From positions 1 to 42,106 of IMG/VR virus record IMGVR_UViG_3300017987_000161: 42,106 bases of DNA; one strand, written 5' to 3'. This DNA is from a virus. Positions within the stretch are counted from its first letter, which is position 1. Every line of letters begins with the position of its first letter. This document shows positions 1 to 42,106 of this stretch, in pieces. The translations under genes and the position numbers were made by a program. The notes below the pieces were generated by a model. It saw only the letters and a list, made by a program, of their open reading frames with translations. It had not been told where the DNA came from and ran no database searches.

Positions 1-207
1 AAAAATGATATAATACATATTAATACTATAATTAATAAAATAGCTCTAGACCTGGGGCTTAAAACATACGAAGTTCAAGCTTGCTTATGGTCTTATGCAA
101 AAAATGAATTAAATAACTCAGTACATAAAGAATTTAAAGATTTCAGCTATTATCTTAAACAATACTTTAATCAAACAACTTTAAAAAGCTTTATGGAGGC
201 GATTTAA
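1..207 (+). CDS. C-terminal fragment of an unidentified protein (left-edge partial)
   Basis: The frame is open from the first base and ends with TAA at 205-207, giving the last 68 residues of a protein whose start lies outside the window. It contains LGLKTYEVQACLWSYAKNEL, a helical segment of a type I associate with the C-terminal ends of assorted phage proteins, but I cannot name a family. No in-frame ATG precedes residue 65, so this is not a complete small gene. Joining the window end to its start gives a TAG at 42098-42100 followed by this frame with no ATG, GTG or TTG start, so the rest of the gene is not supplied by simple circular closure. Confidence 0.6.
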   Translation, partial: KNDIIHINTIINKIALDLGLKTYEVQACLWSYAKNELNNSVHKEFKDFSYYLKQYFNQTTLKSFMEAI

Positions 208-223
208 AGAGCTCTGGATTAAA

Positions 224-255
224 AACTAATAAAGATAGATATAATATTATTAGTT
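224..255. promoter_or_regulatory. 9-bp inverted repeat before the first complete gene (possible operator)
   Basis: AACTAATAA (224-232) and TTATTAGTT (247-255) are perfect inverted copies 14 bases apart, lying between the left-edge gene and the gene at 302. The spacer contains a TATA-like GATATAAT. The outer hexamers AACTAA and TTAGTT recur at almost the same separation upstream of the DNA polymerase (6357-6387), which suggests one regulator binding both. The region is very AT-rich, so chance is a real alternative. Confidence 0.35.
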
Positions 256-301
256 ATAATTAAAGAGGTTTAAATTAATTTAAAATTGGAGACGAATAAA
301 A

Positions 302-517
302 ATGGGTCGATATTCAAAAGATAGAAAAGAATTTAATAATAAATTAGTTGGGGGCTCTAATAACGATTGTTTGGGCTTGGGTTTATTTATCCAGGCTTTA
401 ATAATAGCTATTGGAACTTTAATATATTTATTCTATAAATATCATAAAACAATAAAAAAGAATAATCCCGATAATAATAAACCTTATACATGGATGGGAG
501 TATATACAAAAAAGTAA
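302..517 (+). CDS. small membrane protein, unknown function
   Basis: This 71-residue protein has a polar N-terminus, one hydrophobic segment (about residues 24-44, LGLGLFIQALIIAIGTLIYLF) and a basic, Asn-rich tail, so it probably spans the membrane once. A GGAG ribosome binding site lies about ten bases before the ATG. It stands alone between the inverted repeat at 224-255 and the repeat-rich gap that follows. I recognise no family. The tail ends against a run of short aaaatgtc repeats, so its last codons may belong to repeat-derived sequence. Confidence 0.5.
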   Translation: MGRYSKDRKEFNNKLVGGSNNDCLGLGLFIQALIIAIGTLIYLFYKYHKTIKKNNPDNNKPYTWMGVYTKK

Positions 518-906
518 AATGTCAAAATGTAAAAATGTCAAAAAGTATATTATGCTAAAATATAAAAATGCTATATTGATAGAATGTCGAAATGCTACAA
601 TGGCAGAATGACAGATTCACAGATTCCGACAAAATGGGCAAATTCCGACAAAATGGCAGGTACGACAAAACGACAAAACGGACAAAACGACAAAACGAAC
701 AAAATGGACCGAAAAGTATATAAAGAACGGAAGACAAATATAATAGTAAGGTGGGTAGTGACAAAACTATGACAAAGGGAATAAACCCCCTAGCAGTATA
801 AGATAGGGTTAGAGTCCGTGACTCACCGTCTGTAAGATTGTTAACACTTATGGATTTCCCAAAACAAAACGGACTCACCAAATAACAAAATATGGGGAAA
901 TAAAAA
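518..906. repeat. gene-free, repeat-rich region (candidate origin or regulatory region)
   Basis: No convincing gene lies in these 389 bases; the open frames on both strands here are translations of repeats. Four layers are visible. Irregular repeats of aaaatgtc/aaaatgct run from 518 to about 610. ATTCCGACAAAATGG occurs twice, at 623-637 and 642-656. CGACAAAA-type units are packed in tandem over 663-706. A small GAGTC-CGT-GACTC hairpin lies near 811-823, with GACTCACC repeated near 818 and 870. Iterated short words in a gap between gene blocks are typical of replication origins or of sites bound cooperatively by a protein. This is the densest cluster of the CCGACAAA/CGACAAAA word in the window. 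Confidence 0.5.
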
Positions 907-1161
907 ATGAAATTGTTTAAATTAGACCGACAAATTAGTATAGTTTGTGAAGCTGAAAATACTAGATACGGATTTAGGCATATAGCACATTTATTTATTG
1001 GGTCCTACGAAATTGCAACAAGTAAAGCATGTTATCATAACAGAACATGGGAAGCATATCAATTTCAATCAGTAATAGAGGGAGTAATAAACAAACACTG
1101 GACCGACAAAAAAGACAGACAAAAATACTTAAAGAAATTGAGGGAGAACTATGGAAAGTAA
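907..1161 (+). CDS. conserved-looking phage protein, unknown function
   Basis: This 84-residue protein begins MKLFKLDRQISIVCEAE and contains NRTWEAYQFQSVIEGVINKH. That Trp/Glu/Tyr helical signature reminds me of small phage proteins of unknown role (from memory, not checked). It has no signal peptide, membrane segment or metal motif. A GGGG stretch ten bases before the ATG is a weak ribosome binding site. Its last bases overlap the next small gene, whose ATG is at 1151, so the two are probably co-translated. Two CCGACAAA words lie inside it (927-934 and 1103-1110), in two different reading frames. Confidence 0.6.
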   Translation: MKLFKLDRQISIVCEAENTRYGFRHIAHLFIGSYEIATSKACYHNRTWEAYQFQSVIEGVINKHWTDKKDRQKYLKKLRENYGK

Positions 1162-1264
1162 TATCCCATTTAGGACCGACAAATTAGGAGTAATAAATAA
1201 AAAGAAAAAATATAAGAGGGTCCCCGACAAAATAGAAATAGTTGTGGACTTTCAGATTTGGTGA
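1151..1264 (+). CDS. small basic protein, unknown
   Basis: This 37-residue frame begins MESNIPFRTDKLGV and is rich in lysine. The ATG overlaps the end of the preceding gene by 11 bases and a GGGAG stands six bases upstream. The stop lies in the start region of the next gene. I recognise no family. Two CCGACAAA words occur here, encoding Thr-Asp-Lys and Pro-Asp-Lys. The support is overlap and ribosome binding site only, so it may be a chance frame. Confidence 0.4.
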   Translation: MESNIPFRTDKLGVINKKKKYKRVPDKIEIVVDFQIW

Positions 1265-1269
1265 AAAAT

Positions 1270-1554
1270 ATGAAAAGTTTAGAGGAAATTAAAAAAGAAA
1301 ATGCGGAGGCTGATGTTAAATCTGACAAAACAAAAATTATTCTCAGAGATGGGATTACTGTTACCAGAGGAGTATCTAATTCAGCTATAATTATAGAAAC
1401 AGAACATGGGAAAGCTAAATTAACTGCTCAAATACTAGATACAATAGTCAGAACAAACAACAAGCTTGTCAAAGGAAGAAAATACAAAGATTTATTTACT
1501 GCTGAAGATAGAATAATATCAAAAGCTCTTATAAGAGCATTGTGGGGCGATTAA
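1270..1554 (+). CDS. hypothetical protein
   Basis: This 94-residue protein starts MKSLEEIKKENAEAD. A charged helical N-terminus is followed by a segment with beta character (IILRDGITVTRG, SAIIIETEHG) and a helical end (AEDRIISKALIRALWGD). I chose ATG 1270 because GGTGA sits five bases before it; in-frame TTG 1258 and GTG 1261 lie upstream without better support. The stop runs directly into the next ATG (TAAATG). No family recognised. Confidence 0.55.
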   Translation: MKSLEEIKKENAEADVKSDKTKIILRDGITVTRGVSNSAIIIETEHGKAKLTAQILDTIVRTNNKLVKGRKYKDLFTAEDRIISKALIRALWGD

Positions 1555-1701
1555 ATGGATTTCAAAATAACAGGTAGAATAAGCTCCAAGGCTGAGGCTG
1601 AGGAAATACAACAAATAGTAAAAGTACATTTAATAGGGCAAAGAGCGAAGGACCTGGGATTTTTAGCCTGGACCGAAGATTTATGCAAGGAGGACAAATA
1701 G
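1555..1701 (+). CDS. small hypothetical protein
   Basis: This 48-residue frame starts at the ATG immediately after the preceding TAA and reads MDFKITGRISSKAEAEEIQQ. A short strand is followed by an amphipathic helix. Translation probably depends on coupling to the gene before it, because there is no clear ribosome binding site. No family recognised. Confidence 0.45.
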   Translation: MDFKITGRISSKAEAEEIQQIVKVHLIGQRAKDLGFLAWTEDLCKEDK

Positions 1702-1744
1702 ATGGGTAGAAGTACGGAGTAAGTGTTTATACAAAGGTGAAAAA

Positions 1745-1909
1745 ATGAAACTGACAAAAGAAAAGCTGGAACAAATATTAGAAGCTGTTTGGGACTGGAC
1801 CGACTATGATATAGAGACTTGTGGCTATCAAGATTACGACATTATGCCCTCAATGACCAACAAAGACCGACAAAAAGTGAGGCAAGAGCTTGAACAGATT
1901 TTGTCTTGA
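1745..1909 (+). CDS. small acidic hypothetical protein
   Basis: This 54-residue protein starts MKLTKEKLEQILEAVWDWTDYD and ends in a charged helix (KDRQKVRQELEQILS). A good AGGTGA ribosome binding site precedes the ATG by about five bases. Tryptophan and acidic residues are concentrated in the middle. It contains one CCGACAAA word read as Asp-Arg-Gln. The stop overlaps the left arm of the long inverted repeat that follows. No family recognised. Confidence 0.5.
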   Translation: MKLTKEKLEQILEAVWDWTDYDIETCGYQDYDIMPSMTNKDRQKVRQELEQILS

Positions 1910-2025
1910 GCAGAACATCCCCGTCAGCGTCAAAGCGACTTACTATACTACACCCCCTACATTATTATTTTACAAAACTCTCAGAATGCTCTTACGAGTG
2001 ATTACGCTCATGGAGTCGTTCTGCT
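1909..2025 (+). ncRNA. structured intergenic segment, possible small RNA or leader
   Basis: AGCAGAAC (1909-1916) and GTTCTGCT (2018-2025) are perfect inverted 8-mers enclosing the gap before the zinc-ribbon gene at 2038. Inside the enclosure, GAGTG-ATTA-CGCTC (about 1996-2009) can form a second hairpin with one G-T pair. The gap has more G and C than its surroundings and no open frame of note. It could be a folded leader of the next gene, a small RNA or a remnant. The pairing is seen directly; the RNA itself is inference. Confidence 0.3.
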
Positions 2026-2037
2026 TTGGGGGGCAAA

Positions 2038-2262
2038 ATGTATAAACCGAAGCGATGCAACAGATGTGGAAAAGTGTTTAGACCAAACAATGGGAAGCAA
2101 AAATACTGTTACACTTGTAGCCCAATTGTGGCTCAATTACGAAAAAATGAGTGGCAAAAAAATGAACGTAAAAACAAAAATGTTAGAAATACCTCACATT
2201 TAAAAACGTGGCGAAATGAGGTTTTTTGGCATAAAAAGTTTAAAAATTGTAACAAAAAATGA
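2038..2262 (+). CDS. zinc-ribbon protein with basic tail
   Basis: This 74-residue protein starts MYKPKRCNRCGKVF. Two CxxC knuckles (CNRC and CYTC) separated by about 16 residues form a probable zinc ribbon, followed by a strongly basic, Asn/Lys-rich tail (KNEWQKNERKNKN). That combination suggests nucleic-acid binding. ATG 2038 is preferred over an in-frame TTG at 2026 because the GGGGGGC run upstream suits it. It is the first of many small zinc-ribbon proteins in both plus arms. Confidence 0.65.
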   Translation: MYKPKRCNRCGKVFRPNNGKQKYCYTCSPIVAQLRKNEWQKNERKNKNVRNTSHLKTWRNEVFWHKKFKNCNKK

Positions 2263-2292
2263 TATATAAAAATATATATAGGAAGATATATA

Positions 2293-2541
2293 ATGACAAA
2301 GCTATGGTATGAAATAAAAAAGAGGCTGGGAAATGCAGAAATTGATGATTATTGTGGATTATGCAGAAACTCTTTAACATTATTGGAGGCTCGTGGTATT
2401 AAGAAAAATGAAGTCCTTATTATAGCTCCAAGTGTTAACTGTAGTGGTCGTATAACTCATTATCATATAGGTACAGCATTGCGTAAAAATGTTATAGGCT
2501 CAAAAATATATAAAGATTTGGAGGAAGATAAAAATGATTGA
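2293..2541 (+). CDS. hypothetical protein with four cysteines
   Basis: This 82-residue protein starts MTKLWYEIKKRLGN. Cysteines in DYCGLCRNS form one CxxC, and a further Cys (SVNCSGR) plus two His (THYHIG) could complete a metal site. AGGAAG lies about eight bases before the ATG, after an extremely AT-rich run that may include a TATA-like promoter element. Its end overlaps the start of the SWIM gene by eight bases. No family recognised. Confidence 0.55.
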   Translation: MTKLWYEIKKRLGNAEIDDYCGLCRNSLTLLEARGIKKNEVLIIAPSVNCSGRITHYHIGTALRKNVIGSKIYKDLEEDKND

Positions 2542-2719
2542 AATAGTAGAAATAAAAGAGTGGAATTTCAAAGTCAGAAGTTCTAACAAACGCAAGTATT
2601 ACGAAGTGGTTAAGAGGCGAGATGGCGAGAGTTTGTTTTGTAGCTGTCCCTCTTTTAAATACAATGAAGGTGAATGTAAGCATATTAAGGCTGTCAAGGT
2701 GATGACAAATGGAAGTTAA
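2534..2719 (+). CDS. SWIM-type zinc finger protein
   Basis: This 61-residue protein starts MIEIVEIKEWNFKVRSS. Residues 36-51 read FCSCPSFKYNEGECKH, the CxC...CxH pattern of SWIM zinc fingers, which bind DNA or protein in transposases, Snf2 helicases and Rad51-associated factors. Almost nothing but the finger is present. A GGAGG lies about ten bases before the ATG and the gene overlaps both neighbours, so it is probably co-translated with the pentapeptide gene that follows. It may be an adaptor for another protein (inference). Confidence 0.7.
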   Translation: MIEIVEIKEWNFKVRSSNKRKYYEVVKRRDGESLFCSCPSFKYNEGECKHIKAVKVMTNGS

Positions 2720-3599
2720 TGGGTATATGATAAAACCAAAAGCCGATTTACGTGGAGCCGATTTACGGAAAGCCAATTTACGGAAAGCCAATTTACAAGA
2801 AGCCAATTTACGTGGAGCCAATTTACAGGGAGCCAATTTACAGGGAGCCAATTTACAGGAAGCCGATTTATGGAGAACCGATTTACAGAGAGCCGATTTA
2901 CAGGGAGCCAATTTATGGGGAGCCAATTTACAGGAAGCCGATTTACAGGAAGCCAATTTACAGAGAGCCGATTTATGGGGAGCCAATTTACAGGGAGCCG
3001 ATTTACAGGGAGCCAATTTACAGGAAGCCAATATACAGGTAGCCGATTTATGGAAAGCCAATTTAAAGGAAGCCAATTTACAGGTAGCCGATTTACGGAA
3101 AGCCAATTTAAAGGAAGCCAATTTACAGGGAGCCGATTTACAGGGAGCCAATTTACAGAGAGCCAATTTACAGGAAGCCGATTTACAGGGAGCCAATTTA
3201 CAGGAAGCCAATTTACAGGAAGCCAAATTATGGAAAGCCAATTTACAGGGAGCCGATTTACAGGAAGCCAATTTACAGGGAGCCAATTTACAGGAAGCCA
3301 ATTTACAGGGAGCCAATTTACAGAGAGCCGATTTATGGGGAGCCAATTTACAGGAAGCCGATTTACAGGGAGCCAATTTACGGAAAGCCAATTTAAAGGG
3401 AGCCAATTTAGACTATTCAGTATTCCCTCTTTGGTGCGGGAGTTTTAACATTATAGATGATGGAAGACTGGTTAAACAACTCTTGGGGCACATTGCCAGA
3501 ATAAAATGCACGGACAAACAGATACAAAAATGGGTAAACAAAATACCAAAGAAATATAAGAATGATATATGTAAGCGACATGATATAGAGGAAGTATAA
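2709..3599 (+). CDS. pentapeptide-repeat protein
   Basis: This 296-residue protein has about 45 consecutive A(D/N)LxxANL-type pentapeptides from residue 12 to about 234. They should fold as a right-handed quadrilateral beta-helix. A 60-residue C-terminal domain (FPLWCGSFNIIDDGRLVKQLL and onward) follows, of a kind I have seen attached to phage pentapeptide proteins. Some family members mimic DNA and protect gyrase (Qnr, MfpA), but nothing here identifies the target. GGTGA precedes ATG 2709; ATGs at 2718 and 2727 are alternatives. The repeats are nearly identical at DNA level, implying recent expansion. Confidence 0.85.
   Translation: MEVNGYMIKPKADLRGADLRKANLRKANLQEANLRGANLQGANLQGANLQEADLWRTDLQRADLQGANLWGANLQEADLQEANLQRADLWGANLQGADLQGANLQEANIQVADLWKANLKEANLQVADLRKANLKEANLQGADLQGANLQRANLQEADLQGANLQEANLQEAKLWKANLQGADLQEANLQGANLQEANLQGANLQRADLWGANLQEADLQGANLRKANLKGANLDYSVFPLWCGSFNIIDDGRLVKQLLGHIARIKCTDKQIQKWVNKIPKKYKNDICKRHDIEEV
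2742..3410 (+). repeat. 15-bp tandem repeat array inside the pentapeptide gene
   Basis: The unit is GCCAATTTACAGGGA with small variants, about 45 copies in a row. Because the unit has no stop in several frames, long spurious open frames exist on both strands across it. Variation is mostly at the aspartate/asparagine codon (GAT/AAT) and at the two bases before GCC. Such arrays expand and contract by slippage, so copy number probably differs between related viruses and the assembled length may be unreliable. Confidence 0.9.
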
Positions 3600-3601
3600 A
3601 T

Positions 3602-3889
3602 ATGAAGAGAATTAAGAACAGGAATAAGACTGGTATTTGGATGAGGATTTCAGGCTTCTTTGAACATGAGCCAGAAGATATAATTTATAGACAAAAGGCA
3701 GTGAAGGAGGTCCAGCGACAAAAGAAGGATAGGAAGAGACAGGAACAAAAGCTTATTAATATGATAAGAGAGGCTCACAGATTAATTCCAACTGGCAAAA
3801 AGAAGGACCCAAAATGGCTTAGAAATCAACGACAAATCCAACGTGGTTTTGATATTGCTGACAAATGGAGTAAAAAAGATGACAAATAG
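3602..3889 (+). CDS. small basic hypothetical protein
   Basis: This 95-residue protein starts MKRIKNRNKTGIWMR, is very rich in Lys, Arg and Gln and looks mostly helical (KAVKEVQRQKKDRKRQEQKL), with no membrane segment or metal motif. It starts two bases after the pentapeptide gene stops, with GAGGAAG upstream, and overlaps the next gene by 11 bases. The composition suggests a nucleic-acid or acidic-protein partner; the function is unknown. Confidence 0.55.
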   Translation: MKRIKNRNKTGIWMRISGFFEHEPEDIIYRQKAVKEVQRQKKDRKRQEQKLINMIREAHRLIPTGKKKDPKWLRNQRQIQRGFDIADKWSKKDDK

Positions 3890-4175
3890 ATATGAAATTC
3901 GTAAACATATAGGCTGTGGTGGAGACTTGACCTTTGAAAAAGAGGTAGTCGAAAACAAGATTTTAAACAAAAGAGCAGTAGAGAAATTTGGGGCAAAAGC
4001 TAAGATAAAACAGGTTACAAAAAACATGTTTAGATGCAACAAATGTAGGGAGTTGGTGAATGTAGTTACATGCCCATCGTGGGAACAGTTTGTGCTTTGG
4101 GGCAAAATCAGAGTCAGCAAAAAACAATACTGGGAAATCAAAGAAAACAGGAAAAATGGAGCATTGAGGTATTAA
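3879..4175 (+). CDS. putative zinc-binding hypothetical protein
   Basis: This 98-residue protein starts MTNRYEIRKHIGCGGDL. A Cys near residue 13 and the later FRCNKC knuckle look like two halves of a treble-clef or zinc-ribbon site separated by a helix (EKFGAKAKIKQVTKN). A further Cys follows in TCPSW. ATG 3879 has GGAG eight bases upstream and overlaps the preceding stop. An upstream in-frame ATG at 3843 would overlap that gene much further. Function unknown. Confidence 0.55.
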   Translation: MTNRYEIRKHIGCGGDLTFEKEVVENKILNKRAVEKFGAKAKIKQVTKNMFRCNKCRELVNVVTCPSWEQFVLWGKIRVSKKQYWEIKENRKNGALRY

Positions 4176-4197
4176 TTATATAATAGGTGATAATGTT

Positions 4198-4449
4198 ATG
4201 AAAAAAGGTTTAAATACTATGACAGACAAAGTTACAACTGGAAAGAGGATTACTTGCTGGTTTTGTCACATTAATGGTCGAAATATATTGGACAAAGATG
4301 GTAAATGTAAACGCTGTGGGACCAACTTAAAGAAATATCCAATCAGAGACAAACATCCTTATCCCAATATGAAAAATTTAGATAGAGAGGTCCTGGGTCA
4401 TCGGGACAAATTTTATATCCCAGATGATAGCGACCAGAATAATTGGTGA
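4198..4449 (+). CDS. zinc-ribbon protein
   Basis: This 83-residue protein starts MKKGLNTMTDKVTTGKRITCWFCHING. CWFC and CKRC knuckles 15 residues apart form a probable zinc ribbon, followed by a polar tail with several Pro, His and Asp. AGGTGAT stands about nine bases before the first ATG; ATG 4219 is an alternative. The end overlaps the next gene's upstream region. GACAAA words occur repeatedly in it. Function unknown. Confidence 0.6.
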   Translation: MKKGLNTMTDKVTTGKRITCWFCHINGRNILDKDGKCKRCGTNLKKYPIRDKHPYPNMKNLDREVLGHRDKFYIPDDSDQNNW

Positions 4450-4453
4450 AAAT

Positions 4454-4780
4454 ATGAATCCACAAGAATTTAATAAGGTGCTCAAAACTCGGATAGAGCT
4501 GACAAAAAAAGTTCTAGCATATAAATCAGGTGAATATTCCACAAAAACCGACAAACTGCATAACTTTAAAAGAGCAGGACAGATGCAAAATTGTAGCTCA
4601 GCAAAAGCCTTAATAGGAATGTGGACCAAGCACATCGTTTCAATACTAGATATAGTAGATAACATAGAAAAAGATGACAGCTACCACCCATCCCCAGCCC
4701 TGTTAGAAGAAAAAATTGGGGATGCTATAAATTATTTAATATTGCTTGAAGCATTAATAAAGGAGAGATATGATAAATGA
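4454..4780 (+). CDS. MazG/DUF1599-like all-alpha protein
   Basis: This 108-residue, fully helical protein starts MNPQEFNKVLKTRIELTKK. The pattern SGEYSTKTDKLHNFKRAG, then a Lys-His helix (MWTKHIVSILDIVD) and EEKIGDAINYLILLEALIKER resembles the DUF1599/nucleotide-modification-associated group related to MazG NTP pyrophosphatases. In those the EExxD helix binds Mg and the protein may hydrolyse or handle nucleotides. GGTGA four to five bases before ATG 4454 decides the start. It overlaps the next gene by ATGA. The family match is from memory of the pattern and is moderate. Confidence 0.5.
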   Translation: MNPQEFNKVLKTRIELTKKVLAYKSGEYSTKTDKLHNFKRAGQMQNCSSAKALIGMWTKHIVSILDIVDNIEKDDSYHPSPALLEEKIGDAINYLILLEALIKERYDK

Positions 4781-4935
4781 AATATTCTAAAAGTCTACAA
4801 ATATATAGATTAAGAATTTCAGTAACCGACAAACAGAGCTTTGAAGAGTGCAATAAGGAAATTCTGGCTAGGCTGGAAAATCATCCAGAGCTGGACCAGG
4901 AAGAGGTCGACAAAATAAAGAGGGAGATATTATGA
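4777..4935 (+). CDS. small hypothetical protein, first of a tandem paralogous pair
   Basis: This 52-residue protein starts MKYSKSLQIYRLRISV. Its second half QSFEECNKEILARLENHPEL aligns with SFNDCDKEIKKELDKHPAV in the next gene: same Ser-Phe-x-x-Cys, Lys-Glu-Ile and His-Pro positions. The gene overlaps both neighbours by ATGA and has AGGAGA upstream. A short beta segment followed by an amphipathic helix is predicted. A CCGACAAA word encodes Thr-Asp-Lys. Function unknown. Confidence 0.6.
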   Translation: MKYSKSLQIYRLRISVTDKQSFEECNKEILARLENHPELDQEEVDKIKREIL

Positions 4936-5102
4936 AGTATAATAAAGAGATTGTGTTAGCCCTGGCTCCATATAAGACGGTTAAACTTGGGGTATCTGAA
5001 GCTGATAGTTTCAATGATTGTGACAAAGAGATAAAAAAGGAGCTCGACAAACACCCAGCAGTTAAAGAGCTGAATGCAGAGGACATAAAAAAGGTGCTGT
5101 AA
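4932..5102 (+). CDS. small hypothetical protein, second of a tandem paralogous pair
   Basis: This 56-residue protein starts MKYNKEIVLALAPYKTVKL. It shares the first four-residue pattern MKY(S/N)K and the C-terminal helix SFNDCDKEIKKELDKHPAV with the gene just before it, so the two most likely arose by duplication and diverged. The ATG overlaps the previous stop (ATGA) and GGGAG lies upstream. Its stop overlaps the next ATG (TAATG). Function unknown. Confidence 0.6.
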   Translation: MKYNKEIVLALAPYKTVKLGVSEADSFNDCDKEIKKELDKHPAVKELNAEDIKKVL

Positions 5103-5281
5103 TGAAAGAAGAGGATTTAAAGAAAACAAATAAGGCTTTTGATTCCATGATTAGAGATTTTATACTGTCTGCCAATAAATGCAAACCTGTTATGCCCCTT
5201 GTGGCTCAAAGTTTAGAGCTTACAGTAGAACTAATAAAAACCTATAAAGAGGCTTTCAATGGAATCAATAAAAAAAGCTAA
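5102..5281 (+). CDS. small helical hypothetical protein
   Basis: This 59-residue protein starts MKEEDLKKTNKAFDSMIRDF and looks wholly helical (VAQSLELTVELIKTYKEAFNG). The start shares one base with the previous stop (TAATG) and its end overlaps the nucleotidyltransferase-like gene by 23 bases, so all three are likely translated together. No metal motif or membrane segment. Function unknown. Confidence 0.55.
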   Translation: MKEEDLKKTNKAFDSMIRDFILSANKCKPVMPLVAQSLELTVELIKTYKEAFNGINKKS

Positions 5282-5705
5282 TGCAGTATTATTAATAAAT
5301 AGTCAGCCCCCACATTTAGGAGAATTGTTACAGTTTATACAACAATTGAATAAGTATGAGTTTATATATGTATGTATTACAGGTAATATTGCAGTAATTG
5401 CTCTGGACCACGTACTAGCTATTTGGAGAAATATATTAGCCCCATATAGCAACAAAAGTGCAGTAATGTTTTTTCAAAAAGATATATATAAATCTAGCAG
5501 AGAAGATTTCCCTGGAGCATTTAAAGATTGTGTGTGGTTAACTGCTGATAGGGCAACATATGTACATCTTTCTACATTACAAGTAAATGTGGAGCTTATT
5601 CCAAGAGCTATGGGGTATCGAGGCACCTTCTTACGAGTAGCTTTCCGACAAAGTAAAGCTTTGGATTATTTAGAAGCAAATTATGGGGGTCAAATAAAGA
5701 GGTAA
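5259..5705 (+). CDS. degenerate nucleotidyltransferase-like protein (HxGH superfamily)
   Basis: This 148-residue protein starts MESIKKANAVLLINSQPPHLGELLQF. NSQPPHLGELL sits where cytidylyl/adenylyltransferases of the NMNAT/PPAT superfamily carry GRFQPxHxGH. The first His is kept but the second is replaced by Glu. KYEFIYVCITGN fits the second Rossmann strand, and GYRGTFLR sits where a family ISSTxIR motif is expected, again altered. It may act on a different substrate or be non-catalytic. GAGG lies ten bases before the ATG. It lies just upstream of the OB-fold and polymerase genes. Confidence 0.45.
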   Translation: MESIKKANAVLLINSQPPHLGELLQFIQQLNKYEFIYVCITGNIAVIALDHVLAIWRNILAPYSNKSAVMFFQKDIYKSSREDFPGAFKDCVWLTADRATYVHLSTLQVNVELIPRAMGYRGTFLRVAFRQSKALDYLEANYGGQIKR

Positions 5706-5758
5706 TAAAATGGAAATGAATTTATTAATAATGAAAGAAATTTAAGAGGTAGAAAAAT

Positions 5759-6127
5759 ATGCCAACATTTGAAACAAATACGACAGAAGATGAGGATGTT
5801 TTGTTTGCGACCTTTGGTAAACTAAAAGCAGGTCAGGACAAAAGTAAATCTGTCCTCATAAAAGAGGGAGAGAGTTTAATAGGAGTCGTTATAGATGTTC
5901 AAGATTCCCCGACATATAAAAAAGTCTATCGTCTTAAAGTAAAAGGCGAGGACAAACCAGTAGTTGTACTAGGTAAGACTGACCTTAACAACAAGATGGG
6001 CTATGGTACCAAGAAGGCTCAAAAAGTTGTTCAGGTTAATGACCTTATACAGATTACTTATCTCGGACAAAAGAAAACTCAAAAAGGTCGCCCATTCTAT
6101 AGCTTTACTGTCGGTATTGCTAAATAG
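5759..6127 (+). CDS. OB-fold protein, candidate single-stranded DNA-binding protein
   Basis: This 122-residue protein starts MPTFETNTTEDEDVLFATFG. After an acidic lead, residues 33-118 form five or six predicted strands (LIGVVIDVQDSP, VYRLKVKGE, PVVVLGKTDL, LIQITYLGQ, FYSFTVGIA) with exposed Lys and Tyr, as in an OB fold. An acidic tip, the small size and the position directly before the DNA polymerase support a role in replication. No family was confirmed. AGAGGT lies about ten bases before the ATG. A helicase loader or polymerase clamp-like factor is an alternative. Confidence 0.45.
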   Translation: MPTFETNTTEDEDVLFATFGKLKAGQDKSKSVLIKEGESLIGVVIDVQDSPTYKKVYRLKVKGEDKPVVVLGKTDLNNKMGYGTKKAQKVVQVNDLIQITYLGQKKTQKGRPFYSFTVGIAK

Positions 6128-6134
6128 GGGCAAT

Positions 6135-6201
6135 AGAGTCCGACACTCTCCTAAAAAGGCACCCCGAATTTCATCAACAGTTCGACTCTGTTAGGGGTGC
6201 C
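6135..6201 (+). ncRNA. tRNA-like minihelix (acceptor plus T-arm) with adjacent hairpin
   Basis: GGCACCCC (6158-6165) pairs perfectly with GGGGTGCC (6194-6201). Inside, AACAG (6176-6180) and CTGTT (6188-6192) close a 7-base loop TTCGACT, which matches the tRNA T-loop consensus. Only about ten bases separate the outer strand from this arm, so D and anticodon arms are absent. A second hairpin AGAGT-CCGAC-ACTCT lies just upstream (6135-6149). It could be a tRNA remnant, an attachment-site relic, a tRNA mimic or a strong mRNA 3-prime structure after the OB-fold gene. The pairing is seen directly; the interpretation is open. Confidence 0.4.
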
Positions 6202-6225
6202 ATCTAATTTACTTAGGTGAAGATT

Positions 6226-6306
6226 ATGAATAATTTAAGAAGCCAGATAATCGAGCACCAATTTATCTGTTATCGAGAATTTTGGCACAGGCATCATGCA
6301 ATGTAA
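6226..6306 (+). CDS. possible 26-residue peptide between OB-fold gene and polymerase
   Basis: ATG at 6226 has AGGTGA seven bases upstream and opens a frame of 26 codons beginning MNNLRSQIIEHQFICYREFW, ending in TAA. The ribosome binding site is one of the better ones in the arm, but the peptide resembles nothing I know. It could be a leader peptide, a short functional peptide or chance. Confidence 0.3.
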   Translation: MNNLRSQIIEHQFICYREFWHRHHAM

Positions 6307-6315
6307 TCGCATTTG

Positions 6316-6355
6316 TATGCACCATAATTAACAACTTTGTTAACTTTGGTGTATG
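6316..6355. promoter_or_regulatory. nested inverted repeat upstream of the polymerase
   Basis: TATGCACCA (6316-6324) pairs with TGGTGTATG (6347-6355) through nine pairs including two G-T, and nested inside, TTAACAA (6328-6334) pairs exactly with TTGTTAA (6337-6343). It may be a hairpin in the leader RNA, a terminator for upstream transcription or a protein-binding site. Its right arm overlaps the left arm of the next inverted repeat, so the two structures may exclude each other. Confidence 0.45.
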
Positions 6356-6407
6356 TAACTAAGATTTAAATAGTAGAAGAATTAGTTACATAGCAAAGGT
6401 TTAAATA
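6352..6407 (+). promoter_or_regulatory. putative polymerase promoter with operator-like inverted repeat around a TATA-like box
   Basis: TATGTAACTAA (6352-6362) and TTAGTTACATA (6382-6392) are perfect 11-bp inverted copies. Between them lies TTTAAATA (6365-6372), the form of an archaeal TATA box; a second TTTAAATA at 6400-6407 is preceded by AAAGG, as in a BRE. A protein bound to the repeat would cover the box, a usual design for repression. The AACTAA/TTAGTT core with a 19-20 base gap also occurs at 224-255. If the host is bacterial the TATA reading fails but the operator reading remains possible. Confidence 0.45.
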
Positions 6408-6424
6408 TAAAGAGGTATTGCCAT

Positions 6425-9082
6425 ATGAAATTACCAAAAAAAGGAGCCCTTGTAGCAATTGACACTGAAACTAAATCACTGACCGACAAAACGATGGTCG
6501 GGTTTAGTGTTGCGTTTGGAAACAGGTCAGAGTATTTTCCTGTCAGGGACAAAATACTACCTAATATTTCTATAGATAATGCTAAAGAAATACTGTCCCA
6601 TGTATTACAAAATTGTCATGTAGTGTTCCATAATTCCAGTTTTGATTTGCCAGTTATACATAAATTTGGTGTCGAGATTCCCGACAAACTGGATATAGAT
6701 GACACTGTGATTATGGCAAATCTAGTAAACGAGAATATGCTACATGGGTTAAAAAAATTAACAAAAAAGTATTTCGATTATCAAATGACAGAGTTGAAAG
6801 AGCTTACAGGTAGTGGGAAAAACAGAAAATCTTTTGATGAAGTGGAAGATATTAAAAAAATCAATTATGCCAAGGATGATGCAAAGTATACGTTAAAACT
6901 TTATTATAAGCTTAAATCTTTACTTGACAAAGATGAGGCATCTAAAAAAGTTTATGAAGAGATTGAACGCCCCTTGTTGCAAATTATTGCTTTGATGCAC
7001 ATACATGGAGTAAGAGTAAATGTAGAGAAAGTTCTTGAGATAGGTAAGATGTGCTTTGATAAAATGAATGGGGCTGAAGAAAAATTACGCATACTTATGG
7101 GACAAAAGATTAATTTTAATAGCACCAAGCAACTTAGGGAATATTTTATAGGAGAGAGAAGGCTCCCAGTATTAAAGAAAACACCAAAAGGAGAGCCCTC
7201 AGTAGATAAAGAAGTATTAGAGCAATATGCAGAAATGGATGGGAGTGCAAAATTATTATTAGAATATAGAAAATATAGTAAGATTTATTCAACTTTTATT
7301 CCAGCCATGACCCCGACAAATTGGGATGAAAAGACCATGACTGGCTTAATTTATACATCATTTAATCAAGCTGGGACAGTAAGTGGGAGATTTTCAAGCA
7401 GTAGACCAAATATGCAGAATATTCCACGTAAGGATGAGATAGGACTTAGAGCAGTAGTAATTCCAGATGAGGGAGATATTCTTATTGGTGCTGATTATTC
7501 ACAAATAGAACTTCGTGTACTTGCTCATTTTTCTCAGGACCAAAATCTTTTATATGCTTATAATAACAAAAAAGATATTCACCAACAAACAGCAGATGCA
7601 CTTGGACTTGATAGATATGATGCTAAATGTTTTCACCCATTTACAGAAGTGTTAACTCCTAATGGATGGAAATGTATGTGCCATTTAAATACAGAGGATA
7701 AAATTCTACAAGCGTACCCATACTCTAATTTTGATGTACGTTTTGAATGGGTAAAACCTAAACTTAAACTAAAAAAACACCCAAGTAAAACATTAATTCA
7801 TTTAAAGAATGAGGGCGTTGATTTACGTGTAACACCTGAACATAGGATGCTTTATTACTCTAATTATGGTTATCCTCATATCACTAAACCAAAATGTTTT
7901 AATTCAGTAAGATATTGGATGAATAGTGGTATATTACATAATTGTATAAGTTGTGATGAGAATTTGCTAAGATTAGCAATAGCAACTCAAGGAGATGGCT
8001 CTTATAAAAGTTTTGGAATACAATTTGGATTTAGCAAAAAAAGAAAGGTTAACAGATTAAAGAAACTATTGAAAAATTTTGATGGTTTATATACTATTAC
8101 TATAGATAAGAATAAAATTGTGTGGTTTAATCTATGGAAAGAGTTGGCTGATAAAATTAAACCTTATCTAGATAATAAAAAACTTTCATGGAGCATGTTA
8201 AATTATTCAATAAAATATAAGTACATTATTTTAGAAGAGGCAAAATATTGGGATAGCCACTGTAGGAAAAATTGGCAAATGTTTAGGTATAGCTCTAAAG
8301 AAGAACAAAATGTAGATGTGCTACAAGCTCTTGCTGCTACAAGTAATTTTAAAACTAGGAAAGTTAGAAAAAAGGATGGCATGTTTGATTTGACAATTAG
8401 AAAAAATAATAAATCCAGAGGAGGGAATATTAAAATAACAAATGAAAGATATACAAAAAAAGTCGCTTTTTTATCAGTTCCTTCAACTTATGTTTTAGTT
8501 AGAGATGGGGGTATACCTATTATTACTGGGCAAACTATTAACTTTGGTTTGGTTTATGGAATGGGAGCAAAAACTCTAGGTAAAAAAATTAATAAATCTT
8601 ATGATGATGCTCAGAAATATATTGATGCTTATTTCAGAACTTATCCAATGGTGCAATCATTTTGGAAAAAAGCAGAGAGGGATTTCCGTACACTTGGGTA
8701 CGTACAAACTTTTTTTGGCAGAAAAAGACGAAGAACACCATACTTTTTCACTAAGGATGATTATGAGCAGGGTGGAGAAGTTAGAAGTGCAATCAATTCA
8801 GTTATTCAAGGTAGTGCAGCAGATTTAATGAAGATAGCTATGAAAAATATGGCACCAAAATTAAAACCACTTGGAGCTAAACTCATATTAACAGTCCACG
8901 ATGAAATACTTGTTAGTTGCCCTATAAAAAATGCTGTGAAAGCTAAAAAAATCATTGAGTCAGAGATGATTAAAGCTGGGAAGGATTTATCTGTTTTAAT
9001 TGAAGTTGATTGTAAATTTGGCAGAACTTGGGCTGAGGCTCATGGAGAAGGGATTAAATTGGAGGAGATGAAATGCAACTAA
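6425..9082 (+). CDS. polA: family A DNA polymerase with 3-5 exonuclease, interrupted by an intein
   Basis: This 885-residue precursor replicates the viral genome. Residues 9-160 are a DEDDy proofreading exonuclease (D13 and E15 in IDTETKSL, FD at 73-74, YxxxD at 148-152). The palm motif DYSQIELR begins at D357, the O-helix reads RYDAK (397-401) then TINFGLVYG (from 704), and motif C HDE is at 825-827. Residues 402-703 are an intein placed between the essential O-helix Lys and the following Thr. No 5-3 nuclease domain is present; the spliced enzyme would be about 583 residues. The O-helix Phe, not Tyr, predicts ddNTP discrimination. AGAGG lies upstream of ATG 6425. Confidence 0.95.
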   Translation: MKLPKKGALVAIDTETKSLTDKTMVGFSVAFGNRSEYFPVRDKILPNISIDNAKEILSHVLQNCHVVFHNSSFDLPVIHKFGVEIPDKLDIDDTVIMANLVNENMLHGLKKLTKKYFDYQMTELKELTGSGKNRKSFDEVEDIKKINYAKDDAKYTLKLYYKLKSLLDKDEASKKVYEEIERPLLQIIALMHIHGVRVNVEKVLEIGKMCFDKMNGAEEKLRILMGQKINFNSTKQLREYFIGERRLPVLKKTPKGEPSVDKEVLEQYAEMDGSAKLLLEYRKYSKIYSTFIPAMTPTNWDEKTMTGLIYTSFNQAGTVSGRFSSSRPNMQNIPRKDEIGLRAVVIPDEGDILIGADYSQIELRVLAHFSQDQNLLYAYNNKKDIHQQTADALGLDRYDAKCFHPFTEVLTPNGWKCMCHLNTEDKILQAYPYSNFDVRFEWVKPKLKLKKHPSKTLIHLKNEGVDLRVTPEHRMLYYSNYGYPHITKPKCFNSVRYWMNSGILHNCISCDENLLRLAIATQGDGSYKSFGIQFGFSKKRKVNRLKKLLKNFDGLYTITIDKNKIVWFNLWKELADKIKPYLDNKKLSWSMLNYSIKYKYIILEEAKYWDSHCRKNWQMFRYSSKEEQNVDVLQALAATSNFKTRKVRKKDGMFDLTIRKNNKSRGGNIKITNERYTKKVAFLSVPSTYVLVRDGGIPIITGQTINFGLVYGMGAKTLGKKINKSYDDAQKYIDAYFRTYPMVQSFWKKAERDFRTLGYVQTFFGRKRRRTPYFFTKDDYEQGGEVRSAINSVIQGSAADLMKIAMKNMAPKLKPLGAKLILTVHDEILVSCPIKNAVKAKKIIESEMIKAGKDLSVLIEVDCKFGRTWAEAHGEGIKLEEMKCN
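7628..8533 (+). other. intein with LAGLIDADG-like endonuclease, inside the DNA polymerase
   Basis: This 302-residue insertion starts with Cys (CFHPFTEVLTPNGWK, splicing block A). Block B is VTPEHRM. A degenerate LAGLIDADG motif is seen in LLRLAIATQGDGSYKSF, followed by a basic helix, and the insertion ends VPSTYVLVRDGGIPIITGQ before extein Thr. The last residue is Gln and the penultimate Gly, not the common His-Asn, a variant reported for some inteins. It cuts the nucleotide-binding O-helix next to its catalytic Lys, so the polymerase should be inactive until splicing. Whether the endonuclease is active cannot be told; only one clear LAGLIDADG-type motif is seen. Confidence 0.88.
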
Positions 9083-9369
9083 ACTTGATAATAGATTTAC
9101 TATTTACTGCTGGTATTATAAGTTTCTTGTGGTCTTGTGTTAGACAGCTACAAAAGATACTTAGGACAAAACAGACAAATGGGATTTCTCTCACACATTA
9201 TTATATTAAAATAATTGCAATCCTATGTATGATGATTGGGTATATACTTTCTAATCTTCCTATATCATTGGGAGTTAGTGCTGTTGAACTCAGTATTACG
9301 CTTATTTCAGTTGAAAGAATATGTAAGTATAGGTGGGGAGGCTTCAAATGGGGGAAACTATTAAGATGA
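9073..9369 (+). CDS. SemiSWEET/PQ-loop-like three-helix membrane protein
   Basis: This 98-residue protein starts MQLNLIIDLLFTAGIISFLW. Three hydrophobic segments (about residues 4-22, 43-62, 66-85) and the link RQLQKILRTKQTNGISLTHY after the first helix resemble the PQ-loop (PQxxxxxxTKSTxGIS) of SemiSWEET sugar transporters and related lipid-linked PQ-loop proteins, with the Pro replaced. Such units dimerise to form a sugar or metabolite pore. It overlaps the polymerase by ten bases and heads the island of nucleotide and glycan genes, where importing or exporting a small metabolite would make sense (inference). Confidence 0.55.
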   Translation: MQLNLIIDLLFTAGIISFLWSCVRQLQKILRTKQTNGISLTHYYIKIIAILCMMIGYILSNLPISLGVSAVELSITLISVERICKYRWGGFKWGKLLR

Positions 9370-9827
9370 AGACATTTTATTTAGCTCATAATTTTTATGA
9401 TAGAAAAAGATTCAGAAAATGGGAGTTAAGAATTGAAGCCAAGTATAGCATTAATCTTGATAACCCATTTTATGATAACGATAGAAATGATATTCGAGCT
9501 TTAGATAAATTTAAAGATAGGAGTAAAGAGCAAAAAGAATACTTTAAGAAACGAAATACTACTGAAATGATACAAAAAATAGTTGAAGGCGATTTAGATA
9601 TGATTCGTAAAAGCGATGGGATTATTACAGTATTAGATTCCCCTAGTTTTGGGACTCCTATGGAAATCTTCTTTGCTGCAAGAGTTCTTAAAATTCCTGT
9701 ATATATTATCACTAAGAAATTTGCTTATCATCCATGGATTCGTAAATTTGCTACAAGGATATTTAGAACTAGAATAGAATTTGAATCCTTTATTAAAAAA
9801 GAATTTGGATTGAGACACGGACTATGA
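9366..9827 (+). CDS. nucleoside 2-deoxyribosyltransferase-like protein
   Basis: This 153-residue protein starts MKTFYLAHNFYDRKRFRKWE. Family features are the first strand with a following DR, INLDNPFYDNDRNDI, the aspartate-rich middle EGDLDMIRKSDGIITVLDSPS, and GTPMEIFFAARVLKIPVYIIT. In the last of these the Glu after GTPM corresponds to the catalytic nucleophile of nucleoside/nucleotide deoxyribosyltransferases, which swap or remove bases on deoxynucleosides. It may therefore remodel nucleotide pools or make an unusual base precursor. ATG 9366 is chosen for the GGGGGA upstream; ATGs at 9333 and 9348 would lie deeper in the previous gene. Confidence 0.65.
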   Translation: MKTFYLAHNFYDRKRFRKWELRIEAKYSINLDNPFYDNDRNDIRALDKFKDRSKEQKEYFKKRNTTEMIQKIVEGDLDMIRKSDGIITVLDSPSFGTPMEIFFAARVLKIPVYIITKKFAYHPWIRKFATRIFRTRIEFESFIKKEFGLRHGL

Positions 9828-10030
9828 AAAGAAATATAATTATTTGGTCTGAAGATGGTGAATTATATAGAGCTGTTTATTCAAAATACTTTGAAACAAT
9901 TACAGTTAGAAAGATAGCAGGAAATGAGTTAGTCATTAGAAAAGCAAATGTGTCTTCAATGGAATGGAATATATTTAAACTGAGGATATTGAAATGGAAG
10001 AAACCTGTGCAAGATGTGGGAGACAACTAA
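9824..10030 (+). CDS. hypothetical protein
   Basis: This 68-residue protein starts MKRNIIIWSEDGELYRAVY and is likely a small beta-rich fold (strands in IIIWSED, YRAVYSKY, ETITVRKIAG) with a basic tail. It overlaps the preceding stop by ATGA and the next zinc-ribbon gene by 37 bases. Nothing identifies a function. Confidence 0.5.
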   Translation: MKRNIIIWSEDGELYRAVYSKYFETITVRKIAGNELVIRKANVSSMEWNIFKLRILKWKKPVQDVGDN

Positions 10031-10158
10031 CTATACATGAGGTAGTTAGGAATGCTTATCACTTTAAAATATTAAAAGAAGATAGTATACTTAGATTTTG
10101 TAATTATTGTTGGTGTATTATCTATGAAGATAAGGAGGAAAAATCATGCCATATTTAA
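9994..10158 (+). CDS. small zinc-ribbon protein
   Basis: This 54-residue protein starts MEETCARCGRQLTIHEVV. CARC and CNYC knuckles, about 28 residues apart, form a probable zinc site, with an extra WC and a late Cys-His. GAGGAT lies before the ATG. The gene overlaps both neighbours in other frames, which lowers certainty, but the paired CxxC motifs argue that it is real. It belongs to the large group of small zinc-ribbon proteins in this genome. Confidence 0.55.
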   Translation: MEETCARCGRQLTIHEVVRNAYHFKILKEDSILRFCNYCWCIIYEDKEEKSCHI

Positions 10159-10394
10159 AAGAAGAAAAAGATAGAAAAACCTTGGATTCTATAATTGAGA
10201 TTCACGGTAAATTATTGACAAAACCTGGGGCTATTAATTACTTGTTATTTAAATTAGCTAAAGTTTCATGTAATAGGTATCAAAACTACAGGAATTTTAT
10301 AGGCGAGTTAGAATGTTGCAAGCAAGAGATTTATAGGCGACAAACTGGACCATATGAAGATACTAAAATTTATGAGAACGGAGACGTTGAATAA
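10146..10394 (+). CDS. conserved phage protein, DUF6899-like
   Basis: This 82-residue protein starts MPYLKEEKDRKTLDSIIE. The pattern MPYxKxEDR, GxxNYLxxKL, then IGELECCKQEIYRR and PYEDxKIxENGDV matches my memory of a widely conserved small phage and bacterial protein (DUF6899) of unknown role. Its ending with an Asn-Gly-Asp turn is characteristic. The AAGGAGG site before ATG 10146 is strong. It lies between small zinc-ribbon genes at the head of the LicD cluster. Confidence 0.65.
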   Translation: MPYLKEEKDRKTLDSIIEIHGKLLTKPGAINYLLFKLAKVSCNRYQNYRNFIGELECCKQEIYRRQTGPYEDTKIYENGDVE

Positions 10395-10396
10395 AA

Positions 10397-10507
10397 ATGA
10401 ACTGCCCCAAATGTGGTAAATTTATGAGCAAAGCAGCTTGTGGTGAGTTTGTTTGCAAATGTGGAGCTCATTTAGTAAGGTCAGGAAATAAGTTATATGA
10501 GGATTAA
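10397..10507 (+). CDS. tiny zinc-ribbon protein
   Basis: This 36-residue protein starts MNCPKCGKFMSKAACGEFVC. CPKC at residues 3-6 and CKC near residue 21 form a minimal zinc ribbon with almost nothing else. The end overlaps the start region of LicD, whose ribosome binding site GAGGAT is inside this gene. Small size limits confidence, but the double CPKCG-type knuckle is unlikely by chance. Confidence 0.55.
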   Translation: MNCPKCGKFMSKAACGEFVCKCGAHLVRSGNKLYED

Positions 10508-10508
10508 A

Positions 10509-11099
10509 ATGGTAGAGCATAAATGGATAGAAGAATCATTAAAAGCATTTGCTAGGGTAATGAAGAAACATAAGATACCATTTTGGTTAGAATATGGTAC
10601 TCAACTTGGAGCAGTTAGAGAGGGCAGAATTATTCCCTATGATTATGATGGAGATATAGGCGTTATGCTCAGCTCTGTCAATAAAATGAAGGATTTAAAA
10701 GAGGATTTTGAAGCTGAAGAAATAATGATGGCATATCAACCAAATCATATTTTTATTAATTATAAAGTTAATGATAGGGAATGGCTGGCAACTGTAGATG
10801 TTTATACTTTTACTGTAAAAAAGCATAAAGGAAAAAAGTGGCTGGTAAGAATTGAGAATGGGAAGGAGTTTGATGTAAGGTCCCCATTTGAGTATTATGA
10901 AAAATTAAAAGCAATATATTTTTTAGGTGAAATATTTTTTATTCCTTGGATGGCTAGAGAAGCCCTTGAATTTGCATATGGAAAGGAATGGAAAACTCCT
11001 ATTAAGAAGCCAGGTGTTCAAATAATGATTGGTAAACCAACCGATAAGCAGCTTAATCAAATGGGTAGAACACACCATAAGAAATTGGAGGACCTATGA
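10509..11099 (+). CDS. LicD family protein (phosphocholine/phospho-sugar transferase type)
   Basis: This 196-residue protein starts MVEHKWIEESLKAFARVM. LEYGTQLGAVREGRIIPYD followed by YDGDIGV is the defining LicD signature: a polymerase-beta-like nucleotidyltransferase fold with Gly, Arg and a cluster of metal-binding Asp. Known relatives move phosphocholine or other phospho-groups onto sugars of cell-surface glycans. GAGGATTAAA before ATG 10509 matches the capsid gene's leader; an in-frame ATG at 10497 is an alternative. ATGA overlap with the cytidylyltransferase suggests that enzyme supplies its CDP-activated donor (inference). Confidence 0.82.
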   Translation: MVEHKWIEESLKAFARVMKKHKIPFWLEYGTQLGAVREGRIIPYDYDGDIGVMLSSVNKMKDLKEDFEAEEIMMAYQPNHIFINYKVNDREWLATVDVYTFTVKKHKGKKWLVRIENGKEFDVRSPFEYYEKLKAIYFLGEIFFIPWMAREALEFAYGKEWKTPIKKPGVQIMIGKPTDKQLNQMGRTHHKKLEDL

Positions 11100-11488
11100 T
11101 AAGAGGAATTATATTTGGATGTTGGGATTTATTTCATGTTGGTCATCTTAGAGCACTTCTTGCAGCAAGTAAACAATGTGATGTTTTATATATCGGGATT
11201 TTTTCAGATGAGGTTATAAAAGACTATAAAGGTCATTTTCCTATTATAAGTTATTTAGATAGATATTTAATTATTGCTAATTTATCATTACATTCAAGAA
11301 TTATTCCGTTTGGTATGAATCATAGGAGTAAAATCAGTCTTTCTGAATATCATAAAGTATTTGTATCTGATAAGTTAAGAAGGTATGCTATAATTCCTGA
11401 TGATTATGGGGGAGAAATAGTACAGTTACCTTATGATAAATCAACATCTACAACAAAAATAAAGGAGAAGATTAAAAATGAATCCTAG
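11096..11488 (+). CDS. cytidylyltransferase (glycerol-3-phosphate/phosphocholine type)
   Basis: This 130-residue protein starts MIRGIIFGCWDLFHVGHLRAL. HVGH is the catalytic HxGH motif, followed by Rossmann strand CDVLYIGIFSD, the DRYLIIANL segment and TSTTKIKEKI, the ISTTxI motif of TagD/GCT/CCT enzymes. These join CTP to glycerol phosphate, phosphocholine, phosphoethanolamine or a similar acid, releasing pyrophosphate. It overlaps LicD by ATGA, so both products are made in step. The typical family length (about 130 residues) is kept and all motifs are intact, so it should be active. The exact substrate is unknown. Confidence 0.88.
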   Translation: MIRGIIFGCWDLFHVGHLRALLAASKQCDVLYIGIFSDEVIKDYKGHFPIISYLDRYLIIANLSLHSRIIPFGMNHRSKISLSEYHKVFVSDKLRRYAIIPDDYGGEIVQLPYDKSTSTTKIKEKIKNES

Positions 11489-11744
11489 AGTACCTTTTAT
11501 ATGGAAAAGACCACATCATCTATATCATGGTCTTGCTATAGCAGGTTATAGTGTATTTATGTGGTGGTTATCTACTGATAATTGGATGGATTGTTCAATT
11601 GGAGTATGGCAAATATTTATCGGTATCGGCATATTTATAGCAGTAGACGATATTATTGAGCATTCTATTACTGGTAGCACTCCACTAAGGCTTTTATTTG
11701 ATAGAATAATATATCCATTCTTATTGAGGTTTCACCATGATTAA
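11478..11744 (+). CDS. membrane protein with two hydrophobic segments
   Basis: This 88-residue protein starts MNPRVPFIWKRPHHLYHGLA. Hydrophobic segments at about 18-31 and 42-56 (WQIFIGIGIFIAVDD) flank a short loop, and His-rich ends HHLYH and RFHHD are notable. AAGGAGAAG lies upstream and it overlaps both neighbours, placing it in the LicD-cytidylyltransferase-cupin unit. It may anchor the pathway at the membrane or handle a lipid-linked intermediate (inference). No family recognised. Confidence 0.55.
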   Translation: MNPRVPFIWKRPHHLYHGLAIAGYSVFMWWLSTDNWMDCSIGVWQIFIGIGIFIAVDDIIEHSITGSTPLRLLFDRIIYPFLLRFHHD

Positions 11745-12213
11745 AAAACACTATATATTTACAGCTTTAGATGCAGCAATGATGAATAAAGTTGGAAAGC
11801 AACAAAAGAGTCGATTTACAGATAAAGATTTTAATTACCAAACTGTAGTTTTTAAACCTTGGGGCTTTGAATATTTATTTATGAAGAATAAAGAATGTTG
11901 TGGTTGGATGCTTCATATTATCACAGGGTCAGGCACATCAGTTCATTGTCATGCAAAAAAGAAAACTATTGTAATGGTAATTAGTGGTAATTTATTATTA
12001 ACTACAATTTACGATAGGCAATTTTATAAACCAGGTGAAATAGTATTGATTGATGAAAAAGTATTTCATGCTATGGGAGCACCACTTGGCAATGTTCGAG
12101 TTATAGAACTTGAATATCCTTCCGACAAAACAGATGCAATAAGAGGAGTTGACTTTTGGAGCCGAAAAGGAAAACCATATGAAAGTAAGTGTAAAGTGAT
12201 AAAAAATGTATAG
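11737..12213 (+). CDS. cupin-domain protein of the sugar-phosphate type
   Basis: This 158-residue protein starts MIKKHYIFTALDAAMMNKVG. KPWGFEYLF is the PWGxE entry seen in mannose-6-phosphate-isomerase-like cupins. SVHCHAKKKTIVMVISGNL supplies the first metal-binding motif (HxHxxK) and VFHAMGAP supplies the last His. VIELEYPSDKTDAIRG and a YGRKGKxYE-like end are typical of cupins in surface-polysaccharide clusters. It may isomerise or bind a nucleotide-sugar or CDP-linked intermediate. It overlaps the preceding gene by eight bases and carries the last CCGACAAA word of the arm. Confidence 0.7.
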   Translation: MIKKHYIFTALDAAMMNKVGKQQKSRFTDKDFNYQTVVFKPWGFEYLFMKNKECCGWMLHIITGSGTSVHCHAKKKTIVMVISGNLLLTTIYDRQFYKPGEIVLIDEKVFHAMGAPLGNVRVIELEYPSDKTDAIRGVDFWSRKGKPYESKCKVIKNV

Positions 12214-12334
12214 CACAACAAGTCAAGTATTATGCCAACACAATATTAATGGAGGGCTTTTAATTTGTGCAATTATAGGTTTTTTATGTATTGGTTATCT
12301 ATTTTATAAAGTAATAGCAATCCTCCGTGAGTAA
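12206..12334 (+). CDS. small single-span membrane protein
   Basis: This 42-residue protein starts MYSTTSQVLCQHNINGG with one hydrophobic span (LLICAIIGFLCIGYLFY) and a short basic end. It overlaps the cupin stop by eight bases and its own stop touches the convergent terminator, so it is the last gene of the left arm. No strong ribosome binding site is seen. A holin-like or regulatory peptide is possible; the function is unknown. Confidence 0.45.
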   Translation: MYSTTSQVLCQHNINGGLLICAIIGFLCIGYLFYKVIAILRE

Positions 12335-12392
12335 GGAACCTAGAGAGATTAGGGAAAGAGGTAAAACCTAAATCTCTCTCTAGTTCCTTTTT
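12335..12392. terminator. convergent transcription terminator hairpin
   Basis: GGAACCTAGAGAGATT (12335-12350) pairs with AATCTCTCTCTAGTTCC (12371-12387) with small bulges, followed by TTTTT on the plus strand. The two arms of the genome converge here: plus genes end at 12334 and minus genes end from 12380. The stem would serve both directions, and the last codons of the minus gene at 12380-12487 lie inside it. Confidence 0.75.
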
Positions 12393-12487
12393 ATAAGAAT
12401 TTTGTAAGCAGAGTATAAAAAGTGGCTGGCAGCAGCTACCACAAGACCGAACATGGTCGCCATGAAAACTACTGCTAGATAATTCAT
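12380..12487 (-). CDS. tiny membrane protein, possible holin-like peptide
   Basis: This 35-residue protein starts MNYLAVVFMATMFGLVVAAA, is one hydrophobic helix, and ends YKILIKRN with a basic tail. GGTGA lies just before the ATG and the gene follows two other small membrane proteins at the downstream end of the tail module, a usual place for lysis genes. Its stop is inside the convergent terminator stem. The holin role is inference from size and place only. Confidence 0.4.
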   Translation of the reverse strand: MNYLAVVFMATMFGLVVAAASHFLYSAYKILIKRN

Positions 12488-12489
12488 AT

Positions 12490-12660
12490 TCACCACACAA
12501 TTTCTTCTTTTGTGAGTTTTCTGAGTGCTAAGTTAATCAAACCTAATAGCATTACTTCGCCCTCTGGAGTGAGCATTAAACCATACTCTGCTCTTACTGG
12601 TACACTTATTAGGGCAATTACATTCACCCAGAATGTTTTACTTAAATACCATTTTTTCAT
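12490..12660 (-). CDS. small hydrophobic protein
   Basis: This 56-residue protein starts MKKWYLSKTFWVNVIALISVP. A short basic N-terminus is followed by a hydrophobic stretch and a second partly hydrophobic helix (GEVMLLGLINLALRKLT). A very strong AAAGGAGG site precedes the ATG, better than for most genes here, which argues that it is real. The MKxWYLSKTFWxNVI opening with a second helix resembles small phage holin-associated proteins I have seen (memory only). Confidence 0.55.
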   Translation of the reverse strand: MKKWYLSKTFWVNVIALISVPVRAEYGLMLTPEGEVMLLGLINLALRKLTKEEIVW

Positions 12661-12672
12661 TCTTTACCTCCT

Positions 12673-12894
12673 TTAAATTATTATATTTAATAAAAATACA
12701 AATACAGGAATAAAACATAGTAATATTTTTTGAGTAGTTTCCACCTTTGTAATTCTTCTATCTTGTTCTACCATCCATTTTATCATCCAAAGATTCATGT
12801 CTTTGTTTGGTGGTAGTTTTGCATTACCATTTTTACTCTTAAATTCTTGTGCAAATTTTTTTATCTCGTTTATTACCTCTTCCATTTTTACCAT
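12673..12894 (-). CDS. haemolysin XhlA-like small tail-end protein
   Basis: This 73-residue protein starts MVKMEEVINEIKKFAQEFKS. A charged helix, then WMVEQDRRITKVETTQKI and a C-terminal membrane anchor LLCFIPVFVFLLNIII give the layout of XhlA/holin-associated proteins found next to phage lysis genes. GAGGGA lies six bases upstream. It overlaps the tail-tip gene by seven bases. No endolysin follows, so the lysis role is only suggested. Confidence 0.5.
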   Translation of the reverse strand: MVKMEEVINEIKKFAQEFKSKNGNAKLPPNKDMNLWMIKWMVEQDRRITKVETTQKILLCFIPVFVFLLNIII

Positions 12895-14843
12895 GTTTTT
12901 TCCCTCGAGTATTCTAATTCAAGCTTCCACTCTCTTATCCTTGGAGCTCCTTTTATTGTTCTGAAATGAAAATTCTTTATATAATAATATCCATCAAGAC
13001 AGTCCCCTAAGCCAGATATAGCAATCTCTTCGTGCTGATTCATAATATCATGTATATTAGTAAACTTTGCATGGAATATATCTAAGTCCCCACTTTCTTC
13101 TATCCATTCCCACCCAATCAAAGTTAGTGGTTCTCTGCCTATTCCCTCATCATAGGTAGCCCAATTATCTGACCAGAATCCAAACTTGTTTATTTCTTTT
13201 GATATTGTTCTCTGTTCTCCATCTCTGAATCTTGGTGGGGATAAGTGTATGGTTGGGTGTGATTCACTGGCAATTGTGAATACGTCACAGGAGCCACAAG
13301 TGAAATACCAGATAGGCGAAGTTGCCACTGATTCTCCATTATCCATAACAACATACCAGCCATATTCTTCTTCACAATCTAGGTCATTCCAGTTTACGCT
13401 TACAGTTTGACCTCCTTCTCCTGTTGCAGTTCCTATCAGGTTATCCTCATCGTCATAAAAATTAACAGTGGTCTCTCCCTGTCCTTCAGGAATTGTCACA
13501 TTTAGTTCTGAAGTGCCCCATTCTGCATTTGAAGCATAATCTGTAGGTCCACCTTCTCCTGGGTCATCTGGAGCATTTAATTCTAAAAGTTCCAAATATC
13601 TTATTTCACCACTTAGACCAAAGTGAGTAGTTGCTCCAGTATAATCGTATGTTGAGTAAGCATATACATACCTGTAAGCGTCAGTTACGCAAGATACTGA
13701 CATAGTATCAAGTAGAGTAGTCCTATCGGCTTCTTTATAGACTTTACAAGTAGTTATATTACTTCCAGAGCTTCTTTCTATGGTAAAGTAATATTTCCAT
13801 CCAGCAACAGCATTTTTCCAGTGGTCAGAAGTTCCTCCCCAAGCTGTGAGAGTTACCCACAAGTCTCTTTGGTCTTGGTAGTTCCAAGACAACGCCATTC
13901 CTTGACCGCTCATTCCATCGTTTATTTGAGTGTTGATATTGCTTATTCCCCAAATAGTAAACAGTCCGGGATAAGCTGACCCGCCAATATATTCCATAGC
14001 AGTACACTCGCTCATCACTTGGTGCTTAATAGCATCAAAGTGTCCAGCTCCGTAACTTTTGATTACATAACCATCATCGAGTCTTCTATTAACCTTTGTA
14101 CATTGAATTTGTGTCGCACTTACAACCTCATATTCACCAGTAGTTCCATTTTCTATAAACGTAGTATAATTTACGCATTGACTTGTATCTGGTGTTGGTG
14201 GTGTATAAGAATCAACTGCAACAATATTTAAATTTCTAACGTTCCCACTCATAAAACTTAAAGGGTCTTGTCCAGATACACTTGCTCCTCCACCAATCAA
14301 GTGAGAATAAGGTAAATCCTCTACAGTGATAGCAAGAGTATCAACCAATACAGTCCTTGCGGCATCAGTATAAATATAAAGTGTCACATCAGATACAGTA
14401 TGTTCAGCAGTAAACCAATATCTCGTACCAACAGAAGGTCCAGCATAAGTATCTGTATTGTCTAAATTTTTATCTCTAAGCAGAATATCTAAATTAGTAC
14501 CAACGTTTGTTGGATTATAAAATTCGGCTACCCATCCGCCAGTGCCCCAAGCACGATTTGCATATCCAAGAGACGCTGTTCTACTTGGTTGACCGTCTGT
14601 ATACGACAAACCTAAGATAACTATGGATGATTTTTGTCTATTTCCACCAACAGTAATGTCTGTAACTTGTCCATCACATTGAAGTGTACATGAACTGAAA
14701 TAACCGTCACCATAATCTTTGAATACAAGATACTCGTCTCCAGCATCAGCTTCAACACTATCATAAGATAATGAAGCAGAGCTTACTATCGTAATGACAT
14801 TTGTATTATCGTATTCAGTGTAGGTGTTATAATTTTCAGCCAT
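12888..14843 (-). CDS. large tail-tip/fibre protein with two LamG-like domains
   Basis: This 651-residue, beta-rich protein starts MAENYNTYTEYDNTN. Two similar lectin-like modules occupy about 10-215 and 228-425; compare GDEYLVFKDYGDGYFSS with DGYVIKSYGAGHFDA, and TDAARTVLVDTL with EADRTTLLDTM. A fibronectin-like domain follows (about 440-515). The C-terminal 120 residues (FWSDNWATYDEGIG to KLELEYS) match the end of the next tail protein. It is Cys-rich. It probably binds a surface carbohydrate of the host as part of the tail tip. GGAGGAATAAG lies before the ATG. Confidence 0.65.
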   Translation of the reverse strand: MAENYNTYTEYDNTNVITIVSSASLSYDSVEADAGDEYLVFKDYGDGYFSSCTLQCDGQVTDITVGGNRQKSSIVILGLSYTDGQPSRTASLGYANRAWGTGGWVAEFYNPTNVGTNLDILLRDKNLDNTDTYAGPSVGTRYWFTAEHTVSDVTLYIYTDAARTVLVDTLAITVEDLPYSHLIGGGASVSGQDPLSFMSGNVRNLNIVAVDSYTPPTPDTSQCVNYTTFIENGTTGEYEVVSATQIQCTKVNRRLDDGYVIKSYGAGHFDAIKHQVMSECTAMEYIGGSAYPGLFTIWGISNINTQINDGMSGQGMALSWNYQDQRDLWVTLTAWGGTSDHWKNAVAGWKYYFTIERSSGSNITTCKVYKEADRTTLLDTMSVSCVTDAYRYVYAYSTYDYTGATTHFGLSGEIRYLELLELNAPDDPGEGGPTDYASNAEWGTSELNVTIPEGQGETTVNFYDDEDNLIGTATGEGGQTVSVNWNDLDCEEEYGWYVVMDNGESVATSPIWYFTCGSCDVFTIASESHPTIHLSPPRFRDGEQRTISKEINKFGFWSDNWATYDEGIGREPLTLIGWEWIEESGDLDIFHAKFTNIHDIMNQHEEIAISGLGDCLDGYYYIKNFHFRTIKGAPRIREWKLELEYSREKTW

Positions 14844-14844
14844 C

Positions 14845-16251
14845 TTATTCCTCCAAGTTGGAATACTCTAGTTCTATTATCCATTCAAATGTAAGTGGTT
14901 TATCAGTTATCTTTTTCCATCCAAAGCTTATAATTTTAAAAGTTTCATCAAATCTTCCACCAAGTCCTAAAGTCGTTACATCGCCACCGTATTCAGCTAT
15001 TCCTCTTATGCACTCCATCTTGGTGCAAGCATCACTGCCATATTCCATTCCAGTAATTACCATTGATTTTTTGTTTCTTCCAATATCATAGACAGCTCGA
15101 TTTCCACTCCAAAAGTTAAGCATTTTAATATTTCTGTCATGGTCTACTGATACTTCTAAAGGTTTGTTTAGAGTACAGGTAACTTCAGAATCGTAGTCTA
15201 TAACTGCGTATTCTTGTGTGGTTCTTATTTCTGGATTTAAAGCTGCATAGTAACTAACTACAGCATATACTTGAGTACAGTGAATCCAGCCAGTTGTATT
15301 TTTCAATTCTACTCCTATTTGTAAATTATCAATTTGGTCCCAGCTCCAAGCAGTTCCAGTACTCGGGTTTACAGTCCAAGTGTGTGCATAGGTCGACCAT
15401 ATATTACTTATATCATGCAGTCCTTCACCATATTCAGTACCACCTATTTTTATAACTGCTTGAGCTTCTGGGTCTGTACCAGCTTCTCCAAGAGTTACAT
15501 AAAATACAGTGACACTTATAATTGTACCAGCTTCAGTAGTATGGTTTGGGATGTTATATAAATCTCTCTTTGCTGCTCCTCCGCCATCTCCATCCCAATT
15601 ATAGATTGTATCTTTATTGGTTTTCAGATATGGATTTGCTTCATCAACCATTTCATAGTTATCAGCAAGAGGGTCTGAAGGATTATTTAATATACATTCT
15701 TCTTTATCACCTGTTGCATTAGGTCTAAGTGTAAGATTTACTTGATAATCAGTTAATGTTGGGCTGCTTACTTTAACGCCCATTTCAAAGTCATTTAAGT
15801 CAGCCCATTGCCAGCTTGTTGCAGTAGAAGGATTTGTATTCCAAACATAGTTGAAAGTGCCATAGCTAGTAGTCAAGTCTTTATCATCAGACTCATATAT
15901 TACTCCGTCAGTACATTCACTAGGATTTGTAGTCAGTATTATTTTATATACTCCATTTTCATGTTGTGAATATAGGTGAGATTTTGCCCTAGCATAAATT
16001 TGAATATAATTTATTGCTCCAGAAAGACCGCTCCAATCAGTTTCATCAGTGGTATAGAGGTCTCTATTGGTATCAGTTGCATCACTATACACGTAATCAG
16101 TGTCATCATTATAAGCGTCTTTTGATTCATCTACACACTCATAATTGTTAGTTTGTCCTTCTGGGCTCAAATCAGTGACACAACCATCTCCAGAAGGATA
16201 TACGTATAATTTTTTCCCAGGCTGTGTTTGTGATATAGTGAATGTACCCAT
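14845..16251 (-). CDS. tail-tip protein with duplicated beta domain
   Basis: This 468-residue protein starts MGTFTISQTQPGKKLYVYPS. Two related beta-sandwich modules span about 15-175 and 190-345; both have a CxxxxPS-type entry, then NYE(C/M)VDE, Tyr-rich strands, TNPSTATSWQWADL versus VNPSTGTAWSWDQI, and DFEMGVKV versus NLQIGVEL. A final domain (about 360-468) has FWSGNRAVYDIGRN, GLGGRFDETFKIISF and FEWIIELEYS, shared with the preceding tail-tip gene. It fits a baseplate or adsorption protein. GAGGAAATT lies before the ATG. Confidence 0.6.
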   Translation of the reverse strand: MGTFTISQTQPGKKLYVYPSGDGCVTDLSPEGQTNNYECVDESKDAYNDDTDYVYSDATDTNRDLYTTDETDWSGLSGAINYIQIYARAKSHLYSQHENGVYKIILTTNPSECTDGVIYESDDKDLTTSYGTFNYVWNTNPSTATSWQWADLNDFEMGVKVSSPTLTDYQVNLTLRPNATGDKEECILNNPSDPLADNYEMVDEANPYLKTNKDTIYNWDGDGGGAAKRDLYNIPNHTTEAGTIISVTVFYVTLGEAGTDPEAQAVIKIGGTEYGEGLHDISNIWSTYAHTWTVNPSTGTAWSWDQIDNLQIGVELKNTTGWIHCTQVYAVVSYYAALNPEIRTTQEYAVIDYDSEVTCTLNKPLEVSVDHDRNIKMLNFWSGNRAVYDIGRNKKSMVITGMEYGSDACTKMECIRGIAEYGGDVTTLGLGGRFDETFKIISFGWKKITDKPLTFEWIIELEYSNLEE

Positions 16252-16259
16252 AATTTCCT

Positions 16260-16814
16260 CTATAGTCTAAATGGAATCGCCACCCAAACATCTTTCCAAG
16301 TAGCATCATTGCTGTGATACAGGTGACAGTATTGGTCACAGTTAACCTCAACTTTTAAATAGAGTCTTTCTTTATCAGTAATTTTCTTTTCTTCCCACAC
16401 GTCAATCCAAAATGGGTATACTACTTCATCGCCCACACTGAGACTAGCATCCCAAGCAAGAGTATCGCTTACAGTCACCCATCCAGTTGTAGCGAGTTCA
16501 CTGGCAGTATTATCTTCGTGCATTTTACAAACTGTTACCCTATATGAAGTAACTGTAGATGTTGCTTCACTGGCTACAAGGCAGATGTTTCCTTGTATTA
16601 CTCCTTCAATGTAGTAAGTCTTTTTAATGTGACGATTATATAAAAATTGATGTGTGATGGAAGCTTCAGAAGTCTCAGACGTAGAGCAACCATCGCTAAT
16701 GTAATCTCTTTCTAGTAAAAAATGATGATTTGCAAACGCTCCAAATGATTCATACCAATCGTAGGTGTAAAACCCATAAAAATCTATTACTTCCCTTTGG
16801 TCATTAACTGACAT
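16260..16814 (-). CDS. beta-rich tail protein
   Basis: This 184-residue protein starts MSVNDQREVIDFYGFYTYDW. Strands alternate with turns through most of its length, with a membrane-free, Trp- and Tyr-rich composition (VYPFWIDVWEEKK, DATWKDVWVAIPFRL). It begins one base inside the previous stop and lies between the C1q-like protein and the tail-tip proteins, so a structural role at the tail end is likely. Family not recognised. Confidence 0.5.
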   Translation of the reverse strand: MSVNDQREVIDFYGFYTYDWYESFGAFANHHFLLERDYISDGCSTSETSEASITHQFLYNRHIKKTYYIEGVIQGNICLVASEATSTVTSYRVTVCKMHEDNTASELATTGWVTVSDTLAWDASLSVGDEVVYPFWIDVWEEKKITDKERLYLKVEVNCDQYCHLYHSNDATWKDVWVAIPFRL

Positions 16815-17338
16815 TATCTCTCTACCCCTCCTCTAAATGATTCTAAACCTCCACGGTCATTATCCCACCCTCTCATTGGAATAAACTCTACAGTGAGTCG
16901 TGAAGAATTTGCATATGTGTAAGCTCCATTTCCTGTAGGTAAGCTGTAAATCTGAATGTAATCCCCCTTTTGTAGCAACAATATGAATGTCAAGCTTATT
17001 GATGTGGCTATATTCATACTTTGTGCTCCATCTCCTTGAACAGTTGCAAGGGTATTAGTTCCAGCCATAGAACTCCCATTTTTATATATTTTTGTTAATA
17101 TTTCAATATCTGTTTCTTCATATGAAAAAAAGCTGCACTCGAATGTAATTTTGTAATACCCAGTTCCGTGCCTATTTAGTATTATTTTTGTTGAATCTGT
17201 GACATAGGTAAAGTTAGATGTACGGAATGACTGAGTGTCCCAAGTATGAAAAACCCCACCATTCAACAGTTGATTTCCACCTACATCATAGAGTTGTATT
17301 GCAGGTATTGCTGGATTTAAATTTCTACTTCTAGTCAT
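16814..17338 (-). CDS. C1q/TNF-like jelly-roll tail protein
   Basis: This 174-residue protein starts MTRSRNLNPAIPAIQLYDVG. Residues about 40-150 follow the C1q/TNF jelly-roll pattern: HGTGYYKITFECSFFSYE, IEILTKIYKNGSS, then a long hydrophobic strand SISLTFILLLQKGDYIQIYS and a last strand SSRLTVEFIP. Such domains trimerise and are found in phage tail fibres and appendages. It directly follows the tape measure, so it probably belongs to the tail tip. GAGGTAAA lies before the ATG. Confidence 0.55.
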   Translation of the reverse strand: MTRSRNLNPAIPAIQLYDVGGNQLLNGGVFHTWDTQSFRTSNFTYVTDSTKIILNRHGTGYYKITFECSFFSYEETDIEILTKIYKNGSSMAGTNTLATVQGDGAQSMNIATSISLTFILLLQKGDYIQIYSLPTGNGAYTYANSSRLTVEFIPMRGWDNDRGGLESFRGGVER

Positions 17339-17339
17339 T

Positions 17340-20195
17340 TTACCTCATCCTATAGTTACTTTTTCCTGCTTTATTTAGTATCTGGGAATTTTTAGCTACA
17401 GCTAATAAAGCAGCAAGTTTTTCGGCACTACCAAGTTCGGCTATTTCTTTTACACTAATTGTAAGATTTTCAATTACAACTCCACCACCAGTCTCACTAC
17501 CTGCTGCTCCTACACTCTCTCCTCTGTGTAGTAAAGCAAGTCCTGTTTCTGGTACGTAAGAGATACCTCTTTCATAACTTTTAAGTTTTTTAAGCATCCA
17601 TTCCATGTGTGAAGCACCACGACCGCCCATTCCAGGCATTGCTAAAGCTTGTTCCAGAGTTAAGATTGCATTATCCTTAGCTGTTAACGAAGCTTCTGCA
17701 CTACCTTTCATTCCAGTAGCACTTTCTTTCATAGCTGCAACATCTATACCAAATAATTCTTCAATACTTGTTATTTGTTCTGGGGTAAGCTCACTAATTT
17801 TTTTAATTAATTTATCAGCTTGTATAATAATATCATCAGTTGTATTTCTCCAGTTGTCAGCTCTGTCTTTCAATAACCCTTCTTCATATAGAATAGTTTC
17901 ATCTAAATCTGCTATTTGTTGGTCATAATTATACTCGAGCATATAGGTCTCATGTTCTTTATCAGCAATGGTTTTATCTATAAGTTCTTTTGCCTGTTCA
18001 TAAGCAACATATTGAGAGACTGTCTCTGCTTTGGTATTTTCCATATTTTCTAATCTAAGTTTTGCTGCTTGTATTTGAAGTGCTTTCATTCTTTTTTGTT
18101 CACTTCTTGATAGCCCTCTTCTTTTACTCATTCCAACAAGCTGAAGTTTTAACATTTCTATATTTACTAATCTAAGTGCAATGTTCATTTTATTTATTGT
18201 TTCTGTGTCTGTTTTTACTGCTTCATCATGCTCTCTTACAATTCTTACAGCTTCTTGCATGTCGTCATTGAGAACTTTGAATTGGTAACTTTCATCTACA
18301 AGTCCCATTTTTACATCATGCTTGGTATCTGCTAAATCTTGGTCGGCTTTCAGTTGTTTCATTTGCATGTTCAAAGTACCTTCAACTGTGCCACCCATTT
18401 CTCCCCAGCCATATTTTAAGGGCTTCTCTAAATGTTCTTCCAGTTTTTCTGTATTAAATTCAATTTCATCTAGCTTTAATTGCAGGCTTTCTAAGTTTCT
18501 TATTCCACCAAGTATAGGCTCACCAAATGCACGGTTAAAATTGTCTTGTATTAAAGCAGATACTACTTGCATATTATCAAGAGTACCCATCATGTCTTCT
18601 AAATCTTCATCACCCCTCATATATGCTAAGTTTACTTCTTCTGCTTGTTTTAATATTTCCTTTTGTAACCCCAAGTAATCTGTTATTGCCTCACTTCTTT
18701 TTTCAGCTAGTTTTTTTTCGTATTCCTCTTTTTTCATATATGGCTTGCCTGCTTCAAATTGTGCTAGAGTCTCCTCTTCTATCCATCTCGCATCTGGATG
18801 TTGCTTCCTTAATTTTTTTACATCGTAATCTAGTCTTTGTCCTATAAGAGTTTCACGCCCAAATGCCTCTATTAGTGGTTCGGGAATATAGGTTTGTCCA
18901 GCATATTTGTGCATTAGGTTAAATTTCTCGGCGGATTGAGTAGCTTCGTCAATATGAGATTCTATTATATTCCATGCCAGTCCAATACCAGGAATTAAAC
19001 TTTTTACATTTGCAAAAGTATCTACAAAATCTGTGACCCCTCTTTGTAATCCTAATGCGAGCTCATCCCATGCTTTACCTACTTCTCTTTGAGTTTGTTC
19101 CCAATCTTGCTGTATTTGATTTGATGCAAATTGTGATGTGTTTTTAATTTTATTAAAAGCTTCTTCGGTCCTGCCAGCAGAAACAGAAAGACGGTCCATA
19201 TCATCTAACAATCCTTCAAGACCCTCATCACCTGCAAGAACCATAGCAACTCTTAAAGAACGTATATTTGGGATTAATTCATTAAGAACTATTTTTCCGT
19301 ATTTCTTTGAAGCCTCAGCCATTTCTCCGAAGACTCCAGAAATACCTTTTATTCTAAGTGCAAGTCCACTAAGTTCTACCCCATATTTTTTGGCAGCTTT
19401 GGAAGCACCCTCTGATGGATTAATAATTCCTTGTAAACCCATGGCAAGTCCACGAGCAGCCATATCTAAGTGAAGACCATGCCTTGTAGTTGTGGATAAT
19501 GCAGCCATTAACTCTTCAAATTCAATTCCAGCTTGAGCAGCAATTGGAACTACATACCCAAGAGCTGATTCTAAATCTGCAAATTGAAACTTACCTCTAA
19601 CCACTGACTGAAACAAAGTATCTGAAACTTTTGTGGCTTCATACACTGACATTCCATAAGTATTAAGAACAGTTGTAAAAATATCTACAGAAGTTCTAAC
19701 ATCTGACAATCCTGCAATAGAAGCTTTGGTCGCTGTATTTAATAAATTCATTGCATCTTTTGCATCAAATGCAGCAGACATAATATCATAAAGACCTTTA
19801 GTTAAATCACTTGTAGCTTGTCCTGTAGCTAATGCTAATCCTTCTATTCCAGATTTCATAGCAAGTAAAGCAGGTTCATAGTCTCCTGTCATAATTGTAG
19901 AAACTTCAGCTAATCTAGTTTCAAACTCTCTGAATTTTTGAACACTTTCTCGAGTATAATCGATTAATTTTTGTTGAGCACCCATAACTTGATTTAAAAT
20001 TAAGTTATATCCGACAAATCTTAATGCTAAACTTTTTATTGCAGAGCCATGTTTTTTAGCTCCTGCTACTCCTTTCCTATTCATATCTTGTACAGAATAG
20101 TTAATAGCATTTATACTACCATTAATTTGTTGGAGTTCTCCAAGCATTTGTTTAGCATTTGTAAGCATCTGAAGTTCTACTGTACTTTTTGCCAT
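17340..20195 (-). CDS. tail tape measure protein
   Basis: This 951-residue protein starts MAKSTVELQMLTNAKQMLGE and is the longest coding sequence in the minus arm. After a coiled coil, residues about 75-345 match the TP901-type tape-measure core: ETRLAEVSTIMTG, GLYDIMSAAFDAKDAMNLLNT, DIFTTVLNTYGMS and AGIEFEELMAALSTT. Long helical regions and a hydrophobic C-terminal part follow. It sets tail length and is threaded through the tube. ATG 20195 is chosen for AAGGAATT upstream; an in-frame ATG 36 bases earlier would overlap the chaperone gene. Its size implies a tail well over 100 nm, by the usual rule of about 1.5 angstrom per residue. Confidence 0.9.
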   Translation of the reverse strand: MAKSTVELQMLTNAKQMLGELQQINGSINAINYSVQDMNRKGVAGAKKHGSAIKSLALRFVGYNLILNQVMGAQQKLIDYTRESVQKFREFETRLAEVSTIMTGDYEPALLAMKSGIEGLALATGQATSDLTKGLYDIMSAAFDAKDAMNLLNTATKASIAGLSDVRTSVDIFTTVLNTYGMSVYEATKVSDTLFQSVVRGKFQFADLESALGYVVPIAAQAGIEFEELMAALSTTTRHGLHLDMAARGLAMGLQGIINPSEGASKAAKKYGVELSGLALRIKGISGVFGEMAEASKKYGKIVLNELIPNIRSLRVAMVLAGDEGLEGLLDDMDRLSVSAGRTEEAFNKIKNTSQFASNQIQQDWEQTQREVGKAWDELALGLQRGVTDFVDTFANVKSLIPGIGLAWNIIESHIDEATQSAEKFNLMHKYAGQTYIPEPLIEAFGRETLIGQRLDYDVKKLRKQHPDARWIEEETLAQFEAGKPYMKKEEYEKKLAEKRSEAITDYLGLQKEILKQAEEVNLAYMRGDEDLEDMMGTLDNMQVVSALIQDNFNRAFGEPILGGIRNLESLQLKLDEIEFNTEKLEEHLEKPLKYGWGEMGGTVEGTLNMQMKQLKADQDLADTKHDVKMGLVDESYQFKVLNDDMQEAVRIVREHDEAVKTDTETINKMNIALRLVNIEMLKLQLVGMSKRRGLSRSEQKRMKALQIQAAKLRLENMENTKAETVSQYVAYEQAKELIDKTIADKEHETYMLEYNYDQQIADLDETILYEEGLLKDRADNWRNTTDDIIIQADKLIKKISELTPEQITSIEELFGIDVAAMKESATGMKGSAEASLTAKDNAILTLEQALAMPGMGGRGASHMEWMLKKLKSYERGISYVPETGLALLHRGESVGAAGSETGGGVVIENLTISVKEIAELGSAEKLAALLAVAKNSQILNKAGKSNYRMR

Positions 20196-20196
20196 A

Positions 20197-20469
20197 TTAA
20201 TTCCTTGGTCTTTGTTTTTTTCTTCTTTCAATCATGTCTTTTGATGATTGAGGTAAACCTTTTTCAATATAAGGCTTTCCACTTTCAATTTTTCTCTTTT
20301 TTTGTAGCGTTGCAATAATACTCTTGAATCTCCAATAGTTCATAGAGAGTATTTCGTCAAGTCCACCTTTCTCAAGATACAATATATTAATTGATTCTTG
20401 AAATGCTTTTAATTCTTCTTCCCAGTAGATTTTAACTTTTTGCGTTTTTGGGTCTTTCGACCCTTGCGA
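20197..20469 (-). CDS. tail assembly chaperone, -1 frame extension (GpT-like)
   Basis: This frame is open from the slippery site to TAA and adds 90 residues to the upstream chaperone, reading SQGSKDPKTQKVKIYWEEEL, a hydrophobic helix and GGLDEILSMNYWRFKSII. This is the usual look of tail-chaperone extensions encoded by -1 frameshifting. The first in-frame ATG (20382) has no ribosome binding site and would start mid-domain. The fused product, about 191 residues, would recruit tail-tube subunits to the tape measure encoded next. Confidence 0.75.
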   Translation of the reverse strand, partial: SQGSKDPKTQKVKIYWEEELKAFQESINILYLEKGGLDEILSMNYWRFKSIIATLQKKRKIESGKPYIEKGLPQSSKDMIERRKKQRPRN

Positions 20470-20771
20470 AAATTTTCGACATAGTAGATATTTTCTTTTC
20501 CAGCTTCATACACTGCATTAAATAATTGTGTGAGTGTAACAGGATGTTTTAGAAAATTCTTTAACTCCTCAAAATCACAATTTGGGTCAAGTTCAAGCAT
20601 AGTCTCATATATTACATAATATTTAAATTGACTGCTAGCTTTTTCCTCACTCCATTTTTCTTTCTTTTGGTCAGCAGCAAGTCGAGCTAATGCTTTTTCG
20701 TGTTTTTCTATAGTCCAAGCTGGCATATCGAAAGGCTCGCCATTATTTACACATTTTACGGTGTATTTCAT
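20409..20771 (-). CDS. tail assembly chaperone (GpG-like)
   Basis: This 120-residue protein starts MKYTVKCVNNGEPFDMPAWT and is mainly helical, with a Lys-rich end beyond the frameshift site. It lies between the major tail protein and the tape measure, where almost all long-tailed phages carry two overlapping chaperone genes. It coats the tape measure during tail assembly and is absent from the virion. AGAGGTAAAAAT precedes the ATG. Termination gives this form; a -1 shift at codons 100-101 gives the longer form. Confidence 0.75.
   Translation of the reverse strand: MKYTVKCVNNGEPFDMPAWTIEKHEKALARLAADQKKEKWSEEKASSQFKYYVIYETMLELDPNCDFEELKNFLKHPVTLTQLFNAVYEAGKENIYYVENFRKGRKTQKRKKLKSTGKKN
20450..20475 (-). 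promoter_or_regulatory. programmed -1 ribosomal frameshift signal
   Basis: On the minus strand the zero-frame codons GAA AAT TTT form the slippery heptamer A-AAT-TTT (20475-20469). Five bases later GGGTC-GAAA-GACCC (20463-20450) forms a 5-bp stem with a GNRA tetraloop. The shifted frame is open for 90 codons. Slippery site, spacing, stem-loop and gene context all agree with tail-chaperone frameshifting. Confidence 0.75.
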
Positions 20772-20828
20772 ATTTTTACCTCTTTATATTTTTCATCTAA
20801 ATAAATAAGAAGGGAAAGATTAATTTCC

Positions 20829-21752
20829 CTATGCTGGTACTGAAGACACGATGTCAGTACAACTTGAAGGTTTGCAAGTAAATCCAGGTGAGTTCATTAT
20901 AGCTTCACCACTTAGATTTTCTTCTACACTTGAACTCTTCCATTCACAATTTGGTAATGTAATTCTAGGACAGCCTGAGCCTCCTAAATCTACCTGTAAA
21001 TCAAAAGAGGTATTTGCAAGAACTTCAGCTATATGCTGAGCTCCACCACCATCAAGTGTTATGTCAACAGAACCTTCTACATCCATTTCACCTTCAATCA
21101 AATATGATTTGTAAAGTGAATCATGGTCTGTATATCCTGTAAGTTTGTGTGATATTGTAATTTCAATACTGTTAGTACAAAATGCTATATGGTCTGTATT
21201 AACCACATGTCCACCAGTCTTTGTAATTTCTCCTGCAATATTAAATGCAAGATAATCTCCAGTCAAAGCTGTCGGTCTTGTACTTGTTTTATCAACAGTT
21301 GTTACAATTGATTTAGCTTCAAAATCTATCACAACAAGATATTCAGTGCTCTTGGAGCCAGTAATTCTTACAGTTGAAGGTTTTAAGCCAACAACATAAT
21401 ACTGACTAACATCATCTGAATCATCTTCTTCTTTATTTGTTTGAGTAAATAAAGCAATAGATTGAAGTGTACACTCTGAAGACCTGTTAATAACATCATC
21501 TATCAAAGTGTCATCACACTGAGGAATATACTCCAAGTGGACTTTAGGTTCATGTGTCTGCTTCAACAGGTGACATGCTAAAGGTGACCCAATATCTCTG
21601 AGTACCTTATGCCTATCTCCAGTATCAATCCTTAAACTTTGGATTTTACATGATATTGGTAAAGTTGTAGAGCTTTCGCCACTACCATATGAATCTTCTA
21701 TCCAATACCAAGCTTCACCCTGAAAAGGTTTTCCTAATTGGTCTAAAGTCAT
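20829..21752 (-). CDS. major tail (tube) protein
   Basis: This 307-residue protein starts MTLDQLGKPFQGEAWYWIED and is beta-rich through its whole length, with strand-turn-strand patterns (STEYLVVIDFEAKSIVTT, SIEITISHKLTG, EGSVDITLDGGG). It has an upstream GGAGGATAAAA, the best ribosome binding site in the region, as expected for an abundant protein. The position between tail-terminator and chaperone genes is the standard place for the tube subunit. The length is larger than the usual 150-250 residues, so an extra surface domain is likely. Several Cys are present. Confidence 0.7.
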   Translation of the reverse strand: MTLDQLGKPFQGEAWYWIEDSYGSGESSTTLPISCKIQSLRIDTGDRHKVLRDIGSPLACHLLKQTHEPKVHLEYIPQCDDTLIDDVINRSSECTLQSIALFTQTNKEEDDSDDVSQYYVVGLKPSTVRITGSKSTEYLVVIDFEAKSIVTTVDKTSTRPTALTGDYLAFNIAGEITKTGGHVVNTDHIAFCTNSIEITISHKLTGYTDHDSLYKSYLIEGEMDVEGSVDITLDGGGAQHIAEVLANTSFDLQVDLGGSGCPRITLPNCEWKSSSVEENLSGEAIMNSPGFTCKPSSCTDIVSSVPA

Positions 21753-21765
21753 TTTTTATCCTCCG

Positions 21766-22257
21766 TTAACAAAGGTCGTAATATAGACAATATAAAGTAG
21801 CTAAATAATGAAAGTATATTCGTCTTCCATCGGTTTCTTTTTCTAATCCATCATCTTCTACATTCATAAAATCAATGCCTGTAGTTGTAGATTGATTACT
21901 CCTAACTTTGTCATGCAATTCATTTTTGATTTTCTTAGCAAATTCTGTCCTATCTATATTATCTAAATCTGTAAAGTAAATATGTACTTCTATAAATGTC
22001 TCCATTTTCCTTGTAGCAGCACCAACGTCTTGTGGCTCATAAGTAGTACCACCTTCAGGAATATGCATTACAATGTATGGGAAGTTTGGTTCATCTCCAG
22101 ATTTAATTTCTTCGCTAAGATAGATAGGTATTTTTATATCTGAATTATACTTATCTTTTATTGTAAAACAATAATAAGAGTTAGCATCTTCATCATATTT
22201 TAATGTACCAAGATTTTCTCGGAATGCTACTCGTGGGTCAAAGCTAGAGTATGTCAT
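21766..22257 (-). CDS. putative tail terminator/completion protein
   Basis: This 163-residue protein starts MTYSSFDPRVAFRENLGTLK. Alternating strands and helices, with YIVMHIPEGG, a long strand FIEVHIYFTDLDNIDRTEFAKKI and a helix KIKNELHDKV, give the alpha/beta layout of tail terminators such as lambda gpU or HK97 gp10-type neck partners. Its place directly before the major tail protein supports this. GGAGAATAAA lies before the ATG. Confidence 0.55.
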   Translation of the reverse strand: MTYSSFDPRVAFRENLGTLKYDEDANSYYCFTIKDKYNSDIKIPIYLSEEIKSGDEPNFPYIVMHIPEGGTTYEPQDVGAATRKMETFIEVHIYFTDLDNIDRTEFAKKIKNELHDKVRSNQSTTTGIDFMNVEDDGLEKETDGRRIYFHYLATLYCLYYDLC

Positions 22258-22259
22258 GT

Positions 22260-23207
22260 TTATTCTCCTGGAATCATTCCACCATCAATTACTGGTTTTG
22301 TTACTTTCTTTATTGCTCTTTGATATTGTTTCCACATTCTCGATTTGTCTTTTAATATTTCTATATCATATTTATTTGAATCTAAATCAGCTATCGTAGC
22401 TTTATCTAAAGCTTTAAAAGCTTGAATAGATTTATAAGCAGCAAGATACGCTACAGCCATTCTGAATTTTCTTTCATTATATGTTCCCCATTCAGTGTAA
22501 TAGGATATTTTTACCCATTTTGCACTGCTTGGTATTGCTGTACCGTCTGTCTGCGTTATCGTAATTTTTCCACAATGGGCTTCATTTACAGTTATTTTTA
22601 AATCGTGGCAATCTCCATCTTCATCTTTCCACCAGCCCCAAATATCTGTTCCACATGAAGATTCTCCCCAGCCTTGAACTACTCCATCACCATCTTTATC
22701 TGCAATTGGTCCATGAGCTGTTTCAAAGACTGTGTTACTACCATCAAACCATTCTCCTGTATCTGGATTACAATTTGGTATATCATCGTGCCAAAATTCA
22801 AATACATCATCTAACGCTTCTTGATATGCTTCCCATATTTGAGTTGATATATCATGGTCGCTGATAGATTTTTTTGAAGTTATGCCTGAGTATTTTCTAA
22901 CATCATGTATTATATTCCATGGAAAGATATACAACTTATCATCAAATATAGCTCTATCTCCTTCAGTATCAGTAGTAATTACTTGAATATTATACTCTCC
23001 ATATTTCATATCATCTGGGATTGCGTATTTACCCTGAAAGTAATTGTCTCCAGCACTTGTAGCCATAGAGGTTCCCCCAGCATTAACAAGACTGCCACAA
23101 GAATCAAAAATATACATGGTACAATCTGATGGGTAAACTACAGCATCAGTTCTGTCAACAATTAATATTCTATGAACAAAAGTTTCTCCTCTTGTATAAA
23201 TGGACAT
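22260..23207 (-). CDS. putative head-tail connector/adaptor with extra beta domain
   Basis: This 315-residue protein starts MSIYTRGETFVHRILIVDRT. An N-terminal Ig-like domain (to about residue 95) is followed by helices DISTQIWEAYQEALDDVFEF and RKFRMAVAYLAAYKSIQAF separated by an Asp/Gly/Trp-rich insertion (GPIADKDGDGVVQGWGE). The two helices resemble those of gp6-type head-tail adaptors that sit under the portal. The N-terminal domain may project from the neck. DKDGDGVVQ and DEDGDCHD resemble calcium-binding loops. The function rests on place and helical pattern. Confidence 0.5.
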   Translation of the reverse strand: MSIYTRGETFVHRILIVDRTDAVVYPSDCTMYIFDSCGSLVNAGGTSMATSAGDNYFQGKYAIPDDMKYGEYNIQVITTDTEGDRAIFDDKLYIFPWNIIHDVRKYSGITSKKSISDHDISTQIWEAYQEALDDVFEFWHDDIPNCNPDTGEWFDGSNTVFETAHGPIADKDGDGVVQGWGESSCGTDIWGWWKDEDGDCHDLKITVNEAHCGKITITQTDGTAIPSSAKWVKISYYTEWGTYNERKFRMAVAYLAAYKSIQAFKALDKATIADLDSNKYDIEILKDKSRMWKQYQRAIKKVTKPVIDGGMIPGE

Positions 23208-23211
23208 TTAA

Positions 23212-24579
23212 TCACTCTTCTTTAATTTTATATTTATATTTTTTACCATCTTTTTTTCTGTACTTATTTCTTTGTGTTTTTACTACATTATATTTCCATC
23301 TTTTTTTAATTATACTTTTCAGAGGCAGTTTGAAGAATACCCCTAATTTTGTAATAAGTGAATCTGATATGGTGAATGAATCTGATTTATTTATTTCTAT
23401 TTCTTTTGTTGTAGATTCTGTTATGGTTATTGAATCTGATTTATTTATTTCTATTTCTTTTACTATGGATTCTGATAATGTTAGTGATTCTGATAATGAT
23501 TTTTCCCAGTTTGTCCCACCAGTTTGTTCGGCACCAAATGATAAAAATGTTGTAGGTGTGCTTTGACTTTCATATGCAGTGGATGCCCAATTTGACCCTC
23601 GGTCTACTTTTGAAAGTCTTATTTCATCAAGTTTTCCACTGAAATAATCATCATGCCCCCCACTATCATATTCACAAGCTATAGTAAATGGTACATTATT
23701 AGTATGTATACTATCAATTTCAGCTCTTACTTCAGTTGTACCAGCATCAGTACCATCAAGGTATATTTCACCATCTTTATTATTTCCACTTGGCAATGTC
23801 ATCATTGTATGGTACCATGAGTCAAAAGAAAAGTCTTGGTCATCTTCTCTTATGTGTGTAAATTCTCCTGTACCACCATCTTCACTTCCATATAAACGAA
23901 GATAATCATTTCCTGCTTGTTGCTTGAACTGAGCTACATAACACCGTTCATTTGCATCTGTATCATATTTTCCAAGTATCCATTCAAAGTTACCATTTCC
24001 TATAGTATCAAGATTCATCCAAAATTCCATTGTTAATTCATCTGTGATAGTATCAAGTGATGCAGAATCAGCAACCTCTAAATATTCACTTGAGCCTCTT
24101 ACAAATTCTACGCAATAACCTATTTTTCCTGCTTGTTGAAATGAGCAACCATTACTGCCTGTTACATCATTATTGTTAGATGTGCTATCATCAATAGCGT
24201 TTGCATTTGCACCGTGCATGTGTAAAACCATGACATAATTTGAGTCCCATACATTTTCTGGGTCAGCTTGGTCTATTGCTTCGGCTGCATATTCATAATA
24301 CATATAAATAATAGTATCTGTAATTGACGACAAAGATGGAATTTTTACCCAAGCAATCAGTTCTCCAGTTCCATTATTCCATCTTTGTCTTTCATGCTTT
24401 AATTGAGTATCTTCAGCAGCATTATAAAATTTAATATCGTAACCGTCAGCTCGACAGCCAGTTAAATCAGCATCAGTAATACTAATTAGAATCGGGAAAT
24501 CCGTTTCATCACCAGCAACCTTATCTTTGTCTATGGTGATTTGTTTCTTATGGTTGTAATTTGCATCAGCCCATGCCAT
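23212..24579 (-). CDS. DUF2341-LamG surface protein
   Basis: This 455-residue protein starts MAWADANYNHKKQITIDKDK. Residues 1-110 match DUF2341 (YNHKKQITID, FPILISITDADL, YDIKFYNA, IYMYYEY) and 115-355 form a LamG/concanavalin-like lectin domain (AGKIGYCVEFV, SLDTITDELTMEFWMNL, FSGKLDEIRLSK). Three 18-residue repeats follow (SDSITITESTTKEIEINK type), then a strongly basic tail. Such domain pairs are common in archaeal and bacterial surface proteins. Lying between capsid and connector genes, it may decorate the head or neck and bind host glycans. A direct DNA repeat with 54-bp period lies near 23378-23461. Confidence 0.7.
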   Translation of the reverse strand: MAWADANYNHKKQITIDKDKVAGDETDFPILISITDADLTGCRADGYDIKFYNAAEDTQLKHERQRWNNGTGELIAWVKIPSLSSITDTIIYMYYEYAAEAIDQADPENVWDSNYVMVLHMHGANANAIDDSTSNNNDVTGSNGCSFQQAGKIGYCVEFVRGSSEYLEVADSASLDTITDELTMEFWMNLDTIGNGNFEWILGKYDTDANERCYVAQFKQQAGNDYLRLYGSEDGGTGEFTHIREDDQDFSFDSWYHTMMTLPSGNNKDGEIYLDGTDAGTTEVRAEIDSIHTNNVPFTIACEYDSGGHDDYFSGKLDEIRLSKVDRGSNWASTAYESQSTPTTFLSFGAEQTGGTNWEKSLSESLTLSESIVKEIEINKSDSITITESTTKEIEINKSDSFTISDSLITKLGVFFKLPLKSIIKKRWKYNVVKTQRNKYRKKDGKKYKYKIKEE

Positions 24580-25044
24580 TTAACTTGCTCCACATGTAAT
24601 TGTCCATGTAATCTTTAAAGTATCAGATGCTCCTTTATTTATTGCAGCAAATACTTGGCGACAAAGCATAGTTCCAGCAGCACCATCATTAAATATTCCT
24701 GCTTCAGTAATAGCACCTGTACCATCTCCAGCAGCCCAATCTCCTACATATATGACATCATTATCATCTGCACCTGCACCTTGAGTTGTACTTGTGAGGG
24801 CGTTCCTGTCTAACTCAGTCTGTAAAGTGGTATCTGTACTTGCTGCTGCATTACTGCCTGTTCCTATCGCCATATGACTCATAGCAGATTGTCCTTGGTC
24901 AGATAGTTGGTCAGCTACCCATGCATCACCAGATTGTGTAATAACATTATGTATTTTTCTTTCGTCTTTAAGATTACCATCTTTATCAAATAATTGAATA
25001 TGTAATTTTCCTTTTATAGCAATACGACCTTTTAATCCACTCAT
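24580..25044 (-). CDS. virion structural/decoration protein
   Basis: This 154-residue protein starts MSGLKGRIAIKGKLHIQLFD. The run KLHIQLFDKDGNLKDERKIHN, then AMSHMAIGTGSNAAASTDTTL, GAITEAGIFNDGAAGTMLCR and TLKITWTIT is a pattern I know from small phage structural proteins near the capsid gene, possibly a fibre or decoration subunit with beta fold. The ATG overlaps the preceding stop (ATGA), with AGAGGT upstream. The role is moderate inference. Confidence 0.6.
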   Translation of the reverse strand: MSGLKGRIAIKGKLHIQLFDKDGNLKDERKIHNVITQSGDAWVADQLSDQGQSAMSHMAIGTGSNAAASTDTTLQTELDRNALTSTTQGAGADDNDVIYVGDWAAGDGTGAITEAGIFNDGAAGTMLCRQVFAAINKGASDTLKITWTITCGAS

Positions 25045-25517
25045 GCTATTACCTCTTTAGATATTATTAAGTAGTCAAAAGTGCCTTCTCCAGTTTTCCA
25101 ACATTTAACTCTGAAAATTATTGCCTCATCATTTTGATTTTCTTTTATTGCATATATTACTACACTTTCTGAAGTTTCATTAACCTTTTCTATTTCTATA
25201 AATTCAAAACCTTTAGCTTGTTTTATCGCATCAAGTTTTGATAAGAAAAAATCCATTGTTGCTGTATTAGCTTCTTCTGTTTTTGGTCCACCATAATGAT
25301 GCAGATATTCATATGGGGATTCATCTTTTACATATACTTTTTTATGAGACCAAGCATAACCTTCTTGACCCTTTACTTTATGTAATACAGCAAGTAAGAA
25401 CTCTATCCAATTACCAGGATTATCAGATTGCTTTAGAACATGAACTTCTTTTACAAGTTCTTTAGATTCTAATTCTGCTATTGCTTCATTAAGTGCATCT
25501 TCCACACTATCAGCCAT
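25041..25517 (-). CDS. hypothetical protein in virion operon
   Basis: This 158-residue protein starts MADSVEDALNEAIAELESKE. An acidic helical N-terminus is followed by an alpha/beta region and a strand-rich end (SESVVIYAIKENQNDEAIIFRVKCW). GGAGGCTTAG lies before the ATG and the stop overlaps the next gene. It lies between nuclease and decoration genes. No family recognised. Confidence 0.5.
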   Translation of the reverse strand: MADSVEDALNEAIAELESKELVKEVHVLKQSDNPGNWIEFLLAVLHKVKGQEGYAWSHKKVYVKDESPYEYLHHYGGPKTEEANTATMDFFLSKLDAIKQAKGFEFIEIEKVNETSESVVIYAIKENQNDEAIIFRVKCWKTGEGTFDYLIISKEVIA

Positions 25518-25518
25518 T

Positions 25519-25869
25519 CTAAGCCTCCTCTATATCTTCAATATTAACTTTAGTATTTTTATTTGATTTGTATTCCTCTTTCTTTTTTACTGCTCCATAA
25601 GACTCTGTATCTTTATCATATTCTAATAATTGTTTCTTTTGAGACTCAGTGAGACTTTTTTTGCATTCTACTATTTTTCCACTAATAAGACTATTACGTT
25701 TTTTAAACCACCCTTGTTGAAATTTTCTAAACTCTTTTTCTGTAATATCCCCATTTTTAAACTGTTTAGCTTTTTCATTATGAAACAATCTAAGTTTTTC
25801 TTGTAATCTATAAAGATATTTTAACTTTGCTTCAGGGGTTTTAGGTAATGAATCAATTTTAAACCTCAT
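25519..25869 (-). CDS. charged helical hypothetical protein
   Basis: This 116-residue protein starts MRFKIDSLPKTPEAKLKYLY, is rich in Lys, Glu and Gln and is probably a pair of long helices (RLQEKLRLFHNEKAKQFKNG, EFRKFQQGWFKKRNS). It starts five bases after the RecB-like nuclease stops. It could be a partner of the nuclease or a minor structural protein; the sequence does not decide. Confidence 0.45.
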   Translation of the reverse strand: MRFKIDSLPKTPEAKLKYLYRLQEKLRLFHNEKAKQFKNGDITEKEFRKFQQGWFKKRNSLISGKIVECKKSLTESQKKQLLEYDKDTESYGAVKKKEEYKSNKNTKVNIEDIEEA

Positions 25870-25873
25870 TTTC

Positions 25874-26605
25874 TCATCTCTTTTTTAAGAATGCAAATTT
25901 TCCTTTTTTATATCTCCATTCATACAATGTTAGTGCTGCAAGATAAGCTGGAAATTCTTTCATAAGCTCATCATATGCTTTTTCTTTGATACTTATTTTT
26001 CCGTCACGTATTCTTGCAATAAATACTCCAGCTACTTTTATGCCAGTTAATTCTTCAAAGGCATTCACATAAGCAGCAAGCTGAAGCCAATAAGTCGGGT
26101 ATATATCTTTTCCAGTTTTCCAGTCACCTATTACCAGTGCAGTTTGTGCAAATTTAGGCTCTTTCACTCTTTTATGGTTTTTGATTGTGGCAACTAAGTA
26201 TTCTTCACATGAAGTGTAATACCCAATATAGTCAGCAGTTCCAGCATACCCATATTCATTGCTCCAAAGATTCTGCTCTAAACCTTGTGGCTTTAATTTG
26301 GATAATTTGGCAAATTTTTTAAACTCTTTTAAGCCATCTTGGATTTCTTTCTCATAAGACCCAAGATTTATTTGTTTACCTTTTAGTAAGTTTTCTATTA
26401 ATTTGTGAACGTGTGTTCCAATCGCCTGTCGAGTTTCCAGTATTTGATTAGCCTTCTTGTAGCCTATCCTTCCCATCCATGAGCGTAAGCGATGTTTGGA
26501 AATAACTCCAAGTGTGGCTGTTACTCTGTAATAAGATTTCCCATTAATTTTATACTCATTTGGTGATACAAATATTTCTGGTTTATCTATCTTTATTTTT
26601 TTCAT
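25874..26605 (-). CDS. PD-(D/E)XK nuclease of the RecB/Cas4-like group
   Basis: This 243-residue protein starts MKKIKIDKPEIFVSPNEYKI. GTHVHKLIENLLKGK supplies the leading His-Glu helix, GYAGTADYIG the Asp, VIGDWKTGK the D-x-K catalytic core and YWLQLAAYVNAFEE the trailing QxxxY helix. This is the complete PD-(D/E)XK set of RecB-like exonucleases. The four-Cys cluster of true Cas4 is missing. It may trim DNA ends in recombination or packaging. Its start overlaps the stop of a small gene by ATGA. Its place inside a structural operon is unusual. Confidence 0.8.
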   Translation of the reverse strand: MKKIKIDKPEIFVSPNEYKINGKSYYRVTATLGVISKHRLRSWMGRIGYKKANQILETRQAIGTHVHKLIENLLKGKQINLGSYEKEIQDGLKEFKKFAKLSKLKPQGLEQNLWSNEYGYAGTADYIGYYTSCEEYLVATIKNHKRVKEPKFAQTALVIGDWKTGKDIYPTYWLQLAAYVNAFEELTGIKVAGVFIARIRDGKISIKEKAYDELMKEFPAYLAALTLYEWRYKKGKFAFLKKR

Positions 26606-26730
26606 GGAGATTCCTCAAAGAGTTGATACCATTCTCCGTGTTCAACTTTGAGTTTTGTCTCCTTGCTGGACCATGGATATACTATTATCTCTTGCCCAGT
26701 AACTTTATTTATATATTTTTTTGTTATCAT
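26602..26730 (-). CDS. small hypothetical protein between tRNA and nuclease
   Basis: This 42-residue protein starts MITKKYINKVTGQEIIVYPW and is a probable small beta structure with conserved-looking Trp residues. The ATG stands two bases after the tRNA gene body, and GGTG within the tRNA's T-stem/acceptor is the only ribosome-binding-like sequence, so translation and tRNA maturation may compete. The stop overlaps the nuclease start (ATGA). No family recognised. Confidence 0.45.
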   Translation of the reverse strand: MITKKYINKVTGQEIIVYPWSSKETKLKVEHGEWYQLFEESP

Positions 26731-26732
26731 AA

Positions 26733-26804
26733 GCCTGCACCAAGATTTGAACTTGGATTCTCTGCTTACAGGGCAGACGTTCTTTCCGATTGAATTACAC
26801 AGGC
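26733..26804 (-). tRNA. tRNA-Thr (anticodon UGU)
   Basis: Read on the minus strand, GCCTGTG pairs with TGCAGGC (two G-T pairs). The D-arm has three good pairs and one A-C, the anticodon stem TCTGC/GCAGA is perfect with loop CCTGTAA (anticodon at 26768-26770), and the T-arm CCAAG-TTCAAAT-CTTGG is perfect. G1-C72, C2-G71, G35 and U36 are threonine identity elements. The discriminator is U73 and CCA is not encoded, as is common in archaea. Position 33 is C instead of the near-universal U, which is odd. It probably serves ACA codons. Confidence 0.8.
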
Positions 26805-26814
26805 AGTGTAATCT

Positions 26815-26843
26815 AAAGAAAAAAGAAAAGGGTTTAATCCCTA
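26815..26843 (-). terminator. terminator after the capsid gene
   Basis: Directly after the capsid stop, the minus strand reads AGGG-ATTAAA-CCCT followed by TTTCTTTTTTCTTT. The stem is only four base pairs but the T-rich tract is long, which suffices for T-tract-driven archaeal termination and could lower downstream expression relative to the capsid. The tRNA begins just after it. Confidence 0.45.
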
Positions 26844-26846
26844 ATC

Positions 26847-28169
26847 TTACTCACCAGCAGGGTTAACTACATGTCCAATAGCGTTAGTATCTAACTCGCC
26901 TATTGCGACATATGCCCACTGGTCGATTCTGTATGAATTACAGTTACTTTGGAAGAACTTGTAGGTCTTCGGTCTTTGTCCAAATACACAACCGACTGCA
27001 CGTCTTGAATCAATAACTACAGCAACTACTTCGTCATTTGCATCAGTACAAGAGTTTGCACCACAATACTCAATTGCTTTTAGACCACCAATCTTTTTTA
27101 TTCTACCATCTGAATCAAATGAGATGTCTCCCATCCAAGGCATAGGTGTTGGTGTTTGCATTCTCTTGAAGATTGCAGCAACAGTAGGTGAAACAATTAT
27201 GTAGTCAGGGTTGTATGGGTTAGCTCCCTCTCTCATACTTGCTACAAGATTATGTATAGCATTGTAGAGTTCTAATAGAGCAGTATCAGTACAACAACTT
27301 CCAGATATTGCAGGGCTACATGCTAGAGCAGTAGTCAATGCTTCTGAAGTTCCAGGTGTTGCTGTTTCTAGTTGAGCATAGATTTGAGCATCGAACCATT
27401 GAGCCCATGAAGCTGCCATAGATTTGAGATATGAATCCATTAATACGGAACCAACATCCCATATATCTTTGTCACAGATTATGGCTTCTAGGTTATACTG
27501 TTTCAAGGTCAACGAATAAGTGCTGAATGTTATTGAAGCACAGCTAGCACATTCACAAGCACCAAGGCTTGTCGGGTCTCCAAAGGAGCCGAATGCACGT
27601 ATTTGTACCCCAAGACCATCGCCAGGGTTGATAGCTAATCCTTTAACACAAATTTTCATAAGGTCTGCTGTACAAACGAATGTTTCCCAGATAACCTTAG
27701 CATATGTATCTGCTGGACTCCAAGCTGAAACGTCATCGTCACAACCAGAGTCGGAGTTTGTGTTTCCAAATAACCCATCAAAACCACACTCTTTCCAAGT
27801 TTGGTTCTCATAGATTTGGAATCGGATTTTATCTAGCTCATCCCTGTTATGTTCGTATTGAGATTTGCTTTCAAAAGTATCGTTTCTCTTTTTGTAGCTG
27901 TTATAATAAAGCTGCATTTTATCTTGGTTGCCTGTATCATTAGCTACAATATCTCGAGTTGCGATTTTCTCCACTGGAGCAAGTTCGGGCTGGCCCTTGA
28001 TGAGTTCATCCTTAATCTCTTCACGGATTTTGGCTTTGTACTCTTCTTCAGCCTTTATTTTATCTTCCTCATCTTGCTTTTTTAAAGCTTCGACAAGAAC
28101 TTTCTTTTCCCTTTTTGCTTTCTCCTTCTGGAGTTCTTCCAAAGACATGTCGTCATATTCTTCGGTCAT
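26847..28169 (-). CDS. major capsid protein (HK97-type)
   Basis: This 440-residue protein starts MTEEYDDMSLEELQKEKAKR. A charged coiled coil (residues 5-60) is a scaffold-like delta region probably removed by the protease encoded upstream. The rest has the HK97-like order of an N-arm, FGSFGDPTSLGACECASCAS, a long spine helix region MDSYLKSMAASWAQWFDAQI, NPDYIIVSPTVAAIFKRM and a C-terminal beta part. About 15 Cys residues are present, some in clusters, so disulfides or metal may stabilise the shell. GGAGGATTAAA before ATG 28169 decides the start over one 21 bases upstream. Confidence 0.85.
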   Translation of the reverse strand: MTEEYDDMSLEELQKEKAKREKKVLVEALKKQDEEDKIKAEEEYKAKIREEIKDELIKGQPELAPVEKIATRDIVANDTGNQDKMQLYYNSYKKRNDTFESKSQYEHNRDELDKIRFQIYENQTWKECGFDGLFGNTNSDSGCDDDVSAWSPADTYAKVIWETFVCTADLMKICVKGLAINPGDGLGVQIRAFGSFGDPTSLGACECASCASITFSTYSLTLKQYNLEAIICDKDIWDVGSVLMDSYLKSMAASWAQWFDAQIYAQLETATPGTSEALTTALACSPAISGSCCTDTALLELYNAIHNLVASMREGANPYNPDYIIVSPTVAAIFKRMQTPTPMPWMGDISFDSDGRIKKIGGLKAIEYCGANSCTDANDEVVAVVIDSRRAVGCVFGQRPKTYKFFQSNCNSYRIDQWAYVAIGELDTNAIGHVVNPAGE

Positions 28170-28170
28170 T

Positions 28171-29073
28171 TTAATCCTCCGATTTATCATTTTTCTTAAG
28201 CCAGGTTATAATTTCCTGTCTTTTATTTTCGATTTTTTCATCAAGTTTTTTCTCACTTGTTGAAGTATCTTCTTGAGCCACATTTGAATTAGTATCTCTA
28301 ATTCCACAACCGTCTCGGTCATTGCATCTACCTTCTAATACTGTAGATACACAGACTGGTATTACGTTTGTGAGTACAGGAACTCTGTCTCCTTCCTTGA
28401 AGCCTTCCCTTTCATAGTCTGTTCCTTCAGGAAGTTCAGATGTTTCTTTATATTCTATTTTACCATAATATGTCACCGACACATTTGGTATTAGACCTGC
28501 CATCTCACATAATTCTACAAAAGCTTTCCATGCTGGATATTCTTTTGTTTTTTCATATGGGACAAGTTCCATAGAGACACTTTTGTTATCCTCATTTAAA
28601 ATTACATTTTTATGATAACCAATAAATTTGGTAATATCTGTTAAATTCATAAAGGTACCAGAATGAGTACCAGCATGATTTATGTCATGTAGAGTATTTT
28701 CCCATAATTTATAACAAGCTTTTAATGTTGACATAGGAAAAAATCCACCATTCATAAATCTGTCACCAACAATAGCTATCATATTTCTGACACTGGTTTC
28801 TGTTTTTGCCTTTTCCATATTAATAGTAACTTTTACTTTTTCTCTATGTAAAGGTACAGAATCAGTAAATAGTTCATAGCCCATAGATTCCATATGTTTT
28901 TTAAAAGATTCTCCATGTTTACTTCTCCAGATACCATAGCACCTGGCAACCACTGCATCATGGTCCAATTCTGGCTTTTCTTTTTTAACGTAAGGAATGC
29001 AACGTGCAATGAAGTCTTTTTGGGATTCTCCAGGTTTTGGTGTTGGATTTCCCAGTTTTTCTTCTTCAGTCAT
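28171..29073 (-). CDS. prohead protease
   Basis: This 300-residue protein starts MTEEEKLGNPTPKPGESQKD. ESQKDFIARCIPYVKKEKPELDHDAVVARCYGIWRS is split here as a short N-terminal helix module often attached to phage prohead proteases. The protease part carries HDINHAGTHSGTF, a following beta segment ENDKSVSMELV-like and LIPNVSVTYYGK, where His and Ser fit the catalytic pair of S78/U35-type enzymes. A helical C-terminus may scaffold. It cleaves capsid N-termini during maturation and sits, as usual, right before the capsid gene. Confidence 0.7.
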   Translation of the reverse strand: MTEEEKLGNPTPKPGESQKDFIARCIPYVKKEKPELDHDAVVARCYGIWRSKHGESFKKHMESMGYELFTDSVPLHREKVKVTINMEKAKTETSVRNMIAIVGDRFMNGGFFPMSTLKACYKLWENTLHDINHAGTHSGTFMNLTDITKFIGYHKNVILNEDNKSVSMELVPYEKTKEYPAWKAFVELCEMAGLIPNVSVTYYGKIEYKETSELPEGTDYEREGFKEGDRVPVLTNVIPVCVSTVLEGRCNDRDGCGIRDTNSNVAQEDTSTSEKKLDEKIENKRQEIITWLKKNDKSED

Positions 29074-29077
29074 ATAA

Positions 29078-29578
29078 TCACTTCTTACTTAATATCTTCT
29101 TATGTCTTTTATTTTGAATACTTGGTGTAAATATTGTTTCTTCAAGACATTTTGCATACTTAGGGAGTTTCCCTTGTTGATGGTTTTTTCGTGTTTTAAG
29201 TCTTGAATCTTGCCACATGTTGGGAATCCACTCATTAGGTGGTTTGACATAAGGTTTTAACATCTTTCTGAGTTCTTCAGGATGTTCCAGTAATTTATCC
29301 AGTGACCAAAAGAACGCATCTCTATATGCAGTATCTTTTGATACTATCCAAAGGAACGCCTGTCCATATCCAAGTACCATTCTTTTTTGGTAGTCCACTT
29401 TATTTAATTGCTCTCCAGTTAACAATAGTAGTGCATTTAGGTTTTTTACAACTGGATTTTGACTATATTTTAAATCCTCAGCTATCATATTCATATCTTT
29501 CTTGAGGAATTTGTACCCAGTTTTAAGAACCATCCTTAATATCTTTTTAGCTCTTTCGCCAAGGATTATATCAGCCAT
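29078..29578 (-). CDS. helical hypothetical protein of head module
   Basis: This 166-residue protein starts MADIILGERAKKILRMVLKT. It is helix-rich (LNALLLLTGEQLNKVDYQKR, FFWSLDKLLEHPEELRKMLK) with a basic, proline-containing end (RLKTRKNHQQGKLPKYAK). It lies between the coiled-coil protein and the protease and begins one base inside the previous stop. A minor head or scaffold-associated role is plausible from place. No family recognised. Confidence 0.5.
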   Translation of the reverse strand: MADIILGERAKKILRMVLKTGYKFLKKDMNMIAEDLKYSQNPVVKNLNALLLLTGEQLNKVDYQKRMVLGYGQAFLWIVSKDTAYRDAFFWSLDKLLEHPEELRKMLKPYVKPPNEWIPNMWQDSRLKTRKNHQQGKLPKYAKCLEETIFTPSIQNKRHKKILSKK

Positions 29579-30198
29579 TACTTACCACAACTACAGGTTT
29601 TACTGTTGCATTTAGTTTTTCTTGCTGTATTTTTCTTTATCGCTTCAGCTTTTTGTTTCTTAAATTCTGCCATAGTTCCTGGGTCTTCCATAAGCTTTTT
29701 AAATTCTGCTTCAAATAGATTTTTTTCATCCTCTACTTGTTTTCTATTTTGAGTTAATTGTGTTGCTTTGTAATCCCCATAACGATTTACCATAAATTCT
29801 TTAGTCCTTGTAGCTGTTTCCAAATATTCATCATATCTGTGCTGTAATTGTCCTTCAATAGATTTAATACTGTTTTTATAGGAGACAATTTGTTCATCGA
29901 AGATTTTTAAGATTTCTTTTTTGTCTTCTTCTGGATAGGTCATTAGTTTTGGAATTAATGTTATTTGTACTGGTAATTTTACTTTCCCTTTTTGTACTTT
30001 AGTTCTATGTTCTTGAAGTTTATTTAATACAAATTCATATTGAGCTTTTTGTTTTAACAATGCTGTATACCTGTTATTTACATCAACTAATTCTTGAAAG
30101 TATTGAGCTTCTTTTTGCATCAATGGTTGTGCTTGCTTTTTCTTCACTACTACAGCTTTATTTTTATCTTTTGTAGTATTTGCCCTCTTTCTTGCCAT
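29578..30198 (-). CDS. coiled-coil protein with Cys-rich tail, possible scaffold
   Basis: This 206-residue protein starts MARKRANTTKDKNKAVVVKK. A basic N-terminus is followed by long heptad-like helices (about 30-75 and 105-190) and a terminal CNSKTCSCGK motif that could bind zinc. It lies between portal/neck and protease genes. Coiled-coil proteins in this position are often scaffolds, but scaffolds are usually acidic and this one is basic, so a DNA- or portal-binding role is equally possible. Confidence 0.5.
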   Translation of the reverse strand: MARKRANTTKDKNKAVVVKKKQAQPLMQKEAQYFQELVDVNNRYTALLKQKAQYEFVLNKLQEHRTKVQKGKVKLPVQITLIPKLMTYPEEDKKEILKIFDEQIVSYKNSIKSIEGQLQHRYDEYLETATRTKEFMVNRYGDYKATQLTQNRKQVEDEKNLFEAEFKKLMEDPGTMAEFKKQKAEAIKKNTARKTKCNSKTCSCGK

Positions 30199-30200
30199 AT

Positions 30201-30347
30201 TTACAACTCTCTTTTTAGAATTTTTGCTTGTTCTTTAGTTAATTTTACTTTTCCACCATAATCGTCTTTTATAGTTACTTTGTCTTCTTTTTTATCTAAC
30301 ACAGGACAGCATCTTCCTGGTTTTCCACACAATACAATTTTTGTCAT
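30201..30347 (-). CDS. small Cys-containing protein
   Basis: This 48-residue protein starts MTKIVLCGKPGRCCPVLDKK. An N-terminal CxxxxxCC cluster is followed by a short beta-turn segment (VTIKDDYGGKVKLT) and a helix (KEQAKILKREL). AGAGGT lies before the ATG, and it fits exactly between its neighbours, so it looks real. Such CGKPGxCCPxL peptides, with a short strand pair, recur in phage head clusters in my memory, role unknown. Confidence 0.6.
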   Translation of the reverse strand: MTKIVLCGKPGRCCPVLDKKEDKVTIKDDYGGKVKLTKEQAKILKREL

Positions 30348-30359
30348 TTTTATACCTCT

Positions 30360-30782
30360 TTATCTATAATATTTATTTATCATTCTATTAAATATTTTAT
30401 TAGCTTGCTGAGTAGTTCTCCATAGAGCCCATTTCAAGAAAGGTAGATATGCAAGTTTCCCACCACCACTTTTTATAGCTCTAGGATTTTTTGCAGAACC
30501 AACTCTTATATATTTTGTTCCTCCCTCTAAATATTCAGGGTAAGACTCCCCTCTTTTATTTTCAGCTCTGCATTCTAATATAAAGCCCTCTGCTCCTTCT
30601 ATTATAGCTCTAATACCCTTTATCAAAGTTCCAGTTTTCCTTGGTGCTCTGTGTTTAGCTTTGTTTTCTGCATAATCTGCAAGTGCTTTAGTAAAGTCTC
30701 CATTTTCTAAAGCAGCTATTAGTTTATTATTTTTAGCTACAAATTCAGTTAATCCCAGTGCTTTGAATTTAATCTGTATCAT
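30360..30782 (-). CDS. HK97 gp10-like neck/tail completion protein
   Basis: This 140-residue protein starts MIQIKFKALGLTEFVAKNNK. An N-terminal strand and helix, then KHRAPRKTGTLIKGIRAII, matching the family pattern APxxTGxLxxSI, a strand ECRAENKRGESYPEYLEGGT and a final helix, is the usual layout of HK97 gp10/head-tail joining proteins. It overlaps the portal gene's end by 14 bases. It is expected to close the neck or tail end during assembly. Confidence 0.7.
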   Translation of the reverse strand: MIQIKFKALGLTEFVAKNNKLIAALENGDFTKALADYAENKAKHRAPRKTGTLIKGIRAIIEGAEGFILECRAENKRGESYPEYLEGGTKYIRVGSAKNPRAIKSGGGKLAYLPFLKWALWRTTQQANKIFNRMINKYYR

Positions 30783-32244
30783 CTTGTTCTCTTAATATTT
30801 CTTCGCCTAACTTTTTTTCTTTTTCAGCCTGTTCTTTTTTCTTTTTAATCATAAGTTTTGTTGCTGCATCAAGATTGTATTTTTGTAAATCTATTTCCTC
30901 TTTGTTTTCTTTTTCATCATTATCTTCAGGCTCTTCTTGTGGCTCTGGTTGTTGTGGCTCTTTTGCCTCTACTTTTTTCTTCGGGTCTATCTCTATTTGA
31001 CCTTCACTGAATATACGTCTTGCCTCTTCCATATCAATGAATCCACCTGCTCCTCTTGCCCCATTGAAAGCTAAATCTGCTGCCTGAACTCTCTTGTATA
31101 GAATCTCAGCTTCAGACAATTCGTCAATATAGATAGGGTTCCAAACTATCTCATAATTTTTCCAGCTTCTACCCTTACCTTGTAATATTAATTCATATAA
31201 TCTATTTAAAAGTGGACTATAAACAAGCTCTTGGTCATCCTTACAATCTTTTAAATAATCCCCTGTACCTATTTCTGCACCAGTAACTCTACCAACTTGA
31301 ATACCAGTAAGTATATGAGTAGGCATGTAATAAGCTGCTGCTATAGATAATATTAGATAATCATAAAAGGGCTTTGGGTCAATTGCTTTAGGCTCCAAGG
31401 CTTTAATATCACCATCTTTATGTATATATGCACTAGGATGCTGGTCTACTGTTTGTTTCCATCTTTTTAAATCTTCCTTTTGCATATCTTCATCTTTAAT
31501 ATCCAATAATCCATGTGCAAACCAAGCTAGTATTTCTCCAGTTGCAATATCTACATTAACACTTGATTTAATTATATTTCTTAGAAGATTAACCTTTGAA
31601 TTTCCAAATGGTCCCCATATTTCGTCACAAGTCATTTGAATAATCCTATCTGGATGAATCCAGTATTCTATATCTTGATTTTGATAATGAAAATGCTTTA
31701 CAAATTTTTTCTTAAATTCTGGTCTTTCTGGATGATAGCCTATTTCTTTGATATATTGACTGGGTATTAAACTAACTTTATATGGGCTTTGATTTGGAGT
31801 TGGCTCATCATCTATTTTAGTTTTAGTATCATTTTCATAAGTAATTAATAAATATCCATCACCAGTTAAAAAAGAAGCTACTCTTAGGCGTTCCCATATT
31901 CTTTTTAAATTATTACGTCTTAAAAAATTTTCAATATAAAGTAAATCTATTGTAAAAGGTTTTTTAGTTTTATCCTTATGCTCTATTTTGTGCCAAGCAC
32001 GTATAGAATCTTTAGCTTTTTTTCTTGCCCCCTTCATAAAGAGGGGACACTGCTCTCCTGCTTTTATACAGTCTTCAACAGTAAGCTTTTTAGTAAATAA
32101 TTTGTCTTTTTGTTCAGGGTATCTACTATCTCCCTCAACTATTTTTTCCTCTTTCTTACCTTTTTTAATATCTGCTTTTGTTGGAGCAATGTAATTTTTA
32201 TAGACTTCTATAAGCCTGTCACCTATAGTTTTCATATTTTTCAC
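30769..32244 (-). CDS. portal protein
   Basis: This 491-residue protein starts MKNMKTIGDRLIEVYKNYIA. The mid part (VASFLTGDGYLLITYENDTK, YWIHPDRIIQMTCDEIWGPFGNSKV, ILAWFAHGLLDI) has the strand-helix pattern of portal wing and clip regions, and PTHILTGIQVGRVTGAEIGTG fits the stem and tunnel loop region. A Glu-, Gln- and Pro-rich acidic C-terminus follows. It forms the dodecameric channel for DNA entry and lies immediately downstream of the terminase, as is typical. GGTGAAAAAT lies before the ATG. Confidence 0.85.
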   Translation of the reverse strand: MKNMKTIGDRLIEVYKNYIAPTKADIKKGKKEEKIVEGDSRYPEQKDKLFTKKLTVEDCIKAGEQCPLFMKGARKKAKDSIRAWHKIEHKDKTKKPFTIDLLYIENFLRRNNLKRIWERLRVASFLTGDGYLLITYENDTKTKIDDEPTPNQSPYKVSLIPSQYIKEIGYHPERPEFKKKFVKHFHYQNQDIEYWIHPDRIIQMTCDEIWGPFGNSKVNLLRNIIKSSVNVDIATGEILAWFAHGLLDIKDEDMQKEDLKRWKQTVDQHPSAYIHKDGDIKALEPKAIDPKPFYDYLILSIAAAYYMPTHILTGIQVGRVTGAEIGTGDYLKDCKDDQELVYSPLLNRLYELILQGKGRSWKNYEIVWNPIYIDELSEAEILYKRVQAADLAFNGARGAGGFIDMEEARRIFSEGQIEIDPKKKVEAKEPQQPEPQEEPEDNDEKENKEEIDLQKYNLDAATKLMIKKKKEQAEKEKKLGEEILREQDDTD

Positions 32245-33531
32245 CTAAAAATCCCAAAGGTCTCTCTTAACATAGCCAAGTAAATTACCTCTCCTAAAAC
32301 CTCGATAGTTAGTTAATCCATATCTAAGGGCATCTGGAGCATGGTCATCTTGTTTTACTGGCGTTTCTGTAGGGTTTTTATTTAGTTTATCTTTTTCATA
32401 TCTATACGCTTGTAGCTCTCTTATTAAATTTATACAATTAATATCTATATGAATTTTATTTTGTTTAAATAGCCCTCTTATTTTAGCAATCCCTGCTTCT
32501 ACTTTTCTTTCTGATTTTTCAGCAGGAACTTGCAAATCTGAAGTTTGTAATATTAAATCTGGTTGAGAAGCATCAATATATACTTTTTTAAAGCTATAAA
32601 TTTTATGATATTCCTGTAATTTTTTTGCCACTTGAGGCGTAGTTGCACCCTTTCTATACCATTCTTTTACTACCATTACTTCTTTATCTTTCGTGATTCC
32701 AAGCACCAAGATACATGATGGGTTCCTATTACCCCAATCAACTCCTGCAACGAAATGCCTGACATCATTAAAGTTAGCGTAATTCCCTGTGTGACGGTCC
32801 AAGGAAAAATTTTTATATATTTGTCCAGAGTAAGCTCCCCATTTTCCATTAAGAAATCTCCTTATCCAATCCTCATCTAAATTTTGTTCTAAATCTTTAA
32901 TATATTTTTCATATTGAGGAAGTTTTATATTATCATATGTTGTAGTTTCAACGGTATAATGGTCTTCTGTTGCTTCTAAGAAGAAATACCTGTAAATCCA
33001 ATGTGTTTGAGCTCCAGGGTTTGTAGTTAATAGTATGAATGGATTATCTACATTCCCACCAGAAATACGATTCATTAGCTGCATAAATATCTTTTCATCA
33101 ATTTCTATAGGTTCATCAAGTATTGCAAAATCTAAAGTCATCCCTCTAATTTTCTCTTCTTTTTCACAATGATAAAATATTATTTCAGACCCATTATAAA
33201 ATTGAGCTTTCATATCTCCTTTACTAAGTTTTACTTTTGCTAACTGGACATCTATTCCAGATTTATTAATAGCATCTTGGTATCTTCTTAATTCTTGCTG
33301 AAATACCTTAAATACTACATTTACTAATTGTGACGTTGTGAGGGACCCGATGAAGCCCTGTGCACCAGGATTCTCAAGACAGGTCCTTATTGCAACATGA
33401 GCAGCAAGAAGTGTTTTACCAGCACGGACTGCTCCAGAATACAGGACATACCGTGATTTTTTTACAGCATCCATTATTTCTAGTTGCTGTGGTAAAAATT
33501 CTCTATCTAAATCAGTTACAATGTTTGTCAC
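32245..33531 (-). CDS. terL: terminase large subunit
   Basis: This 428-residue DNA-packaging motor starts at GTG 33531 (MTNIVTDLDREFLPQ). The ATPase carries Walker A SGAVRAGKT (32-40), Walker B AILDE (136-140) and coupling motif LTTNPG (168-173). The RNase H-like nuclease starts at AGVDWG (D265), has VYIDASQPDLI and ends with DDHAPDALRYG. All motifs are intact. GGTGG stands about ten bases before GTG. It is the first gene of the minus operon, divergent from its small subunit. Confidence 0.93.
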   Translation of the reverse strand: MTNIVTDLDREFLPQQLEIMDAVKKSRYVLYSGAVRAGKTLLAAHVAIRTCLENPGAQGFIGSLTTSQLVNVVFKVFQQELRRYQDAINKSGIDVQLAKVKLSKGDMKAQFYNGSEIIFYHCEKEEKIRGMTLDFAILDEPIEIDEKIFMQLMNRISGGNVDNPFILLTTNPGAQTHWIYRYFFLEATEDHYTVETTTYDNIKLPQYEKYIKDLEQNLDEDWIRRFLNGKWGAYSGQIYKNFSLDRHTGNYANFNDVRHFVAGVDWGNRNPSCILVLGITKDKEVMVVKEWYRKGATTPQVAKKLQEYHKIYSFKKVYIDASQPDLILQTSDLQVPAEKSERKVEAGIAKIRGLFKQNKIHIDINCINLIRELQAYRYEKDKLNKNPTETPVKQDDHAPDALRYGLTNYRGFRRGNLLGYVKRDLWDF

Positions 33532-33672
33532 TTATGTGCCCACCAACTTTCCCGAAATTACATTACACTCCTATCTGTTTAATAATATATTTGTCATTAT
33601 ATTTAAATACATGCATAATTTAATGTAAAGCTTTATATAGTGGAACAAAGAAAGTTATAACTGGAGATAGCT
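33532..33672. promoter_or_regulatory. divergent promoter region between terminase subunits
   Basis: For the plus operon, GTAAAGC then TTTATATA (33632-33639) has the form of an archaeal BRE and TATA box, which would place a start near 33660-33665, just before GGAG (33663-33666) and the TTG start codon. For the minus operon, TTTAAATA-like sequence near 33600-33610 reads as a TATA box on the other strand, with a longer leader. The AT-rich gap holds no gene. Both late and right-arm operons probably start here. Confidence 0.5.
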
Positions 33673-34146
33673 TTGACAGCAGCTCAAGAAAAAAGATGGA
33701 AAGCAGAGGCAGAAATTATTGCTTCACTTAAACGTATGCCATCATGTCGTGAAATGCAGAAATTTTTGAAGGATAAATATGGCATTGTAGCTAATCATAA
33801 TACTATCAACGCAGATTTAAAAAAAGATTTAGAATCATTAACTGAGTCAGAGTATCAAAATCAAAAAGCCGGTATTTTACAAATGGTTGATGATGAATTA
33901 GAAATAGCTCATAATATAGCAACAAGTGACCCAGATAATGCTGTTAAACTTAAAGCTATGAATACAGTATCTAAACTTTCTAAGACCAAATCTGATATTT
34001 TAGTAAAATTTAGGCAAGCAAGAGCTCAATTGAATAAAAAAGAAAAGCCTGAAATAAATATATTTATAGGAGAACCGAAAAAGATTGATATGGAAAAATT
34101 TAAAAAACTTGAGGGAGTAGTAGATAATGAAGAAGAAGGTAATTGA
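33673..34146 (+). CDS. terS: terminase small subunit
   Basis: This 157-residue protein starts at TTG 33673 (MTAAQEKRWKAEAEIIAS), seven bases after GGAG. Residues 10-60 form a helix-turn-helix (ASLKRMPSCREMQKFLKDKY, then HNTINADLKKD). ATSDPDNAVKLKAMNTVSKL with a following helix is the oligomerisation segment seen in phage small terminases. It recognises the packaging site and loads the large subunit. Transcription away from terL is unusual; most phages keep both in one operon. Confidence 0.7.
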   Translation: MTAAQEKRWKAEAEIIASLKRMPSCREMQKFLKDKYGIVANHNTINADLKKDLESLTESEYQNQKAGILQMVDDELEIAHNIATSDPDNAVKLKAMNTVSKLSKTKSDILVKFRQARAQLNKKEKPEINIFIGEPKKIDMEKFKKLEGVVDNEEEGN

Positions 34147-34354
34147 TTTTTTATTAGGTTTGTTGCCGATTTCCAGAAAAAAATACACAAAAGATATGCT
34201 AACAATAGTTACAGCATTACAAGGACTATCTCAAGCGGAATCTCAAATTTCTCAAATACAAATGACCATTTTACAAAACTTGGAACAGGCTAAATTGAAT
34301 AAGGCTAAAAGAGCAACAAAAAAGAAAATGACAGATGATATAGCGCTTGGGTGA
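34127..34354 (+). CDS. small helical hypothetical protein
   Basis: This 75-residue protein starts MKKKVIDFLLGLLPISRKKY. A hydrophobic N-terminal helix is followed by a Gln-rich helix (ALQGLSQAESQISQIQMTIL) and a basic end (KAKRATKKKM). It overlaps the small terminase by 20 bases. The stop lies in the ribosome binding site of the exonuclease gene. Function unknown; a membrane-associated or coiled-coil role is possible. Confidence 0.5.
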   Translation: MKKKVIDFLLGLLPISRKKYTKDMLTIVTALQGLSQAESQISQIQMTILQNLEQAKLNKAKRATKKKMTDDIALG

Positions 34355-34358
34355 AAAA

Positions 34359-35033
34359 ATGAGACCAAATCCACATTTAATGTTAAAAAAAGATTTAATT
34401 AAATATATGTCAGGTCGATGTAGACATAATCATACTTATGCAGAACACCCTAATTGTTGGTTTACAGAACAGAACAAAAAACCAAAAGTTGGGTACATAG
34501 ATATTGAGACTAGCAACCTTGATGCAAATTATGGAATAATTTTAACTTATTGTATTTTAGATGATGATACTGATAAAATAATAGAATATAAAATAGACCC
34601 GAAAGATTTAAGAAACGGTACTCTAGATAAAAATGTTTGTAAACAATTAATTAAAGACATGCTTAAATTTGATGTACTTAAGGGTTATTTTTCTACAAGA
34701 TTTGATATTCCTTTTATTAGGTCTCGTTGTCTTAAGTGGAAGCTTGATTTTCCAGTGTATAAAACTATAGACCATAAAGATGTCTATTATATGGTTAAAA
34801 GATTAATGAAGCTTAATAGTAATAGATTAGAGGTCGCTACAAAATTTTTAGGTATTTCAGGTAAAAATCATGTTGAAGGCGATGCCTGGATGAAAGCTAT
34901 TATGTGTGCTGGTGAAGAACAAGAAAAGGCATTAGAATATATTTTAGACCATAATAGAAGAGATGTCAGAATTTTAAAGAAGCTGGACTATAGATTAAAA
35001 GAATTTGATAGAGGTATAGTTAAATCAATTTAG
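34359..35033 (+). CDS. DEDD-type 3-5 exonuclease (RNase H-like)
   Basis: This 224-residue protein starts MRPNPHLMLKKDLIKYMSGR. YIDIETSNL carries the first D-x-E, LKGYFSTRFDIPFI the second Asp, and YILDHNRRDVRIL the final HNxxD. These are the DEDDh-like exonuclease motifs of the group related to PolB proofreading domains. A short Cys/His lead (CRHNHTYAEHPNCWF) may bind metal. GGGTGA five bases before ATG 34359 decides the start over TTG 34347. With polymerase and primase-helicase it completes a replication set. Confidence 0.75.
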   Translation: MRPNPHLMLKKDLIKYMSGRCRHNHTYAEHPNCWFTEQNKKPKVGYIDIETSNLDANYGIILTYCILDDDTDKIIEYKIDPKDLRNGTLDKNVCKQLIKDMLKFDVLKGYFSTRFDIPFIRSRCLKWKLDFPVYKTIDHKDVYYMVKRLMKLNSNRLEVATKFLGISGKNHVEGDAWMKAIMCAGEEQEKALEYILDHNRRDVRILKKLDYRLKEFDRGIVKSI

Positions 35034-35040
35034 GGATAAC

Positions 35041-35163
35041 ATGAAAGACGAAGCTGAAGAGTTCGATGAAAAACCTATAAAAAAGAAAGATGGAAGGATT
35101 GACTTTAAAAGAGAACATAAAGCAATCCTTAAAGAATTAAAGAGGTTAGGTTTACGTGATTGA
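35041..35163 (+). CDS. small charged protein before primase-helicase
   Basis: This 40-residue protein starts MKDEAEEFDEKPIKKKDGRI and is a charged, helical peptide (HKAILKELKRLGLRD). It starts seven bases after the exonuclease stop and overlaps the GTG start of the primase gene by eight bases, whose ribosome binding site it contains, so translation is probably coupled. It may be a short adaptor; nothing identifies it. Confidence 0.5.
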   Translation: MKDEAEEFDEKPIKKKDGRIDFKREHKAILKELKRLGLRD

Positions 35164-37366
35164 TTTACCTAAACAGTTAAAAACTCCAAAACTTCGATTT
35201 GTTAAGATTAGAGAAAAACAGAAACGCCCATTTGAAGAGGGGTGGCAGGAATACAATAATTATAAGTATAATGAAAAGGAGTTTCAAAAATATCTTAAAC
35301 AATCTAATAGTTATGGAGTTTTATGTATTAATGGTCTTGCAATATTAGATGTAGAAGTAGAAAACAAGGAATTAATTAATAAAATATTTATGGAACTCCC
35401 TAAAACATTCACTGTTAAAAGTGGAAGAGGTGGCTATCATTTTTATTACTGGATTCCTGATTTAGACAAAAAAATTGTTTTAACTAAAAACGGAAAACAT
35501 TATGGAGAAGTACAAGCTGGACAAAAAGCTCAATGTGTAGGACCTGGAAGTTTGCACCCTAATGGTAAGACTTATAATATAGATAATAACACAGAAATTA
35601 AAGAAATATCATTTTCTATATTAGATAGAGTAATCAAAGACTATTATGAAAAGAAAGATAAAACTAAATTTAAAACTATTAATACTGGTTTACAGTGGGA
35701 TATATCAAAATTAATTGAGCCTATAAATAAAATGCTGAGGCAACAAGGGAGAGTTCCTTTAAAAACTAAAGATGATGTTAAGTATAGTGGGTCTCATCCA
35801 GTGGAAGCACATGGAAGTTCAACTGGACATAACTTTGAGATTGATGTCGATAAGAATACATGGTATTGTTTTAGATGTGAACGTGGTGGAGATGCTTTGT
35901 CGCTAATCGCTATGCTGGAAGGACTTACTACTGAAAAAGGAGAATGTATAGGAAAGAATTATTTTAGAAAACACAAAGAGCAATTTTTACAGGCTAAAAA
36001 AATAGGCATCAAAAGTTATCAATTTCCAGATGATGGTAGAACTCCAAATAAGATAACTATATTTAGAAATAGTAAAATCGGTAAAAATCAAGCTTTTGAT
36101 AATGATGCAGTAGATAAATATTTAAAAGCCGAAGGGCACATCTATATAACTATAAGAGATGAAACTGGAAGACAACCACATATTTACTTTTATCAAGATG
36201 GGTATTACAAATTAAATGGGGAGGATATCATAGTTAATTTAGTTCAAAAACTTTTCAAAGATTACAATATACCATGGCAGAGAAAACATAAGACAGAGTT
36301 TATTGATTATCTAAAAACTAAGAATATTGTAGAAAGAGATGAATTTATAGCTCCAAGGTATTTAATTAATTTGGAAAATGGGGTATATAATTTAAAAACA
36401 CATAGATTGATACCACATAATCCTAAATACAATTTCTTATATAAAATACCATGGAAATATAATAATAAAAGTAAGAAGTTAAAGGCACCGATACAAAAAT
36501 TCTTTGAGACTACATTTGGTGGAAATAAGGACTACATTAAATTTACTCAAGAATTATTTGGGTATTGCTTATATTCTGATTACAATATTCATGGGCTTTT
36601 CTATTTGTATGGTACTGGTGGAAACGGAAAAAGTGTATGGTTAAATTTACTTGAAGCTATGCTTGGACAAAAGAATGTAAGAAATAAATCAATATCTTCT
36701 TTAATGCAAAATAGATTTACAGCAGCTTTATTATATGGAAAACTACTCAACACTTGTGGCGAATTAACTCCTACAGTAATGAGGAAAACTGATATGCTTA
36801 AAAGATTAACAGCAGGCGACAAGATAGAGGCAGAGTTTAAAGGGAAAGATGGTTTTGATTTCAAGAACATAGCTAAGATAATAACTGCTTGTAATACAAT
36901 TCCTCCATGTAATGATAGAACAGATGGATGGTATGAACGTCAATACATCATTCCATTTGTTAGAAAATTCAGAGATACTAAACAAGAAGATGTAGATTTG
37001 ATTGAGAAATTAGTTACTAAAGAAAATATGGAAAGTTTACTCTATTGGTCTTTACAAGGACTTAAGAGACTATTAAAAAATAAACGATTTACATATGGAG
37101 ATAAGAAAGATAAGTATTTAATGTATCAAGGTAATACTAAATATTTTGTAAAAAGACATTATGAATATGGAGAAGTTAGCGATTATGTTAAAGTAGAAGA
37201 CATAAGAGCAGACTATAAGAAGTGGTGCAAGAAAAATGATATTCCTGAAGACAGTGAAGAATCATTGTCACTTGCATTTAGATATTGGGGATTACCTGAT
37301 GTAGTTCGTGTAGAAGAAAAAGGAAAAAAGATTTATGTCAGAAACCAACTTAAGAAGGTGAGTTAA
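35156..37366 (+). CDS. PrimPol-zinc finger-SF3 helicase (primase-helicase)
   Basis: This 736-residue protein starts at GTG 35156 with GAGGTT upstream. Residues 1-150 are an archaeo-eukaryotic primase/polymerase domain (D65, E67 in LDVEVEN; SGRGGYHFYY with H95; VGPGSLHPNG). Residues 200-255 hold a CHC2-like zinc finger (SHPxxAHG, C238, C241). A D5_N-like region leads to an SF3 helicase with Walker A GTGGNGKS (486-493), Walker B-like LNTCGELT and sensor KIITACNTIPP. It unwinds the origin and makes primers for the family A polymerase. The zinc finger between primase and helicase is a useful variation on the D5-type layout. Confidence 0.9.
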   Translation: MIDLPKQLKTPKLRFVKIREKQKRPFEEGWQEYNNYKYNEKEFQKYLKQSNSYGVLCINGLAILDVEVENKELINKIFMELPKTFTVKSGRGGYHFYYWIPDLDKKIVLTKNGKHYGEVQAGQKAQCVGPGSLHPNGKTYNIDNNTEIKEISFSILDRVIKDYYEKKDKTKFKTINTGLQWDISKLIEPINKMLRQQGRVPLKTKDDVKYSGSHPVEAHGSSTGHNFEIDVDKNTWYCFRCERGGDALSLIAMLEGLTTEKGECIGKNYFRKHKEQFLQAKKIGIKSYQFPDDGRTPNKITIFRNSKIGKNQAFDNDAVDKYLKAEGHIYITIRDETGRQPHIYFYQDGYYKLNGEDIIVNLVQKLFKDYNIPWQRKHKTEFIDYLKTKNIVERDEFIAPRYLINLENGVYNLKTHRLIPHNPKYNFLYKIPWKYNNKSKKLKAPIQKFFETTFGGNKDYIKFTQELFGYCLYSDYNIHGLFYLYGTGGNGKSVWLNLLEAMLGQKNVRNKSISSLMQNRFTAALLYGKLLNTCGELTPTVMRKTDMLKRLTAGDKIEAEFKGKDGFDFKNIAKIITACNTIPPCNDRTDGWYERQYIIPFVRKFRDTKQEDVDLIEKLVTKENMESLLYWSLQGLKRLLKNKRFTYGDKKDKYLMYQGNTKYFVKRHYEYGEVSDYVKVEDIRADYKKWCKKNDIPEDSEESLSLAFRYWGLPDVVRVEEKGKKIYVRNQLKKVS

Positions 37367-37639
37367 ATGGAAAAAATAAAAGAGGACCAAATAATGATAT
37401 ATGAAATTAAAACTTGTGGGTTATCAGCATATACTGTAAATGCAACTATTGATTCTTATATGTGTTTTTCTGGAATTGACAGCTTTATATATGACCCAAA
37501 GTGGAAAAGAGTCACATTTCAAGGAAACTTCTTAGATACAAAAAAGATAGAAGATATGTTAAAAAAAATCGAGAAAACTTTAATAGAATTATGGGAGTTA
37601 AAAAATAAGTTAAGTCTTCTAAATATAAAAATAGATTAA
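37367..37639 (+). CDS. hypothetical protein
   Basis: This 90-residue protein starts MEKIKEDQIMIYEIKTCGLS, with beta-type N-terminal strands (YTVNATIDSYMCF, VTFQGNF) and a C-terminal helix (KKIEDMLKKIEKTLIEL). GGTGAG before ATG 37367 repeats in front of the next gene. GAGG before in-frame ATG 37394 makes a 81-residue product the alternative. Function unknown. Confidence 0.55.
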   Translation: MEKIKEDQIMIYEIKTCGLSAYTVNATIDSYMCFSGIDSFIYDPKWKRVTFQGNFLDTKKIEDMLKKIEKTLIELWELKNKLSLLNIKID

Positions 37640-37649
37640 GGTGAGTTAA

Positions 37650-37928
37650 ATGGGAAAATGTTCCGTTTGTGGAAAAAAAATAGAATATAATCAGTTCAAG
37701 TGGTATCGTGGTAAGATTCAATGTTATGATTGCTACAAGACACGACTTGAACGTAAAAAAGCTAAAAAAGAAGCTGCTGAGAAAACAGTAGAAGAGGACA
37801 AAAACGATAAGGAGTTAAAAAATATAGGTGTAACAGTGAATGTAACTGATGATTTTAACCCTTATAAAGAGCCAAAAGAAAAAGCTGAAGAACTAGCTGC
37901 TTATGAAGATAAAGAACAAGAGGAATAA
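37650..37928 (+). CDS. zinc-ribbon protein with acidic tail
   Basis: This 92-residue protein starts MGKCSVCGKKIEYNQFKWYR. CSVC and CYDC knuckles form a zinc ribbon in the first 30 residues; a Lys/Glu-rich helix and a very acidic end follow. The start leader AAGGTGAGTTAAATGG is the same as for the gene before, suggesting duplicated start regions. Function unknown; the acidic end could mimic nucleic acid. Confidence 0.6.
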   Translation: MGKCSVCGKKIEYNQFKWYRGKIQCYDCYKTRLERKKAKKEAAEKTVEEDKNDKELKNIGVTVNVTDDFNPYKEPKEKAEELAAYEDKEQEE

Positions 37929-37930
37929 AC

Positions 37931-38062
37931 ATGGAAGAATTAATTTGTGCAGAATGTGGGAAAACCATTGAAGTGTTTGAGAAGTATGCCAAGCACCAAG
38001 ATGGGACTGTGCTCTGTAAAAAATGTTTTGATAAATTAGTTAAAGAAGGTGTAGTAGGATGA
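37931..38062 (+). CDS. tiny zinc-ribbon protein
   Basis: This 43-residue protein starts MEELICAECGKTIEVFEKYA. CAEC and CKKC knuckles are separated by about 24 residues, with a His between (KHQDG). The protein is barely more than the ribbon. It starts three bases after the preceding stop and ends in an ATGA overlap with the next gene. Confidence 0.6.
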   Translation: MEELICAECGKTIEVFEKYAKHQDGTVLCKKCFDKLVKEGVVG

Positions 38063-38256
38063 GAGAAATAGAATTTTACGGTGTATATGTTTTAAATGAA
38101 ACAGAGCAATTGCTTATATTCATTACTACTTTTGACAGAAAAGACTATGGACTAGACCTTATCCTTAATACTGCTTTATCACCTGAAGTACAAGACTTGC
38201 AAATAGCTAAAACTGTAAATAAATTACAAAGTATGACTAGAAAAGATGCCATGTAA
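38059..38256 (+). CDS. hypothetical protein
   Basis: This 65-residue protein starts MREIEFYGVYVLNETEQLLI, with two beta strands and a long C-terminal helix (SPEVQDLQIAKTVNKLQSMT). ATGA overlap with the gene before and 11 bases of overlap with the next indicate coupled translation. No family recognised. Confidence 0.5.
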   Translation: MREIEFYGVYVLNETEQLLIFITTFDRKDYGLDLILNTALSPEVQDLQIAKTVNKLQSMTRKDAM

Positions 38257-38380
38257 TTGTCCGTTGTGTGGAAGAGAAATGATTTGGTTTGGGTCTACCC
38301 TCTTCTGCATCAAGTGTGATTGGGTTGTTATTAGAGAATTAGCTCAAGATAAGAATGACCGTAGACAAGGATGGTATTAA
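38246..38380 (+). CDS. tiny zinc-ribbon protein
   Basis: This 44-residue protein starts MPCNCPLCGREMIWFGSTLF. CPLC and CIKC knuckles form a ribbon, followed by WVVIRELAQDKNDRRQGWY. The CPLCGREMIWxGSTLxCIKC layout is that of short phage zinc ribbons. It overlaps the preceding gene by 11 bases. Function unknown. Confidence 0.6.
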   Translation: MPCNCPLCGREMIWFGSTLFCIKCDWVVIRELAQDKNDRRQGWY

Positions 38381-38382
38381 CT

Positions 38383-38460
38383 ATGAATAAAGAATATAAG
38401 TGCATACTCCTATGCTCTAACTGTCATAGAGAAATACACTCAAAAAGAGGGTTTTATTAA
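38383..38460 (+). CDS. mini-protein with HNH-like CxxCHREIH motif
   Basis: This 25-residue frame reads MNKEYKCILLCSNCHREIHS and ends KRGFY. LCSNCHREIH is the C-terminal metal-knuckle and His helix typical of HNH endonucleases, here without the rest of the domain. It overlaps the next gene by one base (TAATG). It may be a decayed HNH gene or one more tiny metal-binding protein. Too short to be certain that it is expressed. Confidence 0.4.
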   Translation: MNKEYKCILLCSNCHREIHSKRGFY

Positions 38461-38606
38461 TGAAAAAAGTTAGATTAAGCAACAATCAAATTGGAATCAG
38501 TCTGTTGGCTACTCATATACATAATCAAATTAAAAAAGAACTAGCATTGAGTTATCCAGAAATAGCCAGCCTTACATGGGAGATTACTCTTAAGGTGAAA
38601 GAATGA
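38460..38606 (+). CDS. small hypothetical protein
   Basis: This 48-residue protein starts MKKVRLSNNQIGISLLATHI, with a helix and strand pattern (IKKELALSYPEIASLTWEIT). It overlaps both neighbours (TAATG and ATGA), so it is probably co-translated with the sulfotransferase. No family recognised. Confidence 0.45.
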   Translation: MKKVRLSNNQIGISLLATHIHNQIKKELALSYPEIASLTWEITLKVKE

Positions 38607-39253
38607 GTAATATGTATTTCCATATAGGACTGCACAAAACAGGAAGCACATTCTTGCAGCGTAATGTATTCCCTTATATTAAAGGGATAGACAATTACTT
38701 TGCTACAAATATAGGTAAGTTTAAATTTGGAAACACATATTCAGGTAAAACTTTAGTCAGCAAGGAAAACTTAAGTGGGATGCCTCATAAATCAAATGAT
38801 ATAAATGTTAGAGCACAACGAATGTATAGAATTAAAATGTATTATCCTGATGCTAATATAATAGTAATGATTAGAGAAAAGGACTGGAAAGAATCTTTGT
38901 ACTCTACTTACGTTAAAGGCGGTGGTACTCTAACTTATGATGAATGGGAAAATCAAATATTTAATTACGATTATGCAGATTTCTATTACTACATAAAAGC
39001 TTTAAAGGCTAATTTTAACAGGGTTCTAGTATTATCATATGAAGACTTTAAAATAGATAATGATTATATTATAAGAAAAATATGCGATTTCATGGGAGTA
39101 GAATTTCCACATAATTATAATCGCACCAAGATTGGTCTAAGTTTATCAAATAACAGATTAAAAGTCGTCAGGACATTAAATCATTTACCAATTAAGAGAA
39201 GTAATTTAAATAGAATGTTTGATAAATATATTAGATATAAAAGAGGGCAATAA
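38603..39253 (+). CDS. PAPS-dependent sulfotransferase
   Basis: This 216-residue protein starts MSNMYFHIGLHKTGSTFLQR. HIGLHKTGSTFLQ is the 5-prime phosphosulfate-binding loop. IIVMIREKDWKESLYSTYVKGGG fits the 3-prime phosphate motif (Arg and Ser), and VLVLSYEDFKIDNDYIIRKICDFMGV is the usual C-terminal segment. It would move a sulfate from PAPS to a sugar, lipid or protein, perhaps on the host surface or virion. AAGGTGAAAGA precedes the ATG. A viral sulfotransferase without PAPS synthesis genes implies the host makes PAPS. Confidence 0.8.
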   Translation: MSNMYFHIGLHKTGSTFLQRNVFPYIKGIDNYFATNIGKFKFGNTYSGKTLVSKENLSGMPHKSNDINVRAQRMYRIKMYYPDANIIVMIREKDWKESLYSTYVKGGGTLTYDEWENQIFNYDYADFYYYIKALKANFNRVLVLSYEDFKIDNDYIIRKICDFMGVEFPHNYNRTKIGLSLSNNRLKVVRTLNHLPIKRSNLNRMFDKYIRYKRGQ

Positions 39254-39438
39254 TGAAAATTAGAATTTGTTGTAAGAAAATGCAGGCAGCTTTGGAAAAT
39301 GAATTATTCAAAATAAGTACAAGAGATAAAGCAGTATGGTGTTCAATATTAATAGATAGGGTTACTGGAACTGAGAGTATCAGATTAGATTATTGTCCCC
39401 ATTGTGGAGAGTGCATAGAATATGAGAACACTAAATGA
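39253..39438 (+). CDS. small zinc-ribbon protein
   Basis: This 61-residue protein starts MKIRICCKKMQAALENELFK. An N-terminal CCxxM helix and a C-terminal YCPHCGECI ribbon half form the pattern of a common phage protein (CC.KM..A.......YCP.CG). It shares one base with the sulfotransferase stop (TAATG) and overlaps the next gene. Function unknown but widely seen in phages (memory). Confidence 0.65.
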   Translation: MKIRICCKKMQAALENELFKISTRDKAVWCSILIDRVTGTESIRLDYCPHCGECIEYENTK

Positions 39439-39991
39439 TTTAGATTTAAAGGCTAAAGATAAAGCTAAAGTCAGAGCTTGGCTTATGGGAATAGTGAGAC
39501 ACTACAAAAAAATGTCAAATGGGGATAGAGAGACAGTTCATAGATTTGACATTGACAATTTAGACTACTTTTATTTCACAGATTGCCGAGATATACTCAG
39601 CAAGAATCCAGAATCAAAAGGAGTCGAAGATGCTGAAGCTATACGAAAGAGAAAAAGAGCTATCGAGTACAAGCTGGTATTTGAAACTTTGCTAGGTAAA
39701 AAGCTGGGGCGTAAAAGACCTTGTAGCCACTGTGGCAATGATGACAGAATAATAGATTCATTAGGAGATGAGACTGGTCATTACCTATTTTGTGAAAAGT
39801 GTGGTATGACTACTATAGTTACTTATCCAATAGGCTACAAAACATGCATAGAAACAATGATGACTAGATTACAAATAAAAAACAAAGTGAGATTCCAAAA
39901 ATTCTTACCCATACAAAAAGAAGAAAAGTGTAAATGTAATGGTAAATGTAAGGGTAAAAAATTGCCTGAATTTAAGGAAATAAAGAAATGA
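39422..39991 (+). CDS. zinc-ribbon domain protein with second Cys-rich tail
   Basis: This 189-residue protein starts MRTLNDLDLKAKDKAKVRAW. A helical N-terminal part (to about 95) precedes a zinc ribbon (CSHCGNDDRI, FCEKCGMTTI) and a helix. It then ends in CKCNGKCKGKKLPEF, a second small Cys cluster. It is the largest of the zinc-ribbon proteins here and could be a nucleic-acid binder or transcription-associated factor. It overlaps its neighbours at both ends. No family recognised. Confidence 0.55.
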   Translation: MRTLNDLDLKAKDKAKVRAWLMGIVRHYKKMSNGDRETVHRFDIDNLDYFYFTDCRDILSKNPESKGVEDAEAIRKRKRAIEYKLVFETLLGKKLGRKRPCSHCGNDDRIIDSLGDETGHYLFCEKCGMTTIVTYPIGYKTCIETMMTRLQIKNKVRFQKFLPIQKEEKCKCNGKCKGKKLPEFKEIKK

Positions 39992-40218
39992 AGACTATTT
40001 ACTTTATTACATTATTGTGTAGTACACTATACCCCTTCTTTTGGTGCTGTGCACTATTTGGGAGCTCACTTATCTTTTTGATAAGTGTAATTTATATTTG
40101 CAAAAAGGGATGGATGGTAGATTGCCAAAAAAGAGGAAGAGAATTGAAAAGGTGTGTGAGACCTGTAAATACTTTAAATATGGAAAGTGGTGTTACAGAT
40201 TTCCACAGATTGCAATAA
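39988..40218 (+). CDS. possible small membrane protein overlapping a zinc protein
   Basis: This 76-residue frame starts MKTIYFITLLCSTLYPFFWC with a long hydrophobic N-terminal half (about 4-38), then a polar half that overlaps the zinc-binding gene at 40110 in another frame. ATGA overlap with the gene before supports its start. The second half looks like frame-shadow sequence (RPVNTLNMESGVTDFHRLQ), so either the gene is real with a tolerated tail or only its first half matters. Confidence 0.4.
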   Translation: MKTIYFITLLCSTLYPFFWCCALFGSSLIFLISVIYICKKGWMVDCQKRGRELKRCVRPVNTLNMESGVTDFHRLQ

Positions 40219-40259
40219 AGGATAAAAAAGACTTTTGTGGAGAGTGGAGAAGAAAATGA
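40110..40259 (+). CDS. small CxxC/Cys-Glu-Trp zinc protein
   Basis: This 49-residue protein starts MDGRLPKKRKRIEKVCETCK. CETCKYFKYGKWCYRFP and a later DFCGEW match a common small phage protein with C..CxxF....C....P....CGxW, probably zinc-binding. I chose the ATG at 40110; a longer in-frame start at 40041 adds hydrophobic residues from the overlapping frame. Its stop overlaps the next ATG (ATGA). Confidence 0.6.
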   Translation: MDGRLPKKRKRIEKVCETCKYFKYGKWCYRFPQIAIKDKKDFCGEWRRK

Positions 40260-40336
40260 GTAGAACTGACATAAAATTAAACATTCTTATTCTAACATGT
40301 CTCATAATAGTAGTATATCTCATTTCTGAAACATGA
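40256..40336 (+). CDS. tiny membrane peptide
   Basis: This 26-residue frame starts MSRTDIKLNILILTCLIIVV and is one hydrophobic helix with a polar N-terminus, ending LISET. ATGA overlap with the zinc gene supports translation. It could be a small membrane toxin, an anchor or chance; no other evidence. Confidence 0.35.
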   Translation: MSRTDIKLNILILTCLIIVVYLISET

Positions 40337-40375
40337 TAGGAGCCAAGTAGGCTTAAAAAGGTAGTATTTGATTAA

Positions 40376-40468
40376 TGGATTTAAAAGAGCTCAGAGACCC
40401 GTTTCTGGGCTTTTATGAGGATTTGAGAGTATGCCAATTTATGTATATAGATGTGACAATTGCTTGAA
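40376..40468 (+). CDS. possible 30-residue peptide
   Basis: The frame opens at ATG 40376 (MDLKELRDPFLGFYEDLRVC) after AAAAAGGTAG and contains the ribosome binding site of the zinc-ribbon gene at 40431, which it overlaps. It may be a leader peptide controlling that gene. Support is weak. Confidence 0.25.
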
Positions 40469-40556
40469 TAAAGTAAAATCAAGCAAGTGCTGTAAGAAAA
40501 AATGCCCCAAGTGTGGGGAAAGGAAGCTGGTTAATACTTTGGTGATTCAAGACTAG
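40431..40556 (+). CDS. FmdB-like tiny zinc ribbon
   Basis: This 41-residue protein starts MPIYVYRCDNCLNKVKSSKC. The opening MPIYxYRCxxC is that of FmdB/regulatory CxxC proteins and CPKCGE supplies the second knuckle. FmdB is a putative regulator of formamide use; here only the ribbon is present. GAGGATT precedes the ATG. The stop TAG is part of the AGGAGGCTGAATAATG leader of the next gene. Confidence 0.6.
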   Translation: MPIYVYRCDNCLNKVKSSKCCKKKCPKCGERKLVNTLVIQD

Positions 40557-40567
40557 GAGGCTGAATA

Positions 40568-40852
40568 ATGAAATTGAAAGTTGGTAATCAAGAATTTTCA
40601 GGGAACCATGTTGCTATAGTCAGTGTATCATGGACAGAGGTACATAGAAATACTTGTAGCTATTGTGGTCATACTAAAATAATATATGATTATAAAGTAA
40701 CAGTAAGAACTTATAAAGAGGTAGTTGAACATGGTGAAATGGGTCTTCCTTTCTGGAGATTAAGACACAGTGATACAGAGGTCAAAGTTTCACAAGAAGA
40801 GGGAGAAAGAATACTACAAGGATTTTGTGCAGGAATCAAGGGGGCTGAATAA
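40568..40852 (+). CDS. hypothetical protein, first with duplicated start leader
   Basis: This 94-residue protein starts MKLKVGNQEFSGNHVAIVSV, is beta-rich in its first two thirds (VAIVSVSWTEV, KIIYDYKVTVRTYK) with a CSYC knuckle, and ends with a helix (EEGERILQGFCAGIKGAE). It has the AGGAGGCTGAATAATG leader, repeated before four more genes downstream. Its last codons (Gly-Ala-Glu-stop) are made by a copy of the same leader. Function unknown. Confidence 0.55.
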   Translation: MKLKVGNQEFSGNHVAIVSVSWTEVHRNTCSYCGHTKIIYDYKVTVRTYKEVVEHGEMGLPFWRLRHSDTEVKVSQEEGERILQGFCAGIKGAE

Positions 40853-40971
40853 TGGAATGTCCTAAATGTGGAAAACAGATGACCCAATTTCCTTTATACA
40901 GTAACATTGATGGAGCAAAACCTTTCGAATATTTCTGGTTGTGTGAAGATTGTTATGTTATCAGCATTTAG
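40852..40971 (+). CDS. tiny zinc-ribbon protein
   Basis: This 39-residue protein starts MECPKCGKQMTQFPLYSNID. CPKC and CEDC knuckles flank a short loop with FEYFWL. It begins with the GGGGGCTGAATAATG version of the shared leader and overlaps the previous gene by one base. A further small reading frame at 41008 (10 codons) is too short to call. Confidence 0.6.
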   Translation: MECPKCGKQMTQFPLYSNIDGAKPFEYFWLCEDCYVISI

Positions 40972-41041
40972 CGTATTCTGTTTATGGAAACTTGATTAGA
41001 GATAAACATGACTGAGCTACAAAAATTAGAGGTATTTTAAG

Positions 41042-41236
41042 ATGTATTTAGATAAAGTAAAAGTAATAGTAGATGATGAAAATGGAGAAGGCTGTAAATT
41101 TACTTGGATAGACGGAGAATTACTCTTAGAACAAATACTCTACAAAATGTATGAGTGGGAAGACAGCTTAATAACATCTGCAATACAAAGTGCAGAAGAT
41201 AGTTTTCAAGAGTATAGAAAAAAGAAGGCTAAATAA
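41042..41236 (+). CDS. small acidic hypothetical protein
   Basis: This 64-residue protein starts MYLDKVKVIVDDENGEGCKF, has two strands then an acidic helix (EQILYKMYEWEDSLITSAIQ), and ends KKAK. AGAGGTATTTT lies before the ATG. Its last codons and stop (AAGAAGGCTAAATAATG) resemble the shared leader and start the next gene. No family recognised. Confidence 0.5.
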   Translation: MYLDKVKVIVDDENGEGCKFTWIDGELLLEQILYKMYEWEDSLITSAIQSAEDSFQEYRKKKAK

Positions 41237-41403
41237 TGAAAAAGAAAATAAAGCCAGAATGGCACCAAGGCCATGTAGCACGTTGTCCAGATTGTGCGGG
41301 ACTCTTGCTGCAATCAGATTTTTACCATGCAGAGAAATGTAGTAAATGTGGTAAGCTATGGCTAACAATAATTAAAAAGATGGAGATTAAAGATTTAGAG
41401 TAG
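41236..41403 (+). CDS. small zinc-ribbon protein
   Basis: This 55-residue protein starts MKKKIKPEWHQGHVARCPDC. CPDC and CSKC knuckles are separated by about 18 residues including His (YHAEKCSKCGKLW). It overlaps the previous stop by one base with a leader variant. Its stop TAG lies just before the next copy of the leader. Function unknown. Confidence 0.6.
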   Translation: MKKKIKPEWHQGHVARCPDCAGLLLQSDFYHAEKCSKCGKLWLTIIKKMEIKDLE

Positions 41404-41423
41404 GAAACCAAGGAGGCTGAATA

Positions 41424-41675
41424 ATGGGAAAAGGATTTGTAAAATTTGAAAAAGATGAAAACGAGCCATATGAATCTGTATATGATGTCAAGAATAAATC
41501 AGGATGGAAACTTGGTAAAATATTTTTTAAGCCAGAATGGAAAAAGCACATATTTGAACCATACCAAGATACATATTTTGATACTGTATGTTTGAAGCAC
41601 ATTTCAGAGTTCTTAATTAAACTTGATGCTAAATATAAAGATGGATTTGTAGGAACCAAGGAGGCTGAATTATGA
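41424..41675 (+). CDS. hypothetical protein with duplicated start leader
   Basis: This 83-residue protein starts MGKGFVKFEKDENEPYESVY, with several beta strands and many aromatic residues (KIFFKPEWKKHIFEPYQDTY) and a helix (VCLKHISEFLIKLDAKYKDG). Leader AGGAGGCTGAATAATG is at 41411-41426. Its end (KEAEL) is encoded by another copy of the same leader, which starts the last gene. No family recognised. Confidence 0.5.
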   Translation: MGKGFVKFEKDENEPYESVYDVKNKSGWKLGKIFFKPEWKKHIFEPYQDTYFDTVCLKHISEFLIKLDAKYKDGFVGTKEAEL

Positions 41676-41794
41676 AACGAGGATGTTGTTGTAGTTTAAA
41701 ATATACACCATCCAGCCACCTTGGATTTTTCGTCTTAATTTGTGTCCTTGAAGCCTTTTTTTACTGTCTTTTTATACTTGCCATGTTTCATTAA
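41672..41794 (+). CDS. small Cys-rich membrane protein, last gene of the arm
   Basis: This 40-residue protein starts MKRGCCCSLKYTPSSHLGFF, with a CCC cluster near the N-terminus, and then has one hydrophobic span (GFFVLICVLEAFFYCLFILAMF). The leader AGGAGGCTGAATTATG is at 41659-41674. The CCC and membrane span could indicate lipid modification or a metal site; no family recognised. Confidence 0.4.
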   Translation: MKRGCCCSLKYTPSSHLGFFVLICVLEAFFYCLFILAMFH

Positions 41795-42106
41795 AAAATT
41801 ATACACCAAGGCTGATTCAGACAAAAAATTATACACCTAAAAGTAATCAAATGGTCAACCCCTTTTCTTTTTTATGCGGGTTTTTTTATAAATCTAAATA
41901 AATAATAAAGAATATATTTTAATTGTTTTATATTAATCATTTTTTTAAAAAGTTATCAATAAAAATCCTAATTGCAACAAGGGGTTTTATCGCCTCATTT
42001 TTATTTATCCCTAAATATATTAATTACTAGATTATAATCGAGCCCCTTATTTTTATTTGCTTAGAAATATATAAATGTTATTATATACGAAGGGGAATAG
42101 AGATAC
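41795..42106. other. gene-free AT-rich right end
   Basis: No gene is seen. AAAAAATTATACACC occurs twice at 41793-41807 and 41823-41837, enclosing a decayed copy of the shared leader (ACCAAGGCTGATTCAG). Near 41857-41887, AACCC and GGGTT can pair ahead of a run of T, a possible terminator for the right arm. The remainder is A and T with scattered AGGGG/CCCCT words (41979, 42042, 42091), and could hold an origin or a chromosome or contig end. Confidence 0.45.

Follow-up and report, generated by a model that had tools for sequence, protein, structure and literature searches.

The window, the whole stretch of 42,106 nucleotides of viral DNA that was analysed, raises the question of why a single eight-base word, CCGACAAA, recurs on one strand of one arm of a genome, and what could be reading it. 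The structure of the word's distribution, the repeat array close to the left end and the protein that might bind both are considered here, together with the other explanations that could account for the same pattern.

An over-represented, one-stranded word of the early arm

The preliminary description had listed plus-strand copies of CCGACAAA starting at 626, 645, 927, 1103, 1176, 1224, 1867, 4548, 4826, 5645, 6483, 6681, 7313, 12122 and 20011, and had noticed none in inverse orientation; all of these coordinates proved exact, and a count of both strands gave 15 copies on the plus strand and 0 on the minus strand. The claimed excess withstands Markov models of orders 1-3, which predict 0.20, 0.23 and 1.01 copies in the whole window and 0.09-1.86 in positions 1-12213, where 14 are observed, and strands and arms are indeed unequal. 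Among the 280 anagrams of its letters the word is the commonest (15 occurrences, the next having 7 and the mean being 0.49), and in the window CCGACAA is followed by A in 15 of 15 cases. The absence of inverse copies, expected only 0.03-0.09 times (as TTTGTCGG) in the left arm, is in itself unremarkable; the signal is an enrichment of the plus strand, not a depletion of the minus strand. The rest of the genome outside the left arm is nearly free of the word, and neither the right arm, which is also a plus-strand arm, nor the structural half has any excess.

The shorter GACAAA (60 plus-strand and 22 minus-strand occurrences in the window) is dense in positions 1-12213, as had been reported, with 51 occurrences against 7.9-17.6 expected; the rarity ascribed to it in the right arm is not borne out, since 5 occurrences against 4.8-6.2 expected mean that it is merely not enriched there. 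In G000 its density drops with distance from the array described below (rho -0.72, P 0.012).

Of the 15 copies of CCGACAAA, ten fall in genes of the plus strand and use all three frames, four are intergenic and one is antisense, in keeping with the earlier remark that the word is read in different frames and also occurs outside genes. On the plus strand, dispersed copies are found at 927..934 and 1103..1110 (both in gene 907-1161), at 1176..1183 and 1224..1231 (intergenic), at 1867..1874 (gene 1745-1909) and 4548..4555 (gene 4424-4780), both without counterpart in relatives, at 4826..4833 (gene 4777-4935), where the relative G003 retains GACAAA at the same codons, and at 5645..5652 (gene 5259-5705), where G001 and G003 have AGACAAA/AGGCAAA. 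The DNA polymerase gene holds three more, at 6483..6490 (the identical word being retained in G001), at 6681..6688 (not conserved) and at 7313..7320 (in the third reading frame); the copy at 12122..12129 lies in gene 11737-12213, where G001 has TCTGACAAA, and the isolated plus-strand copy at 20011..20018 is the antisense one, within the minus-strand gene 17340-20231.

The proposal that selection acts on DNA and not on protein is upheld in its negative half. In synonymous-codon shuffles of the early genes, CCGACAAA occurs 9 times against 0.5 expected (maximum 4 in 400 shuffles) and is the top-scoring 8-mer overall, while GACAAA occurs 35 times against 12.3; a very conservative, junction-preserving shuffle still leaves 9 occurrences of CCGACAAA against 3.7 (maximum 8 in 300). 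Codon usage and protein repeats are excluded by these two kinds of shuffle, and selection therefore acts on DNA or RNA, the second of these being improbable for reasons given below. Other top words, GCCGATTT, AGGGAGCC, GCCAATTT and ATTTACAG, fall mostly in the pentapeptide-repeat gene 2709-3599 and were set aside.

The strand count across six related records is 30:0. In the distant relative G009, GACAAA is the top over-represented hexamer of the same arm (32 against 11.3 expected, with a maximum of 21 in 300 shuffles run with ribosome-binding sites masked), its right arm having no excess (3 against 3.9); several of these copies form the spacer between Shine-Dalgarno and ATG, which explains some of them, but the excess survives the masking. 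GACAAA also occurs upstream of the array of G009, and its fall-off with distance from that array is not significant. G001 has 4 occurrences of CGACAAA against 0.6 expected; the abundance of the full 8-mer is not shared by close relatives.

The array at 0.6 kb and its candidate binder

The direct-repeat array (586..707, plus strand) consists of two CCGACAAAATGG repeats, which start 19 bp apart at 626 and 645, and then of ACGACAAA/CGGACAAA units (at 662, 670, 679 and 687), all in one orientation; the repeat starts are 19, 17, 8, 9 and 8 bp apart, an irregular arrangement with no regular near-helical spacing. Similar clusters are present in G001 and G003, the latter having four CCGACAAAATG at the corresponding place, and the 3' part of the array aligns with noncoding DNA of G001, while the flanking DNA does not align. 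The array borders at its end on a ACCGAAAAGTATATAAAG box (708..725, plus strand), conserved in G001 as ACCGAAAAGTATTTAAAG, which looks like an archaeal BRE/TATA promoter and may be one. Directly 5' of the array, an A+T-rich stretch (505..600, 21% G+C) with ATGTCAAAATGT-like degenerate repeats is a candidate unwinding element, and several other stretches equal it in A+T-richness. The array itself is a candidate for origin iterons or for an early operator. A BLAST search with it against phages and plasmids gave no match, the query possibly having been masked as low-complexity.

Near copies of the CCGACAAAATGG repeat do form ~23-bp arrays inside the replication-initiator genes of unrelated phages. 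A scan of IMG/VR for paired CCGACAAAATG retrieved 19 contigs, in 10 of which the array lies within an initiator or helicase-loader-type gene, the repeats being mostly 23-bp and crossing reading frames; the shorter word retrieved 59 contigs against 16 for the reversed control, and the control contigs (reversed 10-mer, judged by eye) contain no recognisable initiator gene. Up to 16 identical bases are shared between these arrays and that of the window. The initiator-gene iterons (assigned by PHROG to DnaD-like helicase loader, O-like or replication initiation proteins) resemble those of the window in the word CCGACAAAATG(G), in the direct repetition in one orientation and in being read in different frames; they differ in that the array is contained in the initiator gene, with ~23-bp spacing and with the word mostly confined there, whereas that of the window is intergenic or falls within a 62-aa ORF, is irregularly spaced and is accompanied by many dispersed copies. 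No initiator gene of the DnaD-like/O-like type was found for the window. The unrelated initiators have a helix of the RT[LIV]ER type that is absent from the plausible early proteins of the window's phage family; the binders of the two kinds of array therefore need not be homologous.

Among the roles proposed in the preliminary description, recognition by a viral protein is favoured, and CCGACAAA probably marks the sites of a phage protein. The reading to which we give a probability of roughly 0.4 is that the word is a direction-specific site of a phage replication or regulatory protein, the array being an origin and/or early operator and the dispersed copies being kept, with a PrimPol-SF3 helicase as the most likely binder. 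This leading candidate is encoded on the plus strand at 35156..37366, ~5 kb from the array if the map is drawn as a circle, and combines PrimPol, a zinc ribbon and a D5_N/DUF5906 SF3 helicase (Pfam, including PF09250 with E 2.3e-11; PHROG DNA primase); the best Foldseek match of its model is 1rni, the pRN1 ORF904 PrimPol. The full-length model is poor (pLDDT 54), and reliance is placed only on the separately modelled C-terminal domain (aa 641-736; 37076..37363, plus strand), for which a winged helix similar to the DNA-binding domain of RFX is predicted (pLDDT 85.7, pTM 0.75; Foldseek 8zjr/1dp7, probability 1.00, TM 0.75-0.80 by target).

The same association of primase, SF3 helicase and C-terminal winged helix in one protein is known from phage P4 alpha, which binds the short, asymmetric direct repeats of its origin through the winged helix (PMC4234260); the window differs in its archaeo-eukaryotic PrimPol, the primase of P4 being of bacterial type, in the repeat and in the dispersed early-gene copies. 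ORF904, the replication protein of the archaeal plasmid pRN1, also joins PrimPol and SF3 helicase to a C-terminal winged helix, but the origin of pRN1, unlike the array, lacks iterons and is formed by a stem-loop (PMC4234260). The array as origin, the PrimPol as binder and the role of the dispersed copies are all three inferred. In the proposed mechanism, CCGACAAA (core GACAAA, extended CCGACAAAATGG) would be a short directional recognition site; packed between the A+T-rich stretch and the early promoter-like box, it would serve as origin and/or early operator, the helicase binding through its winged helix as P4 alpha does, then unwinding, then priming. Single copies oriented with transcription would be maintained across the origin-proximal early genes, thinning over ~10 kb, as extra loading or priming sites or for the control of early transcription.

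A wider formulation is advanced tentatively: a PrimPol-SF3-winged-helix initiator may use an 8-bp, direction-coded site in two ways, as origin iterons and as copies of a single orientation over several kb of neighbouring coding sequence. These copies would form an origin-proximal polarity code that couples the firing of the origin, priming or the shut-off of early transcription, and that evolves fast by synonymous and neighbouring substitutions. The leading reading is weakened by the irregular spacing of the array, by the dispersal over several kilobases, which is untypical of iteron origins, and by G001, G003 and G004, which have the PrimPol conserved but little or no dispersed enrichment. 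DNA-acting signals hidden in coding sequence are seldom discovered from sequence alone; the present one is statistically secure, recurs in a virus only distantly related and leads to a protein that can be tested. Should the PrimPol-helicase prove to bind it, PrimPol/D5 phage replication proteins would gain a defined iteron origin, absent in pRN1, and the question would become why initiator sites spread one-way through early genes.

Other readings of the dispersed copies

The sites might instead be stoperator-like operators, as in cluster A mycobacteriophages, that is, asymmetric sites through which a phage regulator shuts off the early promoter located at the array and stops RNA polymerase in mid-elongation further downstream. 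Such a role, which we regard as unlikely, would suit an array placed at a promoter-like box, single downstream copies oriented with transcription (14 of the 15) in one transcription arm, and the tendency of the copies to lie slightly nearer gene ends than chance would place them (P about 0.05); in L5, site orientation tracks transcription and its reversal abolishes repression (PMC9283540). Many asymmetric sites so oriented are indeed common to the window and to cluster A phages, but sites spread genome-wide and mostly in short intergenic gaps, as expected of stoperators, are not what is found: the window has them in one arm, with almost none elsewhere, and 10 of 15 are within plus-strand genes. 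The word is also shorter, no repressor was recognised by Pfam among the early proteins scanned, and the GACAAA copies of G009 lie upstream of its array as well.

As the phage encodes a PrimPol, the primase start site of the preliminary description is a compatible reading: the enzyme could take the sites as single-strand template starts, recognising GTC(GG) in 5'-TTTGTCGG-3' on the minus strand and beginning the primer on TTT, which would produce a one-strand polarity fading from the origin. The NrS-1 PrimPol recognises 5'-TTTGGTTA-3' and GTG, starting at the base just upstream (PMC8718748); TTTGGTTA and TTTGTCGG are both eight-base template signals laid out as TTTG plus four bases, ORF904 uses GTG, the window PrimPol resembles both enzymes, and the fall-off of GACAAA in G000 has the appropriate direction. 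This is nevertheless rather improbable: the recognised letters differ, the template strand reading TTTGTCGG and not GTG or TTTGGTTA; if the array is the origin, the left-arm minus strand would be the leading template, on which few starts are needed; the fall-off in G009 is not significant; and G001, G003 and G004, in which the PrimPol is conserved, show little or no dispersed enrichment.

An RNA-level role, with GACAAA in early messages bound by a protein controlling elongation, decay or translation, has a similarly low probability; all copies but one read along plus-strand genes, and the Shine-Dalgarno spacers of G009 would fit it, but the right arm, also transcribed from the plus strand, has no excess, the enrichment is intact after masking of ribosome-binding sites, and the noncoding array resembles DNA iterons. 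The only known RNA family in the window is a tRNA.

That the word arises from composition, biased codon choice, low-complexity repeats or a block of genes acquired recently is very improbable, since the strong strand skew of the window and the partly low-complexity 626-690 are outweighed by the Markov, anagram and two synonymous-shuffle controls, by the twelve left-arm copies that remain when the array is set aside and by recurrence in an independent relative (G009). The suggested Chi-like or packaging polarity signal finds no support, nor does a KOPS-type one, the word being limited to the origin-proximal early arm, with no polarised excess across the genome, the right arm and the structural half included, and the abundance of the full 8-mer being absent in close relatives.

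No annotated phage DNA resembling the DNA polymerase gene was found, and a pattern scan of GTDB genomes for the major capsid protein revealed no prophage or host; apart from a remote hit in a single genome from the Haloferax phylum, that protein had no match there.

The one-strand excess of CCGACAAA

The window, a complete IMG/VR virus record (G000) of 42,106 bases and 33% G+C, carries plus-strand genes at about 0–12.2 kb and 33.6–42.1 kb, with minus-strand structural genes between them. The word CCGACAAA occurs 15 times on the plus strand and never on the minus strand, at exactly the positions listed in the preliminary description, and the observation is real: the Markov comparison proposed there, run at orders 1–3, yields 0.20–1.01 expected copies in the whole window, 0.09–1.86 in 1–12213 (14 observed) and 0.09–1.53 in the same arm without its repeat array (12 observed), while other anagrams reach at most 7 copies each in the window. 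The lack of inverse copies, correct as a count, is not a signal in itself; since strand skew already predicts it (0.03–0.09 expected), the finding is an excess on one strand, not avoidance on the other.

Plus-strand genes hold 10 copies, spread over all three frames. When synonymous codons were permuted among equal positions in the early genes as far as 9.1 kb, the 9 observed copies compared with a mean of 0.5 (maximum 4 in 400 shuffles), the largest excess among all 8-mers, and the core GACAAA with 12.3 (35 observed); in the right arm and the structural genes, both words occurred as expected under this shuffle. A second shuffle, also preserving codon-junction context and thus leaving few codons movable, never reached 9. 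Several single-letter variants in the core are absent, and Thr-Asp-Lys is spelled ACC-GAC-AAA in four of five cases, though ACC and GAC are minority codons. Of the earlier claim that selection is on DNA and not protein, the exclusion of coding is borne out by the shuffles, whereas the level at which the signal acts is DNA or RNA. The window's other top-scoring words derive from a pentapeptide-repeat gene (2709–3599), also present in G001 and G003.

Recurrence in related viruses

Related contigs were located via terminase, capsid, polymerase and SSB-like proteins; the early arm is present in five mutually circularly permuted records, namely the window, G001, G003, G004 and the distant G009 (terminase identity 55%), with 15, 3, 6, 2 and 3 copies of CCGACAAA, respectively. 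Including one copy in fragment G002, the strand count over six records is 30:0, always on the early-gene strand; the window's coding copies are mostly not conserved in relatives, the exception being the polymerase site at 6483. The check in relatives envisaged at the outset shows the pattern recurring in the same arm of G009 as the core: in the genes near the putative origin no hexamer is more over-represented than GACAAA (33 vs 11.8 expected; with ribosome-binding sites masked, 32 vs 11.3, maximum 21 of 300), with no excess in the right arm (3 vs 3.9). CGACAAA occurs 4 times in G001 (0.6 expected), and the GACAAA signal is weak in G003 (P 0.09) and G004 (P 0.01). A is avoided before GACAAA, the preceding base being mostly C in the window and G in G009.

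G001 and the window share ~90% identity in most structural proteins and at 9–12 kb, and ~40–65% over a large part of the early left arm, a contrast suggesting that the early/origin block (1–7400) may have been exchanged. A gene truncated at the contig end leaves its C-terminal portion at 1–207; the fuller copy in G009 contains one CCGACAAA. The family A DNA polymerase gene (6425–9082) is interrupted by an intein-like insert (~7600–8560, aa about 400–705), of which aa 516–705 match a ribonucleotide reductase family in PHROGs; the ~600-aa polymerases of G001, G003 and G004 are without it.

The array and its counterparts in other phages

The array (620–707) consists of two CCGACAAAATGG followed by ACGACAAA/CGGACAAA units, is preceded by an A+T-rich stretch and terminates at ACCGAAAAGTATATAAAG. 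Its last 45 bp can be aligned with a noncoding stretch of G001 (TCCGACAAAATGACAAATCGACAAAATGAACCGAAAAGTATTTAAAG) but the flanks cannot, and the corresponding region of G003 carries four CCGACAAAATG and one CCGACAAAGT; a functional noncoding element is therefore probably located here. At 1910–2040, an unusually C-rich noncoding stretch contains an intergenic inverted repeat (AGCAGAAC...GTTCTGCT, then TTTGGGGGGC), with no match in Rfam.

Two CCGACAAAATG within 30 bp were found in 19 IMG/VR contigs, G003 among them; in 10 of the 19 (L037–L042, L044, L047, L050, L052) a replication-initiator or DnaD-like helicase-loader gene contains the pair. Four representatives were checked with PHROGs, L041 being the weakest. 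As the spacing is mostly 23 bp, the encoded peptide shifts through DKM, RQN and other frames, so that in those phages too selection acts on DNA. These arrays share up to 16 consecutive identical bases with that of the window. Pairs of the shorter CGACAAAATG occur in 59 contigs vs 16 for the reversed control, where most pairs fall in repetitive coding sequence and none in a recognisable initiator. Most of those phages carry the word chiefly within the array, so dispersed copies characterise the lineage of the window and, as the core, G009.

A recognition-helix motif, R-T-[ILV]-[EQ]-R, is common to several unrelated phage HTH/initiator proteins (L037–L042, L050, L085, L086, L094) whose genes contain CGACAAAATG pairs, possibly reflecting a protein–DNA recognition rule; an RT[LIV]ER-type helix like that of the other initiators is absent from all plausible early proteins in the window's family. 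Close pairs of the palindromic TGCGACAAAATGTCGCA in many A+T-rich viral contigs (L082, L084, L089, L100–L102, L108–L110, L116, L117, L120, L121) probably represent a different operator or mobile element.

Candidate binder and possible roles of the dispersed copies

The window phage encodes a 736-aa protein (35156..37366, plus strand) with Prim-Pol, CHC2-like zinc, D5_N and DUF5906 (SF3 helicase) regions, whose full model, of low confidence, best matches the pRN1 ORF904 PrimPol (1rni, E 1.5e-4). Its C-terminal 96 residues give a good model (pLDDT 85.7, pTM 0.75), matching the RFX winged-helix DNA-binding domain with probability 1.00 and TM up to 0.80 by target, at E-values of only 0.002–0.012. 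P4 alpha uses a winged helix to bind its origin repeats, and the C-terminus of ORF904 likewise carries one (PMC4234260); because of these parallels and its own predicted C-terminal winged helix, the PrimPol–SF3 protein is the leading candidate for binding the repeats.

The dispersed copies would fit extra loading or priming sites of a replication protein near the putative origin. In the window, GACAAA becomes less dense with distance from the array (rho -0.72), although the fall-off in G009 is not significant. The template site of the NrS-1 PrimPol, TTTGGTTA (PMC8718748), resembles the window complement TTTGTCGG in layout but differs in letters. Stoperator-like roadblocks of early transcription would agree in site orientation (PMC9283540), but not with the gene-internal copies, nor was a repressor recognised among the early proteins scanned with Pfam; an RNA motif would also fit. 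Instead of a novel type of signal, CCGACAAA probably represents a variation on iteron or operator recognition sites; what is unusual, and testable, is its one-way repetition across several kilobases of early genes. An archaeal host is hinted at by a tRNA-Thr without encoded CCA (26732–26804, minus strand), a BRE/TATA-like box (708–725) and a remote capsid/protease/adaptor match to L139, a genome of the Haloferax phylum.

Follow-up and report, generated by a model that had tools for sequence, protein, structure and literature searches.

Short leader/tail sequences at the borders of small early genes, here called seams, are probably sites at which a virus from IMG/VR and its relatives, uncultured tailed viruses of probably archaeal hosts, gain, lose and move genes by short-homology recombination, a reading to which we assign a probability of about two in three. 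A seam is about 12-28 nt long; it is made up of a gene's final codons, a Shine-Dalgarno site and a TAATG or TAAATG stop-start overlap, and it sometimes extends into the initial codons of the gene that follows. Seams are repeated in letters specific to each genome and flank genes without recognisable kinship. Doubling of the leader, turnover of the genes beside it and exchange of gene tails were all observed.

The window, the whole stretch of 42,106 nt that was analysed, is one virus record encoding a terminase, a portal, a tape measure protein, a family A DNA polymerase and a primase-helicase. It was compared with 11 relatives (12 viruses in total), which were found in IMG/VR via the capsid, exonuclease and primase. 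The closest, G001, has a primase 58% identical to that of the window, and even the closest virus pairs are well diverged, with no single event caught between near-identical genomes. Genes were called automatically throughout, and kinship among very short proteins is easily missed. No DNA relatives of the region were found in the phage collection at E 1e-5, and the matches appearing at E 10 were at chance level. The best primase matches among genome-bin contigs were three contigs labelled Candidatus Thermoplasmatota, which gave no matches to the capsid, terminase or portal; going by the primase gene alone, the hosts are probably archaea.

Several other features of the genome were recorded. The PolA match of the family A DNA polymerase (6425-9082) is split by an inserted domain (CFHPFTEVLTPNGW...) located before QTINFGLVYG, an apparent intein. 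Surface sugar modification is suggested by 10497-11485, where a LicD family protein precedes one resembling a cytidylyltransferase. A pentapeptide-repeat protein (ADLRGANL type) is encoded at 2709-3599, and a similar one lies downstream of the primase operon in G001; the two ends of the window are therefore probably contiguous, as in a circularly permuted genome.

The repeated leader of the early gene array

A 16-mer, AGGAGGCTGAATAATG, was found five times within 1.1 kb of the window with at most 3 mismatches (at 40555, 40839, 41223, 41411 and 41659), on the + strand only. Shuffled sequences gave a mean of 0.45 matches per whole window, and five or more copies in 0 of 100 cases. In the frame of the preceding gene, the fuller unit GTAGGAACCAAGGAGGCTGAATAATG reads VGTKEAE, after which comes a TAA stop sharing letters with the next ATG; it thus combines a gene tail (VGTKEAE*) with a Shine-Dalgarno site and a TAATG stop-start overlap. 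This unit was matched with 1 mismatch out of 26 at 41649, 3 at 40829 and 4 at 41401, the copies at 40545 and 41213 being partial, and none of 60 simulated windows held a match with 5 mismatches or fewer. The features of the array are as follows:

40336-40361, + strand: possible decayed seam copy (ATAGGAGCCAAGTAGGCTTAAAAAGG), non-coding, 6/26 mismatches
40431-40556, + strand: upstream landmark of the slot, 41-aa Cys-rich gene with homologues in G001 and G012
40545-40570, + strand: seam copy 1 (ATTCAAGACTAGGAGGCTGAATAATG), overlapping and following the TAG stop of 40431-40556, in frame; starts gene 40568
40568-40852, + strand: cassette gene, 94 aa, no homologue detected in the relatives; good coding signal
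40829-40854, + strand: seam copy 2 (GCAGGAATCAAGGGGGCTGAATAATG), tail AGIKGAE* of 40568-40852; starts gene 40852
40852-40971, + strand: cassette gene, 39 aa, zinc-knuckle type; weak coding signal
41042-41236, + strand: mobile gene, 64 aa, with a homologue between primase and gene B in G012; good coding signal
41213-41238, + strand: seam copy 3 (TATAGAAAAAAGAAGGCTAAATAATG), tail KKKAK* of 41042-41236
41236-41403, + strand: cassette gene, 55 aa, zinc-ribbon type; fair coding signal
41401-41426, + strand: seam copy 4 (TAGGAAACCAAGGAGGCTGAATAATG), opening with the TAG of the preceding gene, in frame (ETKEAE*); starts gene 41424
41424-41675, + strand: cassette gene, 83 aa, without clear homologue; good coding signal
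41649-41674, + strand: seam copy 5 (GTAGGAACCAAGGAGGCTGAATTATG), closest to the core, tail VGTKEAEL* of 41424-41675; starts gene 41672
41672-41794, + strand: candidate cassette ORF, 40 aa; coding signal absent
41825-41966, no strand assigned: downstream landmark, conserved non-coding operon end, 78% DNA identity to G001, parts matching G012

A preliminary description of this DNA had placed the leader before five successive genes. The five copies stand, far above chance, but the series is interrupted by gene 41042-41236, located between copies 2 and 3 with a different leader (TTAGAGGTATTTTAAG); the seam is carried by five of the six array genes, not by five consecutive ones. The same description held that the leader often encodes the last codons of the preceding gene, which is the case at 40839, 41223 and 41659, whereas the other two copies lie just past a TAG stop, though still in frame. 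At copies 2, 3 and 5 there is no gap between the genes, which overlap or abut; at copies 1 and 4 a spacer of 11-20 nt separates them. A decayed copy had also been proposed at 41805-41820 (ACCAAGGCTGATTCAG); it needs a 3-nt gap, was missed by the ungapped scan and was not counted. The stretch at 40336-40361 is a better candidate for a degenerate copy, albeit suggestive only, as two such 6-mismatch matches appeared in the 60 simulated windows. The 41805-41820 stretch falls between two copies of another sequence, AAAAAATTATACACC, present twice at 41798-41837 with a spacing of about 28 bases, immediately ahead of the conserved operon end.

The 94-aa gene 40568-40852 had no relative in IMG/VR. A resemblance of the 83-aa gene to an insert of G004 (E about 6e-4 over 40 residues) was too weak and was set aside.

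Folding provided no indication of a structural element common to the seams. Six of seven seams folded no better than shuffles, the exception being copy 3 (z -3.2), whose stem is not found in the others, and neither a dyad nor a stable stem-loop common to the seams was detected. A cassette built on a promoter and a stem-loop was rejected on these grounds. An intergenic promoter does not fit either, because the genes overlap, abut or sit 11-20 nt apart.

The array slot was then compared in G001 and G012. Between the two landmarks (40431-40556 and about 41825 onwards), gene content is wholly different in the three viruses, with six genes in the window, about three in G001 and about seven in G012, and no homologues were found among the slot genes of the three. 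The slot of G001 contains two copies of the window seam, with 2 and 4 mismatches of 26. One copy lies between an 87-aa gene ending in VGTKEAK and a GIY-YIG gene, and the other follows a dead ORF ending in VGTKEAI. Hence, the same seam is present in a relative with other genes between its copies, and the slot does not keep the same genes in the same order in all relatives. In G012, turnover of the slot is complete, yet no repeated seam is visible. The GIY-YIG gene of G001 (5119-5598, oriented) carries a C-terminal part 52% identical to the product of the virus's own gene 33673-34146, located near the terminase, and this fusion is a possible home-made homing endonuclease.

Part of the likeness between seams must be due to selection for the Shine-Dalgarno site and for stop-start coupling. 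Convergent selection as a full explanation would hold that a Shine-Dalgarno site inside the preceding codons, at a fixed distance from TAATG, leaves few sequences that fit, the copies having no common history. The core does hold AGGAGG or GGTGA at a spacing right for a Shine-Dalgarno role, and the 17-mer AAGGAGGCTGAATAATG is generic by itself: an IMG/VR scan matched it in more than 100 stretches, with a single copy in each one listed, so that it occurs singly in many unrelated viruses. A scan with GGAACCAARGAGGCT gave 117 stretches, and among the 80 listed, two copies were found only in G001 and L284; the latter was rejected as a seam carrier, since its pair is an unrelated coding repeat of a long protein. 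Against convergence, identity extends beyond the Shine-Dalgarno site and the stop-start overlap, reaching upstream (GTAGGAACCA) and into codons 2-6. From -12 to +18, start 41236 of the window and start 5119 of G001 are identical at 25/30 positions, even though the first gene encodes a zinc-ribbon protein and the second a non-homologous GIY-YIG protein. Among 6360 start comparisons, only orthologous starts exceeded 25/30, and the next non-homologous pairs scored 22.

The junction between primase and gene B

A second seam was located upstream of the array, where the preliminary description had reported a similar leader near 37353 and 37637. AAGGTGAGTTAAATGG is indeed present at 37355 and 37638, 20/21 identical. 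The corresponding features are:

35156-37366, + strand: primase-helicase (Prim-Pol N-terminus, D5_N, DUF5906), left landmark
37355-37370, + strand: second seam, copy a (AAGGTGAGTTAAATGG), last codons of the primase (KKVS*) and start of insert gene A
37367-37639, + strand: insert gene A, 90 aa, absent from G001, G005, G006, V157 and V161
37638-37653, + strand: second seam, copy b (AAGGTGAGTTAAATGG), start of gene B
37650-37928, + strand: gene B (MGKCxxC), right landmark, in 12/12 viruses compared

An insert between primase and gene B is present in half of the viruses (window, G012, G003, G004, V162 and V164). The primase is directly followed by B, with a single leader, in G001, G005, G006, V157 and V161, and G002 has a single leader and no insert called in a gap of 157 nt. 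The inserts consist of gene A in the window, gene F13 in G012, an 81-aa gene in G004, a 64-aa gene in V164 and two genes each in G003 and V162, and no recognisable kinship was found among those of the six viruses. Close relatives differ in occupancy (G004 is filled, V161 and G005 are empty) or in content (V162 and V164, a close pair, are both filled with different genes).

The leader is doubled in five of the six filled junctions (window, G012, G003, G004 and V164), in letters peculiar to each genome (GGTGAGTTAAATGG, GGTGAATTAA, GGTGAAATAATG, AGGTATAAAAATGGGA and GTGAGATAATGGGA). The likeness in G003 is between the leaders of the second inserted gene and B, and in V162 inserts are present and no leader repeat was seen. 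The leader in front of B is broadly alike across all relatives, as convergence would predict, but leaders match better within a genome than across genomes. Comparing each insert leader with the B leader of its own genome gave a sum of 77, versus 45 when genomes were permuted, and own-genome matching was the best of all permutations of the six genomes (p = 1/720 = 0.0014, the floor of this test). The turnover of genes at the repeats that the preliminary description led one to look for is therefore found here, in junctions that are empty or differently filled and whose leader is doubled in most filled cases. Its central proposal, that the repeat is a recombination seam where small genes are swapped in, is supported by turnover both in the array slot and at this junction.

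Two inserts have relatives at other places. The F13 gene of G012 is a homologue of window gene 41042-41236, with 34% identity over the full length. In the window, this gene ends in KKKAK* at the AAGAAGGCTAAATAATG seam; in G012, it ends in KKVN* at AAAAAGGTGAATTAA, and the G012 primase also ends in KKVN*. The two sequences suggest that F13 has moved, the seam belonging to the place and the local tail being worn at each. Homologues of the G003 insert F8 were found in G001, G012 and G004, there in a different early array.

Tandem duplication of a gene with its leader, one copy then diverging beyond likeness without import or movement, would also double a leader. Two observations fit duplication: gene B is a distant zinc-ribbon homologue of its neighbour C, and in G001 the end of the 87-aa gene recurs past the seam in the form of a dead ORF (80% over 15 residues). 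Nevertheless, the inserts of G012 and G003 are homologues of genes elsewhere in the relatives and not of B, and the proteins lack likeness while their leaders remain identical, so that we regard duplication as an improbable source of the general pattern.

Further along the early region, a few genes past 38246-38380, the window encodes a sulfotransferase (38603-39253); roughly the corresponding place is occupied in G001 (L145, oriented 2973-3899), G003 and G012 by a protein resembling cysteine synthase (SIGNTPLVE...).

Leader sharing in other regions and viruses

In the early regions of all 12 viruses taken together, 225 pairs of neighbours were compared; a leader run of 11 nt or more was common to both genes in 5 pairs, versus 1.0 expected (p = 0.002). 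With the addition of L211, a distant primase relative from a Thermoplasmatota bin, leader likeness was found to drop with distance along the genome. L211 itself contains a 20-nt seam repeat that places the tail VEEREK* on two unlike genes. No excess of leader sharing between neighbours was found in the genes of the late structural operon, adjacency statistics showed nothing in window positions 1-6400, and T4 and psiM2 revealed no leader sharing between neighbours. A control set of 67 AT-rich viral loci, drawn by a short pattern only, gave 7 of 1071 pairs versus 5.1 expected, none with a run of at least 13 nt. Convergent selection would not predict that neighbours match better than distant genes of the same genome, nor that late genes and random viral loci lack the effect to that degree; together with the extended identity and the own-genome matching described above, this makes convergence an unlikely explanation, though the least unlikely of the alternatives considered.

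Proposed mechanism and relation to known systems

We infer the recombination step and its direction from the patterns described, as well as the role of the seam as a cause, with recombination occurring there, and not as a mere trace. DNA ends might anneal, or a polymerase might switch template, at the short homology offered by the leaders; alternatively, a circle of leader plus gene might integrate. Either route would yield a leader-gene-leader arrangement, in which the entering gene would have its terminal codons replaced by those of the local seam and would acquire a working ribosome-binding site and stop-start coupling. Because the unit brings both elements, the new gene would be translated at once within the operon and the reading of its neighbours would be kept. 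The doubled leader would also permit clean loss as the reverse step. Early small-gene operons would thereby diversify by seams, and late structural operons would not. Two points count against the seam model: the G012 slot and V162 indicate that seam repeats are either unnecessary for turnover or quickly decaying, and stretches of 12-28 nt are short substrates for ordinary homologous recombination.

The reaction might instead depend on a dedicated enzyme, a GIY-YIG homing endonuclease or an integron-like recombinase acting at the seams. Genes of the GIY-YIG family are found in or near the region in G001, G012, V161 and V164; the domain is present in genes of G001, G012 and V164, directly after a seam in G001, where the C-terminal part of the gene resembles the virus's own 33673-34146. 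However, no GIY-YIG gene is detectable in the window, the seams share neither a dyad nor a stable stem-loop, and their letters vary by genome, unlike an enzyme site. Enzyme-driven cassettes are accordingly considered very improbable. The window proteins that were searched included no annealase, RecA-like recombinase or integrase that could be recognised; a PD-(D/E)XK exonuclease came closest. Integron cassettes, defined by a palindromic attC and an integrase, also differ from the seams, which have no common dyad and no integrase among those proteins.

Boundary sequences have long been proposed for mosaic genomes, yet they are absent at most mosaic joints (PMC3029335). In the viruses studied here, the same short border sequence was found in related genomes with different genes between. 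The nearest precedent is gene 68 of mycobacteriophage Island3: its C-terminal 18 residues are a copy of the end of the upstream gene, and a direct repeat of about 50 bp flanks the insert (PMC3029335). Both systems have an insert that copies the upstream tail, and in Island3 too recombination at short boundaries was proposed (PMC3029335). Island3 is one case, with about 50 bp and 18 residues, whereas the present phenomenon recurs at one junction in several lineages with 12-28 nt, is built around the ribosome-binding site and includes homologues of one gene at two different seams.

Regulatory border sequences provide a second comparison. T4-type PeSLs (Arbiol 2010; Comeau 2014), as cited in PMC3950731 and PMC4503421, consist of an intergenic promoter plus a stem-loop and were proposed to act in gene shuffling, and a border motif with a promoter and stem-loop was proposed to do so in the archaeal virus HGTV-1 (PMC3950731). 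Like PeSLs and the HGTV-1 motif, seams are regulatory sequences at borders among many small genes. In contrast with them, seams have no common stable stem-loop and scarcely room for a promoter, overlap coding sequence and concern translation. The Start-Associated Sequences (SAS) of cluster K mycobacteriophages have one 13-bp consensus, GGGATAGGAGCCC, lie mostly in gaps of more than 50 bp, and were suggested by their authors as possible recombination targets (PMC3203893). Seams resemble SAS in being asymmetric repeats at the position of the ribosome-binding site, always pointing the same way and standing in front of non-structural genes from different families. They differ in their core, which is GTAGGAACCAAGGAGGCTGAATAATG and not GGGATAGGAGCCC, and most viruses use their own letters; moreover, genes at seams overlap or nearly abut, without gaps of more than 50 bp, and the unit encodes the tail of the upstream gene. 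We conclude that seams are conserved boundary sequences of a new type, distinct from T4 PeSLs and mycobacteriophage SAS. A more far-reaching version is offered tentatively, as it is rather doubtful: seams may be standing, self-copying landing sites, where captured genes take on the local tail and start codons and become interchangeable, translation-ready cassettes without a site-specific enzyme or a promoter.

How phage-like viruses acquire small genes exactly at gene borders is an old question. The junction between primase and gene B presents both empty and filled states, with the boundary doubled in five of six filled ones, in viruses of little-known, probably archaeal hosts, and the question becomes testable through a comparison of leader likeness between filled and empty sites. 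Leader likeness may also be of use in spotting recently gained genes from a single genome.
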